Assembly: GCA_025057415.1 (NCBI GenBank)
Contig: JANWXI010000004.1
Coordinates: forward strand, 1 to 59,196
DNA: 59,196 bases
Direction of reading: 5' to 3'
Source of the DNA: Chitinophagales bacterium
Lineage (GTDB): Bacteria > Bacteroidota > Bacteroidia > Chitinophagales > LD1
The translations under genes and the position numbers were made by a program. Within the stretch, counting starts at the first letter, position 1; every line of letters begins with the position of its first letter. Under the pieces are notes generated by a model. It made no database searches. It saw only the letters and a list, made by a program, of their open reading frames with translations, and was not told the origin of the DNA. Below, piece after piece: positions 1 to 59,196 of this stretch.

Positions 1-10
1 CGCTTGCCCA

Positions 11-170
11 GGTGAGGGATGCGGAGGGCGCGAGCGCAGCGAAGCGGCCACGCCCGCACCGTTGAAAAACAAACAACGCGCGGGCGCGGCGGGAGCGACA
101 GCGTACCCCGTAGCCAGCCCGACCCCGCTGCTGCGCGCAGCCCCGCGGAGCGCAGCAGCGGGGGCACCCC
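11..170 (+). repeat. Structured intergenic repeat, copy A
   Basis: This is one of eight copies of a GC-rich element. It opens with GGTGAGGGATGCG and closes with GGGGGCACCCC. Inside, CGCCCGC pairs with GCGGGCG around an A-rich loop that itself closes with GTTG/CAAC. A second hairpin pairs CCCCGCTGCTGCGC with GCGCAGCAGCGGGG. The copy lies 58 nt beyond the stop codon of the GH1 gene, with the GGGGCACCCC end facing that gene. The open frames across it (for example the 63-aa ORF at 62-253) follow from its GC richness and are not supported as genes. Confidence 0.9.
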
Positions 171-228
171 ATAATATAAAACAATTTTTAATGTATTGCC
201 CGTTTCGTTTTGTGCGTATCGTTCATTT

Positions 229-1413
229 TTACAAGCGTATCGTTTTGCCATAGGCAACCTGGCGGTAAACATCCGCGCTGGGGCGCTTGCGGCGTTCCTT
301 TGTTTCAATGTCTGTTTCGTACAGGCCGAAGCGGTACGTAGGTCCCAGGTTCCACTCAAAGTTGTCAAATGTGCTCCACCAAAAATACCCCCGTATGTCC
401 ACTCCGCTCTGCATGCACGCATGCACAATACGCAGGTACTCTTTCATGGCGCTGATGCGGAAGTTGTCATCACTTGTGCATACGCCGCTTTCGGTAATGA
501 TTATCGGCAGGCGGTATTTTTTCCAGTAGCGGTGAATGCACTCCGCCATTCCTTGCGGGTAGTATTCCCACATGTCATCGTGGGGTTTGTTCAGTTTTTT
601 GATTTTGTCGGGAGTATCAATGTACGTTATGGGATGAGGGTCGTGTGAAATTTTTGCGTAGTAACTCATTCCAAAAAAATCTAACGCTCCGGCAAATTGT
701 TGCAGGCAAAAGTCCATAAACCACCAGTCCGAAATGCGAGCCGGTAAAAGACCGGCCAGGTTCTCTGCGCTGAAGATTACAGCATTATGACTGATGCCAA
801 CCGGAATATGCGGATGTTCGTTTTTAAGCTCTGTGTAAGCCAGATGGTGGGCTTTGCCCAGGTTTCTGATAACGCGGAAAGCTCTTCGGATGCTCCTTTG
901 CTGTGGTGGAAACAACCCCGTAATCCATCCGTTGCTAGCATACACGTTTGGTTCGTTAAAAGTATTCCAGAAGCGCACGTATTTGCCAAACCGTTGCGAT
1001 ACTTTTCTGGCAAAGTCAACCCATAATGCCACGTTCTCTTCCTTCTCCCACCCGCCTTTTGCAAGAAACCAGTTTGGATTGTGAAAGTGGTGCAGCACCA
1101 GCATTATTTGTACGCCTTTTGCGCTGAGTAATTCCAAAAATCGCTCGTATTCGTTAGCTGTTTCTTCGTGTAATGGGGCAAGCGGGGCGCGTTGCAGTTT
1201 GCTCCACAGAAAACCCATGCGGTAATACGGAGCGCAGTAGGCAATTATGTCGGCATCCTCCTCGCGGTGCAACTCATGGTCGCAGGTGCGGTTAAAAATG
1301 TGCCCGTCTTTTGATGTAAAGTTTACCCACTCATGTTCAAAAGCGGTTTCAATCTGTGCTGCCGCTGTAGAAGTTCCAAACACAAAGTCGGCCGGAAAAT
1401 GAAGTTCGGTCAT
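229..1413 (-). CDS. Glycoside hydrolase family 1 (beta-glucosidase-like)
   Basis: A 394-residue GH1 retaining glycosidase, expected to cleave beta-linked glucosides or galactosides. The two catalytic glutamates are visible: the acid/base in TFNEPN (E154) and the nucleophile in ITESG (E308). The family N-terminal signature is present as FPADFVFGTSTAAAQIE, and WWSTFDNFEW near the C-terminus is the usual GH1 substrate-pocket segment. The protein is shorter than the common 440-470 residues, with compact loops. No signal peptide is seen, so it is probably cytoplasmic. It stands alone with no transporter or regulator beside it, so the substrate cannot be given. The family call is firm. Confidence 0.93.
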   Translation of the reverse strand: MTELHFPADFVFGTSTAAAQIETAFEHEWVNFTSKDGHIFNRTCDHELHREEDADIIAYCAPYYRMGFLWSKLQRAPLAPLHEETANEYERFLELLSAKGVQIMLVLHHFHNPNWFLAKGGWEKEENVALWVDFARKVSQRFGKYVRFWNTFNEPNVYASNGWITGLFPPQQRSIRRAFRVIRNLGKAHHLAYTELKNEHPHIPVGISHNAVIFSAENLAGLLPARISDWWFMDFCLQQFAGALDFFGMSYYAKISHDPHPITYIDTPDKIKKLNKPHDDMWEYYPQGMAECIHRYWKKYRLPIIITESGVCTSDDNFRISAMKEYLRIVHACMQSGVDIRGYFWWSTFDNFEWNLGPTYRFGLYETDIETKERRKRPSADVYRQVAYGKTIRL

Positions 1414-1613
1414 GTTGCCTGAGTGCTGTAAATATTGTGATTAAACACAAACGCCGTAAATAGAAAATAGAAATGACAAATCTGAAAATATAACTGCATG
1501 GTTGTGCGCATTTTTTATCTGGTAACAGTTTCTAAATAATGAAAATACGATGCCTTAACCGTATGGGTCAGCGAGTTAATTTTTTGCAATAAATTTTTGG
1601 TTTTTACTCAAAT

Positions 1614-2768
1614 ATGTACTTGTTTTACATCAGACCCACTAATACCCCTCCCGTGCGTCCAGAAGATACATGGTTGCTGTACGGATGTTATGGCTATACA
1701 GGAGAGTTGATTGCAAGGCACGCCGTAGAGTGTGGCATGCGTCCTACTTTGGCGGGGCGCGATGCAAACCGCGTGGCAAAACTTGCAGGGGAGTTAAATT
1801 TGCCCTACCTCGTTTTTCCGTTAAATGATGCCGATGCAATAGCCGAGCGCATAGCGGGTTTCAAATGTGTATTGCATTGTGCCGGCCCGTTTATTCACAC
1901 TGCACCGCCTATGCTCCGGGCTTGCCTCAAAAGCAAAGTGCACTACCTTGATATAACCGGAGAGTACCAGATATTTGAAGACGTGTTTGCGCTGGATAAA
2001 CAAGCCCGCGATGCGGGCATTATGCTCCTGCCCGGTGTGGGCTTTGATGTGGTTCCTTCAGATTGTCTGGCAGCTCACCTCAAAGATGCTCTTCCGTCAG
2101 CGCTGATGCTGGAGTTGGTAATCATGAGCTTGGGAGGTGGCATTTCGCGCGGTACAGCGCTCACCATTGTTGAAAACCTCGGCATGGGTACCGTCATCCG
2201 CCGGCGCGGTAAACTCCGCACCGTGGAGCAAGGCGAAATAACCCGTGCTATTGAATACAATAAAAAGTCCTATAATGCCGTGGCCATCACCTGGGGCGAT
2301 GTATCCACTGCCTATCGCTCCACATCCATTCCCAATATCACAGTTTACAGCGTACTGCCTCCGCGCGTCATACGCACATTAAAACTTAGCAACTTTATCA
2401 ATTTTGTCCTTCGTTCGGCATGGTTCAAAAAGCTCCTCCGCACTCGCATTACTTCGCGCCCGCCCGGCCCCGATGCCAACAAGCGCCAAAGCGCCCGCTC
2501 AGCCATTTGGGGCGAGGTATCTAACAACCTCGGCATCACCAAACAAATGCTGCTCACCCTGCCCGAAGGTTACACCCTCACTTACCTCACAGCCGTTGCC
2601 ATCGTAAACGAAGTCCTCAAAGGCAACTTCATAACCGGTGCGCAAACCCCCTCGCTGGTTTACGGCAAAGATTTCATCCTCCGCTTCAAAGGCGTACAAT
2701 TAGAAGACCTCTCACAAAACTTCCAAAAACCCCTCACAAGCGCAAAAGCTGTTTCGCGCTCTTCATAA
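1614..2768 (+). CDS. Saccharopine dehydrogenase-like NAD(P)-binding reductase
   Basis: A 384-residue protein with an N-terminal Rossmann fold (about residues 20-130). The segment LLYGCYGYTGELIA, followed by LAGRD, is typical of the saccharopine dehydrogenase NADP-binding family, which includes the trans-acting enoyl reductases and SCCPDH-like proteins. The rest matches the all-family layout, with GVGFDVVPSDCLA in the middle, a motif shared by these short-chain-like reductases. True lysine-pathway activity is unlikely without pathway neighbours; an acyl or lipid reductase is as likely. The ATG at 1614 leaves about 20 residues before the Rossmann strand. The gene is monocistronic and followed 28 nt later by repeat copy B. 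Confidence 0.8.
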   Translation: MYLFYIRPTNTPPVRPEDTWLLYGCYGYTGELIARHAVECGMRPTLAGRDANRVAKLAGELNLPYLVFPLNDADAIAERIAGFKCVLHCAGPFIHTAPPMLRACLKSKVHYLDITGEYQIFEDVFALDKQARDAGIMLLPGVGFDVVPSDCLAAHLKDALPSALMLELVIMSLGGGISRGTALTIVENLGMGTVIRRRGKLRTVEQGEITRAIEYNKKSYNAVAITWGDVSTAYRSTSIPNITVYSVLPPRVIRTLKLSNFINFVLRSAWFKKLLRTRITSRPPGPDANKRQSARSAIWGEVSNNLGITKQMLLTLPEGYTLTYLTAVAIVNEVLKGNFITGAQTPSLVYGKDFILRFKGVQLEDLSQNFQKPLTSAKAVSRSS

Positions 2769-2796
2769 ATTACATTTTTTTACAATATAGTTCTTT

Positions 2797-2960
2797 GGGG
2801 GTGCCCCCTGCTGCGTTGCGCTCGTACCTCGCGCAGGCAGCAGGGGTCGGGCTTGCTACGGGGTGCGCTGTCGCTCCCGCCGCGCCCGCACTTTGGTTGT
2901 TTTTCAACGGTGCGGGCGCGGCCGCTTCGCTGCGCTCGCGCCCTACGCATCCCTCACCCG
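2797..2960 (-). repeat. Structured intergenic repeat, copy B
   Basis: Inverted copy of the family. Read on the minus strand, the first stem is GCCGCGCCCGCA paired with TGCGGGCGCGGC, 12 perfect pairs, where copy A and copy G have other bases. It begins 28 nt after the preceding stop codon, with the GGGGTGCCCC end nearest that gene. Confidence 0.9.
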
Positions 2961-3307
2961 GCTGGCGCACCCAGGGTACACACCTGTCTTCGCATCACTT
3001 CACACGCTACACAACACATTCTTCATTTACCTGTTTGATTATCGATTTAACAATTCATCTCCACATTTACGCATCGTTCAGTACCGGTCAGGCGCAATGT
3101 GCCACCTGTCCGGTACCCTTTTGATCACATATCTACTTTATACCCATTGTAAATCATCCTCTAATCTCACCCTTATGTCACACCACTTACCACGCATCTC
3201 AGGCGGGTTAGGCGCCTAATACACACACTTCTAAAACAAATAATGAAAAGGAGTTTTTGTTTTCTGCCATTAAAAACTACTTTTGCCGTCCCAAAAAACA
3301 AAAGTGG
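2961..3307 (+). other. Leader region of the rpsL operon
   Basis: About 350 nt lie between repeat B and the rpsL start. I see no gene. The region contains the strong hairpin at 3081-3116 and a small inverted repeat, AGGCG with CGCCT, near 3204-3219. No full TTTG/TAnnTTTG promoter could be placed with confidence, so the operon promoter is probably here but is not identified. Confidence 0.5.
3081..3122 (+). terminator. Hairpin with T-tract upstream of rpsL
   Basis: GTACCGG pairs with CCGGTAC; inside it, after one T/T mismatch, CAGG pairs with CCTG. The hairpin is followed by CCTTTTG. It could be the terminator of the 1614-2768 gene, although it is 310 nt away with a repeat between, or an attenuator or protein-binding hairpin in the rpsL leader. 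The T-tract is short, so the terminator reading is tentative. Confidence 0.4.
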
Positions 3308-3709
3308 ATGCCTACTATTCAGCAATTAGTGCGTAAATCGCGCGAAATCATACGGGCAAAATCCAAGAGCCGCGCTCTGGATGCCTGCCCCCAAAAGCGG
3401 GGCGTTTGTACGCGCGTTTACACCACTACGCCCAAGAAACCCAACTCTGCATTGCGCAAAGTAGCGAAGGTGCGTTTAACCAATCAGGTGGAGGTAATCG
3501 CCTACATCCCGGGCGAGGGTCACAACTTGCAGGAACACTCCATCGTACTCATTCGCGGCGGTCGGGTAAAAGACCTCCCGGGTGTGCGTTACCACATTGT
3601 GCGTGGTTCGCTCGACACCGCCGGTGTAGAAAATCGCAAAAAAAGCCGTTCCAAGTACGGCACCAAACGCCCGAAAGCGGGTGCTGCTGCCGCTCCTTCT
3701 AAAAAATAA
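3308..3709 (+). CDS. rpsL: 30S ribosomal protein S12
   Basis: S12 forms part of the decoding centre of the small subunit. The protein starts [12 protein letters not shown], as in the family, so I place the start at the ATG at 3308; the ORF track begins earlier at a TTG and adds 17 spurious residues. The conserved loop [18 protein letters not shown] (streptomycin-site lysine) and [12 protein letters not shown], with the aspartate that is often methylthiolated, are intact. There are 133 residues, with an alanine/lysine-rich tail slightly longer than the core family. It is the first gene of the unit rpsL-rpsG-fusA-rpsJ-(small protein)-rplC. Lysine is present at the usual resistance position, so nothing suggests streptomycin resistance. 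Confidence 0.97.
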
Positions 3710-3738
3710 TCACCACGAAAAATACCACATAATCATAC

Positions 3739-4206
3739 ATGAGAAAGAAAAGAGCTCCAAAACGTTACATACAGCCCGACCCCAAATTCAATGATGTGGA
3801 CGTTGCCAAGTTCGTTAACCGCCTCATGTGGGAGGGTAAAAAGTCCGTGGCTTACAAAATATTTTACGGAGCACTCGACCTCGTACACGAGCGCACTAAA
3901 GAAGACCCCCTGGAGGTTTGGCGCAAAGCTGTGCTAAATGTATCACCCTCTGTAGAGGTTAAATCAAGGCGCATCGGTGGGGCAAACTTTCAGATACCCG
4001 TGGAGGTACGCCCTGAACGCAAGCAGGCGCTGGCCATGAAATGGCTCATTCAGTACAGCCGCGAGCGCAACGGCAAATCCATGGCCGATAAACTTGCCTC
4101 CGAAATCATTGCCGCCTCCAAAGGCGAAGGAGCTGCCTTTAAGAAAAAAGAAGACACCCACCGCATGGCCGAAGCCAACAAGGCATTCGCTCACTTTAAG
4201 TTTTAA
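3739..4206 (+). CDS. rpsG: 30S ribosomal protein S7
   Basis: A 155-residue S7, the assembly protein that nucleates the 3' major domain of 16S rRNA and contacts the E site. The N-terminus [19 protein letters not shown] and the segment [19 protein letters not shown] are family hallmarks. It follows rpsL after 29 nt and precedes fusA by 53 nt, the standard str-operon order. Length is normal for the family. Confidence 0.97.
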
Positions 4207-4259
4207 TTCTATATAAACCAATCATAAAAGAGGAACTGGTTCTATACAGTTGAACGAAA

Positions 4260-6371
4260 ATGGGAAAAGACCTCAGCTACACGAGAAACATCGGCATTGC
4301 CGCGCATATTGACGCCGGTAAAACCACCACTACCGAGCGGATACTTTACTACACCGGTGTGAACTACAAAATCGGTGAGGTGCACGATGGCGCAGCCACC
4401 ATGGACTGGATGGAGCAGGAGCAGGAGAGGGGCATCACCATTACCTCTGCCGCCACCCGATGTCAATGGACCTGGCAAGGAAAAAAGTACGATATAAATA
4501 TAATCGACACTCCCGGCCACGTGGACTTTACCGTTGAAGTAAACCGCTCTCTCCGGGTATTGGATGGTCTCGTGTTTCTCTTCTCAGCCGTTGATGGTGT
4601 AGAGCCCCAGTCCGAAACAAACTGGCGCCTGGCCGATAACTATGGTGTTCCGCGCCTGGGCTTTGTAAATAAAATGGACCGCCAGGGCGCTGACTATTTT
4701 AATGTAGTTAAGCAGGTAGAGACCATGCTCGGCTCCAATCCCCTGATAATGCAGGTTCCCATCGGTAGCGAGGATAATTTTAAGGGTGTATTTGACCTGG
4801 TAACCAACCAGGCCATCATATGGAATGAAGAAGATTTGGGCATGACCTACAGAGTAGTTGAGTGTCCTGATGATATACAGGAGGATGTAAAAAAATACCG
4901 CGAGCAGCTACTTGAAAAAGTTGCCGAGTTTGATGATAAACTGATGGAGAAATTCTTCTCAGACCCCAACTCCATCACTCCCGATGAAATTCGCTCAGCT
5001 ATTCGGCAGGCCGTAATCGCACAAAAACTCGTGCCCATGTTTTGCGGTTCATCTTTCAAAAACAAAGGTGTGCAGGCCGTGCTGGATGCCGTATGTGCCT
5101 TGCTTCCTTCCCCTCAAGACAAAAAAGAAGTAAAAGGCACCAACCCCGAAAATGGCGAAATTATTACCCGCAAACCCGATACTGACGAGCCCTTCACTGC
5201 ATTGGCATTCAAAATAGCCACCGACCCCTTTGTAGGCCGCCTGGCTTATTTCCGCGTTTACTCCGGAAGTTTAGAGGCAGGTTCTTATGTATTAAACACA
5301 CGCACAGGCAAAAAAGAGCGCATTTCGCGCCTCTTTCAAATGCATGCCAATAAGCAAAACCCCATTGAGCGCGTAGAGGCAGGTGACATAGCAGCTGCAG
5401 TAGGTTTCAAAGACATTCGCACCGGAGATACGCTTTGTGATGAAAAACACCCCATCGTGCTCGAAAGCATGAAATTCCCCGAGCCGGTTATATCACTAGC
5501 CATAGAACCCAAAGCCCAAAAGGACATGGACAAACTGGGCATGAGCTTGGCGAAACTTGCCGAAGAAGATCCTACTTTTCGCGTCAGTTTCGATGAACAA
5601 ACCGGCCAAACTATCATTTCGGGCATGGGTGAGTTGCATCTGGAAATAATCATTGACCGCCTACGCAGAGAGTTTAAGGTAGAGTGCAACCAGGGCGCTC
5701 CGCAGGTTAACTATAAAGAGCGCCTCACAACCACCATCGAGCACCGTGAACTTTATAAAAAACAAACCGGTGGTCGGGGTAAATATGCCGAAATTAAAAT
5801 TGAAATTGGCCCTGCTGACGAAGGTGTATCTGGCCTGCAGTTTATTAATGACATTTTCGGTGGAGCCATACCCAAAGAATTTATCCCTGCCGTAGAAAAG
5901 GGTTTCAGAGAAGCTATGAAAACCGGAGTGCTGGCTGGTTATGAAATGGACAATCTGAAAGTACGTCTCTTTGACGGCTCATACCACGAAGTTGACTCTG
6001 ACTCCCTCTCCTTTGAGCTTTGTGCCAAACTCGCCTTCCGTAACGCAGCTAAACTTGCCAAGCCCATTTTGTTGGAGCCAATCATGAAAGTTGAAGTAAT
6101 CACCCCCGAAGAAAATACCGGAGATGTAGTGGGTGACCTCAACCGCCGCCGCGGTATTCTTGAAGGTATGGAAGCCCGCCAAAACGCGCAAGTTATAAGA
6201 GCTAAAGTACCCCTTAGCGAAATGTTTGGCTACGTTACTCAGTTGCGTACCCTCACTTCGGGCCGCGCTACCTCCACTATGGAGTTCCACAGCTATCAGC
6301 CAGCCCCCGAAAACGTGGCATCTGTTGTAATAGCCAAAAATTCTGGTAAACTTAAACCCGTTGAAGAATAA
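4260..6371 (+). CDS. fusA: Elongation factor G
   Basis: A 703-residue EF-G, the GTPase that drives translocation of tRNA and mRNA on the ribosome. The G1 motif [15 protein letters not shown], switch [14 protein letters not shown] and NKMDRQGAD (G4) are present. Domain II, domain III ([24 protein letters not shown]), domain IV ([11 protein letters not shown]) and domain V follow in order. It lies between rpsG and rpsJ as in other str operons. The effector-loop sequence [15 protein letters not shown] is a typical bacterial EF-G I form. No irregularity seen. Confidence 0.98.
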
Positions 6372-6407
6372 TCCAAACTTTTTCAAAACCCAAATAACGT
6401 TCTTTCT

Positions 6408-6713
6408 ATGAGCCAGCGCATACGCATCAAACTGAAAAGCTACGACCACAATCTCGTGGACAAAAGCGCAGAGAAAATTGTCAAAACCGTAAAAAGCACC
6501 GGTGCTGTAGTCAGCGGGCCTGTGCCTTTGCCCACCCGTAAAAAAATTTTTACGGTCAATCGCTGCCCCCATGTGAATAACAACAGCAAGGAACAATTCC
6601 AACTCTGCACCTATAAGCGTTTACTGGATATTTATTCTTCAACTTCCAAAACCATCGATGCGTTGATGAAACTGGAATTACCCAGCGGTGTAGAGGTAGA
6701 AATTAAAGCGTAA
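6408..6713 (+). CDS. rpsJ: 30S ribosomal protein S10
   Basis: A 101-residue S10 (NusE), part of the 30S head and also a partner of NusB/NusG in antitermination. It starts [25 protein letters not shown] and contains [14 protein letters not shown], as expected. It would normally be followed directly by rplC; here a small exported protein starts 4 nt after its stop codon. Confidence 0.97.
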
Positions 6714-6717
6714 GTTT

Positions 6718-6915
6718 ATGAAGAAGATTACAACACTCCTCGCGCTTTTAGCTTTCACTTTTGCCGGTATAGCTGCTGACCAGAAATGCGGTAAATACAA
6801 CGGTCGTCAACTCTACTTAGGCGAAAAAGGCGGCTGCTACTACCGCGCTAAAGGCAAAGACGGTAAAATGGAGAAGGTTTACGTAGAACGCAACCTTTGT
6901 AAAAATTGTAAATAA
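6718..6915 (+). CDS. Small exported cysteine-containing protein between rpsJ and rplC
   Basis: A 65-residue protein starting 4 nt after rpsJ. Residues 1-20 (MKKITTLLALLAFTFAGIAA) form a signal peptide with an AxA-like cleavage site. The mature part has four cysteines and the pattern NGRQLYLGEKGGCYYRAKG...KVYVERNLC. That pattern resembles the short GPxGGxYY...KKYV repeat known from the 'PBCV-specific basic adaptor' type domain and from many small Bacteroidota exported proteins; I recall this rather than having searched it. Mature charge is strongly basic. Its position inside a ribosomal operon implies very high transcription. Function unknown. Confidence 0.75.
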   Translation: MKKITTLLALLAFTFAGIAADQKCGKYNGRQLYLGEKGGCYYRAKGKDGKMEKVYVERNLCKNCK

Positions 6916-6969
6916 CTATATTTTTTATGTACCCGCCCCCTAAGGCGGAGACCTCTAAAAACAAAAACT

Positions 6970-7584
6970 ATGAAAGGCATCATTGGTAAGAAAATCGGAA
7001 TGACCAGCATCTTCGAAAACGGCAGACATACAGCAGTGACTGTCGTAGAAGCAGGTCCCTGCGTTGTTACGCAAATCAAAACTCCCGAAAAAGACGGCTA
7101 CTATGCCACGCAGTTAGGTTTTGATGAGCGAAAAGAGAAAAACACCCCCAAGCCATTACTAGGTCATTTTAAGAAAGCCGGTACCACCCCTAAGCGTAAG
7201 TTGCACGAGTTTCGCGACTATGACTTTGGCAAGCAGGTGGGTGAGTTTGTAACTGTTGATGTATTTGCCGAGGGTGACCTGGTAAATGTAATCGGTACTT
7301 CTAAAGGCAAGGGTTTTCAGGGCGTTGTAAAACGCCATGGTTTTTCCGGTGTAGGAATGGCCACTCACGGCCAGCACGACCGTATGCGCGCTCCCGGTTC
7401 GCTTGGCGCCTCATCAGACCCCTCTCACGTTTTCAAAGGCATGCGCATGGCAGGACGCACAGGCGGGCAACGTGTTGAAATCCTCAACATCCGCGTGGCG
7501 AAAGTTCTGCCCGAAGAAAACCTCATATTGCTGGCTGGCGCTGTACCCGGCGCCAACGGTTCATACCTGATTATTGAAGGGTAG
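6970..7584 (+). CDS. rplC: 50S ribosomal protein L3
   Basis: A 204-residue L3, a primary 23S rRNA-binding assembly protein next to the peptidyl transferase centre. It starts [19 protein letters not shown] and contains [15 protein letters not shown] and [32 protein letters not shown], the family core with the glutamine that PrmB methylates. Normally rplD, rplW, rplB, rpsS and rplV follow; here a terminator and aroB follow instead. Confidence 0.97.
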
Positions 7585-7626
7585 GTTTCGGTTTATCCGG
7601 AATTCCCGATAAAGGAAAGGAGAGAG

Positions 7627-7651
7627 TCCCCGCCGCAGGCGGGGATTTTTT
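7627..7651 (+). terminator. Rho-independent terminator after rplC
   Basis: TCCCCGCC, a 3-nt loop GCA, GGCGGGGA, then TTTTTT. It lies 43 nt after the rplC stop codon and marks the end of the rpsL-to-rplC transcription unit, so the S10 cluster is interrupted here. Confidence 0.9.
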
Positions 7652-7754
7652 CATATACAGGGTTCTACTCAATAGCAGAATAATTCTCTTTATCGCTATT
7701 TCAGTAATTTTCTTTTCCCCGCCTGTTTAACCTTCATTACTACCAAAGGATATA

Positions 7755-7786
7755 TTTTGAAACATGAGCGCTTTTTCGGTAGTTTG
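7755..7786 (+). promoter_or_regulatory. Putative promoter of aroB-aroA
   Basis: TTTTG is followed after 20 nt by TAGTTTG, close to the Bacteroidota consensus TTTG...TAnnTTTG but one base short in the -7 box. The predicted transcription start, about 6-8 nt further, falls almost on the aroB ATG at 7795, so the mRNA may be leaderless or nearly so. Confidence 0.45.
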
Positions 7787-7794
7787 TTGACGAC

Positions 7795-8835
7795 ATGGGC
7801 GATGAACATGATGTTTTAGAAAAGTTGCCGGAGTTTATTTCCCGGTCCGGTTACAGGCAGGTATTTGTGCTTGCTGATGAAAACACCCTGCGGTACTGTT
7901 ACCCAATATTAGAACCTTTACTGGACAACCACGTGGTGATACACTTTCCGGCGGGCGAGTCACACAAAACCCTCAACACAAGCGCCTCGGTTTGGCAACA
8001 GTTATTGCACTATGAAGCAGACCGAAACGCATTACTGATAAACCTCGGTGGCGGTACGGTGACCGACCTCGGAGGTTTTGTTGCCGGCTGCTACAAACGC
8101 GGTATTGACTTTGTAAACATTCCTACTACGTTGCTTGGTATGGTGGATGCCGCCACGGGAGGAAAAACAGGAATTGATTTTGCCGGGTACAAAAACGCGC
8201 TCGGACTCTTTCGTAAGCCGGTAAAAGTTTTCTTGCACACGCCATTCCTGCACACTTTACCCGAGCGTGAGTTTATGAGCGGTATGGCAGAGGTTATAAA
8301 ACATGCCCTGATTGCCGACAGAAAGATGTTTGAAAATCTCCCCGATGATTGCAGGTTGACCAATCACAGCGATTTACACCAGTTGGTGATTGAAAATATC
8401 AAAATCAAAAACCGTTTTGTGAGTGCAGATTTTCATGATAACGGAATACGCATGGCGTTGAATTACGGCCACACAATCGGGCACGCATTAGAGAGCTTGT
8501 GGTTAGAAAAGCAACAACTTATGTTACACGGAGAAGCCGTGGCAGGTGGCATACTGGCAGAGAGCTACCTTTCACATCGCACCGGCTTGCTTAGCGCTGA
8601 AGAGTTGGAAAAAGTGACAAAAAAAATCACGAAAAATTTCCGGTTGCCCATAGTACCTGCCGAGGATTTTGGTGCATTGATGCACTATCTTCGCAACGAT
8701 AAAAAGAACCGCAATGGAAAAATCACATGTTGCCTGCTTAGCGAAATAGGCAGTTATTCATTACCGCACTTTATCGAAGAGGGTCTTATAACAGATGCTC
8801 TGAATTACTATAATCTTACCGTATGCAATGGATAA
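7795..8835 (+). CDS. aroB: 3-dehydroquinate synthase
   Basis: A 346-residue enzyme converting DAHP to 3-dehydroquinate, the second step of the shikimate pathway. The NAD-binding segment INLGGGTVTDLGGFVAGCYKRGIDFVNIPTTLLG is intact. The zinc ligands are expected in MAEVIKHALI (Glu) and NYGHTIGHALE (His), and both segments are present. The only ATG before the first conserved strand is at 7795. Its 3' end overlaps aroA by 13 nt, so the two are translationally coupled. A third pathway gene, aroQ, lies 47 kb away in this window. Confidence 0.96.
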   Translation: MGDEHDVLEKLPEFISRSGYRQVFVLADENTLRYCYPILEPLLDNHVVIHFPAGESHKTLNTSASVWQQLLHYEADRNALLINLGGGTVTDLGGFVAGCYKRGIDFVNIPTTLLGMVDAATGGKTGIDFAGYKNALGLFRKPVKVFLHTPFLHTLPEREFMSGMAEVIKHALIADRKMFENLPDDCRLTNHSDLHQLVIENIKIKNRFVSADFHDNGIRMALNYGHTIGHALESLWLEKQQLMLHGEAVAGGILAESYLSHRTGLLSAEELEKVTKKITKNFRLPIVPAEDFGALMHYLRNDKKNRNGKITCCLLSEIGSYSLPHFIEEGLITDALNYYNLTVCNG

Positions 8836-10070
8836 AGCTCTCGCACCCTACCCGCTGTCTTCGTGCAGAGATAGAGTTGCCCGGCTCAAAAAGCGAGAGC
8901 AACCGTTGGTTGATATTAAACAGGTTGCTGGGCGGTAAACTTAATTTACAACGACTTTCTGCTGCCGATGACACTCAACGCTTGATGCGACTATTGCAAA
9001 GCGATGCTTTGATAGCCGATGTGGAAGATACAGGCACATCTATGCGATTTCTCACGGCCATGTATGCAGCGCTCAACACGCACAAAATCATTACCGGAAA
9101 TGCGCGTATGCGGGAGCGACCTGTTCGCCATCTGGTGGATGCGCTGTGCCGGCTCGGTTTTGATGTGCGTTACCGCGAAAAAGAGGGGTATCCCCCGGTA
9201 GAAATTATACCTATAGAAAATTTTAATAATATAAAAAGCGAAGTGGAGATTGCTGGTGATGTGAGCAGCCAGTTTATAAGCGCCCTGTTGCTTATAGCTC
9301 CTTTTTTACCAAGGGGTCTCAAGATTCATTTTACCACTTCTTTGCGCTCGCGACCTTACGTAGAGATGACTATATCCATATTGCGGCAATTAGGAGTGGA
9401 TGCTGCATTGACACACGATACTTGTTATGCGATGCCGTTGCAAAACATTGCCACCAGTCATATTTCTATCGGAGCCGACTGGAGCAGCGCATCGTATTGG
9501 TACAGCATGGTATTTTTGGCAGATGATGCTGAAATTTCGCTCCTCGGGCTTTGCGATGACTGGCGCCAGGGCGATCGTATCATAGTTGAATGGATGGAGC
9601 GATTTGGTTGCGAAACAACCTTTAGCCATGATGGCGTTACCCTGCGTAAAAGAAACGTACAATACCCGCGGATGATGAAATACAACTTTGCCGATAACCC
9701 CGACTTAGTGCAAACCTTTGCCGCGATGCTTGGAGCAAAGGGTGTAATCACTTCTTTTTCGGGTATTGATAATCTGCGCCTCAAAGAAACTGACCGCATC
9801 ACTGCTTTACAGCGCGAATTGCAAAAATTTAATCTGCAGTTTGAGTACGCATCTATGTTTGATTTTTATCAGCTGCGCGGTAACTATCAACCAGCCAACT
9901 TACCGGTAAAAACTTATGGCGACCACCGAATGGCTATGGCTTTTGCTCCGTTGGCTTTACTGCATCCCATAACGATTGAAAACCCTGCCGTGGTGAATAA
10001 ATCTTACCCCGCCTTTTGGACTCACCTCATAAGCGCAGGGTTTGAAGTAGTTGAGGCCGAAGAATGTTAA
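8823..10070 (+). CDS. aroA: 3-phosphoshikimate 1-carboxyvinyltransferase (EPSP synthase)
   Basis: A 415-residue EPSP synthase that adds the enolpyruvyl group of PEP to shikimate-3-phosphate. Family motifs: LPGSKSESNRWLIL (Lys, Ser and Arg of the substrate site), DTGTSMRFL in place of the commoner NAGTAMR, LRSRPYVEMT, LKETDRI and YGDHRMAMAFAPLAL. The DTGTS variant and the segment around NPDLVQTFAA are typical of divergent Bacteroidota forms. It overlaps aroB by 13 nt. The gene ends 18 nt before the convergent peroxidase gene. Confidence 0.95.
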   Translation: MQWIKLSHPTRCLRAEIELPGSKSESNRWLILNRLLGGKLNLQRLSAADDTQRLMRLLQSDALIADVEDTGTSMRFLTAMYAALNTHKIITGNARMRERPVRHLVDALCRLGFDVRYREKEGYPPVEIIPIENFNNIKSEVEIAGDVSSQFISALLLIAPFLPRGLKIHFTTSLRSRPYVEMTISILRQLGVDAALTHDTCYAMPLQNIATSHISIGADWSSASYWYSMVFLADDAEISLLGLCDDWRQGDRIIVEWMERFGCETTFSHDGVTLRKRNVQYPRMMKYNFADNPDLVQTFAAMLGAKGVITSFSGIDNLRLKETDRITALQRELQKFNLQFEYASMFDFYQLRGNYQPANLPVKTYGDHRMAMAFAPLALLHPITIENPAVVNKSYPAFWTHLISAGFEVVEAEEC

Positions 10071-10088
10071 ACGTCCGGTGCGAAGCGG

Positions 10089-10631
10089 CTATTGCATGAG
10101 CGCATTCTCAATGGCGCGTATCACCTCTTCATCGTTTACAGAAGTTCTTGGAGCAAAACTGCGAATGATACGACCATCTTTCCCAATTAAAAATTTCTGG
10201 AAGTTCCAGGTAACCGGAAAATCACCTACTCCATTTTCTTTCTGTTGAGTAAGATAACTGTACAAAGGAGCAATATCCTTACCTTTTACCGAAATTTTAG
10301 AAAACATCGGGAAAGTTACACCATACTCGCGCGTACAAAATTGTTTAATGCTTTCATCAGTGCCTGGTTCCTGACCCATAAAATTATTGGCAGGGAAGCC
10401 GAGTACTACCAGCCCGCGTTGTTGGTACTTTCGGTAAAGCGCTTCGAGCTCTTTGTATTGCGGTGTAAGACCGCAGTAACTTGCAACATTAACAATCAAC
10501 AACACTTTGCCTCTGTACTCGCCAAGCGAAACTGTTTTGCCATCAATGTTCTTTACGGTAAAATCATATACTGATTTTCCGTTGGGAATTACTGTCATAG
10601 TCAGAAGGATGAAAGTGAGAAATAGTTTCAT
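10089..10631 (-). CDS. Glutathione peroxidase family protein (cysteine type), exported
   Basis: A 180-residue thiol peroxidase of the GPx/BsaA family, which reduces hydroperoxides, in bacteria usually with thioredoxin. The peroxidatic cysteine is C53 in NVASYCGLTPQY, where eukaryotic forms have selenocysteine. The partner residues lie in GFPANNFMGQEPG (Gln) and TWNFQKFL (Trp and Asn). Residues 1-20 (MKLFLTFILLTMTVIPNGKS) look like a signal peptide, so it probably acts in the periplasm. SYC in place of the common SKC or SEC is a small deviation. It is followed upstream on the same strand by the CDGSH protein and the subtilase, so the three could share a transcript. Confidence 0.92.
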   Translation of the reverse strand: MKLFLTFILLTMTVIPNGKSVYDFTVKNIDGKTVSLGEYRGKVLLIVNVASYCGLTPQYKELEALYRKYQQRGLVVLGFPANNFMGQEPGTDESIKQFCTREYGVTFPMFSKISVKGKDIAPLYSYLTQQKENGVGDFPVTWNFQKFLIGKDGRIIRSFAPRTSVNDEEVIRAIENALMQ

Positions 10632-10676
10632 CTTACTTTTTACAGGTTAACAAATCTGCGTTCAAATAGTTTTGCA

Positions 10677-10883
10677 TCACTGTGCGAGCGCTTTATGTGA
10701 GCCGTCACAAAATGGCAATTTTTGGCTCATACCGCATCGGCACAATGAGACCTTCTCGCGCTTTTCGAGTTTGGTGCCGTCCTCAAGCGTTACCTCAAAA
10801 TTGCCGGTAATGGATACAGGACCCTTGGGTTTTAATACGATAAACGCTTTGTCATTCGGTTTTTCTTCGTTGAAAGTTTCCAT
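10677..10883 (-). CDS. CDGSH iron-sulfur domain protein
   Basis: A 68-residue protein with one CDGSH motif. Ligands for the 2Fe-2S cluster are C48, C50, C59 and H63 in CRCGMSQKLPFCDGSH, the mitoNEET-type 3-Cys/1-His set. The N-terminal half forms the short beta strands of this fold (FIVLKPKGPVSITGNFEV). Bacterial homologues are redox-active, with roles that are mostly undefined. It starts 4 nt after the subtilase stop codon, so it is co-transcribed with it. Confidence 0.93.
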   Translation of the reverse strand: METFNEEKPNDKAFIVLKPKGPVSITGNFEVTLEDGTKLEKREKVSLCRCGMSQKLPFCDGSHKALAQ

Positions 10884-10887
10884 GGCT

Positions 10888-12573
10888 CTACTTGGTTTTT
10901 AAAAGTCGAAAAATTCTGCCCGGTGTGTGTTCCCATCGCATCAGGTATTCTCCGGGGGGCAGTCCGTCCAGCGCCTCCAAAGATAAAATTTCAAATGTAT
11001 TGTGGCGAATGTATACCCGGTCGCTGAGAAGTTTACGCCCGTAAAGGTCAAATACTTCATAGCCGTGCCAACGGCTGCCTGTACCTGTTATAGCTGCCCG
11101 CAAGTTATCGGTAAATGGGTTAGGAAAAATGATGATGTCATCCGAATGATTGTATAAATGCCTGAGAGTATCGTTCAGGAGCATGAGGTAAGCAGCGTAA
11201 AAATCTGGAATGCCGTATCCGTATTCATTGTCAGGAAAATGGTACCGGTCGCAACTCCTGTAAACAGCATCCAGAATTTGACCGCTTGTTTTGTCGGGAA
11301 ATGCGCTCCACAACGCAGCAATACTGCCGGCTATGGCAGGGCATGAGAATGATGTGCCATTGGTTATGCCTACATCTCCGTGAATCGTGATGCAATAGTT
11401 TCCCTTACCTTGTGCACATACGTTGGGTTTAATGGCTCCGCCGTAGGCGGGTCCTCTTCCGCTGAAGTTTGCTATTACTTCAAATGAGTCAACAGCGCCT
11501 ACGGCAACGATTTTTTCACCGTCTGCGGCTGCCGATATGTAATACCAGGGTTTGTTGCCCTCATTGCCGGCGCTGTTACATACAATAATTCCTTTGCTGG
11601 CTGCTATGTTGCCGGCGCGGGTAATTACGGTTGTGTTACCGTCCAAATCGGCATAAGTGTGGTTTCCTAAATCATCATCAAAGGTGGTGTAACCCAGCGA
11701 GGTAGAAAAAATTTGTGCCCCTGCGCTGTCGGCCCATTCGGCTGCGGCAGCCCAGTTGTACTCCTCCATAAGCCACTCGGCATTGTCATCTTCGCTTACC
11801 AGTAAATAATACGAGGCATGAGGGGCTGTGCCCACATAGTATCCGGGCCAGTTTGCGCCCGCACAACTCAATACATTGGTGCCGTGGTTGCTGTCATCAT
11901 ATACATCGCTCTCATCATCTACAAAATCGTACGTACCTAAAATATTGGGTCGCATGGAGTCAAAAGCAGCAATGTTGGGTAGGTTGTAGTAACCGTTGTC
12001 CATAAATGCCATAACAATTCCCTTGCCGCTGTATCCCAACTGGTGGAGTAAATCGGTATTGAGCATGCTGACCTGGCGATATGAAAATCCGTAAGGGTTA
12101 GGATGAACATATTGCTGGTTTACTCTTGTTACCGACTCTGACTTATCAGCAGCGTTTTTGGCAAATGGATAGCGGTGAATGGTGTCTGCATCGGCTACAA
12201 ACGGAAACTGAAGCAGCGAATCAATTACCTGCTGGCCGTCAAGACGCACTACAGCCATGTTAAACCATCTAAGACAATGCTTGATTTGGCTCACATGCGG
12301 AGCTATGGCTTGGATGTAAGCCGGGCTAACGGGTAGGTCGGTACTATCAATCGGGATGTTTTCTTTAATCCTGCGTTCAATAGCCGCCTGTGAAAGGTAC
12401 TGCTGCGGTGCATCTATTGTGTAAGGCGAGTTTTTCTTATCGGTAAACTTCACCCAAAAGTATGTTTGGGCGGTGGAAAATTGCCCGCAGTATATAAATG
12501 GAAACAAGCAAAAAATGCGGATTATGTGTTGCACGATGTAATAATAATGCAGTACAACTGTATTTATTAACAT
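10888..12573 (-). CDS. Secreted S8 family serine peptidase with T9SS sorting domain
   Basis: A 561-residue subtilase. The triad is D192 (AFMDNGY), H230 (SNHGTNV) and S408 (NGTSFSCPA); the oxyanion asparagine is N337 (NSAGNEGN). Residues 1-36 carry a hydrophobic export signal, somewhat long at its N-terminus. A propeptide-like region spans about 40-165. The last 80 residues begin IIFPNPFTDNL and end GEYLMRWEHTPGRIFRLLKTK, the type A T9SS sorting domain, so the enzyme should cross the outer membrane and be anchored or released. The CDGSH gene follows 4 nt downstream. Substrate unknown. Confidence 0.93.
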   Translation of the reverse strand: MLINTVVLHYYYIVQHIIRIFCLFPFIYCGQFSTAQTYFWVKFTDKKNSPYTIDAPQQYLSQAAIERRIKENIPIDSTDLPVSPAYIQAIAPHVSQIKHCLRWFNMAVVRLDGQQVIDSLLQFPFVADADTIHRYPFAKNAADKSESVTRVNQQYVHPNPYGFSYRQVSMLNTDLLHQLGYSGKGIVMAFMDNGYYNLPNIAAFDSMRPNILGTYDFVDDESDVYDDSNHGTNVLSCAGANWPGYYVGTAPHASYYLLVSEDDNAEWLMEEYNWAAAAEWADSAGAQIFSTSLGYTTFDDDLGNHTYADLDGNTTVITRAGNIAASKGIIVCNSAGNEGNKPWYYISAAADGEKIVAVGAVDSFEVIANFSGRGPAYGGAIKPNVCAQGKGNYCITIHGDVGITNGTSFSCPAIAGSIAALWSAFPDKTSGQILDAVYRSCDRYHFPDNEYGYGIPDFYAAYLMLLNDTLRHLYNHSDDIIIFPNPFTDNLRAAITGTGSRWHGYEVFDLYGRKLLSDRVYIRHNTFEILSLEALDGLPPGEYLMRWEHTPGRIFRLLKTK

Positions 12574-13045
12574 GTTTGCAGATTATTTGTGCGTTTAATC
12601 GGTATGATATGCTTAATATTTAACAATCATTGCCCATAGCCAGATTATATGAAAGAGAAATTGTATATTACGCATTTAAAGGCAACACATTCTGGCGAAA
12701 TCTATTCCTGAGGGTACAAAAGGGATTTTGTATCAGATGTATGTTCGCGGAGTTTATTTTCCTTCCTTTGAAGCAGCCGCTCAGTTACCCCGGTTAAATT
12801 TGCACTCCTGATGTATCCTGATTATCTGGAAAGAGTTTATGTGATAAGAGAGCATTGAAGTATCAGGACAGTAGTTAACGGTTAAGAGCTTATTGTGAAG
12901 TAGTCGTATCTGGGGGTTTTGTTGAATTTGTGTGATGTACCGCGAATGCGCGCCTGCGCCTGCGGCGCAGGCGCGCAGAAGAGTAGAATTGTGACAAGAG
13001 ACAGTATTGGTCAAATGACCTTACGCCCTTCTGCTCCTCTTCAAT
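12574..13045. other. Intergenic region between subtilase and repeat C
   Basis: No gene is supported in this 470-nt stretch; ORFs here have no recognisable content. The one clear structure is a perfect 14-bp GC hairpin at 12947-12977, listed separately. The subtilase promoter should lie near 12580-12640, but I could not place a consensus. Confidence 0.5.
12947..12977. repeat. Perfect 14-bp GC hairpin with 3-nt loop
   Basis: TGCGCGCCTGCGCC, loop TGC, GGCGCAGGCGCGCA. There is no T-run on either side on either strand, so it is not a standard terminator. It lies about 70 nt before repeat copy C. A similar isolated hairpin occurs at 51666-51690, before copy G. Confidence 0.8.
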
Positions 13046-13208
13046 CGGGTGAGGGATGCGTAGGGCGCGAGCGCAGCGAAGCGGCCGCGCCCGCACCATT
13101 GAAAAGACAAGCAATGCGCGGGCGCGGCGGGAGCGAAAGCGTACCCCGTAGCCAGCCCGACCCCGCTGCTGCGCGTAGCTCTGCGGAGCGCAGCAGCGGG
13201 GGCACCCC
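13046..13208 (+). repeat. Structured intergenic repeat, copy C
   Basis: Forward copy, CGGGTGAGGGATGCG to GGGGGCACCCC. The inner loop stem is ATTG/CAAT where copy A has GTTG/CAAC, a compensatory change. It lies between divergent genes, with the GGGGCACCCC end 164 nt before the carboxylase start codon. Confidence 0.9.
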
Positions 13209-13371
13209 ATCATAATAATGATTTAAATTTTTATAGTCGTTTAGTTATGTTATTTTATCGGAGTGTATTTTGCGTAAGCGATATAACCCGATTAATGGCG
13301 TACATGGAATTCTTTCGGGGTGTTTATGCGCAAGTTTCAATCCTTCTATTTTAGCGCGCAATCGTAGAACT

Positions 13372-15042
13372 ATGGGAAATACAGATTTGCAATTCAACAA
13401 AAACGAGGATGCCATGCGGCTTGCTTTGAGTGAGTTGCGCAAAGTGAGCGAGCAGGTGCGTTTAGGCGGAGGAAAGGCAGCCATAGAAAAGCACAAGGAA
13501 AAAGGCAAACTAACCGCCCGGGAGCGACTTGAATTACTTTTTGATAAAAACCGGCCGGTTATGGAAATCGGGGAGCTTGCCGGGTATGGCATGTACGAAG
13601 AGTATGGCGGCTGTCCCTCGGGGGGTGTAGTGGTGCAGCTCGGCTACGTCAACAAGCGGCTGTGTGTTGCTGTTGCCAATGACGCCACTGTAAAAGCCGG
13701 CGCATGGTTCCCAATTACGGGCAAAAAGAATTTGCGCGCGCAGGAAATAGCCATGGAGAATCGCCTACCCATCATATATCTGGTTGACAGCGCAGGCGTA
13801 TTCCTTCCCATGCAGGACGAAATATTCCCCGATAAAGAGAATTTCGGGAGGATTTTTTACAACAACTCTCTGATGAGCGCTATGGGCATACCGCAGATTG
13901 CCGCCATTATGGGGAGTTGTGTTGCCGGAGGTGCATACCTTCCTATATTAAGTGACGAAGCCCTTATTGTTGAGAAGACAGGGTCGGTTTTCCTTGCGGG
14001 TAGTTACCTCGTAAAATCGGCAATAGGTGAGGTGATTGATAACGAACTGCTGGGTGGCGCATCTACACACTGTGAAATAAGCGGTGTGACCGATTATAAA
14101 ATGAAGAATGACGAAGAATGTATTAAAACTATTCGTAATATTATAGATAAACTCGGCAAACCCGACATGGCGGGTTTTGACCGGGCTGAGCCGCGTCCGC
14201 CCGCCCGCCCTTCCACAGACATTTATGGTATTTTACCCGAGAATGTGACCGGTCAGTACAATATGCACGAGTTGATACGTTGCATTGTGGATGAGGGAGA
14301 TGTGGTGGAGTATAAGGCAGGGTACGGCAAATCAATAATTTGTTGTTACGCCCGGATTGATGGTTGGGCTGTGGGAATTGTTGCCAATCAGCGCGAAGTA
14401 GTGAAGGCAAAGAAACCCAAAGTGAGCGGTGAGCCCGGCAGTTTTACCACCGAAATGCAATTTGGCGGAGTTATTTACAGCGACAGTGCCGACAAAGCAG
14501 CGCGTTTTATTATGAATTGCAACCAGAAAAAGATACCTCTCGTGTTTTTGCAGGACGTAACGGGCTTTATGGTGGGCAGCCGAAGCGAGCACGGCGGCAT
14601 CATTAAAGACGGAGCCAAAATGGTGAATGTGGTATCAAACAGCGTAGTGCCAAAGTTTACCATCATTGTAGGGAACAGTTTTGGGGCAGGTAACTACGCC
14701 ATGTGCGGCAAGGCATACGGTCCCCGGTTTATCTTCTCGTATCCCACTTCGCGCATTGCGGTGATGGGAGGGGAGCAGGCAGCTAAAACGCTTCTCCAGA
14801 TTCAGGTTAGCGCCATGAAAGCAAAAGGGAAAAACGTAAGCCCCGAGGAAGAAGCAGCGCTTCTCAAAAAAATTACGGAAAAATACAACAGTACCATGGA
14901 CCCCAAATACGCAGCCGCCCGCTTGTGGGTGGATGGCATCATTGACCCGGCGGACACCCGAAAATACATCTCTATGGGAATTGAGGCAGCCAACCATGCC
15001 CCTATCACCCGCCCTTTTCAGGTGGGGGTAATCCAAACATAA
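13372..15042 (+). CDS. Acyl-CoA carboxylase, carboxyltransferase (beta) subunit
   Basis: A biotin-dependent carboxyltransferase subunit, closest in look to methylcrotonyl-CoA carboxylase beta. It moves the carboxyl group from biotin to an acyl-CoA. The segments MGSCVAGGAYLPILSDEALIV, KTGSVFLAGSYLVKSAIGE and GGASTHCEISGVTDY match that subgroup; the C-terminal half has NSFGAGNYAMCGKAYGPRFIFSYP. I start at the ATG at 13372 (MGNTDLQFNKNE, 556 residues); the ORF track extends to a TTG at 13270. No biotin carboxylase subunit is in the window, so the partner is encoded elsewhere. Leucine breakdown is the likely pathway; propionyl-CoA carboxylase is the alternative. Confidence 0.9.
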   Translation: MGNTDLQFNKNEDAMRLALSELRKVSEQVRLGGGKAAIEKHKEKGKLTARERLELLFDKNRPVMEIGELAGYGMYEEYGGCPSGGVVVQLGYVNKRLCVAVANDATVKAGAWFPITGKKNLRAQEIAMENRLPIIYLVDSAGVFLPMQDEIFPDKENFGRIFYNNSLMSAMGIPQIAAIMGSCVAGGAYLPILSDEALIVEKTGSVFLAGSYLVKSAIGEVIDNELLGGASTHCEISGVTDYKMKNDEECIKTIRNIIDKLGKPDMAGFDRAEPRPPARPSTDIYGILPENVTGQYNMHELIRCIVDEGDVVEYKAGYGKSIICCYARIDGWAVGIVANQREVVKAKKPKVSGEPGSFTTEMQFGGVIYSDSADKAARFIMNCNQKKIPLVFLQDVTGFMVGSRSEHGGIIKDGAKMVNVVSNSVVPKFTIIVGNSFGAGNYAMCGKAYGPRFIFSYPTSRIAVMGGEQAAKTLLQIQVSAMKAKGKNVSPEEEAALLKKITEKYNSTMDPKYAAARLWVDGIIDPADTRKYISMGIEAANHAPITRPFQVGVIQT

Positions 15043-15403
15043 CCACCCCACCGGGTGTTACGGCTGCGCATGATTAGTTTATTGCTGCGGTTTGTTTTTG
15101 CATTTTCACCTCTATACATACAAATTGTCGGATTAGTTGTTAGGTCACACTAGATAAATTATGCACATTTCTGAGAGCTGACGCGGATACTGTACACCGT
15201 TTTGGCATTCACTTATTTGAATGTAAATTTTGCCTGTTTATCAATCTGATTTTACCGTTTGTGGATAAAAAGCCGTGAAACGTGTATGGAACGTGAAGAA
15301 TTTTTTGCGGTAAAAATCTTGTAACAATTACTCAATAATCCACATTTGCAGCCCGCTGCAGATGTTGTGAATTAGTATCTTTAGTACAATAAAACGTGAA
15401 ACG
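15043..15403. other. Intergenic region before dnaB
   Basis: About 360 nt without a supported gene. It probably holds the dnaB promoter: TATCTTTA at 15376-15383 is one base from TAnnTTTG, but the nearest TTTG (15345-15348) is 27 nt upstream, too far for the usual spacing. No terminator for the carboxylase is visible. Confidence 0.4.
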
Positions 15404-16996
15404 ATGACAGACCCCACCAATATCATAAAAAAAATACCGCGCAAGCCCACCTTGTCTGACTCACCGCTCGGTGAAATCGGCAAGTTACCTCCCCAGGCGC
15501 GCGAACTTGAGGAGGCCGTGCTGGGTGCGGTGATGATTGAGGAAAACGCCATTACCTCGGTAATTGAGATTATTAAGAGCGATGATGTGTTCTATGTAGA
15601 TGCACATCAGCGGATATGGCGCGCCATCCGCAACCTATACAGCAATCGGGCACCAATTGATTTGCTCACCGTAACCGAGCAACTCAAAAAAAACGGTGAC
15701 CTCGATCATGTGGGCGGCCCCTTTTACGTTGCGCAACTCACCAACAAGGTCGGCTCGGCAGCCAATGCCGAGTACCATGCTCACATCCTTGCTGAAAAAT
15801 ACGTACAGCGGCAACTCATCAGCGTATCTACCGAAATTATCCGCGATGCATATGAGGATACCACGGATGTATTTGAGTTGTTAGATAAGGCAGAGCGAAA
15901 CCTCTACAACATATCTGAGAACAATATCAAGCGGCAATCGCTCGATATCTCAACCATTCTGATGAACGAGCTGAAAGAGCTCGATATTCGCATGAAAAAC
16001 AGCCAAAACCACCTCAATGGTGTACCTTCGGGTTTTATTGAGCTGGATAAAATTACCGGTGGCTGGCAAAAATCAGATCTTATCATTCTGGCGGCTCGTC
16101 CTGGCATGGGTAAAACGGCTTTCACCCTGGCGTTGGCGCGCAACGCTGCAGTGGATCATAAAAAGCCCGTTGCGCTTTTTTCGCTCGAAATGAGTAACGC
16201 TCAGCTGGTGCAACGCCTTATATCCATGGAAACACACATCAGGGCCGATAAAATACGCAGGGGAACGTTAGAAAATTATGAGTACGATGTACTTACTTCC
16301 AAAATTGACTCACTCAAAAACGCACCCGTTTTTATTGATGACACGCCCGCTATCAACATTTTTGAGTTGCGTAACAAGTGCCGGCGCCTGAAGCAACAGT
16401 ACGATATTGAGCTGGTCATTATCGACTACCTGCAACTGATGAGTGGTCATTCCGATAACAAATCAGGTAACCGGGAACAGGAAATCAGCCAGATATCGCG
16501 CTCGCTGAAAGGAATGGCCAAAGAGTTGAACACTCCGGTTATCGCACTCTCACAACTTTCGCGCGCTGTGGAAACCCGTGGCGGGGATAAACGCCCCATT
16601 CTCAGCGACCTTCGCGAGTCAGGCGCTATTGAACAGGATGCCGATATTGTAATCTTCCTTTACCGCCCCGAATACTACAAAATCGATACTGACGAAGAGG
16701 GAAGACCAACCCAGGGAATTGCAGAAGTAATAGTGGCAAAACATCGCAACGGACCGCTTGGCACTATCCGGGTACGTTATGAAAGCGACTATGCCAAATT
16801 TGAAAATCTCCACGAACTGGCATCCCGCGATGAGTACTTTGAAATGTTGGAAGGCAACAACCGCATCCGCTACAAAAGATTCCAGTCAAAGATTAACGAA
16901 GATACTAATGAGGATGACAGTACGGGATTCGAGCGCAAGCACCCGCCTGACGACTTCGTACCTCCACCCAACGAGCCACCCTTTGACAAGTACTGA
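15404..16996 (+). CDS. dnaB: Replicative DNA helicase DnaB
   Basis: A 530-residue hexameric helicase that unwinds DNA ahead of the replisome. The N-terminal DnaG-interacting domain spans about residues 25-135 (PPQARELEEAVLGAVMIEENA). The RecA-type domain follows, with Walker A ARPGMGKTAFTLALARNAA and Walker B VIIDYLQLMSG. The arginine-finger region SQLSRAVETRGGDKRPILSDLRESGAIEQDAD is intact. A 40-residue acidic, proline-rich tail ends PPNEPPFDKY. No intein interrupts the Walker A site, a common intein location. Confidence 0.97.
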   Translation: MTDPTNIIKKIPRKPTLSDSPLGEIGKLPPQARELEEAVLGAVMIEENAITSVIEIIKSDDVFYVDAHQRIWRAIRNLYSNRAPIDLLTVTEQLKKNGDLDHVGGPFYVAQLTNKVGSAANAEYHAHILAEKYVQRQLISVSTEIIRDAYEDTTDVFELLDKAERNLYNISENNIKRQSLDISTILMNELKELDIRMKNSQNHLNGVPSGFIELDKITGGWQKSDLIILAARPGMGKTAFTLALARNAAVDHKKPVALFSLEMSNAQLVQRLISMETHIRADKIRRGTLENYEYDVLTSKIDSLKNAPVFIDDTPAINIFELRNKCRRLKQQYDIELVIIDYLQLMSGHSDNKSGNREQEISQISRSLKGMAKELNTPVIALSQLSRAVETRGGDKRPILSDLRESGAIEQDADIVIFLYRPEYYKIDTDEEGRPTQGIAEVIVAKHRNGPLGTIRVRYESDYAKFENLHELASRDEYFEMLEGNNRIRYKRFQSKINEDTNEDDSTGFERKHPPDDFVPPPNEPPFDKY

Positions 16997-17048
16997 GCCG
17001 AATGTTTCTGTAGGTTTGGGAAATACCGGTTATTTTTTTGAATAAATC

Positions 17049-17966
17049 TTACTGCTGGATGCGGGGTATTAGTCCGCGAAGGCCCATGTCCACCACTTGC
17101 TCGCCTTTGAGCGGTTCCCACCAGCCATTGGGGTTTTTGTCTTGCCATTCAAAACTTTTGTTGATAGAGAGCGATACTTCCACCACAATATCTTTGGTTT
17201 CGTTACCGGTAATAGTCAGAGGGCTGTTTTCAAAAGCGCCTGTTACCACACAACTACCCGGCGGAATGGGCGAGGTAGCAAATATTGGATTGGGTACAGT
17301 GGTAACCGGCGCTGAGCCGGTGTCGGCAATCGTCATGCTGTAAACTGTGGTTTCAAACCCCCAAAAGCCCTGCTTTTTGTTCCCGTTAACTGTGATATTT
17401 TTTGTATTGATGTTGAAATTAGTAATGTAAGTGTTAAAGCCAACAAAGGAAGCAATGGTGGCATCAAAAAACTGATTTATGGGGAAACCGGCTATTGTAG
17501 TATCAATCCGCAATTTTACGTTGTAATTTTGATAGGCGAGCGAAACGCGCAGCCACTCGTAAGTGCCGGGGGGTACATCCTTGATGGGTATCTCAAAAAA
17601 TGTTTCACCGCTTTTGCGTATTACGGCTTTGGAATGATCAATGGCATTAGCGCCGCCGGTAGTGGTTTCTGCCTGATGGTACAAAATAGCCCCCTGCCCT
17701 ATTTGCGTAAACATGGTGGGCGCCATTTCAATATAATGAGCGCTTATACCGTTAAATATAGGTGATTGTCCCGCGTTACCGGCGGGAATGGAAGCAGGTT
17801 GCCCGAAATTATTAAGCCGCACTTGTGTAGAGTCAAGTTTAAATTTAAAAATAAGTTTCGCTTCAGCCGGCTTTTCTTTTTTGCATCCAAAATGCGCAGC
17901 GCTGAAAATGGATACAGTGAGCAGGATGAAAAGTGAATTGCGATAAAGTTTGGTAGAGTGAATCAT
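17049..17966 (-). CDS. Hypothetical lipoprotein
   Basis: A 305-residue protein. The hydrophobic N-terminus ends SIFSAAHFGC followed by KKEKPAE, a lipobox-like cysteine at residue 28; the HFGC sequence departs from the strict LxGC box. The rest is beta-rich with no recognised enzyme motif. A conserved-looking C-terminal stretch, ENSPLTITGNETKDIVVEVSLSINKSFEW, followed by EPLKGEQVVDMGLRGLIP, resembles a lipoprotein family I have seen in Bacteroidota, always without known function. It is monocistronic, convergent with dnaB and divergent from the RRM gene. Likely exported to the periplasm or outer membrane. Confidence 0.75.
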   Translation of the reverse strand: MIHSTKLYRNSLFILLTVSIFSAAHFGCKKEKPAEAKLIFKFKLDSTQVRLNNFGQPASIPAGNAGQSPIFNGISAHYIEMAPTMFTQIGQGAILYHQAETTTGGANAIDHSKAVIRKSGETFFEIPIKDVPPGTYEWLRVSLAYQNYNVKLRIDTTIAGFPINQFFDATIASFVGFNTYITNFNINTKNITVNGNKKQGFWGFETTVYSMTIADTGSAPVTTVPNPIFATSPIPPGSCVVTGAFENSPLTITGNETKDIVVEVSLSINKSFEWQDKNPNGWWEPLKGEQVVDMGLRGLIPRIQQ

Positions 17967-18040
17967 GATATTGTGGAAGTGTTGCCGGCAAATGTAACCT
18001 AAATTGAGTGATTACTCGTAAGCGGTACAGCATAGAGGAT

Positions 18041-18072
18041 TTTGCATCACTAATATTTTTTTATTACCTTTG
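18041..18072 (+). promoter_or_regulatory. Bacteroidota-type promoter of the RRM gene
   Basis: TTTG at 18041-18044, a 20-nt spacer, then TACCTTTG at 18065-18072, a full match to TTTG...TAnnTTTG. The predicted transcript starts near 18079 and opens directly with a hairpin (18076-18093). Confidence 0.85.
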
Positions 18073-18075
18073 CAG

Positions 18076-18093
18076 CGCCACTCGCGAGGGTGG
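18076..18093 (+). promoter_or_regulatory. 5'-UTR hairpin of the RRM gene
   Basis: GCCACTC pairs with GAGG-type GGGTGGC (7 pairs including one G-T) around a GCGA tetraloop of the GNRA class. It is followed by CATTTATTTTTTT. Placed at the very 5' end of the predicted mRNA, it could stabilise the transcript or act as an early attenuator or cold-sensitive element. Confidence 0.55.
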
Positions 18094-18125
18094 CATTTAT
18101 TTTTTTAACTTAATTATTTTTAGTA

Positions 18126-18374
18126 ATGAACATTTATGTTGCTAACGTCAACTTCCGCGCTAAAGAAGAGGAGTTGCGCGAAGTGTTTGCCCGCTATGGC
18201 GAGGTCACTTCGGTAAAAATCATGAAAGACCGTGAAACCAACCGCAGCCGCGGGTTCGGTTTTGTGGAAATGCCCAACCAGGAGCAGGCAGCTGCCGCCA
18301 TTCAGGCCATCAACGGGCAGGAATTTCAGCAGAGAAAACTTATCGTAAAAGAGGCATTGCCTCCGCGCCCATAA
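18126..18374 (+). CDS. Single-RRM RNA-binding protein
   Basis: An 82-residue protein that is a single RNA recognition motif. RNP2 is IYVANV (residues 3-8) and RNP1 is RGFGFVEM (about 39-46), with the aromatic residues needed for RNA stacking. The last ten residues form a short tail. Such small RRM proteins are abundant in Bacteroidota and cyanobacteria, where several are cold-induced; here that is inference. It has its own consensus promoter, a structured 5' leader and a strong terminator, so it is a compact single-gene unit probably expressed at high level. Confidence 0.93.
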   Translation: MNIYVANVNFRAKEEELREVFARYGEVTSVKIMKDRETNRSRGFGFVEMPNQEQAAAAIQAINGQEFQQRKLIVKEALPPRP

Positions 18375-18396
18375 ATTTTTTCTGTCTGATTTTTTT

Positions 18397-18425
18397 CACG
18401 CTCCCGCCAGGCGGGAGCGTTTTTA
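18397..18425 (+). terminator. Rho-independent terminator after the RRM gene
   Basis: ACGCTCCCGCC and GGCGGGAGCGT form a near-perfect inverted repeat separated by one base (a working loop of about five), followed by TTTTATTTT. It overlaps the last codons of the convergent folP gene. Confidence 0.88.
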
Positions 18426-19247
18426 TTTTCGGGAGCGATACGCTTCTGTAATTTTAATACACTCCACGGCTTCCTGTACATCGTGTACACGCAAAATATC
18501 AGCCCCTTGTAACAAACATATAGTGTGCAACGCTGTAGTGCCATTAAGCGCCTTATCGGGAGTGGTGTGTAGTAGTTTTGTTACCATTGATTTGCGGCTT
18601 ACACCGCAAAGCAAGGGTACCTGCAGTTTTTTAAATCGGTGCAGCGATTGTAACAGCAAATAGTTGTGCTCCAGAGTTTTTCCAAACCCAAAACCCACAT
18701 CAGCTATTACAGATGTTACGCCTGTCTTTTTTGCCAAAACAATTCTCTCCTCTAAAAAAGAATACACCTCCTCTACTACATCTTTATATAGCGGGTTGTG
18801 TTGCATAGTTTCGGGTGTACCTTGTATATGCATCAGGCACATCGCAGCCCCGAATGAGGCAACAGTGGAGAACATGTCCTTATCGTATGTGCCGGCGGTA
18901 ATGTCATTGATAATGTGTGCACCTGTTTGCAGGGCGAGTCGTGCTGTGGCGGCATGTAGCGTGTCAACCGAAAAAATCGCTTCTGGAAAGCGTTCAATCA
19001 ACCGGCGCAGCGGCTCTTCAATGCGCGCTACTTCCTCTTCGGCTGTAATTATTTTGGCTCCCGGTCGGGTGCTCATGCCACCCACATCCAATATAACAGC
19101 GCCCTCACACAACATACGCTCAGCCAGCGATAAATAATCATCCAGATGCCTGCCGCCATCGTAAAACGAGTCGGGGGTAAGATTGATTATCCCCATTACC
19201 TTGGGCTGTGAAAGGTCTATGGTTCGGCCGCGGCATTGAAAAATCAT
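18423..19247 (-). CDS. folP: Dihydropteroate synthase
   Basis: A 274-residue enzyme joining p-aminobenzoate to dihydropterin pyrophosphate in folate synthesis, the sulfonamide target. Motifs: MGIINLTPDSFYDGG, DVGGMSTRPGA, SVDT, IINDITAG, LMHIQGTPETMQ, DVGFGFGKTLEHN and CGVSRKSMV. Its start overlaps the purC stop by 4 nt (ATGA), so the two are translationally coupled in a purC-folP operon linking purine and folate synthesis. folD lies in the same window but is unlinked. Confidence 0.96.
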   Translation of the reverse strand: MIFQCRGRTIDLSQPKVMGIINLTPDSFYDGGRHLDDYLSLAERMLCEGAVILDVGGMSTRPGAKIITAEEEVARIEEPLRRLIERFPEAIFSVDTLHAATARLALQTGAHIINDITAGTYDKDMFSTVASFGAAMCLMHIQGTPETMQHNPLYKDVVEEVYSFLEERIVLAKKTGVTSVIADVGFGFGKTLEHNYLLLQSLHRFKKLQVPLLCGVSRKSMVTKLLHTTPDKALNGTTALHTICLLQGADILRVHDVQEAVECIKITEAYRSRK

Positions 19248-20194
19248 GCCTGTATGTTTTGCAAATAACGGATTACGCTCTGCTCTATATGTGCGGGAGA
19301 GTAATCATAGCCGCTGCGGTCAAATTGCTTACCGGTTACCATTTCATAAAGTTGTATGTAACGCGATGAGATTTCCTCCACCCATGTATCGGTCATGGCA
19401 GGTATCGTTTGCCCCTCTTTGCCCTGAAAACCGTTCTCTATCAACCACTGGCGCACAAATTCTTTGCTTAGTTGTTGTTGCGGCTGGCATGCTCGTTGCC
19501 GTTCCTCGTATCCCTCGGCTATGAAATAGCGCGATGAATCAGGGGTGTGCACCTCATCAATCAGCATCAAACTTCCGTTTTCGTCAATGCCAAACTCGTA
19601 TTTGGTATCTACCAGAATTAGCCCCCGCTCGCAAGCATACCGCTGCCCGAAAGCAAAAACTTTCAGTGCATAATCCTCCATCATGGCATAGGTCTTCTCG
19701 TCTGTTAATTTACGTTCAAGTATCTCTTTGCGCGAAATATCTTCATCATGTCCTTCTAATGACTTTACGGCAGGGGTAATTACAGGCGATGGTAGCGGAT
19801 CGTTTTCACGGAGTCCATCAGGCAGAGTGACCCCACACAAGGCGCGTTTGCCTGCTTTATACTCCCGGGCTGCATGCCCCGCCAAATAACCGCGTACCAC
19901 CATTTCTATCCTGATAGGTTCGCACCTTTTCCCGATGGAAACGTTCGGATGCGGCGTGGCTTCTAACCAGTTAGGGACAATGTGGCGTGTCAGGTTCAAA
20001 AAATGTGCAGCCATCATGTTCAGCACAGCCCCTTTATACGGAATAGGCCGGGGCAGGATGTAATCAAAAGCAGATATCCGGTCACTTGCAATCACCACCA
20101 ATTTATTACCCACAGTGTAAACATCGCGCACTTTGCCGTGATACACAGAAGATTGTCCGGGAAAACGAAAGTCAGTTTTGGCGATTGCTTGCAT
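19244..20194 (-). CDS. purC: Phosphoribosylaminoimidazole-succinocarboxamide synthase (SAICAR synthetase)
   Basis: A 316-residue purine biosynthesis enzyme that joins aspartate to CAIR using ATP. Motifs: YHGKVRDVYTVGNKLVVIASDRISAFDYIL, EMVVRGYLAGHAAREY, LVDTKYEFGID and LIDEVHTPDSSRYF. It is of the longer type with a C-terminal extension, usual in Bacteroidota. It precedes and overlaps folP by 4 nt. Confidence 0.96.
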   Translation of the reverse strand: MQAIAKTDFRFPGQSSVYHGKVRDVYTVGNKLVVIASDRISAFDYILPRPIPYKGAVLNMMAAHFLNLTRHIVPNWLEATPHPNVSIGKRCEPIRIEMVVRGYLAGHAAREYKAGKRALCGVTLPDGLRENDPLPSPVITPAVKSLEGHDEDISRKEILERKLTDEKTYAMMEDYALKVFAFGQRYACERGLILVDTKYEFGIDENGSLMLIDEVHTPDSSRYFIAEGYEERQRACQPQQQLSKEFVRQWLIENGFQGKEGQTIPAMTDTWVEEISSRYIQLYEMVTGKQFDRSGYDYSPAHIEQSVIRYLQNIQA

Positions 20195-20282
20195 ACAAAA
20201 TGTTTATGAGAAGCGAAGTTAAGTGGCTGCGCCACATCCGAAAGGTATGTAGATAACTTTATGCGTAGATGTGCAGTATATG

Positions 20283-20990
20283 CTACCGTAAGTCAACCAC
20301 CTTTACGCCCGGAAAACGTTTCACATCAAAAGTAAACGATGCATCGGAAGTACTGATGTTGTAACTTTGTTTGGTGATTTTATAGATGTAGCGCACTCCG
20401 TTGCGCTCGTAAATTTTACTTTCGGTTATTTGCTGTGTGTTGTCGTCAATGGTTACATCTATTTTGAAGTATGATACTTTTTTATTAACGGGGCTCATTT
20501 CTACCACCGTGCAAGGTTTATTGCCAACGGTCTTCTTTTCTTTGATGCGATAGCTGTACCCCTCGGCATACATCGAAAATATTTTGGACGGAGAAAAACT
20601 CTCCTCGTTTTCCTCAAAGTAATTTACCTGTACCTCTTTATCAGAGGCGATGTAGGTCCATACGTTCTTGCCATCGCAGTATATCTGCTGGCCGTCCATC
20701 TGTATGTGAAATTTTGCACCTTCAAGCAGTACCGTGCCGTCAATCGTATCGGTGAGTTTGCGCTCGTCATCATCGGGCTTCACCTTGGGTCTTGAAATCA
20801 GCAACCGGAACGAAGCCGATATATTTTTATACGATTTATATTTATCGCTTACTTTTTGCAATAGCGCAGCTGCTTCCGGCTCATTGATGGTGGTTTGATT
20901 TACAAACGCGCACAGCCCCCACAATAACATGGTAGTAATTAAAGAAATTTTTGTTAATTTAAATATTAATGAACTGAGTTGCAACTTCAT
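20283..20990 (-). CDS. LolA-like outer membrane lipoprotein carrier
   Basis: A 235-residue exported protein. Residues about 10-30 form a hydrophobic signal (ISLITTMLLWGLCAFVNQ). The mature part has the LolA pattern: a helical start ALLQKVSDKYKSYKNISASFRL, then beta strands with VLLEGAKFHIQMDGQQIYCDGKNVWTY, and the ending DASFTFDVKRFPGVKVVDLR. LolA carries lipoproteins across the periplasm. Its start overlaps the ftsK stop by 4 nt. The ftsK-lolA order is common in bacteria, which supports the call. Confidence 0.85.
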   Translation of the reverse strand: MKLQLSSLIFKLTKISLITTMLLWGLCAFVNQTTINEPEAAALLQKVSDKYKSYKNISASFRLLISRPKVKPDDDERKLTDTIDGTVLLEGAKFHIQMDGQQIYCDGKNVWTYIASDKEVQVNYFEENEESFSPSKIFSMYAEGYSYRIKEKKTVGNKPCTVVEMSPVNKKVSYFKIDVTIDDNTQQITESKIYERNGVRYIYKITKQSYNISTSDASFTFDVKRFPGVKVVDLR

Positions 20991-23512
20991 TGAGCAGTTT
21001 GTTCCCGTAGTTTTTGCAAATATTGTTCCAATTCGGCTTCGGTCTTGAATTTTACCTCACGGGCTTTGGTGCCAATATTCTCGCCCACGATGCCCGCCTC
21101 TTGCAGTTGGTCCATGAGCCGTCCGGCGCGGTTATAGCCGAGTTTCAACCGGCGCTGAATCAGCGAGGTTGACCCCATCTGATTTTGCACAATAAGCCGT
21201 GCGGCTTCTTCAAACATCTCATCTCTTTCACCGTCTATAAAGAAATCATCATCCCCTTTCGCATTGGGGTCTATGTATTCGGGCAGTTCAAATGCGGCGG
21301 TATAACCTTGCTGGGCAGCAATGTAATCTCTTACGCGCTCCACCTCGGGGGTGTCCACAAAGCCGCACTGCAGGCGAATGATATCGCTGCCTATGCTGAG
21401 GAGCATGTCCCCTCTGCCGATGAGCTGTTCGGCACCACCCTGGTCTAATATAGTGCGTGAGTCAACTTTGGATGTGGTTTTAAACGCAATGCGCGCCGGG
21501 AAATTCGCTTTAATGGTGCCGGTGATAATGTTCACAGAGGGGCGTTGGGTTGCCAGTATCAGATGTATGCCAATGGCGCGCGCCAATTGTGCCAGGCGGG
21601 CTATAGGAGTTTCTACCTCTTTGCCGGCGGTCATAATAAGGTCGGCAAACTCGTCTATTACCAACACAATATATGGTAAATATTTATGGCCATTGCGCGG
21701 ATTGAGCTGGCGGTTGATGAATTTATGGTTGTATTCCTTGATGTTACGGCATGCGGCTTTTTTCAAAAGATTGTACCGGTCGTCCATTTCAAGGCACAAA
21801 GCATTGAGCGTTGTAACCACTTTTTTGGTATCGGTAATAATTGCATCCTCCTCGCCGGGCAGTTTGGCAAGGAAATGTTTCTCAAGCGCTTCATATAAGC
21901 TCAACTCTACCTTCTTAGGATCCACCAACACAAATTTCAATTGCGAGGGATGTTTTTTGTAGAGCAACGATACGAGGATAGAGTTAATACCCACCGATTT
22001 CCCCTGTCCGGTGGCTCCTGCCATCAGCAGGTGAGGCATCTTGGCAAGGTCGGCTACATAAATTTCATTGCTAATAGATTTACCCAGGCAAATCGGAAGG
22101 TCTGCCGTGGAGTTTTGAAATTTCTCCGAAGCGAGCAGCGAGCGCATACTCACCACTTCTTTGTGTGCGTTGGGCACTTCTATGCCTATAGTGCCTTTGC
22201 CGGGAATAGGAGCGATGATGCGAATACCAAGCGCAGCCAGACTCAACGCTATGTCATCCTCCAGATTTTTAATTCTCGAAATGCGCACCCCCGCAGCCGG
22301 TACAATTTCATATAGCGTAACGGTGGGCCCTATGGTAGCTTTGATTTTTGAAATTTCTATCTGATAGTTGTTGAGCGTGGTAACGATTTGCGTTTTGTTG
22401 CGCTCAAGCTCTTCGGGGTCAATTTTAACGCGGTCGCTGCCGTATTCTTCCAGTAAATCCAGTGTAGGGTACTCGTACTGCGAAAGTTCAAGCGTGGGGT
22501 CATACACAGTATCTACCGCGCCAGTATTGTGCGATAAAGTTTCCTGCTCTGCGGTTTCCTGTATCTCCAGTTTAACCTCTTCGGTTGTCATTACAGGTGT
22601 TTCCTGAGTTTGCGGGGCTGATATGATTACCGCTTCCGCATTTGAAGTTACTTCCAGTTCTACTGTGTCGGTACGCAAAGCAGCAGCAGGCGAGGTTTCA
22701 ATGTTATCTTTTGCAAAAATGTTCTCCGATTCATCGCGAAACTCGCGGATTTCGGTTTGCACCGCGTTTTCTGTCTGCGTGGCAGAAACTGTGGTCTCCC
22801 CGTTCGTGCCGGCGTGATTTTTTAGGTTTTTGCCCCAGCCGGTCAAAAACGAAAAACTGATGTTGTAAACCGCCACCGCGCCTATCAAGGCGCTTACCAC
22901 CAGCAGCGCCCCCACTCCGAGGGGTTTCACCAGTTTGGTCAGATATCCCCGCTCACCTGCCAGAAAATCTCCGAAAGCGCCACCCCAACTGATGATACTA
23001 TCGGGCAGGATGAGCATGTTCGCAAATGCCAGCGCTACGGAAAGCCAAACAATACCGAAAAAACAGTAAATAAATATTTTTAATATGTTGAAAACATTTT
23101 TCTGCACCAGCAGGTTAAAGCCCGCAGCAAAACTCATCCATACAAACAGGTAAGCTGCCAGCCCAAACATACCGTGTATCATGCCGTGGGCGAGTTTGGC
23201 GCCCAGCGTCCCGAAAGCATTCGCGGCGCCTTCTGCTCCGTTGAGGGATGTGTTGCTACCGGCCACCTCGCTCTGGTCAACAGCGGCATTAAACATGTAT
23301 GAGGTAAAAGCCACCGCCATCACAAAAGCCAGTAGCATCAATACCAGACCCGTAATTTTTGAAAGCCGCCCGTCATTCCAAAACTTTGGAGCGGTTGCGG
23401 CATCTTCTTTTGCCTTTTTTGATGCCGGTTTGCGCTCGCGCGGCGGTCTGGCAGGCGCATCCGGTGGCGATGAGGATACGCTTTTACTTTTCGCTGCGTT
23501 ATTCTCTTCCAT
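20987..23512 (-). CDS. ftsK: DNA translocase FtsK/SpoIIIE
   Basis: An 841-residue septal DNA pump that clears chromosome ends during division. The N-terminal third has four predicted membrane segments (for example ITGLVLMLLAFVMAVAFTSYMF). A glutamate-rich linker spans about 240-360. The motor has Walker A GATGQGKSVGIN, Walker B VLVIDEFADLIM and the segment QLARAIGIHLILATQRPSVNIITG. The C-terminal winged-helix gamma domain is QMGSTSLIQRRLKLGYNRAGRLMDQLQ. I prefer the ATG at 23512 (MEENNAAKSK) to the track's start at 23548, which adds 12 residues unlike the family. Confidence 0.95.
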   Translation of the reverse strand: MEENNAAKSKSVSSSPPDAPARPPRERKPASKKAKEDAATAPKFWNDGRLSKITGLVLMLLAFVMAVAFTSYMFNAAVDQSEVAGSNTSLNGAEGAANAFGTLGAKLAHGMIHGMFGLAAYLFVWMSFAAGFNLLVQKNVFNILKIFIYCFFGIVWLSVALAFANMLILPDSIISWGGAFGDFLAGERGYLTKLVKPLGVGALLVVSALIGAVAVYNISFSFLTGWGKNLKNHAGTNGETTVSATQTENAVQTEIREFRDESENIFAKDNIETSPAAALRTDTVELEVTSNAEAVIISAPQTQETPVMTTEEVKLEIQETAEQETLSHNTGAVDTVYDPTLELSQYEYPTLDLLEEYGSDRVKIDPEELERNKTQIVTTLNNYQIEISKIKATIGPTVTLYEIVPAAGVRISRIKNLEDDIALSLAALGIRIIAPIPGKGTIGIEVPNAHKEVVSMRSLLASEKFQNSTADLPICLGKSISNEIYVADLAKMPHLLMAGATGQGKSVGINSILVSLLYKKHPSQLKFVLVDPKKVELSLYEALEKHFLAKLPGEEDAIITDTKKVVTTLNALCLEMDDRYNLLKKAACRNIKEYNHKFINRQLNPRNGHKYLPYIVLVIDEFADLIMTAGKEVETPIARLAQLARAIGIHLILATQRPSVNIITGTIKANFPARIAFKTTSKVDSRTILDQGGAEQLIGRGDMLLSIGSDIIRLQCGFVDTPEVERVRDYIAAQQGYTAAFELPEYIDPNAKGDDDFFIDGERDEMFEEAARLIVQNQMGSTSLIQRRLKLGYNRAGRLMDQLQEAGIVGENIGTKAREVKFKTEAELEQYLQKLREQTAQ

Positions 23513-23631
23513 ATCGGTAAAGTCAGCTACTAAAATGTAAAGAAACATACGCCGGCGTTTATTCTATAACGAATTGTTATGAACAACTGATGTGCAGTTG
23601 TACAAAATATTGTCACTTTTACGCGCTCAAT

Positions 23632-24153
23632 ATGCAGGCGCCCACTCACATATTGGCAGGCAGTGTCATACAGGAATTATGCAAAACCCGTCGCTTTCCC
23701 CTCCTCACTTATTTCCTCACGGCAGTTTTCGGTTTCTTCTCACACGGCTTGTTAGACAAACTCGCCATCACCACTTACCATCCGCCCCGTGCCGATTTTT
23801 CTGACGCCTTCTGGATATCATACCACGTGGGCGTGCTGCTGGCAACCATCGTTGCCGTATATGTGTATGGCGCCCGTTACGGCTGGGGCATCATATTTGC
23901 AGTTCTCCCCGATGTGGACTGGATACTCATCCACGGGCAGCGGCTAACCGGCATCTCGCTGCCATTTTACCAAACACCACATATACATAATTTTTTAAAT
24001 GCGTTTTTTGATACAGTTGCCGCGCCCTTATCTGCGCTACCCGATTACCGCCATTACCCCTGGGCAGGCATTTTTGAAATAGCGCTCATCGCCCTGTTTA
24101 TCCTGCTCCTTCACCGCCTGCAGCGCCGCAGGCGAAACATACACTTCCGGTGA
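23632..24153 (+). CDS. Polytopic membrane protein, possibly YdjM/DUF457-like
   Basis: A 173-residue protein from the ATG at 23632 (MQAPTHILAGSVIQEL); the track starts 14 codons earlier. It has about four hydrophobic segments and scattered histidines and aspartates: HILAGS, FFSHGLLDKLA, LPDVDWILIHGQ and HIHNFLNAFFD. The pattern of H, then LPDxDW, then H in membrane helices recalls the membrane-bound metal-dependent hydrolase family (YdjM, DUF457), but the match is by eye and partial. It ends with an arginine-rich tail. It is divergent from ftsK and unlinked to other genes. Confidence 0.6.
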   Translation: MQAPTHILAGSVIQELCKTRRFPLLTYFLTAVFGFFSHGLLDKLAITTYHPPRADFSDAFWISYHVGVLLATIVAVYVYGARYGWGIIFAVLPDVDWILIHGQRLTGISLPFYQTPHIHNFLNAFFDTVAAPLSALPDYRHYPWAGIFEIALIALFILLLHRLQRRRRNIHFR

Positions 24154-24262
24154 TACCGCCCCGCCTGCAGGTCAGCATGTATGTCTTTACTGCATTCACC
24201 CGATGACGCACTGCAACTCTCCCTTCAAAATATATAATTTACTTATAATTTGTTTTTTATTT

Positions 24263-24415
24263 GGGGGTGCCCCCGCTGCCTGGCGATGCAAGGCAGCGGG
24301 GTCGGGCTTGCTACGGGGTGCGCTTCGCTCCCGCCACGCCCGTAGTATTATTGATATTTCAAAGGTACGGGCGTGGCCGCTTCGCTGCACTCGCGCCCTC
24401 CGCATCCCTCACCCG
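24263..24415 (-). repeat. Structured intergenic repeat, copy D
   Basis: Inverted copy, 109 nt after the membrane-protein stop codon, with the GGGGTGCCCC end facing it. The stem near that end is shorter than in copies A and C (CCCCGCTGCC paired with GGCAGCGGGG). The other stem is GCCACGCCCGTA paired with TACGGGCGTGGC, 12 pairs, replacing GCCGCGCCCGCA/TGCGGGCGCGGC of copy B with matched changes. Confidence 0.9.
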
Positions 24416-25249
24416 AATGAAATAGCACACTTACCCCGTATATCGTGAGCCATGTTACTTCGGGCAGTGATGCCAACTTTTGTCACAATACTTCAGGTGG
24501 TATGTATTTTTGATATAGATTGCATGATGCTTCACTCCGTTTTAAATCATAACAGCCAGAGTTGATAAATTTTTTACCGGTAAGTTGTTTTTGGTGATAC
24601 CACTACGAAACATACCCATTAAAAAAATATAATATGTTTTAATAGCCGAAAAACTGATTTTTGCTTTGGGCGTATGGGTGCCTGCAAGTTTATTATCCAA
24701 AAACAATAGCACATACCCGGATATATAGATTAATGTTTGCTTTCTATGCACAACTGGTTGCCAAACCCGATAATGAACAGTGCATTTGCGAAATTGGTTA
24801 CAAGCTGTAAGCTGCATCAATATTAACCAACATTTAAGACCGCCGTTTATACAGTGGTCTTATTTTTATTTAGAGGTGGCAAAAAATGTTGTTGTAAACT
24901 CAGGTGTGTTGCTAAAATAGATAAAGCAAAAATCTCTGTTGTATTTACATACATTACATAAATATCATTTTTATGACCACAACATATTATTTTAAGTTTA
25001 GCGATGGTTGGTAGGTGCCTATTAAAATTTCTAAGTACCACATAAAACTCAACATACCGCCAGACACAATCCTCGACTGTACCATCAAATAAACGTGTAT
25101 GTCATTCCTGCTGGCAGATAATCACTTCAAAACACTCTACACAAAACTCCTCTGACTGCGACTATCTAATTTCTTCCTTATTTTAATACTCTATGACACG
25201 ACTTACCACAAGAACATTCAATTATTATTTTCGCCTGCTTTAAAACATA
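24416..25249. other. AT-rich intergenic region before gltX
   Basis: About 830 nt, the longest stretch in the window with no recognisable gene. Two minus-strand ORFs (24542-24820 and 24847-25041) have compositions and sequences that look random. One weak inverted repeat, AAGACC...GGTCTT at 24836-24861, is followed by TATTTTTATTT on the plus strand and could end a short unrecognised transcript. No tRNA-like fold was seen. Confidence 0.4.
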
Positions 25250-26788
25250 ATGAGCAGACGAGTACGTGTACGATTTGCCCCATCGCCAACCGGACCCCTC
25301 CACCCCGGCGGTATCCGCACAGCCCTTTACAATTATTTACTTGCCAAAAAGCACGGTGGCGATTTTATTTTGCGCATCGAAGATACCGACCAAACGCGCT
25401 TTGTGCCCGGAGCTGAGGAGTTTATCATTGAAGCGCTCAAATGGTGCGGCATAGAGCCAAATGAGGGAGTTGGTTTTGGCGATGGTCCCTATGCACCATA
25501 TCGCCAGAGCGAACGCAAACATTTGTACCGGCAGTTTGCCGATAAACTCATAGAGAGCGGCCACGCTTACTACGCTTTCGACACCGAAGAAGAGATAGAA
25601 AAAATGCGCCAGGATCTTGCTGCGCAAGGCGTGCAAAGCCCCTCTTACAACGCGGTAACCCGTCAGTACATGAAAAACTCCCTCACACTACCTGGCGAGG
25701 AAGTAGAAAGGCGCCTTGCTGAGGGCACCCCTTATGTGATACGATTTAAAATGCCGCGCAACGAAGAGGTTAAGTTTTATGACGAGATACGCGGTTGGGT
25801 GACTTTTAATACTTCTCAACTCACCGATGCCGTGCTGCTCAAAAGTGACGGCATGCCCACATATCACTTAGCCAACGTAAGCGATGATTACATGATGCAG
25901 ATTACTCACGTAATACGTGGTGAAGAGTGGTTGAGTTCTACCCCGCTGCACGTGTTGTTGTATCGTGCTCTCGGTCTTGAGGAGGTAATGCCGAAATTCG
26001 CTCACTTACCCCTGATACTAAAACCAGATGGAACCGGCAAACTCAGCAAGCGCGACGGTGACCGGCTGGGCTTTCCGTTCTATGCAATCAGATGGAAAAA
26101 CCCCGAAACGGGCGAGGTAACTGATGGCTACCGCGAAAAGGGCTTTTTGCCAGAGGCGTTTGTCAATTTTCTGGCGCTGCTCGGCTGGAGCCCGGGAGAA
26201 AACCGCCGCAAAATGAGCATGCAGGAAATGATACAACTGTTTTCCCTTGACAGGGTACACAAAGCCGGCGCCCGATATGATTACAACATGCTCCTATCGC
26301 TCAACCACGAATACCTGATGGCAACCGATGATAAAGTGTTGGCTGCCACCATTCGCCCGCAACTGGAGCAGCGCGGCATACCCTACCACGAAGAATATGT
26401 AACGGGTTTCTGCCGGCTTATGAAAGAGCGTGCTCATTTTGCCAGCGAATTACTCACCCTGGGCTACTATTTTTTTGAAGATGTAAAAACTTACGATACC
26501 GACACCCTCCGCAAAAAATACCGTTTAGAACAACAACCTCTTTTTGACGAACTCACTTTACTTTTGGAGAACACTGACGATTTCTCTGCGCCGGCATTGG
26601 AGAAAAAGTTGAAAGAATTCCTTGCTGCTCATCAACTCAAAACGGGTGATGTAATGCCAGTGTTAAGAATTGCACTGGCGGGGACCATGCAGGGTCCGGC
26701 TGTATTTGACATGATGGCTCTCATGGGTAAAGAAAAAACTGTACAACGCCTCAAAAACGCATGGGTAAAATTCCGGGAACTTGTCTAA
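25250..26788 (+). CDS. gltX: Glutamyl-tRNA synthetase
   Basis: A 512-residue class I synthetase that charges tRNA(Glu). The HIGH-type motif is PSPTGPLHPGGIRTALYN, in which HPGG replaces the usual HLGG or HIGG. FILRIEDTDQTR follows, and the KMSKS loop is KLSKRDGD. The anticodon-binding alpha-helical half has the normal length. The start at 25250 (MSRRVRVRFAPSPTG) fits the family. It is monocistronic, with 110 nt before the acidic protein gene. Confidence 0.96.
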   Translation: MSRRVRVRFAPSPTGPLHPGGIRTALYNYLLAKKHGGDFILRIEDTDQTRFVPGAEEFIIEALKWCGIEPNEGVGFGDGPYAPYRQSERKHLYRQFADKLIESGHAYYAFDTEEEIEKMRQDLAAQGVQSPSYNAVTRQYMKNSLTLPGEEVERRLAEGTPYVIRFKMPRNEEVKFYDEIRGWVTFNTSQLTDAVLLKSDGMPTYHLANVSDDYMMQITHVIRGEEWLSSTPLHVLLYRALGLEEVMPKFAHLPLILKPDGTGKLSKRDGDRLGFPFYAIRWKNPETGEVTDGYREKGFLPEAFVNFLALLGWSPGENRRKMSMQEMIQLFSLDRVHKAGARYDYNMLLSLNHEYLMATDDKVLAATIRPQLEQRGIPYHEEYVTGFCRLMKERAHFASELLTLGYYFFEDVKTYDTDTLRKKYRLEQQPLFDELTLLLENTDDFSAPALEKKLKEFLAAHQLKTGDVMPVLRIALAGTMQGPAVFDMMALMGKEKTVQRLKNAWVKFRELV

Positions 26789-26827
26789 ATTGGCACAAAA
26801 ATTCCTGTGAAATTTTTTTCAAAAAAA

Positions 26828-26861
26828 ATTTTGAAATCAAAAAAACAAACCTCTTAAATTA
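26828..26861 (+). promoter_or_regulatory. Putative promoter of the acidic protein gene
   Basis: TTTTG at 26828-26832, a 21-nt spacer and TAAATTAG at 26854-26861, one base from TAnnTTTG. The surrounding A/T tracts resemble an UP-like region. It gives a leader of about 30 nt before the ATG at 26899. Confidence 0.5.
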
Positions 26862-26898
26862 GCGAAAAAATATGGTTTGACCATTAAAACGCTACCCT

Positions 26899-27249
26899 AT
26901 GCCACGCAAAAAGAAAGTGGAAGAGGACGATGAGAAACTCCTCAACAAACGCAAGCAAAATTCCCGTCAGGATGAGGACGAGGACGATGAGCTGGATGAG
27001 GAACTGGAAGATGAGTATGAAAAGTCGCTTGCCGAAGATGATGAAGAGGAGATAGAACCCACGCCTGATGACATCTCTATGATGGAGGGCATGGAAGAGT
27101 TTTCGGACATCATTGACAAGCGAAGCGCCGGCAGAGGACGCAGGGCCTCATCAGATGACGACTACGATGATGATGACTTGGCTGGGTTTAATGATTACGG
27201 TGACGAAGAAGATGAATTTGGCCGCGATATCTTTGAGGATGATTACTAA
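26899..27249 (+). CDS. Small highly acidic low-complexity protein
   Basis: A 116-residue protein. It starts basic (MPRKKKVEEDDEKLLNKRKQ) and then runs through Asp/Glu-rich stretches (EDEDDELDEELEDEYEKSL; DDDYDDDDLAGFNDYGDEED), ending in FGRDIFEDDY. A short middle segment, DDISMMEGMEEFSDIIDKR, could form a helix. There is no signal peptide or enzyme motif. It looks like a disordered DNA-mimic, chaperone-like or nucleoid-associated protein, but this is inference from composition. It has its own promoter and a perfect terminator, so it is a real gene. Function unknown. Confidence 0.75.
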   Translation: MPRKKKVEEDDEKLLNKRKQNSRQDEDEDDELDEELEDEYEKSLAEDDEEEIEPTPDDISMMEGMEEFSDIIDKRSAGRGRRASSDDDYDDDDLAGFNDYGDEEDEFGRDIFEDDY

Positions 27250-27269
27250 ACACTTTTTCACAATACGGC

Positions 27270-27300
27270 AGCGGTTGCTACCTTAGCAACCGCTTTTTTA
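27270..27300 (+). terminator. Rho-independent terminator after the acidic protein gene
   Basis: AGCGGTTGCTA, loop CCT, TAGCAACCGCT (11 perfect pairs), with a T-run beginning at the last base of the stem. It lies 20 nt after the stop codon and only about 10 nt before the next start codon. Confidence 0.93.
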
Positions 27301-27310
27301 TTTTGTGTAC

Positions 27311-27721
27311 ATGCGCAATCGCCCCATACGGGTTCTGGTAGCCAAAGTGGGTTTAGACGGTCATGACCGGGGAGCCAAAATCATTGCTTCAACGCTCCGC
27401 GATGCGGGTATGGAGGTAATTTACACCGGGCTACGACAAACCCCTGAGATGGTGGTAAACACTGCCCTCCAGGAAGATGTGGATGTGATAGGCGTCAGCA
27501 TCCTAAGCGGCGCTCACATGACGGTGTTTCCGCGTATTCTTTCGCTCATGAAGGAGAAAGGGCTTCATGACGTACTGCTGACCGGCGGAGGCATCATTCC
27601 CGAAGAAGATCTCAAACAATTGCGCGCCATGGGTGTTGGCGAACTCTTTCTGCCCGGCACCCCCACAAGCGAAATTGCTCGTTATATCAAAGAGTGGGTT
27701 CAGAAACATCGCCCCTTTTGA
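27311..27721 (+). CDS. Stand-alone cobalamin-binding domain of methylmalonyl-CoA mutase type
   Basis: A 136-residue protein equivalent to the C-terminal B12-binding domain of methylmalonyl-CoA mutase. The DxHxxG motif with the cobalt-ligand histidine is LDGHDRG (H18 counting from the ATG at 27311), followed by GVSILSGAH and [15 protein letters not shown]. In organisms with this split form it pairs with a separate catalytic subunit to interconvert methylmalonyl-CoA and succinyl-CoA; that subunit is not in this window. I chose ATG 27311 over the GTG at 27305. It connects the organism's metabolism to the B12 riboswitch operon seen at 43.5 kb. Confidence 0.9.
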
Positions 27722-27775
27722 ATACCGGAATTGCTTTTCAGAACCAAAACCCGCAAAATTTTCTACGAGCGAAAA

Positions 27776-28474
27776 CTACACCCTGCGGATGATTTTTTGT
27801 ATGTATGGTGAGCTCCCGATTAAAAATATAATTATATTATTTAATATGTTTACAGGAAAGGGCAAAGGCCTTTTAAAATCTACAAACAGAACCACGCGCA
27901 GTTCTTCGGTGTCGTTTACGGCATAGTGCTCTGCCGTATCGTCAAATATTAAGCTTTTGCCCTCCTCCCATTGTCGCTTTTCATTGCCAATGCAGAGATA
28001 ACATTTCTCTGCTTCTCCGGGCACTATCAACCCCAGATGATAGCGAAGTACGCCCCCGTACGTGCCCCGGTGCGGTACAAGGCGTGTGTGTGGCTCAAGT
28101 ATCGAAAAGAAAGCCGTTACCATACCCGGAATGTGCCCAAGGGCTTGTTGTGTGTAGGGAAACGCATCAAGATTTTTATCAATTTTTTTGCCATACGCGT
28201 AAAAGAACAAACTTTTCCAACGATTTCCCTTTACAATACGTTCTTGTTCTTCTGACAAGTATTTCAGTTCGGGAATTGTTTCATAATCCAGCAGGGCTTT
28301 TGTTACTTCTTGTTGGATATACGGGTAAAGTAATTCTACATTTTTACACCACGTAAATTCGTCTGTGTTGTAAAAGGTTTTGCGTTTTGCGGCGGTGTAA
28401 ATGAGTTTCTCGGCAGTGTATATGATGAATTTGCCCAGTGCGGCTTGCAGGCGATAGGTAAGCGTGTAACTCAT
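27776..28474 (-). CDS. Aspartyl/asparaginyl beta-hydroxylase-like dioxygenase
   Basis: A 232-residue protein of the Asp/Asn beta-hydroxylase (LpxO-like) family, Fe(II)/2-oxoglutarate-dependent enzymes. The core reads LEPHTRLVPHRGTYGGVLRYHLGLIVP, then CYLCIGNEKRQWEEGKSLIFDDTAEHYAVNDTEELRVVLFVDFKRP. The metal histidines are expected in PHRG and EHYAVN. The N- and C-termini carry hydrophobic segments (FIIYTAEKLIYTAA; NILNNIIIFLIG), suggesting membrane association as in LpxO, which hydroxylates lipid A chains. The true substrate is not shown. Its start overlaps the symporter stop by 4 nt. Confidence 0.85.
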   Translation of the reverse strand: MSYTLTYRLQAALGKFIIYTAEKLIYTAAKRKTFYNTDEFTWCKNVELLYPYIQQEVTKALLDYETIPELKYLSEEQERIVKGNRWKSLFFYAYGKKIDKNLDAFPYTQQALGHIPGMVTAFFSILEPHTRLVPHRGTYGGVLRYHLGLIVPGEAEKCYLCIGNEKRQWEEGKSLIFDDTAEHYAVNDTEELRVVLFVDFKRPLPFPVNILNNIIIFLIGSSPYIQKIIRRV

Positions 28475-29829
28475 GCTGATTGCTCGTTAAACTCGCCTTC
28501 CCAACGGGCAATTACCACAGTAGCGAGGCAGTTGCCAATTACGTTTACCGAGGTACGTGCCATATCCATCAGTTCGTCAATACCCAGAATTACATACACC
28601 GGCTCTACGGGAAGACCAAACGATGCCAGTGTGCCGAGTAGTATTACCAGCGATGCCCGCGGCACACCCGCCACTCCTTTGCTGGTGAGCATCAGGGTGA
28701 GCATAACCGCTAGCTGCGTGCTCCACGAAAGTTGAATACCCGATGCCTGTGCCACAAAAATGGTTGCCAGCGAAAGATACAGTGTTGTACCGTCCAGATT
28801 AAAGCTGTAGCCCATAGGCATAACAAAAGCTACTATCTTGCGGGGTACTCCTATTTGTTCCATGGCACGCATCGCCTTGGGGAGGGCGCTCTCAGACGAG
28901 GTAGTGGCAAAAGCAATACTCACCGGCTCTGCAATGGCATGTAAAAATTTTCTGAGCGGCACTTTAAACATTAATGCCACCGGCAGCAATACCACCAGCA
29001 GAAAAAACAACAGTGCGGCATACAAGGTCAGCAAGAGTTTCACGAGATTTACCATGATGCCCAAACCCATGTGACCTACGGTGTAGGCAATGGCGCATCC
29101 CACTGCCAGCGGCGCCAGATACATGACAAGCGAAGTAAATTTAAACATCACCTCGCTTAGCGACTCTACAAAAAGGATTACCGGCCTGCGGTGTTGTTCC
29201 GAAATCATAGCGGTGGCGATGCCAAATAGTATGCTGAACACTACTATTTCCAATACAGCGCCTTCATAAATGCTTTTAGCGATGTTTTCGGGAAAGATAT
29301 GCAGAATTACATCTGTGATGGTTTGCCGGGTGGCGGGCAATTTCTCATCGGCAGGGGTGGAGGGTAATTGTATTCCTGCGCCCGCCTTTGTGATGTTGAT
29401 AGCCAGCAACCCGATGATGAGCGCCAGGGTGGTTACAATTTCAAAGTACAGTAAACTTTTCCATCCCATCCGCCCCACCTGACGGATTTGGCTGTGGCCG
29501 GCAATGCCATAAACCAAGGTACCAAAAAGTAATGGAGCTATGATGCTCTTTATTAACCGCAGAAAAATTTGCGAAACAATTTTCAGTTTCTGAGAGAATT
29601 CAGGGAAATCAATACCAACCTCAATGCCTATGACCATGCTGACTAAGATCGTAGTAGTGAGGTTTTTCTTGTGCCAGGCATAAAAGATGAGCGCTGCCAC
29701 ACCCACAAGGCGCATGCCGGTGGTTACATAATCATGTAAAAGCGAGCTGCTGCTCCACAGCAGCCCGACACCAAGGGCTATGAAGAAAAGTACAATGCCC
29801 GAAACAAGCGCTATGCGTGTGGTGAGCAC
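28471..29829 (-). CDS. Dicarboxylate/amino acid:cation symporter (DAACS family)
   Basis: A 452-residue transporter of the GltP/DctA family, importing glutamate, aspartate or C4-dicarboxylates with H+ or Na+. Eight membrane helices and two hairpins are suggested by hydrophobicity. Family signatures: the serine-rich hairpin AFATTSSESALPKAMRAMEQIGVP, and FVMPMGYSFNLDGTTLYLSLATIFVAQ with the NLDGT substrate/ion motif, and TSKGVAGVPRASLVIL in hairpin 2. It is upstream of, and overlaps by 4 nt, the hydroxylase gene. Confidence 0.93.
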   Translation of the reverse strand: MLTTRIALVSGIVLFFIALGVGLLWSSSSLLHDYVTTGMRLVGVAALIFYAWHKKNLTTTILVSMVIGIEVGIDFPEFSQKLKIVSQIFLRLIKSIIAPLLFGTLVYGIAGHSQIRQVGRMGWKSLLYFEIVTTLALIIGLLAINITKAGAGIQLPSTPADEKLPATRQTITDVILHIFPENIAKSIYEGAVLEIVVFSILFGIATAMISEQHRRPVILFVESLSEVMFKFTSLVMYLAPLAVGCAIAYTVGHMGLGIMVNLVKLLLTLYAALLFFLLVVLLPVALMFKVPLRKFLHAIAEPVSIAFATTSSESALPKAMRAMEQIGVPRKIVAFVMPMGYSFNLDGTTLYLSLATIFVAQASGIQLSWSTQLAVMLTLMLTSKGVAGVPRASLVILLGTLASFGLPVEPVYVILGIDELMDMARTSVNVIGNCLATVVIARWEGEFNEQSA

Positions 29830-29883
29830 GGGCGCAAATTAGCAAAGCCCGCGAAGTGAAGAGGGATAGGAGGAGAAATTTTA

Positions 29884-32800
29884 CTACCGCAGCAAAGTAA
29901 CACTGCCTTTGCGGATTGTTTTTTGCCCGTTCAGATAAGTTATCTCTGCTGTATAAGTATAAACACCCGGGTTTTGTGTTTCCCCTTTGTAGGTGCCATC
30001 CCATCCGCGATGTTGCGATTTCTGTGAGTCAAATACCACCTCTCCCCACCGGTTAAATACGAGCAACTGTACCGTGCTGATATTTTCACCATATACCATA
30101 AACAAATCGTTGTTTCCGTCTCCGTTAGGAGTAAAGGCATTGGGTATGAAAACGGGTGGCGGATCACCCACTTTGATGGTGGCTGAAGCAGATACCGTAC
30201 AACCTTCGTTGTACGTAACGGTGAGCGTATAAGTAGTAGTTACATATCCCTGCATAACCGTGTTCGCACAGTCGGTGCAGCTTAATCCAAGTGCCGGATA
30301 CCACATGTAACCCGATACCGCATCGTGCCCGTAACCGGAGATGACGCTGTGGAGGGTAATCTGCTCGCCCAACTGAATGAACGTGTCAGAAGGTACGATA
30401 TTTAACTGAAGCGGCGGGGGTTGATGAATGATTATAGTGGTATCAAACACACAACCGTTTTTGTTAGTGACTACTAAAACATGAGGTCCTGGTGCGAGGA
30501 AGTAAAAATCAGGTGATAGTTGATTGCCTTTATTGTCTAAATTGAAATAATAAGGTTGATTGAATGTAGAGAGGACTTGAATGTGTAAAGAACCGTCCTG
30601 ATATTGCTCACCGTAACAGGAAGTTGAGTCGGTGCTGAAGATAAAAGCATCCGGTGAAGGTAATGGTATGTTCACGGAGGCATTTGCAGTACATCCGTTG
30701 GCATCGGTCACCGATACTGTGTATGTAGCAGCGCTGAGTTGTTCAAAAAATCCGTTGCTGTTTAATTGCAGCAAAGAATTGTTTTGCAAAAGTGCGTATT
30801 GATATGGCGGCAAACCGTTGTTAACGGTGGTAGAAATAGTGCCATCGTTAGAGTAGGTGCATGAAACCGGAGTGGCACTGGGTATCACATTCAGCTCATC
30901 AGGTTCATTTATGGTAGCCAATGCAGTAATGCTGCATGCATTAGCATCCGTTACGGTAATTTGATAAATGGATGCGGACAATCCGCTGATGTAAGGTGTG
31001 GTGGCGCCATGGTTCCACTGGTATGTATATGGTTGTGTACCACCGGTGACGACTACGGTGGCTGTGCCGTTTTGGTAGCCGTAACATGTAATATCTGTTG
31101 TTTGGATGAATGCCTGTAACATGGTGGGTTGTGTAACTGTGGCAGATACGGTTGCTGTACAAGCGTTGGCATCGGTGGCAGTAACATAGTAAGTGCCTGC
31201 AGAAAGTGAGCTGGCTGCAGGGCCGGTTCCTCCGATGTTCCAGGTGAACTGTAAGGCGCCTGTGCCACCACTTGCATTTACACTCATACTTCCGTCATTT
31301 CCACCGTAGCAGGAAACGTGTTGCAATACAGGTTGGTCAAACACAATTGGTGCAGCAGCTGCTACAGATGCAGCGGCTGATGCTGTGCATCCCTTGCTGT
31401 CGGTAACGGTTAACTGGTACGAGCCCGGAAGTATGTTGTAGATGCTCTGTGAATTTTGACCTGTGCTCCACATAAATGAATAAACGGGTGTTCCACCGGT
31501 GGTTATTGAAATAACTGAAGCATCCTGGTATCCGTAACAGGTTTGGTTTTGCGCTGTGAGGTTGACTTCTAATGGCGCTGATGGCTGCGTAATGTTGATG
31601 TTGGCGGTGATGGAACAGTTGTTAGCGTCTGACAGGGTTACAGAATATGTCCCAGCAATAAGATTTGAAATTTGCGGTGTTTGTGCGCCGTTGTTCCACA
31701 AGAAAGAGTAAGGGATAGTTCCTCCTGAGCCGGTTACACTGGCAATTCCGGTAGCAGCGCCATGACAGTTAACATTCGTGATTTGTGTGGTTAATGCGAG
31801 AGCTGGCGGTTCGTTTATTGTAAATGAGGTTTCGGCTGTACAACCCTTGGCATCAGTAACCGTAACCGTGTATGTGCCTGCAGGGAGTTGATTAGGTGAC
31901 AATGCCGCCAGATTGTTATTCCAGTTGTATTGGGTAATGGCGTTGCTTCCGCTGGCTGAGAAATTTACGATTCCATCATTACCGCCATGGCAGGATACGT
32001 GTTGAACAATGTTTTGGGTGAAAACAATTGGAGCAGCCGCGGTTACCTGTGCAGATGCAGAGGCGGTGCAACCCAGCGCATCGCTTATTGTTACAGCATA
32101 AGTTCCCGGCGGTACATTGGTTAAATCGGGAGTTGTGGCGTTATTGCTCCATTGATAAGTGATGGGGTTGGTGCCGGCAGTAATTTGGGTGGTAACGGAG
32201 CCATCATTCACCCCATGGCAAGTTTGTGGGGTAGCTTGAATGTTCAGACCTATGTTGCCCACAATCACCCTTACCGAATCTCTTGCAACGCACCCTCCGC
32301 TGCTCACCTCAACTACATACGTTGTGGGATTTGGAGGATTTGCCTGGGGATTGAGAACAGATGTATTACTAAGTCCGTTTGCCGGTGACCAGTTGTATGT
32401 GAATGGATTGTTTCCAACCTGATTGCCGCTGACCGTGGCTTGAATTGTAACAGGCGCGCCGGAACATGAGGTGATATCCGGCCCGGCGTTTACGCTGAAT
32501 GGTGGAGAAATGACAGTAACAATAGCAGAGTCATACCTCAGGCAATTTCCGATAGTAGCAGAACAACGGTAAACGGTGGTAGATGTAGGTGTCGCTATGG
32601 GATTATAAATATTGGCAGCGCTCAAGGTAGAGGCAGGAGACCAATTGTATGTTGATGCCAGAGAGCCAGTGAGCTGCACGGACTGTCCGGCACAAATAGT
32701 CGTATCGGGGCCTACGATGAAGGGGAGTGAGTCAACAATTATCAGCACAGCACTATCGTAAGGGAGGTTGTTACAAGGGCTGTTAAGGTATAGGATGATA

Positions 32801-33822
32801 GATTCGTTGGTTTCCACTATGCCATCGGAAAAAGCAGTGATGGGGATGGTGGCGGTGGTTTGCCCTGCCGGTATTGTAATTGTGCCGTTTAATTGATTGT
32901 AATCCACGCCATTGGTAGCTGTACCACCGATTGTGTAATTCACATTAATGGGATGTGAAACGGGATATTGAAGGCGAAAGCGGAACAATCCGTTAACGCA
33001 ACCCTCCATGGCATTTACGGTGTTGGGTACATCTGTTTCTGCATCGTCTAGCGAAACAAAGTTGGAAGTCAAACTATTTTCTGCCAGAAAAACTCCTGAG
33101 TCATAGATGCCGTCACCAGCATCAGCAATCACCAGTCGTAAGTGGTATGTTTGGCAGGGTTGCAGGTTTTTGCGTTTTGCAGTCAAAACCGTGGTAAAGC
33201 CGTCGTATTGAATGTAATAGTTACTGGTATTTTGCGGCGGTGTAAATCCGGTGCCGTTGTTTACATAGTACTGAGAATTTACCATGTTATTTACATTATC
33301 AATCGTAACCGGCATGGCTGTGCCGGGAATGAGCGCTATGTTTTGTTGCCCGATTATGCCCGGACCGCTGATGTAAAAAGCAAAGGCATCGTTAAAGGAT
33401 GAATTTACCCATTCTAAGTATTCTTCGGAGCCAAATACATATTTAAATTCAACACTATCGCTTTGTACCTGAAAATCAAACTCAAGCATACAGGCATCAA
33501 AAGTGGTGCTGCCTGCCAGATTATTAAGTGGGTTATAGCCGGGCGCCATGTTATCAACTCCTGCTGAGCCAGAGTTATTCGGACCCTGGGCAATAGCTAC
33601 ATCGCCACTGGTTAGCAAAATGCCGGATGAGATGCCTACGTTGCAGTTTTGGCATACAAATGTGCCGGCGCTCAAGCCCGGGCAATTGATAGTGGGGTTT
33701 AATATTGTGACACCCGGACCTGCGAGTATCTGTGCCAACTGGTTAGCATTATTGAGAGGCGTAGTGATGAGTTGCGCCTGCGCAAAGGTTATTGACAAAA
33801 TCAATGCGATGAATACTCGCAT
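29884..33822 (-). CDS. Giant secreted protein: choice-of-anchor L, SprB repeats, CHU_C (type B T9SS) domain
   Basis: A 1312-residue surface protein, the longest gene here. Residues 1-16 are a signal peptide. About 17-270 match a choice-of-anchor L domain (FKYVFGSEEYLEWVNSSFNDAFAFYISGPG). About 275-365 form a Calx-beta-like domain (GTATNGVDYNQLNGTITIPAG). Two PKD-like segments follow (GPDTTICAGQSVQLTG). About eight SprB-type repeats of 70-85 residues span roughly 525-1130, each with CHGxxDG or CYGxxxG and a GTYxVTVTDAxGCT ending. The last 90 residues are a gliding-motility CHU_C domain (IPNAFTPNGDGNNDLF, NRWGEVVFDS), the type B T9SS signal. Likely an adhesin or gliding-related filament. Confidence 0.93.
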   Translation of the reverse strand: MRVFIALILSITFAQAQLITTPLNNANQLAQILAGPGVTILNPTINCPGLSAGTFVCQNCNVGISSGILLTSGDVAIAQGPNNSGSAGVDNMAPGYNPLNNLAGSTTFDACMLEFDFQVQSDSVEFKYVFGSEEYLEWVNSSFNDAFAFYISGPGIIGQQNIALIPGTAMPVTIDNVNNMVNSQYYVNNGTGFTPPQNTSNYYIQYDGFTTVLTAKRKNLQPCQTYHLRLVIADAGDGIYDSGVFLAENSLTSNFVSLDDAETDVPNTVNAMEGCVNGLFRFRLQYPVSHPINVNYTIGGTATNGVDYNQLNGTITIPAGQTTATIPITAFSDGIVETNESIILYLNSPCNNLPYDSAVLIIVDSLPFIVGPDTTICAGQSVQLTGSLASTYNWSPASTLSAANIYNPIATPTSTTVYRCSATIGNCLRYDSAIVTVISPPFSVNAGPDITSCSGAPVTIQATVSGNQVGNNPFTYNWSPANGLSNTSVLNPQANPPNPTTYVVEVSSGGCVARDSVRVIVGNIGLNIQATPQTCHGVNDGSVTTQITAGTNPITYQWSNNATTPDLTNVPPGTYAVTISDALGCTASASAQVTAAAPIVFTQNIVQHVSCHGGNDGIVNFSASGSNAITQYNWNNNLAALSPNQLPAGTYTVTVTDAKGCTAETSFTINEPPALALTTQITNVNCHGAATGIASVTGSGGTIPYSFLWNNGAQTPQISNLIAGTYSVTLSDANNCSITANINITQPSAPLEVNLTAQNQTCYGYQDASVISITTGGTPVYSFMWSTGQNSQSIYNILPGSYQLTVTDSKGCTASAAASVAAAAPIVFDQPVLQHVSCYGGNDGSMSVNASGGTGALQFTWNIGGTGPAASSLSAGTYYVTATDANACTATVSATVTQPTMLQAFIQTTDITCYGYQNGTATVVVTGGTQPYTYQWNHGATTPYISGLSASIYQITVTDANACSITALATINEPDELNVIPSATPVSCTYSNDGTISTTVNNGLPPYQYALLQNNSLLQLNSNGFFEQLSAATYTVSVTDANGCTANASVNIPLPSPDAFIFSTDSTSCYGEQYQDGSLHIQVLSTFNQPYYFNLDNKGNQLSPDFYFLAPGPHVLVVTNKNGCVFDTTIIIHQPPPLQLNIVPSDTFIQLGEQITLHSVISGYGHDAVSGYMWYPALGLSCTDCANTVMQGYVTTTYTLTVTYNEGCTVSASATIKVGDPPPVFIPNAFTPNGDGNNDLFMVYGENISTVQLLVFNRWGEVVFDSQKSQHRGWDGTYKGETQNPGVYTYTAEITYLNGQKTIRKGSVTLLR

Positions 33823-33902
33823 GACTATGTTTTAAACTTACATCTTCCAAGATTAAAATTATCATTTTTTTTTGAAAGAAAAAAATATAATCAACCCGGT
33901 TT

Positions 33903-34019
33903 ATGACAAATGTTGGTAATGAGTTCAAACGGTGGAAGTGCGATTATCTGCTGCGATTGAAGGTGGCGCATGATTTTTGTCATTATTGTATGGACGGTAA
34001 GGTGTGCGCCCGGGCGTAA
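33903..34019 (+). CDS. Possible 38-residue small ORF
   Basis: ATG to TAA, below the ORF-track limit. It encodes a basic, cysteine-containing peptide with the segment AHDFCHYCMDGKVCA, three cysteines and two histidines spaced like a small metal-binding knuckle. It lies in the 249-nt gap between the CHU_C gene start and the acyl-CoA dehydrogenase 3' end. No promoter or homologue is known to me. It may be chance, or a remnant of a longer gene. Confidence 0.2.
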   Translation: MTNVGNEFKRWKCDYLLRLKVAHDFCHYCMDGKVCARA

Positions 34020-34071
34020 GATGTGGTTGCAAAGAGAATTTGAGTTGGTACAAGGCGTTTAGATGGGCCGG

Positions 34072-35646
34072 TTAGGTTGATAAGCGTTTAAATAAAGACG
34101 TAAATTTCATCACTTCGTTGAGGTTGCTTACTTTGATTTTCCCCATCATGAACATCATTTGCGGGTTGGCGCGGCCTAATTCCAAATCTTCGTAATCAGT
34201 AGCGGCGGCGCTAATTACACACGATGCTTCGCCATGAAGGCCATCCTGAACCGTTACGGAGCCGTTGAGAAGGGTTACGGTGAATTCACCGCCGGTGTTG
34301 CCGGAGAGTTTGAAGTGAAATACGGAACGATCTTCTGGCTTTACTTTATCGGTTTTGAGGCGTGCCGGTAAGCTGTAAATGATTTCGCGTGCTGTTTGGG
34401 GCTTGCCGTTTGATTGCGCGGCGGCCGGCGCCGTATGCGGTGTATCGGAAGCGGTTTGCCTGTCGGCTTCTTTCATGTTTTTGTATGCACTCTCGTAGTT
34501 AACACCGTCTATCACCATTTTGGCAATAATCTCTTTCATGATTTCGGTTGTACCGCCCACAATGGTGCCTACACGGGCATCGCGGTAGGCGCGTTCGATG
34601 GGGTATTCCTGCATGTATCCGTAACCACCGAACATTTGCAAACACTCATCGGCAATGGTTTTACCCAGCTCGGTAGCTTTCATTTTGGCGATGGAGCACT
34701 CTTTGACGGCAAATACGCCGCGTGCAAATAAATCGCAGCAGTGATAAACGTACTGCTTGGTAATTTCCAGCTCGCTGATGAGGTCTACCATGCGGTGGCG
34801 AAGCACCTGAAACTTGTTGAGAGGTTTATTGAAGGCGTGGCGTTCTCTCATGTACTGCTGCGTAACGCGGATTTTTTCTTCTGCACCGGCAACAGCCAGA
34901 ATGCCGGCTATGAGGCGCTCCAGTTGAAAACTTTCCATAATGTAAAAGAAACCCTGCCCTTCGCGGCCTACGAGATTTTGGACGGGCACTTTTACATTAT
35001 CGAAGAACAATTCGGCTGTGTCGCTGCTGCGCCAACCCATTTTTTTCAGTTTGGTTTTGGTGAAGCCGGGCAAGCCCTGGTCCACCACAATCAAACTGAT
35101 GCCGGCAACACCGGCATCGGGGTCGGTTTTGCAGGCAACGGTGACAAAGTTGCCATAGTAGCCGTTGGTGATGAAGGTTTTGTTGCCATTGAGGATGTAG
35201 TAGTCACCCTCGCGGCGTGCCGTACAGCGGAGGTTGGCAACATCGCTGCCCGCTCCGGGCTCGCTGATGGCTATACTGCCCACGTATTCGCCCTTTACGG
35301 AGGGTACAAGGTATTTTTGTTTCAGGTATTCGCTGCCTGCCAACAGAATATGGTTGGTGGCCATGTATTGGTGAACACTCACGGCAGCCGCCAGGCCGGC
35401 AAAGCCGGCGCGTGCCAGCTCTTCGAGGTAAACCACTGAGTACCAAAAGTCGTTGTCGGTTCCGCCCACGCTTTCCGGGAAGTTGATGCCCAGAAAGCCG
35501 AGGTCGCCCATGCGTTTGAAAATTTGGCGGGGTATGCATTCGTTTTCTTCCCACTCGTTGATGTGGGGCACAACTTCTTTTTGCACGAAGTCGCGCACGG
35601 TTTGGCGGAAGAGTTCGTGCTCTTCGGTAAAATATCTGCTATACAT
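34072..35646 (-). CDS. Acyl-CoA dehydrogenase fused to a C-terminal SCP2 domain
   Basis: A 524-residue flavoenzyme that introduces the alpha-beta double bond in acyl-CoAs. The FAD/substrate signatures are AISEPGAGSDVANLRCTA, KTFITNG and LGKTIADECLQMFGGYGYMQEYPIERAYRDARV. The usual C-terminal catalytic glutamate is replaced (IVGGTTEI), while E243 in FQLERLIAG sits where long-chain and isovaleryl-CoA dehydrogenases place their base. After a linker (390-415), residues 415-524 form an SCP2 sterol/lipid-carrier domain: FHFKLSGNTGGEFTVTLLNGSV and FMMGKIKVSNLNEVMKF. The carrier domain may present long or lipid-bound acyl-CoA. It is 11 nt downstream of clpS. Confidence 0.92.
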   Translation of the reverse strand: MYSRYFTEEHELFRQTVRDFVQKEVVPHINEWEENECIPRQIFKRMGDLGFLGINFPESVGGTDNDFWYSVVYLEELARAGFAGLAAAVSVHQYMATNHILLAGSEYLKQKYLVPSVKGEYVGSIAISEPGAGSDVANLRCTARREGDYYILNGNKTFITNGYYGNFVTVACKTDPDAGVAGISLIVVDQGLPGFTKTKLKKMGWRSSDTAELFFDNVKVPVQNLVGREGQGFFYIMESFQLERLIAGILAVAGAEEKIRVTQQYMRERHAFNKPLNKFQVLRHRMVDLISELEITKQYVYHCCDLFARGVFAVKECSIAKMKATELGKTIADECLQMFGGYGYMQEYPIERAYRDARVGTIVGGTTEIMKEIIAKMVIDGVNYESAYKNMKEADRQTASDTPHTAPAAAQSNGKPQTAREIIYSLPARLKTDKVKPEDRSVFHFKLSGNTGGEFTVTLLNGSVTVQDGLHGEASCVISAAATDYEDLELGRANPQMMFMMGKIKVSNLNEVMKFTSLFKRLST

Positions 35647-35657
35647 GCTGGTGAGGG

Positions 35658-35930
35658 TTAGTTTTCGATGGTGGCTTGTATGCCGCGTTCTGTGATGGCG
35701 TCTTTCATGGGTTTGAGTACATCGTATGGTCCGTGTTTTACGGCATAGCGCCCTTTATAGTGCACAATGTAGGCACACTGCTCGGCCTGTTCGTAAGTAT
35801 GTTTACAGACCTCTACGAGGGTTTTGATGACCCAGTCAAATGTGTTCACTTCATCATTGTGCAGGATTAACTTTGAAGGGGTATCGGTGATTTGGTCTGT
35901 TTGTTCTTTCCACTCGGTTTGGTGTGCCAT
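35658..35930 (-). CDS. clpS: ATP-dependent Clp protease adaptor ClpS
   Basis: A small adaptor that delivers N-degron substrates to ClpAP or ClpCP. From the ATG at 35930 (MAHQTEWKEQ, 90 residues) it has the core LILHNDEVNTFDWVIKTLVEVCKHTYEQAEQCAYIVHYKGRYAVKHGPYDVL. HNDEVNTFDWV is the form of the substrate-binding HNDDxTPMEFV motif used in Bacteroidota ClpS. The ORF track's 17 extra N-terminal residues are not supported. It is the first gene of a two-gene unit with the acyl-CoA dehydrogenase. No clpA or clpC is in the window. Confidence 0.9.
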   Translation of the reverse strand: MAHQTEWKEQTDQITDTPSKLILHNDEVNTFDWVIKTLVEVCKHTYEQAEQCAYIVHYKGRYAVKHGPYDVLKPMKDAITERGIQATIEN

Positions 35931-36072
35931 GCGGAATGTTTTATGCGTTACGAAGGAAAAGATTTTTTCTTGAAACTTCAAACAGTTGTTTGAATTTATT
36001 GTTTGCGGCTGTCAGCGCCGCGCCGGCAAGTTGGAGCTGAGGTAGGTTAAATCATCAAGTAAAGCGCTCCAT

Positions 36073-36244
36073 CGGGTGAGGGATGCGGAGGGCGCGAACC
36101 CCGCCCGCTGCAGGAGGGCGGGGTGAAGCGGCCACGCCCGTACCCTTGAATAATTAAAAACTTACGGGCGGGGCGGGAGCGAAGCGCACCCCGTAGCAAG
36201 CCCGACCCCGCTGCCTTGCAACGCTTGGCAGCGGGGGCACCCCC
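36073..36244 (+). repeat. Structured intergenic repeat, copy E (expanded first hairpin)
   Basis: Forward copy between divergent clpS and the LTD gene. Where other copies have the short segment GCGCAGC, this copy carries ACCCCGCCC...GGGCGGGGT, a 9-bp stem around a 9-nt loop. The terminal stem is CCCCGCTGCC/GGCAGCGGGG. The middle stem ends GTA/TAC where copies A and B have GCA or GC pairs. Confidence 0.9.
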
Positions 36245-36439
36245 TAATAAGAAAAAATGGTGAAGTGACTGGCAGGGTTGCGCGGAAAATGCCGGGGATA
36301 TTTCGTATATGGAGTTAGCAGCCGCAGCGGTGTGGGTTGAAAATATGTGGATGTTTACGTATCTGCCGGCGCAATTAAATAACAGATTAACTATTGCATA
36401 ACAAATACTATGATACATTTGCGGGATAAAGGAATAGCT

Positions 36440-38200
36440 ATGATAAGGATGCTTTACACACTCCTGCTCGTGCTGAGTACAGCGGCCGGGCATGCGCAAT
36501 GTACAGATTTGTTTTTTTCGGAATATGTAGAGGGCTCCAGTAACAACAAGGCGCTCGAGATTTACAATGCATCGGGCAGCACGATAGACCTGACGGGTTA
36601 CCGGGTGCAGTTGTATTCAAACGGGAACACCAACCCTACATCAACGTTTAATCTGAGTGGTAATTTAGCAGCGGGGGCTACGTATGTAATCTGCAACAGT
36701 TCGGCTGCAGCATATATTAAAAGTTTAGCTGATACGACTTCGGGTGTTACGAATTTTAATGGCAATGATGCTATTGTGTTGCTTAAAGGCAACGACACGC
36801 TGGATGTGATAGGGATAGTGGGTAACGACCCAGGCAGCGGTGGTTGGGCTGTTGGCACAGGCAGTACCACTGATAAAACACTGGTGCGTTCCGACACGGT
36901 GAAGCTCGGTACGAAAGATTGGAGTATAGGCGCTACGCAATGGTTGGTGTTGCCGAAAGATACCATTATGCTGAAGCAACATACCATGCAACCATGCCCG
37001 CCTTCTGTGGCTTTTGGTTTAACGAGCGATGCCGTAAACGAGAGCGCCGGCACATACTCCATATCCATTACGCTGAATACACCGGCCACTATCTCTTACA
37101 CCGTAGATGTGAAGCTGACAGGCGGTACCGGTGACGCGTCAGACATAGGCATGTTTACCGGAGCGCAGGTAACTTTTGGACCCGGGGATGTTACCAAAAC
37201 CGTTTCGATAAACATTACAGATGACAATATACAGGAACCTGCAGAGACCTTGATTTTCACGCTGCAGAATCCGTCATCGGGTTTACTGATAGGAGCTAAC
37301 GCTACGTTTACCCTTACGATTGCCGCCAGTGATGTGCCGGTGGTGAAGTACAATATTTCACAAATTACCGGGCTGGATGCCGATTTTAAACCTGACTCAC
37401 TGGGCGCTAAAGTAGTGGTAACGGGTACGGTTATCGGTATAGATTACCGCGCCAATGGGTTGGAATTTTTTATTCATGACGGAACCGATGGCATACAGGT
37501 GTTTTCGCCAAGCAATACGTTTGGCTACACGGTAAACGAGGGGGATTCGGTGCAGGTGGAAGGAGAGGTGAGTTTCTTTAACGGAGTTACGCAGATAGCG
37601 TTTTTGGATACTGTGTTTAAAGTAGGTACGGGCGCAGTGCCTGCACCCGCGGTAGTGCAGGATTTAGACGAAAACACCGAAGCGGAGCTAATACGGCTGA
37701 ACTATGTTAATTTGGTGAATCCTTCACAATGGACCGGCTCAGGCGCCAATGGGTTTAACTGCAGCATCACAGACGGGCAAAAAACCTGGACTTTGCGCAT
37801 TGATGAACAGTGTGCGTTGTATTCGCAGCCGGCGCCTCAGGGCAAGTTTCATGTCATCGGCATCGGTAGTCAATTTGATGCTACTTCGCCTTATGATGGC
37901 GGCTACCAGATTTTGCCCCGTTATGTAACGGACATCATCCTGGTAACAGGCACGGATGACATGGAAAAACTTCAGGTGAGTGTTTTCCCCAACCCCGGTC
38001 GCGACAAATTTTATCTGTTTGCTGCCACAGCCGGTGAAACGCAAGTGCTGGTTACGGACATAACCGGCAAAACAATTCATAGGAGTACTTTCTACGGAGC
38101 TCAACACACGTTGGCGCTGGAGAATGCGGCGCCCGGGTGGTATATGGTTGAATTGTTACAAAACGGCAAATACTACCGCACGAAATTGCTCGTGCAGTAA
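36440..38200 (+). CDS. Secreted lamin-tail-domain protein with T9SS sorting domain
   Basis: A 586-residue protein from the ATG at 36440. A signal peptide ends GHAQ. Residues about 20-165 form a lamin-tail (LTD) domain: DLFFSEYVEGSSNNKALEIYNASGSTIDLTGYRVQLYSNG. A Calx-beta-like domain follows (VNESAGTYSISITLNTPA; TVSINITDDNIQEPAETLIFTLQNP). Residues about 310-490 contain a DUF5689/OB-fold-like region (GLEFFIHDGTDGIQVFSPSN). It closes with a type A T9SS domain starting VSVFPNPGRDKFYL. Proteins of this layout sometimes carry an endonuclease domain, but none is seen here. A cell-surface role is likely, with activity unknown. Confidence 0.88.
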   Translation: MIRMLYTLLLVLSTAAGHAQCTDLFFSEYVEGSSNNKALEIYNASGSTIDLTGYRVQLYSNGNTNPTSTFNLSGNLAAGATYVICNSSAAAYIKSLADTTSGVTNFNGNDAIVLLKGNDTLDVIGIVGNDPGSGGWAVGTGSTTDKTLVRSDTVKLGTKDWSIGATQWLVLPKDTIMLKQHTMQPCPPSVAFGLTSDAVNESAGTYSISITLNTPATISYTVDVKLTGGTGDASDIGMFTGAQVTFGPGDVTKTVSINITDDNIQEPAETLIFTLQNPSSGLLIGANATFTLTIAASDVPVVKYNISQITGLDADFKPDSLGAKVVVTGTVIGIDYRANGLEFFIHDGTDGIQVFSPSNTFGYTVNEGDSVQVEGEVSFFNGVTQIAFLDTVFKVGTGAVPAPAVVQDLDENTEAELIRLNYVNLVNPSQWTGSGANGFNCSITDGQKTWTLRIDEQCALYSQPAPQGKFHVIGIGSQFDATSPYDGGYQILPRYVTDIILVTGTDDMEKLQVSVFPNPGRDKFYLFAATAGETQVLVTDITGKTIHRSTFYGAQHTLALENAAPGWYMVELLQNGKYYRTKLLVQ

Positions 38201-38217
38201 CGCTTTGCAATACATGC

Positions 38218-38253
38218 GCTGCATCCGTACATGCGGGTGCGGCTTTTCTTTTT
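38218..38253 (+). terminator. Rho-independent terminator after the LTD gene
   Basis: GCTGCATCCG, loop TACATG, CGGGTGCGGC (10 pairs including two G-T), followed by TTTTCTTTTT. It lies 17 nt after the stop codon. Confidence 0.88.
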
Positions 38254-38311
38254 ATGATGCGTTGGGGACAAACCTGCCCGCTCTGTGCTCTGCCGGGGCA
38301 GATTCAGATGG

Positions 38312-39184
38312 CTATGCAAACACCGACACAGTAAATTTGCAGTTGAACCTTTCACCTGCAGGTAATTGCATTACGCCTTCTTTATTTGACAGTTCTCCGT
38401 CATCATTGATTGCTGAGGCACAACCCAGCCAGGGCTCTATACATACATAAGGGGCGTTAACCTTTGCCCACAAGCCGAGGTAGTGGAAGTCGTGAAAATC
38501 TACCCGGAGGTAACGGGAGTGGTGGCGGCAACGGATGCATACGCTACGGGATTTCAGGTCTTTGAATATGATGGCGTCATCGGCAAACATGTGGGGCAGA
38601 AGGGGTAGCGTGGCCGCATTATGCAAAACCCATTCTTTACGTCCGTCAAAATACCCTTCAGCATTGATATAGTGACGCTCAACGTGCTCTGTTTTTTCAA
38701 ACTCCAGGTAGTAATCACTGTAATGTTCACCGGAAGAAAACGGCACGGCAAAAGCGGGATGGCCGCCAATTTGAAAATACATGGTTTCGTTGCCGGCGTT
38801 GATGACCTCCATTGATTGGATGAGTGTGTTTTCGCGAAGAGAATAGGCGCAGAGTAGTTCAAAGCGGTAGGGGTATAAGCGGAGTGTTTCAGCATTTGCG
38901 CGGAGGACAAAAACCATTTTTTGCCCGCTCAACTCCAGCAGGGTAAAATCTGATTTACGCGCAAAGCCGTGTTTTTCCATCGGGTAAAGTTTACCGTTTA
39001 TGCGCAGTTGGTCGTGGAGGGTACGCCCTACAATCGGGAAAAGTATGGGAGCGTGCCAGCCCCAGAAATTTTTATCGGCTTGCCAAAGGTGCTCAGTGCC
39101 GGTTTTTTTGTGAAAGATGGATATTAATTCGGCACCGTAGTTACGGGCTTTTACGCGGAGGTGTTCATTTTCGATTTGATGCAT
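38312..39184 (-). CDS. Aldose 1-epimerase family protein
   Basis: A 290-residue galactose-mutarotase-like protein that would interconvert sugar anomers. It starts MHQIENEHLRVKARNYGAELISIFHKKTGTEHLWQAD, with HAPILFPIVGR and KHGFARKSDF, whose histidine is probably catalytic, and QIGGHPAFAVPF. The C-terminal segment VCIEPWLGCASAINDDG holds the glutamate/proline site. This YeaD/LacX-type subgroup is of uncertain sugar specificity. The gene is alone and convergent with the LTD gene. Confidence 0.88.
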   Translation of the reverse strand: MHQIENEHLRVKARNYGAELISIFHKKTGTEHLWQADKNFWGWHAPILFPIVGRTLHDQLRINGKLYPMEKHGFARKSDFTLLELSGQKMVFVLRANAETLRLYPYRFELLCAYSLRENTLIQSMEVINAGNETMYFQIGGHPAFAVPFSSGEHYSDYYLEFEKTEHVERHYINAEGYFDGRKEWVLHNAATLPLLPHMFADDAIIFKDLKSRSVCIRCRHHSRYLRVDFHDFHYLGLWAKVNAPYVCIEPWLGCASAINDDGELSNKEGVMQLPAGERFNCKFTVSVFA

Positions 39185-39308
39185 GTAAGTGAGTAGTTTA
39201 ATAGTAGCAACAATTTTACTGGTTTGTTTCGGATTATCACATCACCTGACAAAACGTTACCGGCAAACTGTAAAATATGTGTATTTGTTGTATCATTGCG
39301 ATGGGGTA

Positions 39309-40067
39309 ATGAAAAAGACACTCAAATACATGAAACTTCTTTTGTTTTTATGCGCAATTACTATGTGTGTACCCGGTTCTGCCCAGATTTGCGAAATTGA
39401 TACAAACAATTTTCAAATGATTACACCTGATGCCGATGAATTGCCCTGTGTAGAGAGAGGTAAGCCGTATAACACCGTGATGCAATTCTTTTGCCCGCCT
39501 CAGGTAGGGGGGATTACCATTGACTCCGTAGAGGTAACCTCTTTTCAAAATTTACCCAACGGTATTCTTTATACCTGTAATCCTCCCGTTTGTAAAATGT
39601 ACCCATGGGATAGGGCATGTTTAGCCATACACGGAGTTACTAACGACACGGTGGGTGTCTATGCCATCAAATATTACGGATATGTTTATACAAGCTCCGG
39701 CACCGCGTCCTTTTCGTATTTGCAAAATCAGGGGTTATTGCCCAATTATTATTTAAGGGTTGTGGAGCCGGGCGATACCACCTGCCCCGAGTTAAACACG
39801 GTTGCCCTGCCCCGTGCAACTGCAGAAAACCCCTTAGTGGTTTATCCAAATCCGGCAGAGGATTATTTTCATGTGTATTTAACAGGTAGCTTTCCCGCTC
39901 AAATCAACTTATATGACCCAATAGGTAATTTGGTGAAAAACATTACAACGCAGGCAGAAAATAATGCTGTGCGCGTGGAGGTTGATTCGTTACCCTGTGG
40001 CGTGTATGTACTTTGCATAAAGATACAAGATACATTACGCACCAAAACTGTTTTTGTACAACATTAG
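39309..40067 (+). CDS. Hypothetical secreted protein with T9SS sorting domain
   Basis: From the ATG at 39309, a 252-residue protein: a signal peptide (MKKTLKYMKLLLFLCAITMCVPGSAQ), then an unrecognised domain of about 140 residues with several cysteines (CEIDTNN, CVERG, FFCPP, CNPPVCKMYPWDRACLAIHG), then a type A T9SS domain starting LVVYPNPAEDYFHVYL and ending RTKTVFVQH. The cysteine pattern suggests disulfide bonds outside the cell. The ORF track begins 40 codons earlier, before the signal peptide, and that start overlaps the divergent epimerase promoter region. It is 3 nt upstream of fabI, an unusual partner. Confidence 0.8.
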   Translation: MKKTLKYMKLLLFLCAITMCVPGSAQICEIDTNNFQMITPDADELPCVERGKPYNTVMQFFCPPQVGGITIDSVEVTSFQNLPNGILYTCNPPVCKMYPWDRACLAIHGVTNDTVGVYAIKYYGYVYTSSGTASFSYLQNQGLLPNYYLRVVEPGDTTCPELNTVALPRATAENPLVVYPNPAEDYFHVYLTGSFPAQINLYDPIGNLVKNITTQAENNAVRVEVDSLPCGVYVLCIKIQDTLRTKTVFVQH

Positions 40068-40070
40068 AAC

Positions 40071-40892
40071 ATGTACACACTCTTACAAGGCAAGCGCGGC
40101 ATCATCTTTGGCGCTTTAGATGAAAATTCAATAGCATGGAAAGTGGCTTTAAAAGCCAAAGAACACGGGGCAAAATTTACGCTTACCAACGCGCCGGTGG
40201 CGCTTAGGTTAGGCGCTGTGAATGCGCTTGCCGAACAATGTAGTACGGTGGTAATTCCGGCAGATGCCACCTTGGTAGATGACCTGGAGAAACTTATTCA
40301 GCAAAGTGTACACCATTTAGGCGGTAAACTTGATTTTGTACTGCACTCCATCGGCATGAGCCCTAACGTACGCAAAGGCAGGCATTACACAGACCTCAAT
40401 TATGAGTGGTACCAAAAAACGCTGGATATATCTGCCATATCGCTTCACAAGTTACTCCAAACACTCCGCAAGCACGATGCGATGAACGAATGGGGCAGCA
40501 TTGTCACGCTCACGTACATTGCCGCGCAGCGCGCTTTTCCCGGATATGGCGATATGGCCGATGCCAAAGCCATGTTAGAGAGTATTGTGCGTTCGTTTGG
40601 TTACTACTATGGTGTAGAAAAGAAGGTGCGCATCAACAGCGTATCGCAGTCGCCTACCAAAACTACGGCAGGCACGGGCATCAAAGGGTTCAACGAGTTT
40701 TTTGAATTTGCCCAAAGTATGAGTCCGCTTGGCAACGCCCCTGCTGATGACTGTGCCAATTACTGTATTGCGCTGTTCAGCGACCTGACCCGGTATGTGA
40801 CCATGCAGAACCTTTACCATGACGGAGGTTTCAGTAGCATGGGTGTGAGCGAGTTGCTCATGCAAAAACTCACCGGTGCATCTGATAATTGA
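40071..40892 (+). CDS. fabI: Enoyl-[acyl-carrier-protein] reductase (FabI type)
   Basis: A 273-residue NAD(P)H-dependent reductase for the last step of each fatty-acid elongation cycle. The divergent cofactor site is IIFGALDENSIAWKVALKAKEHGA, characteristic of FabI. The catalytic pair is in TYIAAQRAFPGYGDMADAKAMLES: the first Tyr, and Tyr-x6-Lys. LDFVLHSIGM and SVSQSPTKTTAGTGIKGF are also typical of the Bacteroidota form. It follows the secreted protein by 3 nt and precedes the aldo/keto reductase by 29 nt. Confidence 0.93.
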   Translation: MYTLLQGKRGIIFGALDENSIAWKVALKAKEHGAKFTLTNAPVALRLGAVNALAEQCSTVVIPADATLVDDLEKLIQQSVHHLGGKLDFVLHSIGMSPNVRKGRHYTDLNYEWYQKTLDISAISLHKLLQTLRKHDAMNEWGSIVTLTYIAAQRAFPGYGDMADAKAMLESIVRSFGYYYGVEKKVRINSVSQSPTKTTAGTGIKGFNEFFEFAQSMSPLGNAPADDCANYCIALFSDLTRYVTMQNLYHDGGFSSMGVSELLMQKLTGASDN

Positions 40893-40921
40893 TTTAAAAT
40901 AACGTATAAACGGTTACATCC

Positions 40922-41908
40922 ATGGAATACAGACGCCTGGGGAAATCGGGTTTACAGGTAAGCGCACTCTCGCTCGGTAGTTGGGTTACGTTTGGCAATC
41001 AAATCAGCGATGATGTGGCAAAGCAACTGATGGTGGCTGCGTATGAGGCAGGAGTCAATTTTTTTGACAATGCCGAAGTGTATGCGTATGGACGGAGCGA
41101 AATTGTAATGGGGAACATATTGCGCAAAATGAATTGGGACAGGGATACGTGGCTTGTTTCGTCAAAAGTTTATTGGGGGCGTTGCCAGAATCCGCGCCCT
41201 AATCAAAAAGGGCTGATGCGCAAACACATCGTAGAGGCATGTAACGCTGCACTGCAGCGCCTGCAGGTAGATTACCTGGATATTTACTTTGCTCACCGCC
41301 CCGATGTAAACACGCCCATGGAGGAAGTGGTGTGGAGTTTTCATAACCTGATATTACAAGGCAAAATACTGTATTGGGGCACCAGCGAGTGGACAGCTCA
41401 ACAAATCACAGAGGCGCACTTGATAGCCGAAAAGCATCACCTCATAGGACCGGTAGCCGAGCAAAATCAATACAACATGCTCCACCGCAAAATGATGGAG
41501 CGCGATTACCTGCCGTTATTTCAGCGTTTCGGTATGGGCACCACGATATGGAGCCCGCTTGCATCGGGGTTACTCACCGACAAATACTTTGACGGAACCC
41601 TGAACGAAAAAACCCGCATGGACATGATGCAATGGCTGCGCGACAGGTCGTTGGGCGATGCCGAAAAGATGGACAAGGCGCGTAAACTGCACCAACTTGC
41701 CAAGTCACTCGGTATTCCGCTCGCTCAATTGGCATTGGCATGGTGCCTGAAAAATCCCAACGTTTCTACTGTAATTTTAGGCGCCAGTAAACTCTCGCAG
41801 CTACAGGAAAATCTCAAATGTTTTGACGCGCTGCCTCTTTTAACCGATGACGTGATGGAGCAGATAGAGAGCATCCTTCAAAATAAACCCTCATTGCCTG
41901 TTTACTGA
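40922..41908 (+). CDS. Aldo/keto reductase (voltage-gated K+ channel beta-subunit-like)
   Basis: A 328-residue NADPH-dependent oxidoreductase. The start MEYRRLGKSGLQVSALSLGSW and the tetrad residues FDNAEVYAYGRSE (Asp, Tyr), VSSKVYWG (Lys) and IYFAHRPD (His) are intact. The sequence is closest to the AKR6/AKR14-type Kv-beta or YghZ-like group. Physiological substrate unknown; aldehydes or methylglyoxal are typical. It is the last gene of a possible fabI-AKR unit. Confidence 0.92.
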   Translation: MEYRRLGKSGLQVSALSLGSWVTFGNQISDDVAKQLMVAAYEAGVNFFDNAEVYAYGRSEIVMGNILRKMNWDRDTWLVSSKVYWGRCQNPRPNQKGLMRKHIVEACNAALQRLQVDYLDIYFAHRPDVNTPMEEVVWSFHNLILQGKILYWGTSEWTAQQITEAHLIAEKHHLIGPVAEQNQYNMLHRKMMERDYLPLFQRFGMGTTIWSPLASGLLTDKYFDGTLNEKTRMDMMQWLRDRSLGDAEKMDKARKLHQLAKSLGIPLAQLALAWCLKNPNVSTVILGASKLSQLQENLKCFDALPLLTDDVMEQIESILQNKPSLPVY

Positions 41909-42075
41909 GTTTTGCCTGTACATCAGGTTTTATAGTTTACGGTACATGGTGATAAACAGACGAGCCGATGAATCAACAAAGCATATCATCTTTCAGCATT
42001 TAGACGAATCATTGCTTGAAAAGGTGAATTGGTAATTTCAAAAACTTTGTATTGGTTTGATGTAAACACAATCGC

Positions 42076-43419
42076 ATGGAACGACTCACCGGCATATTCG
42101 GTATGTTATTCATCATTTTCCTGGCATGGTTGTTATCTAACAATAAGCGAAATGTGAACTGGCGGTTGGTGGGGGTGGGGCTTACGTTGCAGTTGCTTTT
42201 CGCCATTCTCATTTTAAAGGGCAACGAATTAGCCGCAGTATTTGCACCCCTTGGCTGGCCGAAAGTATTTTTCAACTTCGTTAGCCGTGCATTTGTTAAG
42301 GTGCTGAGCTTTACCACTCAGGGTGCCACGTTTGTGTTTGGGAAATTAGCCGTTTCGCCCGGGGTGCAGGATTCGCTTGGTTTCTTTTTTGCATTTCAGG
42401 TGTTGCCTTCCATAATTTTTTTCTCTTCGGTGATGTCGGTTTTGTACTATTTAGGCATCATGCAAAAAATAGTACAGGGGATGGCATGGGTCATGTACAA
42501 ACTGATGCGTACAAGCGGGGCAGAGAGCTTATCGTGCACAGCCAACATTTTTGTTGGGCAAACCGAAGCACCCCTGATGATTAAACCATTCGTAAGCACG
42601 ATGACGCAGAGTGAATTACTTGCCATTATGACCGGAGGCATGGCTACCATAGCCGGTGGGGTGATGGCTGCATATATCCAAATGCTGGGCAATGCGTATG
42701 CTGCCTCGCATGGAATACCTCTGCAACTGGCACAGGTGCAATTTGCCGAGCAGTTGCTGGGCGCCAGTTTTATGGCAGCGCCTGCCGCTCTGGTAATTGC
42801 GAAAATCATCTATCCGGAAACCGAAACACCCGTGACCCGCCACGGGGTGAAGGTAGAGGTGGAGCAGACCTCCTCAAACCTCATTGAAGCCGCCGCAGAT
42901 GGTGCATCCGGCGGGTTACAACTGGCGCTAAACGTTGGCGCCATGTTGTTGGCATTTATTGCGTTAATAGCCCTTGCCAACTGGGGATTGGGTAAAGTAG
43001 GAGAGTTGGGTACAATCAACGAGTGGTGTATGCAGCACTTCGGGCAAAAGCTGAGTTTACAATTATTGTTTGGTATCGTTTTACAATATGTGGCGCTGGC
43101 TATTGGCGTGCCGCCATCAGAAGCATTTCATTTCGGGTCATTGCTGGGAACCAAAGTAGTGCTTAACGAATTTGTGGCATACAGCGAATTGTCTTCACTT
43201 ATCTCCAATAAAAGTATTGCGCTCAATAAAACAGTGTTTATGAGCACATTTGCCCTTTGTGGATTTGCCAATCTGAGCAGTATTGCCATTCAGATTGGCG
43301 GGCTAAGTCCATTAGCGCCGGAGCGCAGAGGCGACCTGGCGCGTCTGGGTTTAAGGGCTGTGGCCGGTGGCACCCTTGCTAACCTGATGACTGCCACCAT
43401 CGCAGGCATCCTGCTGTGA
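42076..43419 (+). CDS. Concentrative nucleoside transporter (NupC/CNT family)
   Basis: A 447-residue membrane protein importing nucleosides with Na+ or H+. CNT signatures: CTANIFVGQTEAPLMIKPF (the GQTEAP substrate motif), ELLAIMTGGMATIAGGVMAAYIQMLG and FALCGFANLSSIAIQIGGLSPLAPERRGDLARLGLRAVAGGTLANLMTATIAGILL. About ten hydrophobic segments are visible. The start at 42076 gives MERLTGIFGMLFIIFLAWLLSNN, a typical first helix. Monocistronic. Confidence 0.94.
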   Translation: MERLTGIFGMLFIIFLAWLLSNNKRNVNWRLVGVGLTLQLLFAILILKGNELAAVFAPLGWPKVFFNFVSRAFVKVLSFTTQGATFVFGKLAVSPGVQDSLGFFFAFQVLPSIIFFSSVMSVLYYLGIMQKIVQGMAWVMYKLMRTSGAESLSCTANIFVGQTEAPLMIKPFVSTMTQSELLAIMTGGMATIAGGVMAAYIQMLGNAYAASHGIPLQLAQVQFAEQLLGASFMAAPAALVIAKIIYPETETPVTRHGVKVEVEQTSSNLIEAAADGASGGLQLALNVGAMLLAFIALIALANWGLGKVGELGTINEWCMQHFGQKLSLQLLFGIVLQYVALAIGVPPSEAFHFGSLLGTKVVLNEFVAYSELSSLISNKSIALNKTVFMSTFALCGFANLSSIAIQIGGLSPLAPERRGDLARLGLRAVAGGTLANLMTATIAGILL

Positions 43420-43498
43420 GTGATTTTACTTTGTCCAGCCCGTATGGGTTGATGGGTTACGCTGTGCCGCTGAGAACGCCAGCGTATTACACAAGCAG

Positions 43499-43531
43499 TG
43501 TGTAAAGTTTCCTTTCTGTTTTGTATATTTG
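43499..43531 (+). promoter_or_regulatory. Promoter of the cobalamin-riboswitch operon
   Basis: TATATTTG at 43524-43531 is a perfect TAnnTTTG box. TGTG 21 nt upstream is a weak -33 element. Transcription would start near 43538, about 18 nt before the riboswitch P1 stem. Confidence 0.65.
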
Positions 43532-43554
43532 CAGTAGCAGAGTTTTTGACATAC

Positions 43555-43669
43555 GCATTTTGTTGCCCGCTATAGGCGGGTTCTTCAGGGGAACCATGTG
43601 CAAATCATGGGCTGTGGCGCAACTGTGAGCCCGCCTGCGGCGGGTAAGCCAGATTACCTGACAAAATGT
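43555..43669 (+). promoter_or_regulatory. Cobalamin (B12) riboswitch aptamer
   Basis: P1 is CATTTTGT paired with ACAAAATG (43556-43563 with 43661-43668). Between them stand the conserved pieces of the family in order: GGGGAACC, GTGCAAATC, GGCGCAACTGTGAG, a GC stem CCCGCC/GGCGGG, and the B12 box AAGCCAGATTACCTG. The match to the B12-box consensus is clear by eye. When adenosyl- or another cobalamin binds, downstream expression normally falls. The region 43670-43779 serves as expression platform (separate entry). Confidence 0.93.
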
Positions 43670-43709
43670 GCTGTTGCAATGCCTTCGCTCTAAAGGCTAA
43701 GCACAACCA

Positions 43710-43779
43710 TACCCCTTTTCTTACAGGGGCTGTTTTGTTGTTGCTGCCTTTGAGCGGCAAATACAACAAAACAGAGTAA
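43710..43779 (+). promoter_or_regulatory. Expression platform hairpin of the B12 riboswitch
   Basis: CTGTTTTGTTGT (43730-43741) pairs perfectly with ACAACAAAACAG (43763-43774), ending 5 nt before an ATG at 43780. Just upstream, CCCCT pairs with AGGGG (about 43712-43728). There is no T-run after the long hairpin, so control is more likely through access to the start codon than through termination. Confidence 0.6.
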
Positions 43780-43887
43780 ATGAACCATCACATATTTACT
43801 TGCTTTTTGCTCTCCGGTTACCCCCACGTTACGCGGAGCGGTTTCCTGCCGGAGTATTGCTTTTCAACCCAATATCCTGCGCCATGA
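43780..43887 (+). CDS. 35-residue ORF between riboswitch and CWC gene
   Basis: ATG at 43780, five nt after the platform hairpin; it encodes a peptide starting MNHHIFTCFLLSGYPHVT. Its TGA overlaps the next ATG as CCATGA, the coupling arrangement used in operons. The hydrophobic beginning looks like the start of a signal peptide that then loses character. It may be a leader peptide that couples the riboswitch to the CWC gene, or the remnant of a lost receptor gene. Too short for the ORF track. Confidence 0.4.
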   Translation: MNHHIFTCFLLSGYPHVTRSGFLPEYCFSTQYPAP

Positions 43888-44282
43888 AACATGAAATAAA
43901 AACATGCCCGCGTTGCGGAAATGTATTTGAATGTAAAGTGGGCGATATCGCCAACTGTCAGTGCAACATACCGTTGAGCGACAGAACAAAGAAATTTTTG
44001 GCTGGCACTTACTACGATTGCCTTTGCGCTTCATGCCTGTTACACTTTGAAAAACTCAACGCGATTGCTTCTAAACAAACGTTTCCTGTGCAGAGCGAAC
44101 TGCTGATTGAAGGACTACACTACTACAGGGAGAACGGTTGTGTGGTCTTTACCGAACTATATCATTTGCTCAGGGGGTTTTGTTGCAACAGTGGATGCAG
44201 ACATTGTGTATATGGATACAAAAACCGCTCTACATCCAACTCTCCCGCTATAACCCTAACAAATACAAATATAAAAAACTGA
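43884..44282 (+). CDS. Cysteine-rich CWC domain fused to DUF5522
   Basis: A 132-residue protein from the ATG at 43884. Residues 1-55 are CWC-like: CPRCGNVFECKVGDIANCQCNIPLS, then CLCASCL. Residues 70-117 match DUF5522: LIEGLHYYRENGCVVFTELYHLLRGFCCNSGCRHCVYGY. The first half looks like a zinc-ribbon type fold with four to six Cys ligands. Both are small domains of unknown function known to me as separate Bacteroidota proteins; here they are one polypeptide. It is the first full gene under the B12 riboswitch and is followed 4 nt later by the PAS gene. Soluble and cytoplasmic by sequence. Family names are from memory. Confidence 0.8.
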   Translation: MKHEIKTCPRCGNVFECKVGDIANCQCNIPLSDRTKKFLAGTYYDCLCASCLLHFEKLNAIASKQTFPVQSELLIEGLHYYRENGCVVFTELYHLLRGFCCNSGCRHCVYGYKNRSTSNSPAITLTNTNIKN

Positions 44283-44286
44283 ATAT

Positions 44287-44856
44287 ATGTATAGGAGAAA
44301 TTTACAGCCAATCATGGCTTTGGATGTTTACCTTTCGGCATTACCCGTAGAAGAAGCACGCAAATTGTCGAAAGGCATCGGGGCAGCGCGTTTGCCCCGC
44401 TATCCTTTACTGTGTGCCGATGTAATCAGTTGTTATGGCGCTATGGCAATTCCGCCACATTTATATCAGGATTTAACTGCGCTGAAAAATTTATCTGTGA
44501 AATACAACTGGAACTGTAATTTCAGTTTTGTTTTGCGAAATGATTATGAGGCCATCGTAGTCACAGATACATTGCGTCAAATTATCTGGGTTAGCAGAGG
44601 TTTTAAAAAGATGACGGGCTACGACCCGGAGTACGCTATCGGGAAAAAGCCGGTTTTTCTGCAAGGACCCGAGACATCTCAGGCGGTTATCGCTTCCATC
44701 CGCCAAAAACTGCTTCGCGGTGAACCCTTCAGTGAAGTAATAGTGAATTACCGTAAAGACAAATCACCTTATCGCTGTGCGCTGCGCATATATCCGATTT
44801 GTGACTATGAAAAGCGCCCGGTTGCATTTATTGCTTTGGAAAAGCAAGTTGCTTGA
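44287..44856 (+). CDS. PAS-domain protein, LOV-like without the photoactive cysteine
   Basis: A 189-residue protein. Residues 1-75 have no recognised domain (MALDVYLSALPVEEARKLSKGIG begins at an alternative ATG, 44314). Residues about 80-188 form one PAS domain: AIVVTDTLRQIIWVSRGFKKMTGYDPEYAIGKKPVFLQGPETSQAVIASIRQKL, then NYRKDKSPYRCALRIYPI. The stretch GKKPVFLQGPET aligns with the LOV signature GxNCRFLQGxxT, but Pro occupies the position of the flavin-adduct Cys. No kinase, cyclase or DNA-binding output is attached. It is the second gene of the riboswitch operon. It may bind flavin, heme or a corrinoid-linked ligand; this is open. Confidence 0.82.
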   Translation: MYRRNLQPIMALDVYLSALPVEEARKLSKGIGAARLPRYPLLCADVISCYGAMAIPPHLYQDLTALKNLSVKYNWNCNFSFVLRNDYEAIVVTDTLRQIIWVSRGFKKMTGYDPEYAIGKKPVFLQGPETSQAVIASIRQKLLRGEPFSEVIVNYRKDKSPYRCALRIYPICDYEKRPVAFIALEKQVA

Positions 44857-44868
44857 TGCTTAAAACGT

Positions 44869-45843
44869 ATGAATAAGAATTACCATATAATCCTATCTGC
44901 GCTATTATTCACCGCGCACTTACACGCTCAGTTTCCCGGTCCGGTGGGTACTCCGGGTTCCACCGCTATTTACAAAGACAGCCCCATATTCATAGCATGG
45001 GCTACTGCATGCTCAGTGGTGAGGGGGTATCAAAACATTGCCGACCCCACACTCGGCTTCACATCGCATGGCGACTCCTCACAAGCTACCGGAATAGCCG
45101 ATGGCACCGGGGTGGTAAGTTTGGGCGATGGCGGTTACGCTATTCTGACTTTTGCCAAGCCCATTACCAACGGACCGGGTTTTGATTTTGCTGTGTTTGA
45201 AAATGCTTTCAACGACCAGTTTCTGGAGCTTGCGTTTGTTGAAGTAAGCAGTGATGGCATAAATTTTTTCCGCTTTCCTGCCACTTCACATACTCCCACA
45301 TCATCGCAAGTGGGCCCTTTCAGTAACACGGGCGATGCGACAAAACTCAACAACCTGGCCGGCAAGTATCGCGTACTTTACGGCACCCCATTCGATTTGC
45401 AGGAACTTGACACAGTTGTCGGCTTGAACATCAACTTTATTACGCATGTAAAAATCATAGATGTAGTTGGCAGTATAGACCCCCAGTACGCCACTTACGA
45501 CCACTGGGGTAACGCAATAAACGACCCCTTCCCTACGGCATTTGCCACCGGAGGTTTTGACTTAGACGCCGTAGGCGTGATACACGAACTGTCTACGGTA
45601 TCATTGGATGATATAGACAGACATGAACCGAAACTGTATCCCAATCCGGCACCCTCTTTACAGGATGTGAACTTTGCCCTATTCCCCTATGGCGCCCGCA
45701 TCCATATCAGCGATATTAACGGTAGGGAGATTTGTCATTTCAGGCGCGATGAGAAGGGAGATTGTGTTATTGAAAGCGGCACATATCTGGTAACTATACA
45801 AACCGAGACAGACCGCAAGCTTTACAAACTCCTGATTTATTGA
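44869..45843 (+). CDS. T9SS-secreted surface protein in the B12 operon
   Basis: A 324-residue protein: a signal peptide (MNKNYHIILSALLFTAHLHAQ), a beta-rich domain of about 220 residues and a short type A T9SS tail (KLYPNPAPSLQDVNF to RKLYKLLIY). The central domain has GYQNIADPTLGFTSHGD, FDFAVFENAFNDQFLELAFVEVSSDGINF, YGTPFDLQELDTVVGLNI and VKIIDVVGSIDPQYATYDHWGNAINDPFPT, ending GGFDLDAVGVI. I recall such proteins beside B12-regulated TonB receptors in Bacteroidota. A cobalamin-capturing surface lipoprotein-like role, comparable with BtuG/BtuH, is an inference from this context. It follows the PAS gene by 12 nt. Confidence 0.8.
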   Translation: MNKNYHIILSALLFTAHLHAQFPGPVGTPGSTAIYKDSPIFIAWATACSVVRGYQNIADPTLGFTSHGDSSQATGIADGTGVVSLGDGGYAILTFAKPITNGPGFDFAVFENAFNDQFLELAFVEVSSDGINFFRFPATSHTPTSSQVGPFSNTGDATKLNNLAGKYRVLYGTPFDLQELDTVVGLNINFITHVKIIDVVGSIDPQYATYDHWGNAINDPFPTAFATGGFDLDAVGVIHELSTVSLDDIDRHEPKLYPNPAPSLQDVNFALFPYGARIHISDINGREICHFRRDEKGDCVIESGTYLVTIQTETDRKLYKLLIY

Positions 45844-45896
45844 TGGAGATTTACGTACCTCACTTTAAATAGCTGAATACACCATAACCAATTTAA

Positions 45897-46598
45897 ATGA
45901 ATGTACCCCATAAAACTGTTATGCACTGGAGCAGTGGTAAGGACTCGGCATTAGCCCTCTATTACCTGATGCGCGATTCGAAGTATAGTGTAGAATACCT
46001 CCTCACGGGCATAAATGCGCATCATCATAGGGTGAGTATGCACGGCCTGCGCGTAGAGTTACTGTATGAACAACTGCATGCCATTGGTATCAGAAACGGG
46101 GTGGTGTTGCTACCCGGCCAGCCTGACAACAAGACGTATGAAACGCTGATGCGCCGCAAAACATTACAACTGGCAAGGGAGGGTTTCACACATGCGGGGT
46201 TTGGGGATATTTATCTGAGCGATTTACGGCAATACCGCGAGCAACTGTACAATCCTCTTCACGTGCAATGTGTATTTCCGCTTTGGCACAAGAGTACTTC
46301 ACAACTCATACAGGAGTTTTTGAATTTTGGGTTTAAAGCCATTACGGTGAGTGTGAATGCATCCTTGTTGGATGAGACCTTCGTGGGGCGCCTGGTAGAT
46401 GAGGATTTTATCAAAGACCTGCCACCCAGCATTGACCCTTGTGGTGAAAACGGAGAATTTCACACCTTCTGCTATGATGGGCCGTATTTCAAACACCCGG
46501 TAAAATTTACCGTAGGTGAAAAGGTGCTCAAAGAATACAGCAACGGAACCGAAAGCAGCTCCTTTTGGTTTTGTGACCTGATACCTGCGTCGGACTAA
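45897..46598 (+). CDS. PP-loop ATPase of the DUF71/COG2102 family, probable B12-salvage subgroup
   Basis: A 233-residue ATP pyrophosphatase. The PP-loop is HWSSGKDSALALYYL (residues 10-24). The family C-terminal motif DPCGENGEFHTFCYDGPYFKHPV is intact. Eukaryotic and archaeal members (Dph6) amidate diphthine, but bacteria lack diphthamide. Published comparative genomics of DUF71 proposed a bacterial subgroup in B12 salvage, and placement in a B12-riboswitch operon supports that here. It probably adenylates a corrinoid carboxylate for amidation, although this is inference. It is the last gene of the operon, overlapping the convergent ilvE stop by 4 nt. Confidence 0.85.
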   Translation: MNVPHKTVMHWSSGKDSALALYYLMRDSKYSVEYLLTGINAHHHRVSMHGLRVELLYEQLHAIGIRNGVVLLPGQPDNKTYETLMRRKTLQLAREGFTHAGFGDIYLSDLRQYREQLYNPLHVQCVFPLWHKSTSQLIQEFLNFGFKAITVSVNASLLDETFVGRLVDEDFIKDLPPSIDPCGENGEFHTFCYDGPYFKHPVKFTVGEKVLKEYSNGTESSSFWFCDLIPASD

Positions 46599-47686
46599 GG
46601 TATCTGCGCAGCATATACGCCAACCGGAACGTGGTAGAGCCAGCCGTATAAATCTTCGGCTTTACCTGATTTGATGGCTATCAATCTTTGGCGCAGTTTG
46701 TTAGAAACATCGCGAAGCTCTACCGGAGGCAATTCATATACTTCGCCTTTGTAGAAAAATTCACCGATGTGCGACAGCACGGCGGCGGTGCCGGTACCGA
46801 ACATATCGTCTAACTTACCCTGGTTGTGAGCATCAATCACCTCGTCAATCGAAATGTCGCGTTCTTGCACCACGTATCCTTCTTCCTGCGCCAGGGTAAT
46901 AATACTATCGCGGGTTACTCCGTGGAGGATAGTGCCTTCGTGCAGCGAAGGGGTGATGATGATGCCGTCAATGATTACGAAAATATTCATGGTGCCTATT
47001 TCCTGCAGGTAGCGGTGGTGGATACCGTCCAGCCACAGGATTTGGTCATAGCCCAGCTTCTTTATTTCGCGCAGGGGCATCATGGCAGCTGCATAATTCC
47101 CCGCGCACTTAGCGTATCCGGTGCCACCCGGAAAAGCCCGCACGTACTTGTCATGCACATACACCCGTACCGGATGATGATAGTATTTGCCCACCGGACT
47201 GGTGAACACGCAAAAGATGAACCGCTCGGCAGGTTTTATACCCACTATCTCTTCAGCGGCAAACATGAAAGGGCGTATGTAAAGTGATGAATCAGGCGAG
47301 GTGGGTATCCAGTCGCGGTCTATGGTGAGTAGATGGTCAATGGCGCCCATGAAAATTTCTTCGGGTACTTGAGGCATGGCCATACGCTCGGCTGATAGGT
47401 TGAAACGCTCAAAGTTCTTTTGGGGACGAAAAACGATGGGTACACCCTCATTGTTTTTTTCGGCTTTGATGCCTTCAAATATGGCTTGCCCGTAGTGTAA
47501 AGCCGAAAGCGCCGGATGGATGGAAATGTTGCCGAAGGGTACCACCCGGCAATTGTCCCAGTCACCGTTTTCGTATTCTGCAATAAACATGTGGTCAGAG
47601 AAAATAGACCCGAAAGGCAGGTTGCTGAAATCTACATTGCCGATGCGTGAACGTTTAGTACGTTCAATGTGTATTTTGTACCCCAT
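46595..47686 (-). CDS. ilvE: Branched-chain amino acid aminotransferase
   Basis: A 363-residue class IV PLP transaminase that interconverts Leu, Ile and Val with their 2-oxoacids. Motifs: LPFGSIFSDHMFIAEYENGDW, ALHYGQAIFEGIKA, SLYIRPFMFA, FPGGTGYAKCAGNYAAAMMP (PLP lysine in YAKCAGNYA), WLDG, and GTGTAAVLSHIG. It is of the longer BCAT type. It may work with the E1 dehydrogenase 5 kb away in branched-chain amino acid catabolism, and with the methylcrotonyl-type carboxylase; this is a pathway link, not an operon. Its 3' end overlaps the DUF71 gene. Confidence 0.95.
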   Translation of the reverse strand: MGYKIHIERTKRSRIGNVDFSNLPFGSIFSDHMFIAEYENGDWDNCRVVPFGNISIHPALSALHYGQAIFEGIKAEKNNEGVPIVFRPQKNFERFNLSAERMAMPQVPEEIFMGAIDHLLTIDRDWIPTSPDSSLYIRPFMFAAEEIVGIKPAERFIFCVFTSPVGKYYHHPVRVYVHDKYVRAFPGGTGYAKCAGNYAAAMMPLREIKKLGYDQILWLDGIHHRYLQEIGTMNIFVIIDGIIITPSLHEGTILHGVTRDSIITLAQEEGYVVQERDISIDEVIDAHNQGKLDDMFGTGTAAVLSHIGEFFYKGEVYELPPVELRDVSNKLRQRLIAIKSGKAEDLYGWLYHVPVGVYAAQIP

Positions 47687-47984
47687 GTCTTTTGTTTAGT
47701 GTGTGTGCCAAAGTTAGGAATATTTTACCGGTTTTAACGGAATAGTATTCCACATTCAGGCACAACTTATTACAAAGCTAATCCTACATCTGGTCAAAGC
47801 AAGGCGAGTGGTGTTTTTTAAAGAATTTGTAATGTTTCAGCAACCATTGGTAAATGACCGGCGCTATAGCCGCTTATATTTACGCGAGTGTGTTTTACAG
47901 GCAAATAGGGGAGTAAGTTTTATTTTTAGATGTAAGAGGAGTTTTTTAACCGGCGTATCGTTAGTAAAGTAGGAATCTGAGGTT
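47687..47984. other. Intergenic region upstream of ilvE
   Basis: About 300 nt with no supported ORF. It should hold the ilvE promoter, but I could not place a TTTG/TAnnTTTG pair on the minus strand. No leader peptide rich in Leu, Ile or Val was seen, so attenuation control is not supported. Confidence 0.4.
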
Positions 47985-48023
47985 GAAAAATGTTGCGCCC
48001 CGACCTTTGGTCGGGGCGCAACA
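47985..48023 (-). terminator. Rho-independent terminator of the rpsC-rplX unit
   Basis: TGTTGCGCCCCGACC, loop of three, GGTCGGGGCGCAACA: 15 perfect pairs at 47991-48023. On the minus strand it is followed by TTTTTC. It lies about 32 nt after the rplX stop codon and ends the transcript there, so rplE and later spc genes are not downstream. Confidence 0.93.
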
Positions 48024-48054
48024 AGTTATTGTTTATGAAAATGTGAATGTACCG

Positions 48055-48363
48055 TTAATCAATGGTCTTTTGCGTTTTTTTAGAGTAGCGCACCCTTTTG
48101 CCATTTTCAATGCGGCGGCCTACACGGGTAGGTTTACCGTCTGACATCAGCGCTACGTTAGAAATATGGATGCCACCGGGAACTTTAATGATGCCTCCCT
48201 GAGGATTTTTGGGACTGGGCTTTGTGTGTTTTGTTTTCAGGTTTATTCCCTCTACGTATACACGCATGTTCTTCCGGTCAATGTCAATTACTCTGCCTGT
48301 TTTGCCTTTGAATTCACCGGTAAGGATGTACACTGTGTCGTTTTTTTTGATGTGAAGTTTCAT
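48055..48363 (-). CDS. rplX: 50S ribosomal protein L24
   Basis: A 102-residue L24, an assembly initiator that binds 23S r[29 protein letters not shown] is the KOW motif at the N-terminus, followed by [36 protein letters not shown]. In other Bacteroidota rplE follows; here it is the last gene before a strong terminator. Confidence 0.96.
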
Positions 48364-48392
48364 GTTTTGTATTTTGAGAGGTTAACCATGTT

Positions 48393-48761
48393 TTAAAGCA
48401 CCTCAGGAGCAAGTGAAATGATTTTCATAAATTGCTTGTCGCGCAGCTCGCGGGCTACAGGGCCAAAGATGCGCGTACCGCGCGGCTCGTCCTGGTTGTT
48501 GAGCAATACCACAGCATTGTCATCAAAACGAATGTAAGAGCCGTCTTTGCGGCGGAAGGGTCGAGTGGTACGCACCACCACGGCTCTGGAAATTGATTTC
48601 TTTTTGATGCCTCCGGTGGGGAGTGCTTTTTTTACGGTAACCACCACCTTGTCACCTATGGCTGCATATCTTCTGCGCGTACCGCCCAGTACGCGAATGA
48701 TGAGCACTTCCTTGGCGCCACTGTTATCAGCCACATTTACTCTAGATTCCTGTTGCAACAT
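48393..48761 (-). CDS. rplN: 50S ribosomal protein L14
   Basis: A 122-residue L14, at the 30S interface. [27 protein letters not shown] and [29 protein letters not shown] are the family core; the full standard length is present. Standard position between rpsQ and rplX. Confidence 0.97.
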
Positions 48762-48796
48762 AATGTTACGTTTTTAAAAGCGTTGTGGTAAAAAAA

Positions 48797-49051
48797 TCAT
48801 TTGGCTCTCTCAATAATTTCCACCAATCGCCAGCGCTTGGTTTTGCTGAGCGGACGGGTTTCGGCTATACGCACTATGTCGCCAACTTTGGCTTCGTTTT
48901 TCTCGTCATGAGCTTTGAAGCTTTTGGTTTGCTTCATGTACTTGCCATAAATAGGGTGCTGCACCTTTCTTTCAATAGAGACAGTGATGGTTTTATCCAT
49001 CTTATCGCTTGTAACGATGCCGATACGTTCTTTTCTGAGTTTTCTTTCCAT
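48797..49051 (-). CDS. rpsQ: 30S ribosomal protein S17
   Basis: An 84-residue S17 binding the 5' domain of 16S r[50 protein letters not shown] and [25 protein letters not shown] are diagnostic. It lies 6 nt after rpmC. Confidence 0.96.
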
Positions 49052-49057
49052 AGTAAG

Positions 49058-49276
49058 CTATGCTTTGTTTTCCTTTTTGCGTTTGTTAAGCTCTGTGAGC
49101 ATCCGGGCTATGTTTCTGCGTTTGGTGCGTATAGCCAGGGGGTTATCGAGCGGGGTTACAGAATGGTTGAATACCATTCTCCGCAGTTCCTCGCGTTCGC
49201 TCTTAATTTTGGCGATGAGGTCTTCTGTTACAAACTGCTGAATGTCCTTCTGGTTAAGTTTTTTATTAACACCCAT
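49058..49276 (-). CDS. rpmC: 50S ribosomal protein L29
   Basis: A 72-residue helical L29 located near the peptide exit tunnel. The family core is DLIAKIKSEREELRRMVFNHSVTPLDNPLAIRTKRRNIARMLTELNKR. I use the ATG at 49276; the track starts three codons earlier at a TTG. The N-terminus is longer than in E. coli, as in other Bacteroidota. Confidence 0.93.
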   Translation of the reverse strand: MGVNKKLNQKDIQQFVTEDLIAKIKSEREELRRMVFNHSVTPLDNPLAIRTKRRNIARMLTELNKRKKENKA

Positions 49277-49295
49277 GATTGACAAGTTTTATAAC

Positions 49296-49718
49296 TTAAG
49301 CGCCAATAGCATCCCTGCGGGTTATAAATTTGGTTTTCACCGAAAGTTTGTGCGCCGCCAGCATCATGGCTTCGTGAGCAACCTCGCGGCTCACCCCGTC
49401 CACTTCAAACAATATACGGCCTGCTTCTACCATAGCTTCCCAACCTTCGGGGTTTCCTTTACCTTTCCCCATGCGCACCTCAAGCGGTTTGCGGGTAATG
49501 GGCTTGTCAGGAAATATCCGTATCCACACTTTTCCCTCGCGCTTCATAAAGCGGGTAAATGCCACCCGTGCGGCCTCTATCTGCTTGTTGCTGATTCGCC
49601 CGCTCTCAATGGCTTTAAGTCCGTAAGTGCCAAAAGCAATCTCAGCGCCGCGGTAGGTTTTATCGGCTACGCGCCCCTTTTGGGTCTTGCGCCATCTGGT
49701 ACGTTTAGGGAGTAACAT
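49296..49718 (-). CDS. rplP: 50S ribosomal protein L16
   Basis: A 140-residue L16 near the A site of the 50S subunit. [56 protein letters not shown] matches the family; the arginine-containing loop [18 protein letters not shown] follows. It lies 37 nt after rpsC. Confidence 0.97.
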
Positions 49719-49755
49719 GGTATGTGCGTTAGCTTATCGTTTGGTTTTACAAAAT

Positions 49756-50472
49756 TTACTTCTCTTTACGGTTGCGCGGAATTCTGCCTTTGGGCCTTAT
49801 CTTTTCGGGCTTGTCCTCACCGGCAAAAGCGCCCGTAAGGTCGCGCTTACCATATACCTCACCGCGGCAAATCCACACTTTAATCCCAAGTTTGCCATAC
49901 ACTGTGAGGGCTTCTGCTAAACTGTAATCAATATCAGCACGCCAGGTGTGCAAGGGTACCCGCCCCTGCTTGTATTCTTCCGAGCGCGCCATATCCGCGC
50001 CGCCTATCCTGCCTCCGATGCGTATTTTGATGCCCTCTGCACCCATGCGCATAGCCGAGGCAATCGCCATCTTAATGGCGCGGCGGTAGTTGATACGGGC
50101 TTCTAACTGTTTGGCGATGGTTTCGCCCACTATTGCCGCCTCCAGCTCGGGCCGGCGGATTTCAACAATGTTTATCTGTACGTCTTTATTGGTCAGCTTC
50201 TTCAATTCTTCTTTAATGCGGTCCACCTCGCTGCCGCTGCGGCCAATAATAATACCCGGTCGGCTGGTGTGAATGGTAACGGTAACGCGCTTAAGCGTAC
50301 GCTCAATTACAATGCGCGATATACCTCCTTTATTAATGCGGATTTTCAGGTACTGGCGAATCTTTTCATCTTCAATTAGCTTTTGGGCTGCATCTTTGCC
50401 CCCAAACCAGTTGCTCTCCCAGCCGCGAATAATGCCGAGGCGATTAGCAATAGGACTTGTCTTCTGACCCAT
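49756..50472 (-). CDS. rpsC: 30S ribosomal protein S3
   Basis: A 238-residue S3 at the mRNA entry channel. [42 protein letters not shown] starts the family, with the KH motif in [21 protein letters not shown] and [48 protein letters not shown]. As first gene of its unit it has its own consensus promoter; rplV, rpsS and rplB, which normally precede it, are absent here. Confidence 0.97.
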
Positions 50473-50531
50473 TCAGGCGTATTTTGTGTTTTTTTAATGA
50501 AATATGTACCTATCCTCCTAAAAAAGGAGTG

Positions 50532-50562
50532 CAAATATAGTTTTCCTGCACGGAGTTACAAA
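50532..50562 (-). promoter_or_regulatory. Consensus promoter of the rpsC-rplX operon
   Basis: On the minus strand: TTTG (complement of CAAA at 50559-50562), a 19-nt spacer, then TATATTTG (50532-50539), a perfect Bacteroidota promoter. The transcript would start near 50525 and open with ACTCCT...AGGAG, a short hairpin. The leader is about 50 nt. Confidence 0.9.
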
Positions 50563-50722
50563 CTGTGAACTGTAAATTTTTTAACACACCCCTTCCTGTG
50601 AGGCCAAAACCGGCGAGAACGTGCATAAAATAATACGGACATAATCTCAACAACACTGTGCCAAATCCATACATATACAACACGATAAAACTCCTACAAT
50701 AGATAACATTTTATCGTTTATC

Positions 50723-50865
50723 GGGGGGTGCCCCCCGCAGCAGCGCGCTCGTACCTCGCGCGCTGCTGCGGGGGGCGGGCGTGCTACCGGGTGCGCGTTC
50801 GCTCCCCTGCTCCACACCGTTTCGCACCGCTCCCGGTGGTCGCGCCCTCCGCATCCCTCACCCGG
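50723..50865 (-). repeat. Structured intergenic repeat, copy F
   Basis: Inverted copy. The stem at the GGGGTGCCCC end is CCCCCCGCAGCAGCGCG paired with CGCGCTGCTGCGGGGGG, a different sequence from copies A and C but fully paired. The middle part is shortened and diverged (CACACCG...CGGTGG in place of the A-rich-loop hairpin), while the far end (GCGCCCTCCGCATCCCTCACCCG) is well kept. It lies between the rpsC promoter and the 3' end of the lipoprotein gene. Confidence 0.85.
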
Positions 50866-51159
50866 AAAAAAAAGCGGTTCTTAACGGACAATCGTTTCAG
50901 AAAATCTTAGCCCGTTTTACAGGTGCATAACTGTTGAAACACAAATGTTCATGCAAAATAACGGCTACCTGATTAATTGGCATAACATTGCTAAGTACCT
51001 TTTATTTGGCGCGGATACCCCGGTAGCGCACACACGCTTAACTGCACAAGTCGGAGCGATGTTTTATGAATGATGTTATACGCTGCATCATTCCTCAATC
51101 CACATATGGCTCATAAATTGAGTAATGAGCGGGGGATGATTTGCGATGGTATTTGGCTC
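50866..51159. other. Intergenic region between repeat F and the lipoprotein gene
   Basis: No ORF of note, no clear terminator and no RNA-like fold was found in about 290 nt. Moderate A/T composition like other gaps. Confidence 0.4.
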
Positions 51160-51522
51160 TCACTCCTTTAATTCCCGCAGCGAAAATTTGGCCGGGCTGG
51201 CGGTGATAGATATGTTGCGGGTACTGCCGTCGCGTTGTATAAAGCTCAGGGTGGCGTTTTCATCGTCAGACCAGTTGATTTTTACAGAGTTACTGTCAAG
51301 GTGCTCGGCATACACCTGCAACCTAAACTCACCTTTGTGTTGGTTGTAAGCATCAATGCTGATGAGGGTTTCAAACGGTTCTAGTATGTTGCTGCGCTCA
51401 CCTGTCACTATGATTTTTACTGCTCCGTTGGCATGGGTAAACTTTACTTTACCCTCTTTTGAGCCGCTGCAGGCATAAAGTGAGAGGAGCGCTGTGTACA
51501 ACATCGTTTTTGTAAAGTTCAT
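51160..51522 (-). CDS. Small lipoprotein of unknown function
   Basis: A 120-residue protein from the ATG at 51522 (MNFTKTMLYTALLSLYACSGSKEG). The hydrophobic stretch ends in LYAC followed by SGSKEG, a lipobox-like site with the lipidated Cys at residue 18. The mature part has KFTHANGAVKIIVTG and ends SITASPAKFSLRELKE, beta-rich. The ORF track runs 35 codons further upstream, but the signal sequence fixes the start. No recognised domain. Confidence 0.6.
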   Translation of the reverse strand: MNFTKTMLYTALLSLYACSGSKEGKVKFTHANGAVKIIVTGERSNILEPFETLISIDAYNQHKGEFRLQVYAEHLDSNSVKINWSDDENATLSFIQRDGSTRNISITASPAKFSLRELKE

Positions 51523-51839
51523 TTTGTTGTGATTAATAAAGTAAAGGTATGAAAACACTTTTGTTGTGGTAGGGTTGCAGGAGTTTATTTTTAGTTGATG
51601 GTGTATCAGAAAAATCGGGGGGTGCATTCAGCGGCTTGTTTGTTGGAGGTTTTGTGGAGGTTTTTCCGCGCCGCGCGAAGCGCGGCGCGGGAATGTTAAG
51701 GTGAGGCGGGTGTGGTTATTTTCTGTGCGCGCCCGGTGGCATCCCCTTGTCATATTATATTTATTCTTTATACGAATCATTGCCCTGCCAACTCACCTGT
51801 GCTGCTTTGCGCAACACAAGGGCCGCCGGAGCGATTGCT
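51523..51839. other. Intergenic region with an isolated GC hairpin
   Basis: About 320 nt between the lipoprotein gene start and repeat G. It contains the perfect inverted repeat CCGCGCCGCGC, loop GAA, GCGCGGCGCGG at 51666-51690, 11 pairs, with no T-run on either side. Nothing else was recognised. Confidence 0.6.
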
Positions 51840-52002
51840 TGGGTGAGGGATGCGTAGGGCGCGAGCGCAGCGAAGCGGCCGCGCCTGTACCGTTGAAAAA
51901 CAAACAACGCACGGGCGCGGCGGGAGCGGCAGCGTACCCCGCAGCAAGCCCGACCCCGCTGCTGCGCGTAGCTACGCGAAGCGCAACAGCGGGGGCACCC
52001 CC
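51840..52002 (+). repeat. Structured intergenic repeat, copy G
   Basis: Forward copy, 115 nt downstream of the E1 stop codon (minus-strand gene) with the GGGGGCACCCC end nearest. The middle stem pairs CGCCTGT with ACGGGCG, including one T-G, where copy A has CGCCCGC/GCGGGCG. The final stem is CCGCTGCTGCGCGTAGC-type with one mismatch (GCGCAACAGCGG). Confidence 0.9.
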
Positions 52003-52117
52003 AATAATTAAAAAATAAACATATATAAAATATTGTGCATTTATTAACGCGAAACCCGCAATGCGTTTTGCGCTGCGGGGTGAGCGGGGCGCGGGTTGTT
52101 GAAAACTTTTGGGCGAT

Positions 52118-54217
52118 TTACCAATGGAGCAGTTCGTCAATTGCCTGGCGGACGAGTTCGGCATTTGGGAGCATGGCACGTTCTAAATCTTCATTGAGCG
52201 GAATGGCGGGTGTGTTTACGGCTCCGATGATTTTTACCGGTGCATCGAGGTGTGTGAAGTGTGCAGATGCGATGCGACCTGCCAGCGCTTCGGCAAAGGA
52301 GTGTGTGACGGTTTCTTCGGTGATTACGATGACTTTGCCGTGGCGGGTTACGGCTTCGGCTATTGTGGTTTCATCGAGCGGGTTGAGTGAGCGCAGGTCT
52401 ATGATTTCTACGCGGCCGGGGAAATTTTTTGCGGCATTCCACGCCCAGTGCACCCCCATGCCGTAGGTGATGATGCAGAGGGTTTCTCCATTGGCGGTGT
52501 GTTGCGGTGATGCAGCGAGGGCGATGCGCGCTTTGCCGAGGGGTACTACGTAATGTTCGTCCGGCTCGATGGTTTTGGCGTTTTCGGTGCCTTTCACTTT
52601 GCTCCAGTAGAGGCCTTTGTGTTCAAATATCACTACTGGGTTTGGGTCGAGGAAGGCGGCTTTCATCAGTCCTTTCATGTCGGCAGCGTTGCTGGGGTAA
52701 GCTACTTTTACACCTTTAATTTGCAGTACGAAACTTTCAACGGAGGAGGAGTGGTAAGGTCCTCCGCTTCCGTATGCGCCAATGGGTACGCGAATGAGCG
52801 ATTGAATCGGCCATTTGCCGTTGCTCAGGTAACAAGAGCGCGACACTTCGGTAAAAAGTTGGTTGATGCCGGGAAAGATGTAGTCGGCAAACTGTATTTC
52901 TACGATGGGTTTGCAACCCACCGCGCTCATGCCTACTGTGGAACCGATAATGTACGCCTCCATGATGGGCGTGTTGAACACACGCTTATCGCCATATTTT
53001 TTGGCGAGGAGTGCTGCCTCGCGAAACACACCGCCAAGTTCACCACCCACATCCTGCCCGTAGAGCAGTGCCTCGGGGTATTGGCGCAGAATTTCGTCCA
53101 CGGCATGCAGCGCAGCATCTACCATCACTACGGTTTGCCCGCCCTTGGGTTCGCGCTCTCCTTTTTCTTCAGTTACGGGAGTAGGTACAAAGATGTGTTG
53201 CGTAAGTTGCGAAACATCGGGCGAGGGCTGCTGCAGGGCGCGTTCAAAATCGCTGTGCACCTTTTCGCGGGCTTCGCGCTCTATCTCGTCTAACTGATGC
53301 GCAGGGGCGATTTTGCCGTACAACAGATATTTTTTGAACCTGGTGTATGGGTCGCGCATCGCATCGCTCTCTAAGTTTTCTTTAGAGCGGTACCACTCTT
53401 TACGCACACCCGAAGTGTGATGGTTGAGTAAGGGCACTTTGGCGTGCACCAGGTAAGGCGCGCGGTGAGTGCGCACGTAGTTGACTACCCGGCTGAGGGT
53501 TTCGTAACACTCTGCAAAGTCAGTGCCGTCAATGCTTTCTACTTTCAAGCCCTTAAAACCTTTTGCATATTCAGATGCATCCTGCGCGCGTATTTCGCGG
53601 GCGTGAGCGCTGATGTCCCACTCATTATCCTGCACCAGATATATGATAGGATACTGGTGTAACACTGCCATCTGAAATGCCTCGCTCACTTCCCCTTCGG
53701 TAATGGCGCCATCGCCCAGCGAGCACAACACGATAGGGGCTTCGCCCTTTTTGTATTCCGCAAGCGACATTTCCTCTTTGTATCGCAACCCCTGAGCAGC
53801 TCCGGTGGCAGGAATTACCTGCATGCCTGTGGCAGAACTCTGGTGAGGTATTTTGGGACGGTCGGGCAGGGTGCTGGATGGGTGTGCATAATACGTACGC
53901 CCGCCCGAAAAGTAATCGGTGCCTTTTGCCAAAAGCTGCAACATCAAATCATAAGGCGTAAAACCCATGCCTAACAGCATGGCATCATCGCGGTAGTACG
54001 GAAAGGCGTAATCGTAAGGTTTTAACTGAAAAGCCGCTGCTAACTGAATGGCCTCGTGCCCCCGCGAGGTAGCGTGTACGTATTTCTGCGTAATGTCTTT
54101 GCGCGCCTCATATAATTCCGCCATGGCTTTGGCGGTACACATGAGGCGGTAGGCGTGTAGCAAAACGTCGGTGGTGGGCTTCACAGAAGGCAAATAAACG
54201 ATTTGCCGGTAAAACAA
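52118..54217 (-). CDS. Fused alpha/beta 2-oxoacid dehydrogenase E1 component
   Basis: A 699-residue thiamine-diphosphate enzyme with both E1 subunits in one chain. Residues about 15-340 are E1 alpha, with the TPP motif GDGAITEGEVSEAFQMA...VQDNEW. Residues about 360-699 are E1 beta: YPEALLYGQDVGGELGGVFREAALLAKKYG, RVFNTPIMEAYIIGSTVGMSAVGCKPIVEIQFADYIFPGINQL. This fused form is usual for branched-chain 2-oxoacid dehydrogenase in Bacteroidota. It decarboxylates 2-oxoacids from Leu, Ile and Val (products of ilvE) and transfers the acyl group to E2; E2 and E3 are not in the window. Confidence 0.94.
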   Translation of the reverse strand: MFYRQIVYLPSVKPTTDVLLHAYRLMCTAKAMAELYEARKDITQKYVHATSRGHEAIQLAAAFQLKPYDYAFPYYRDDAMLLGMGFTPYDLMLQLLAKGTDYFSGGRTYYAHPSSTLPDRPKIPHQSSATGMQVIPATGAAQGLRYKEEMSLAEYKKGEAPIVLCSLGDGAITEGEVSEAFQMAVLHQYPIIYLVQDNEWDISAHAREIRAQDASEYAKGFKGLKVESIDGTDFAECYETLSRVVNYVRTHRAPYLVHAKVPLLNHHTSGVRKEWYRSKENLESDAMRDPYTRFKKYLLYGKIAPAHQLDEIEREAREKVHSDFERALQQPSPDVSQLTQHIFVPTPVTEEKGEREPKGGQTVVMVDAALHAVDEILRQYPEALLYGQDVGGELGGVFREAALLAKKYGDKRVFNTPIMEAYIIGSTVGMSAVGCKPIVEIQFADYIFPGINQLFTEVSRSCYLSNGKWPIQSLIRVPIGAYGSGGPYHSSSVESFVLQIKGVKVAYPSNAADMKGLMKAAFLDPNPVVIFEHKGLYWSKVKGTENAKTIEPDEHYVVPLGKARIALAASPQHTANGETLCIITYGMGVHWAWNAAKNFPGRVEIIDLRSLNPLDETTIAEAVTRHGKVIVITEETVTHSFAEALAGRIASAHFTHLDAPVKIIGAVNTPAIPLNEDLERAMLPNAELVRQAIDELLHW

Positions 54218-54299
54218 AAAACGGCTGCAGATAAATGGAGTATGGATATGTATTAAATAAAATAAATATATAAAATTCCATGCAATCCGCTCCGGCTTT

Positions 54300-54863
54300 T
54301 TAGCGGTTAAAGCGGCTCATGGCGCGCTCTATTCCTTCCAGTACAAAACTCTGGATGGCTTGCACGGCAATGTGTATTTTTTCGTCTAACTGAGCTGCTT
54401 CTTCGCTCGTCCACTTACCGAGTACGTAGTCCACCTGGCGTCCTTTCGGGTAATGGTTTCCGATGCCGAAGCGCAGGCGCGGATATTGCTGATGCCCGAG
54501 GCAGGCATCAATATCTTTTAGGCCGTTGTGCCCGCCATCGCTGCCTTTGCCCCGCAGCCGGATTACGCCAAATGGCAATGCCACATCATCCACTACCACC
54601 AGTAAATTTTCGGGCGGTAGCTGCAATTGCTGCAGCCAGTATTTTACGGCTTTGCCCGATAGGTTCATGTAGGTGGTGGGTTTAATAATGTATATTCCTT
54701 TTCCTTTTAACCGGAGCGTAGCCACCTGGGCGTAGCGGTCGCTGATAAACGGAGCAGAGGCAGTGGTTGCCAGCGCATCCGCAATGCGAAAACCAACGTT
54801 GTGGCGCGTGTGGGTGTATTCGTCACCGATGTTGCCCAATCCGGCTATGAGGTAGTGGGTCAT
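54300..54863 (-). CDS. pth: Peptidyl-tRNA hydrolase
   Basis: A 187-residue enzyme releasing peptides from dropped-off peptidyl-tRNAs. IAGLGNIGDEYTHTRHNVGF carries the catalytic His; VVVDDVALPFGVIRLRGKGSDGGHNGLKDI and LRFGIGNHYPKG follow. GNIG instead of the commoner GNPG is a local variant I have seen in Bacteroidota. Length normal. It lies 82 nt from the E1 gene, on the same strand. Confidence 0.95.
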   Translation of the reverse strand: MTHYLIAGLGNIGDEYTHTRHNVGFRIADALATTASAPFISDRYAQVATLRLKGKGIYIIKPTTYMNLSGKAVKYWLQQLQLPPENLLVVVDDVALPFGVIRLRGKGSDGGHNGLKDIDACLGHQQYPRLRFGIGNHYPKGRQVDYVLGKWTSEEAAQLDEKIHIAVQAIQSFVLEGIERAMSRFNR

Positions 54864-54943
54864 GCAGGGCGGCTAAGGTAATCCGGATTTTGAGAATGAG
54901 CGCTACGTATAGGTAAAGTTTGTTTTATTTGCCGCTCGCCATC

Positions 54944-55600
54944 ATGGAATACATTCAGTTTTTTATTGATTTGTTGACCAACACCAAAGAGGTGTTGCTC
55001 GCGCTCTTTCAGCAATACGGTACGTACATATACGCCATACTCTTCCTCATCATATTTGTGGAAACCGGCCTGGTGATTTTTCCGCTTTTGCCGGGCGACT
55101 CGCTCCTGTTTACGGCAGGTTTACTGTGTGCGCAGCCCTCGGGTTTGGATATCTGGTTCCTCATCCCCTTGCTCATTTTCGCGGCAGTGCTGGGCGATAA
55201 CGTGAATTACTTCGTGGGCAAGTATTTCAGTGAAAAGGTGTTGAGTTGGAAAATAAACGGCAAACCCCTCGTAAAACAAGAATGGTTAGACAAAACACAC
55301 GAGTTTTTTGAAAAAAACGGAACCAAAACCATCATACTGGCGCGTTTTGTACCGATTGTGCGCACCGTCACTCCGTTTGTATCGGGCATCGGCAGGATGA
55401 ACTACCGGGTGTTTTTACCTTTCGACATACTGGGCGGTGTAATTTGGGTGGGCAGTATTACTACTATCGGGTACTTTTTGGGGCAAGTTCCCTTTGTGGA
55501 GAAACATCTCGAAAAATTCATTCTCGGCATTGTACTCCTATCGGTAATGCCGATTTTTTGGCAGGCGATAAAGCAGCGTTTAAACGCAAAAAACGCTTAA
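54944..55600 (+). CDS. DedA family membrane protein
   Basis: A 218-residue membrane protein from the ATG at 54944 (MEYIQFFIDLL); the track starts 8 codons earlier. DedA signatures: VETGLVIFPLLPGDSLLFTAGLL with the re-entrant ETG...PGD loop, GDNVNYFVGKYF and ILARFVPIVRTVTPFVSGIGRMNYRVF (the FxRFxPxxRT motif). Members are believed to flip phospholipids or undecaprenyl phosphate and affect envelope homeostasis. No neighbours suggest more. Confidence 0.92.
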   Translation: MEYIQFFIDLLTNTKEVLLALFQQYGTYIYAILFLIIFVETGLVIFPLLPGDSLLFTAGLLCAQPSGLDIWFLIPLLIFAAVLGDNVNYFVGKYFSEKVLSWKINGKPLVKQEWLDKTHEFFEKNGTKTIILARFVPIVRTVTPFVSGIGRMNYRVFLPFDILGGVIWVGSITTIGYFLGQVPFVEKHLEKFILGIVLLSVMPIFWQAIKQRLNAKNA

Positions 55601-55873
55601 GCACCGTTGTAAAGAATACAAAAGAAAATTTACGGCTTCCTGAACATCTGATGTATCGTTAACTGGAGATGAGCACTCATAACTTTCAGGCGCTGTACCG
55701 ATGAAATTTTGCTGCAAGTCCTGTACATTAGTTATTTATTTCAACGCACAGAACGAAGGATAACATAACCGCAAAAATTCCATAAATCTGCATCGCATTG
55801 TATGTTGCACAATCCGAACATACTTTTACCTCTGCATAGCAACACAACCTAAAACCGCGCTAATTCTCACACC

Positions 55874-56299
55874 ATGGGCAAAAAGAAAATCATCATCATC
55901 AACGGGCCTAATCTTAATTTGTTGGGCAGGCGCGAGCCACACATTTACGGCAACATATCTTTTGATGATTTCTTTGAAGAGCTGAAGGATGTATATGCCG
56001 ATGAGGTACAGTTGAGCTACTTTCAATCAAATGTAGAAGGGGAAATCATCAACAAATTACAGGAAGTGGGTTTCAGTTTTGACGGTATATTGCTTAACGC
56101 CGGCGGTTACACACACACCTCGGTAGCCATTCGCGATGCGGTAGCAGCTATTAAAACGCCGGTGGTGGAAGTACACATAACCAACCCCTACGCCCGCGAG
56201 GAGTTTCGGCATGTGAGTTTACTGAGCGGGGTGTGCAAGGGCATAGTGGCGGGCTTCGGGCTTGAAAGTTACGTACTGGCGCTCGATAGTTTTTTGTAA
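55874..56299 (+). CDS. aroQ: Type II 3-dehydroquinate dehydratase
   Basis: A 141-residue enzyme that dehydrates 3-dehydroquinate to 3-dehydroshikimate, following AroB in the pathway. It starts MGKKKIIIINGPNLNLLGRREPHIYG, with FQSNVEGEIINKLQEVG, LNAGGYTHTSVAIRDA and EVHITNPYAREEFRHVS. All active-site positions of the type II family appear intact. It is monocistronic, convergent with rplY. Confidence 0.96.
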   Translation: MGKKKIIIINGPNLNLLGRREPHIYGNISFDDFFEELKDVYADEVQLSYFQSNVEGEIINKLQEVGFSFDGILLNAGGYTHTSVAIRDAVAAIKTPVVEVHITNPYAREEFRHVSLLSGVCKGIVAGFGLESYVLALDSFL

Positions 56300-56315
56300 G
56301 CCACCCTGAAACAGA

Positions 56316-56341
56316 AAGCCGCCTGGCAAAGCAGGCGGCTT
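56316..56341. terminator. Bidirectional-type hairpin between aroQ and rplY
   Basis: AAGCCGCCT, loop GGCAAAGC, AGGCGGCTT: nine perfect pairs between two convergent genes. There is no good T-run on either strand, so it may act in both directions weakly. Confidence 0.6.
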
Positions 56342-56363
56342 GGTAAAGTAATGTAGAGTGCGA

Positions 56364-57002
56364 TTATTTCTTTTTCTCTTCGGGTTTCGCAGCAGCAGGA
56401 GCAGGGGCGGCAGGTGCAGCGGCAGCCGGAGCAGCGGCGGCCTCTTCTTTAGCGGCGCGCGGCACACTCACCCGGGCTATCGGATTAGCGCCCGATAACA
56501 GAAAAGTGAGGTTAGGATAAAATGCCTGCAAATCGCGCACGCGGCTGATGGCGCCCAGGTCCATGCCAGATACGTCAAACTCCAGATAACTCACCAGGTC
56601 TTTGGGCAGCGCTACCACCTGCAGGCGTCTTACTACCTGCTCCAGTTTACCCCCTGCCGAGGCGCCCTTGGGGGTGCCTTTCAGGCGCAGCGGAATGCTC
56701 ACCTTTACTTTTACATCTTCGCGCAGTTCCTGAAAATCAGCATGCAGCATGGTGTCTTTCACCGGCTCAAACTGCGTTTCTTTCAAAATAGCGCGGTGTA
56801 CCTGACCATTAAGATGAATTTCCGCCACCCGCAGTTCGGGCGTGTAAATCAGTTTGCGGAATTCGTGCAGCGGAGCGTAAAAGTTGTAATTCTTATCGCC
56901 CCCGTACAAATTGCAAGGAACGTTACCTGCCTTGCGCAGGGCACGCGTAGCCTTTTTGCCTAATTCGGTTCTTGGCGTGCCGTGAAGAATGGTTGTTTCC
57001 AT
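56364..57002 (-). CDS. rplY: 50S ribosomal protein L25 (general stress protein CTC form)
   Basis: A 212-residue L25/TL5/CTC protein that binds 5S rRNA. The N-terminal L25 domain has TPRTELGKKATRALRKAGNVPCNLYGG; the C-terminal CTC beta domain follows (LRLKGTPKGASAGGKLEQVVRRLQVVALPKDLVSYLEFDVSGM). The tail is an alanine/proline stretch of about 30 residues ending KPEEKKK, low-complexity and probably flexible. It follows prs after 48 nt in the same transcript, a widespread prs-rplY-pth association; pth is not adjacent here. Confidence 0.94.
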   Translation of the reverse strand: METTILHGTPRTELGKKATRALRKAGNVPCNLYGGDKNYNFYAPLHEFRKLIYTPELRVAEIHLNGQVHRAILKETQFEPVKDTMLHADFQELREDVKVKVSIPLRLKGTPKGASAGGKLEQVVRRLQVVALPKDLVSYLEFDVSGMDLGAISRVRDLQAFYPNLTFLLSGANPIARVSVPRAAKEEAAAAPAAAAPAAPAPAAAKPEEKKK

Positions 57003-57050
57003 GATGTTGATGGGTTTTTATGAATAAAAAATTTTATATATAAAATAATT

Positions 57051-57995
57051 TTAAACCGATGGCGTAAGGAAAAGCGAGTTGATGCTTTTGTGTTCGTGCG
57101 TGTTGCGTATGGCCTGTGCAAACAGCTTGGCAACGCTAAGCACCTTAATCTTAGGCGAGTTTTTGGGCGGCAGGGTGTTGGTGACAATCAGCTCACTGAG
57201 TTGACTTTTCTCTACGTTTTCCACAGCTTTACCCGAAAGCACGGCGTGCGTACATATTGCCCGCACACTCCGGGCGCCTTTCTCCATCAGCAGGTTGGCA
57301 GCGCTGCAGAGTGTGCCGCCGGTGTCAATCATATCGTCACACAAAATTACGTTTTTGCCTTCCACGTTGCCGATAAGCGTCATTTCGGCAACTTCGTTCA
57401 CACGCTTGCGGTATTTGTCACATATTACCATGTCGGCATTAAAGTGCTGCGCATAGATGCGCGCGCGCTTCACAGAGCCCACGTCGGGCGAGGCAAAACA
57501 CAAATTGTCTAAGTTGAGTTTCTGAATGTACGGCAAGAAGATGGCAGAGCCGTTCAGGTGGTCCACCGGAATATCAAAAAAGCCCTGAATTTGCCCGGCA
57601 TGCAGGTCCATCGTCATCACGCGGTTAGCGCCCGCAGCGGTGAGCAGGTTAGCGATTAGCTTGGCTGCAATACCCACCCGGGGGCGGTCTTTGCGGTCCT
57701 GCCGGGCATACCCAAAATACGGAATAACTGCCGTAATGTAATCGGCCGATGCCCGTTTGGCTGCGTCAATCATCATGAGCAGCTCCATCAGATTATCGGT
57801 AGGAGCGGGCGTGCTTTGAATAATAAACACAAAGGCCCCGCGCACACTCTCTTTAATCTCGGGTTGAAATTCCCCATCGCTGAAACGAAGTACATCAATT
57901 TGAGCGAGCTGCTGCCCATAAATATCGGCAATGTCTTCGGCCAGGTATCGCGTCAATGTGCCTGTAAATAACTTAACATCGCTGGTGAGCAACAT
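57051..57995 (-). CDS. prs: Ribose-phosphate pyrophosphokinase
   Basis: A 314-residue PRPP synthetase. RFSDGEFQPEI, PYFGYARQDRKDRPRVGIAAKLIANLL, DLHAGQIQGFFDIPVDHL, SPDVGSVKRARIYA and the PRPP loop VILCDDMIDTGGTL are all intact. PRPP feeds purine (purC, folP-linked), pyrimidine, His and Trp synthesis. The start is ATG 57995; the track's GTG at 58016 overlaps a perfect minus-strand TATATTTG box (58016-58023), a likely -7 element, so it would lie inside the promoter. The -33 partner is not clear. Confidence 0.95.
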   Translation of the reverse strand: MLLTSDVKLFTGTLTRYLAEDIADIYGQQLAQIDVLRFSDGEFQPEIKESVRGAFVFIIQSTPAPTDNLMELLMMIDAAKRASADYITAVIPYFGYARQDRKDRPRVGIAAKLIANLLTAAGANRVMTMDLHAGQIQGFFDIPVDHLNGSAIFLPYIQKLNLDNLCFASPDVGSVKRARIYAQHFNADMVICDKYRKRVNEVAEMTLIGNVEGKNVILCDDMIDTGGTLCSAANLLMEKGARSVRAICTHAVLSGKAVENVEKSQLSELIVTNTLPPKNSPKIKVLSVAKLFAQAIRNTHEHKSINSLFLTPSV

Positions 57996-58118
57996 AGCCC
58001 GCAATTTTGGGGGCACAAATATAACCTTATTGTTGAGAACTAATACCCGATTTACAAACCTTTGTCACCTTACAACGCCCGCGATTTAATTTATTTGCCG
58101 CCTGCAACTTCACACCAC

Positions 58119-58997
58119 ATGCTATTACTGGACGGCAAAAAGCTATCCGAAGAGATAAAAGCCGAAATTAAAACTCAAGTAGAGAAACGCCTGCTTACCG
58201 GCAAAAGCGCCCCCCACCTGGCGGCTATACTGGTGGGCAACGATGGAGGCAGCTTAACTTACGTGGGGCACAAAGTAAAGGCGTGCGAGCAGGTAGGGTT
58301 TCGCTCCACATTGTTGCACTTTCAGGAAAACATCACTCAGGATGCGCTCCTGAAGGAAATTGAACGCCTCAATGCCGACAATACCGTGCACGGCTTCATC
58401 GTGCAACTCCCCCTGCCCGCTCACATCGATGCCACCCGCGTTTTGTTGCACATCCACCCTTCCAAAGATGTGGACGGTTTTCACCCCGTAAACGTGGGGC
58501 GCATCACATTGGGCATGCCCGGCTTCGTATCGGCAACTCCTCTCGGCATCACCAGGTTGCTTGAGCGCTACGCCATTCAAACCGCCGGCAAACACTGCGT
58601 CATTATCGGCCGCAGCAACATCGTAGGTCGCCCCCTAAGCATCCTGCTGAGCAGCCAGAGCGCCACCGGCAATGCCACCGTCACCCTTTGCCACTCCCGC
58701 ACCCAAAACCTCGCATCCATCACCCGCCAGGCCGACATCCTCATCGCGGCCCTCGGCAAACCCGAGTTCCTCACTGCCAACATGGTAAAAGAAGGCGCCG
58801 TAGTCATTGACGTAGGCACTACCCGCGTACCCGACCCAAGCGCCAAAACCGGCTGGCGCCTCAAAGGAGACGTAAAATTTGACGAGGTAGCCCCAAAATG
58901 CTCAGCCATCACGCCCGTTCCCGGCGGCGTAGGTCCCATGACCGTCGTATCGCTCCTGCTCAACACCCTGCAGGCAGCGCAGCAAGCCGACCCTTAA
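58119..58997 (+). CDS. folD: Bifunctional methylenetetrahydrofolate dehydrogenase/cyclohydrolase
   Basis: A 292-residue FolD, interconverting methylene-, methenyl- and 10-formyl-THF with NADP. It starts MLLLDGKKLSEEIKAEIKTQVEKRL at the ATG at 58119; the track runs from 58062. The catalytic Lys segment GSLTYVGHKVKACEQVGF, QLPLPAHID, PSKDVDGFHPVNVGR, and the Rossmann signature VIIGRSNIVGRPLSILL follow. The ending ITPVPGGVGPMTVVSLLLNTLQAA is typical. It is followed 76 nt later by repeat copy H. Confidence 0.96.
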   Translation: MLLLDGKKLSEEIKAEIKTQVEKRLLTGKSAPHLAAILVGNDGGSLTYVGHKVKACEQVGFRSTLLHFQENITQDALLKEIERLNADNTVHGFIVQLPLPAHIDATRVLLHIHPSKDVDGFHPVNVGRITLGMPGFVSATPLGITRLLERYAIQTAGKHCVIIGRSNIVGRPLSILLSSQSATGNATVTLCHSRTQNLASITRQADILIAALGKPEFLTANMVKEGAVVIDVGTTRVPDPSAKTGWRLKGDVKFDEVAPKCSAITPVPGGVGPMTVVSLLLNTLQAAQQADP

Positions 58998-59073
58998 CTC
59001 GCCACCGGTTGCGGTCGCATACCCGCGTACGAAATACATTAACAAAAAATCTTATATGTATTTTCATTTTTCA

Positions 59074-59196
59074 GGGGGTGCCCCCGGTGCGCCCCCCGCG
59101 TAACAAACCGGGCGCACAGGGGGCGGGCGGGCGAAGGGGTAACCAGTCGCTACCCCCCCCCCCCGGAGATTTTTTTTTTTATAAAAGGTACGGGCG
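59074..59196 (-). repeat. Structured intergenic repeat, copy H (partial, at window end)
   Basis: Begins GGGGGTGCCCCC, 76 nt after the folD stop codon. The next stem pairs GTGCGCCC with GGGCGCAC, again a different sequence at the same position. The copy becomes unusual toward the end, with runs of about 12 C and 12 T, and stops at AAAGGTACGGGCG, which matches copy D. It is cut by the window end. Confidence 0.8.

Follow-up and report, generated by a model that had tools for sequence, protein, structure and literature searches.

BOX-type repeats are modular elements of about 100-200 nt with conserved ends, a variable middle and a debated function. BOX, RUP and SPRITE are described as repeats of Streptococcus pneumoniae (PMC3049150). 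In a survey of REP repeats, Bacteroidetes were listed with CGTC repeats and without GTAG repeats (PMC3733652). Recombination independent of RecA is promoted by RpnA, a non-specific endonuclease (PMC5350276), and rpn genes were reported without identifiable terminal inverted repeats (PMC10327210).

The structured repeats of a Chitinophagales genome were compared with these kinds. The window, that is the whole stretch of 59,196 nt analysed, had no match in Rfam, and elements at 10 other loci were also unmatched. This result is in accordance with the preliminary description, in which the family was not recognised. At these other loci the only Rfam signals were sub-threshold TD-1/TD-2 matches beside a Treponema copy. 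The conserved strings led to no relevant paper in the open-access literature searched, and a description elsewhere is possible. The elements fit neither CGTC nor GTAG repeats; they are 88-290 nt long and are not the 20-40 nt hairpins with a GTAG or CGTC foot tag that characterise REPs. The site resembling GTAG is a G-N-A within an internal loop, in which N is variable.

Copies in the window and distribution of the family

The window is one contig (C141) of a 3.22 Mb draft genome in 196 contigs, and copies are located at both of its ends. The end motifs defined seven complete copies and one 3' remnant, in both orientations (Table 1). In the window, the head CGGGTGAGGGATGCG was matched 11 times when up to 3 mismatches were allowed (1.2 expected) and the tail GGGGGCACCCC 9 times when up to 1 mismatch was allowed (0.9 expected), and in neither case did any of 100 shuffles give as many. 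The preliminary description counted eight copies with shared ends; the eight loci are real and far above shuffles, and only seven of them have both ends. The closure by GGGTG/CACCC which it proposed was found as helix P1 at the ends, with the exception of copy A, which starts with AGGTG and has lost the outermost closing pair. The alternative stems quoted in it were present in the copies. Copies F and G are arranged head to head, 977 nt apart, around an ORF of 155 aa (51160-51627, minus strand).

Table 1. Positions of the repeat copies, the helices of copy C and the composite arms in the window
Feature	Position	Strand	Remarks
Copy A	10-170	+	First P1 base A, not G; left flank cut by contig start
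Copy B	2798-2960	-	Solo; similarity to other copies ends at its borders
Composite repeat around copy C, left arm	12767-13045	+	Approximate (left edge ~-279); also in other copies of the same genome
Copy C	13046-13208	+	Inside longer composite repeat
Copy C, P1 5' strand	13046-13050	+	GGGTG; partner CACCC 13203-13207
Copy C, P2	13052-13054	+	GGG; partner CCC 13156-13158
Copy C, P3	13056-13058	+	TGC; partner GC[C]A 13151-13154, one extra base
Copy C, GNA of symmetric GNA/GNA internal loop	13059-13061	+	Partner GTA 13148-13150
Copy C, P4	13062-13064	+	GGG; partner CCC 13145-13147
Copy C, P7	13161-13201	+	Variable last hairpin
Copy D	24264-24415	-	Solo; tail ~110 nt past stop of ORF 23590-24153
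Copy E	36073-36243	+	Solo; long extra stem GAACCCCGCCC...GGGCGGGGTG
Copy F	50725-50864	-	Solo; interior divergent
Composite around copy G, left arm	51708-51840	+	Approximate (left edge ~-132)
Copy G	51841-52001	+	
Copy H	59075-59196	-	Only P7 and 3' tail; 5' part lost at contig end; G homopolymer in interior

The draft genome of the window contained at least 200 copies (106 forward and 94 reverse), and the reversed control pattern gave 0. Of the 40 copies with the best scores, at least 14 were no more than about 300 nt away from a contig end; the figure of 200 is therefore probably a minimum, and the elements probably limit the assembly of such genomes. Copy counts were obtained by pattern searches, and genomic context was taken from sampled stretches. 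The 17 other species of the genus had 0 copies. A slight variant of the head, CGTGAGGGATGCGNAGGGC, allowing 1 mismatch at most, matched 19 of the 395 genomes of class Bacteroidia, some of them only by chance or within genes. Several single matches (L056, L060, L070, L071) look like chance matches and are without the rest of the element; others are full elements. For the three species of genus g80 the head pattern gave 557 (G138), 122 (G172) and 10 copies; g150 had 16 and 13, and g89 had 13 and 5. Copy number thus differs strongly among related species, from 0 to 557.

Among the matches listed, the named carriers were the isolate Schleiferia thermophila DSM 21410, several Bacteroidia MAGs, Shiella aurantiaca and Cyclobacteriaceae, and full elements were also present in Treponema MAGs. 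Exact heads were obtained in 2 of the 118 genomes of the Treponema family and a one-mismatch head in one more. An SKW94-type copy was present in a Chthoniobacterales MAG (L163), where it could result from mis-binning. No match to copy C of the window was obtained in plasmid records, and the viral contigs gave a single head match with the remainder of the element missing. The family is patchy in Bacteroidia, with up to 557 copies, and rare in Treponema.

Common fold, covariation and folding strand

RNAalifold was run separately on 30 Schleiferia copies and on the seven complete copies of the window, and both gave one and the same frame. From 5' to 3', the frame starts with P1, a 5-bp helix by which the ends are joined, followed by a single A, the 3-bp P2, a mismatch, the 3-bp P3, the symmetric GNA/GNA internal loop and the 3-bp P4, which leads into a branched variable middle. 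Next come the partner strands, then GA, P7 as a variable hairpin, the P1 partner and an A-rich 3' end. P1 differs by lineage, with a compensatory change from GCGTG:CACGC to GGGTG:CACCC in the genome of the window. A compensatory change in P2 from GGG:CCC to GGC:GCC was observed in genus g80. In variant cores of this genus, P3 is changed from TGC:GCA to CAT:ATG, TAC:GTA or TAT:ATA and P4 from GGG:CCC to GCA:TGC, while the GNA/GNA loop is unchanged.

The pairing of 48 distinct anchor rows was evaluated against two kinds of control. Cells were paired in 97.9% of cases compared to 89.5% in shuffles and 25-49% in slid controls; 50 cells were changed on both sides compared to 11.3 in shuffles, and 8 of the 14 pairs covary, both sides having changed. 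None of the 500 shuffles matched the observed value on any of five measures, a result not readable as a probability because the rows are mutually related and the middle anchor was placed where the sequence resembled four templates, a search demanding complementarity being the source of two of these. The conserved helices contribute only a handful of independent change events, and more come from P7, within genomes. For the seven complete copies of the window, RNAalifold gave 46 pairs; 90.8% of the cells were paired, and both sides had changed in 6 of the pairs. Covariation from the window copies alone is modest, and the strong evidence lies outside the window. The earlier claim that pairing is kept while the sequence changes was confirmed over many genomes, with covariation above shuffled and slid controls as for a structured RNA. 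The family consists of non-coding elements which keep one folded shape while their letters change.

The strand on which the fold acts was analysed from one-sided departures on the head-to-tail strand. The ratio of G.U to A.C was 20:2 in Schleiferia, 10:4 in the genome of the window and 11:5 in the anchors, and 3:5, without G.U bias, in the seven window copies alone. For 89 of 99 cores, the given strand folded with greater stability than the reverse complement (mean -76.6 versus -68.8 kcal/mol). The excess of G.U over A.C and the better folding of the given strand favour RNA, or ssDNA of the head-to-tail strand, over a cruciform. The preliminary description had left DNA cruciform and RNA side by side; the analysed sequences favour a fold acting single-stranded, and the cruciform part of that claim is disfavoured.

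Ends, composites and Rpn-like gene units

Among 142 copies with GCGTG/CACGC ends, the base at -1 of the head was T in 84% and C in 15%, a pyrimidine in 99%. Past the tail of these copies, positions +1 to +6 were A in 61-90%, and T amounted to 1-4% at +2 and +3. A was present at +3 in about 90% whichever orientation the next gene had, and A-richness past the tail was equal for genes pointing toward or away (157 copies); as it is independent of gene direction, the A-rich stretch is probably part of the element. Flank matches of 134 copies were not above those of shuffled flanks, so the target-site duplication of a DDE-type MITE was not seen; the other mark of such MITEs, derivatives by deletion that keep the ends of a gene-bearing parent, was found in genus g80 only. 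No base-exact empty site was found, the congeners being only about 75% identical and too diverged to align.

Gene positions were assigned by a simple longest-ORF rule, without annotation. On this basis, the median distance from tail to gene was 52 nt where the 3' end of the gene faces the element and 108 nt where the 5' end does, and the distance from the head to the nearest gene was 277-310 nt, to which the conserved upstream arms of some copies contribute. The orientation of the element relative to its neighbour genes was mixed (51/37/36/33). The element strand has no T-run after P7, hence the element is not an intrinsic terminator in that direction.

About half of the 58 examined copies in the genome of the window lie inside longer repeats with conserved left or right arms. 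No arms without a core were seen in this genome, and a composite formed by core insertion into a pre-existing repeat was rejected on this ground. The outer ends of the composites resemble, by eye, imperfect inverted repeats (TTGAAGTAG... and ...CTATTTCAA), and these composites may be a MITE-like family including the core. In G138, inverted core pairs with tails outward are about 340 nt apart with a spacer rich in hairpins; in G172, a canonical core is paired with a variant core, and mini-elements without either head share the junction GCAC/GTAGC at several places. The spacers of gene-less composites showed 77-81% identity over 187-223 nt to those of the gene-bearing rpn units. These shared spacers and the one internal junction shared by shorter forms indicate amplification as units, and the spacer identity fits gene-less composites being internal-deletion derivatives of rpn units. 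In most genomes the copies are solo, so two inverted ends are not a general property. Head-inward pairs in SKW94 and Schleiferia were considered as autonomous copies and rejected, as they enclose apparently ordinary genes (by eye fumarase-like, GAF-like and helicase-like).

An ORF of 299-327 aa lies within each of two head-inward pairs with a spacing of about 1.25 kb. The enclosed ORF matched NCBIfam TIGR01784 (Rpn family recombination-promoting nuclease/putative transposase) with an E value of 1.2e-6, below the curated cut-off (28.6 bits against 52.1), which does not qualify it as an Rpn member; 4 of 13 relatives matched TIGR01784, with 7.9e-9 as the best value. Pfam gave no Rpn-related model among matches up to E 1, and the AlphaFold model (pLDDT 83) had no significant PDB match. 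The protein is therefore named Rpn-like and not Rpn. Residues D58, E76, Q78 and K79 are invariant and may represent a PD-(D/E)XK-like catalytic pattern D...E-x-Q-K, and the C-terminus carries a variable number of helical EKQRAEQ repeats. Head-inward cores were present on both sides at all 8 Rpn-like loci of G138 and G172 whose contig includes both flanks, and of the 12 loci with a single flank, 11 had such a core there. Among the remaining interior ORFs of the sampled stretches (151, each of 150 aa or more), 1 was flanked in this way. Three protein types occur in such units, with 38-48% identity to the first type.

The gene and the cores also occur apart. G098, the third g80 species, had 33 gene matches with no canonical core near those inspected, and the Rpn-like genes of G098, G292, G107 and G040 were without canonical cores or flanking inverted repeats. 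The Rpn-like gene was found neither in the genome of the window nor in most of the other carriers, among them G227, G434, SKW94 and KatS3mg027, all of which have cores, and a profile search for divergent Rpn genes gave none in the genome of the window. In Schleiferia, a core lies near the end of a disrupted Rpn-family gene. Cores without the gene and the gene without cores indicate that it is not a universal mobiliser, and it may be captured cargo.

Explanation of the repeats and comparison with known systems

The reading preferred here, with a probability of about one half, is that the repeats are structure-ended non-autonomous mobile elements in which a folded single strand, and not a fixed sequence, is recognised. 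In G138 and G172, inverted cores with tails outward bound larger units, some of which carry the Rpn-like gene. A trans-acting nuclease or transposase would recognise the folded ends of the element, whether transcript or ssDNA, and the unit would then be copied into intergenic DNA. The Rpn-like gene would be either cargo or the mobiliser of the long units, and the genome of the window would hold the amplified remainder of such a system. A wider proposal, which is doubtful and made tentatively, is a new mobile-element class whose ends are conserved single-strand folds of 100-250 nt, with the Rpn-like PD-(D/E)XK protein as transposase or defence cargo and the same ends spreading alone in many Bacteroidota and some Treponema.

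The strand-specific fold, the GNA/GNA loop and the covariation would also be expected of a structured regulatory RNA, kept in transcripts like BOX and acting on neighbour mRNAs or as a small RNA, with mobility incidental. The tail close to gene boundaries and the distant head agree with this role, which is nevertheless unlikely in view of the mixed orientation to neighbour genes, the range of 0 to 557 copies among relatives and the lack of a T-run after P7. Polarity and strand-specific folding are shared by a SINE-like retroelement, whose folded RNA would be reverse transcribed from the A-rich 3' end by a host enzyme and inserted without target duplication; the A-rich stretch directly past the 3' end, whatever the gene direction, and the failure to find duplications point the same way. 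This origin is considered improbable, since genomes other than G172 have few 5'-truncated (tail-only) copies, those of G172 being symmetric mini-elements, and the inverted two-core units with shared junctions resemble DNA units.

Movement of REP/REPIN-type repeats by a RAYT (Y1 HUH) transposase would account for interspersed palindromic repeats and for the inverted pairs of genus g80, and a Y1 fragment is present in the genome of the window, with full Y1 genes in G227, G434, Schleiferia and KatS3mg027. Y1_Tnp was, however, absent from G138 (557 copies, the highest number), G172 (122 copies), SKW94, G292, G107 and two Treponema MAGs, no core was located near the Y1 genes checked in G227, Schleiferia, KatS3mg027 and G434, and the elements are too long for REPs. 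The REP-associated Y1 transposase raised in the preliminary description thus does not explain the family, and this already contradicted mechanism has very little probability left. Equally slight is the chance of DNA cruciforms retained for chromosome organisation or supercoiling, which the strong palindromic stems would suit, but which is opposed by the asymmetry of the folding strand, the G.U excess and the absence of the elements in all 17 congeners.

If the mobile-element reading is true, it adds a family of large folded repeats across Bacteroidota and a testable link between folded repeats and Rpn-type nucleases. With Schleiferia thermophila DSM 21410, a carrier in culture, transcription and mobility can be put to the test.

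With the REP/BIME/REPIN repeats and their RAYT (PMC3733652), the present elements have in common high-copy intergenic palindromes, covarying stems, a patchy spread and inverted pairs acting as larger units. They differ in being 3-8 times longer and multi-helix, with a conserved GNA/GNA loop and a closing end helix, in lacking GTAG and CGTC as tags of a hairpin foot, and in that several high-copy genomes are without RAYT. BOX, RUP and SPRITE are similar in size, in modularity and in their ends versus middle, a likeness which is resemblance only; their lineage is unrelated, and the present family is distinguished by the link to a nuclease-like gene and by a fold found across many Bacteroidota families. 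Internal-deletion derivatives with the ends and spacers of gene-bearing units are shared with MITEs, whereas here the end is a folded domain of more than 100 nt, no target duplication was found and the ends are mostly solo. The likeness to the Rpn (YhgA-like) nucleases consists of the sub-threshold TIGR01784 matches, the invariant residues and the EKQRAEQ repeats of the gene enclosed in g80. In contrast to published rpn genes, for which no identifiable terminal inverted repeats were reported (PMC10327210), the genes in two g80 genomes are flanked on either side by structured repeats in inverted orientation.

Orientation and composite repeats in the window's genome

The orientation of the eight folded copies (A-H) was seen to flip from each copy to the next throughout the window. 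In sampled stretches of the window's genome, the window included, alternating orientation was found in 13 of the 16 adjacent copy pairs. Some copies of the core in this genome form part of larger composite repeats, roughly 500-650 nt long. These contain GC-rich hairpins, and their two ends (TTGAAGTAG.../...CTATTTCAA) look like imperfect inverted repeats. Outside the window, about half of 58 inspected copies likewise lie in such composites.

Composite repeats containing the core in the window (approximate positions)
Region	Positions
Copy C	12767-13255
Copy G	51708-52034

Contig termini fall in copies at the window contig ends and at loci L012, L025 and L063, and G or C homopolymer runs were observed at these copy-bearing ends; the runs probably arose as artefacts where strong hairpins disturbed sequencing or assembly.

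Associated genes

A 60-aa Y1 transposase fragment was observed near a possible remnant of the element tail (L051, contig C116 of the window's genome). The Rpn-like gene, a nuclease-like gene, gave 24-33 matches per genome in G098, G292 and G107, many of them being fragments at contig ends. Canonical cores were absent at the inspected Rpn-like loci of these three genomes.

Spacers, nested elements and known families

In the composites of G138, a species of genus g80, a hairpin array with the motif ACAAGGTAAA/TTTACCTTGT forms the spacer separating the inverted cores (e.g. L251, 4932-5229). At L148, L171 and L197 of SKW94, a Bacteroidia MAG, the 17-nt head GCGTGAGGGATGCGGAG occurs on both sides of a palindromic element (ACTCACCCCC...GGGGGTGAGT). 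At L087, L090, L159 and other loci of this MAG, the variable stems of the folded repeat contain nested CGTC-REP-like sequences (CGTCATTGCGAG...). The Treponema MAG locus L084 (1712-1899) showed matches to Rfam TD-1 and TD-2, both sub-threshold, about 60-100 nt from a core.
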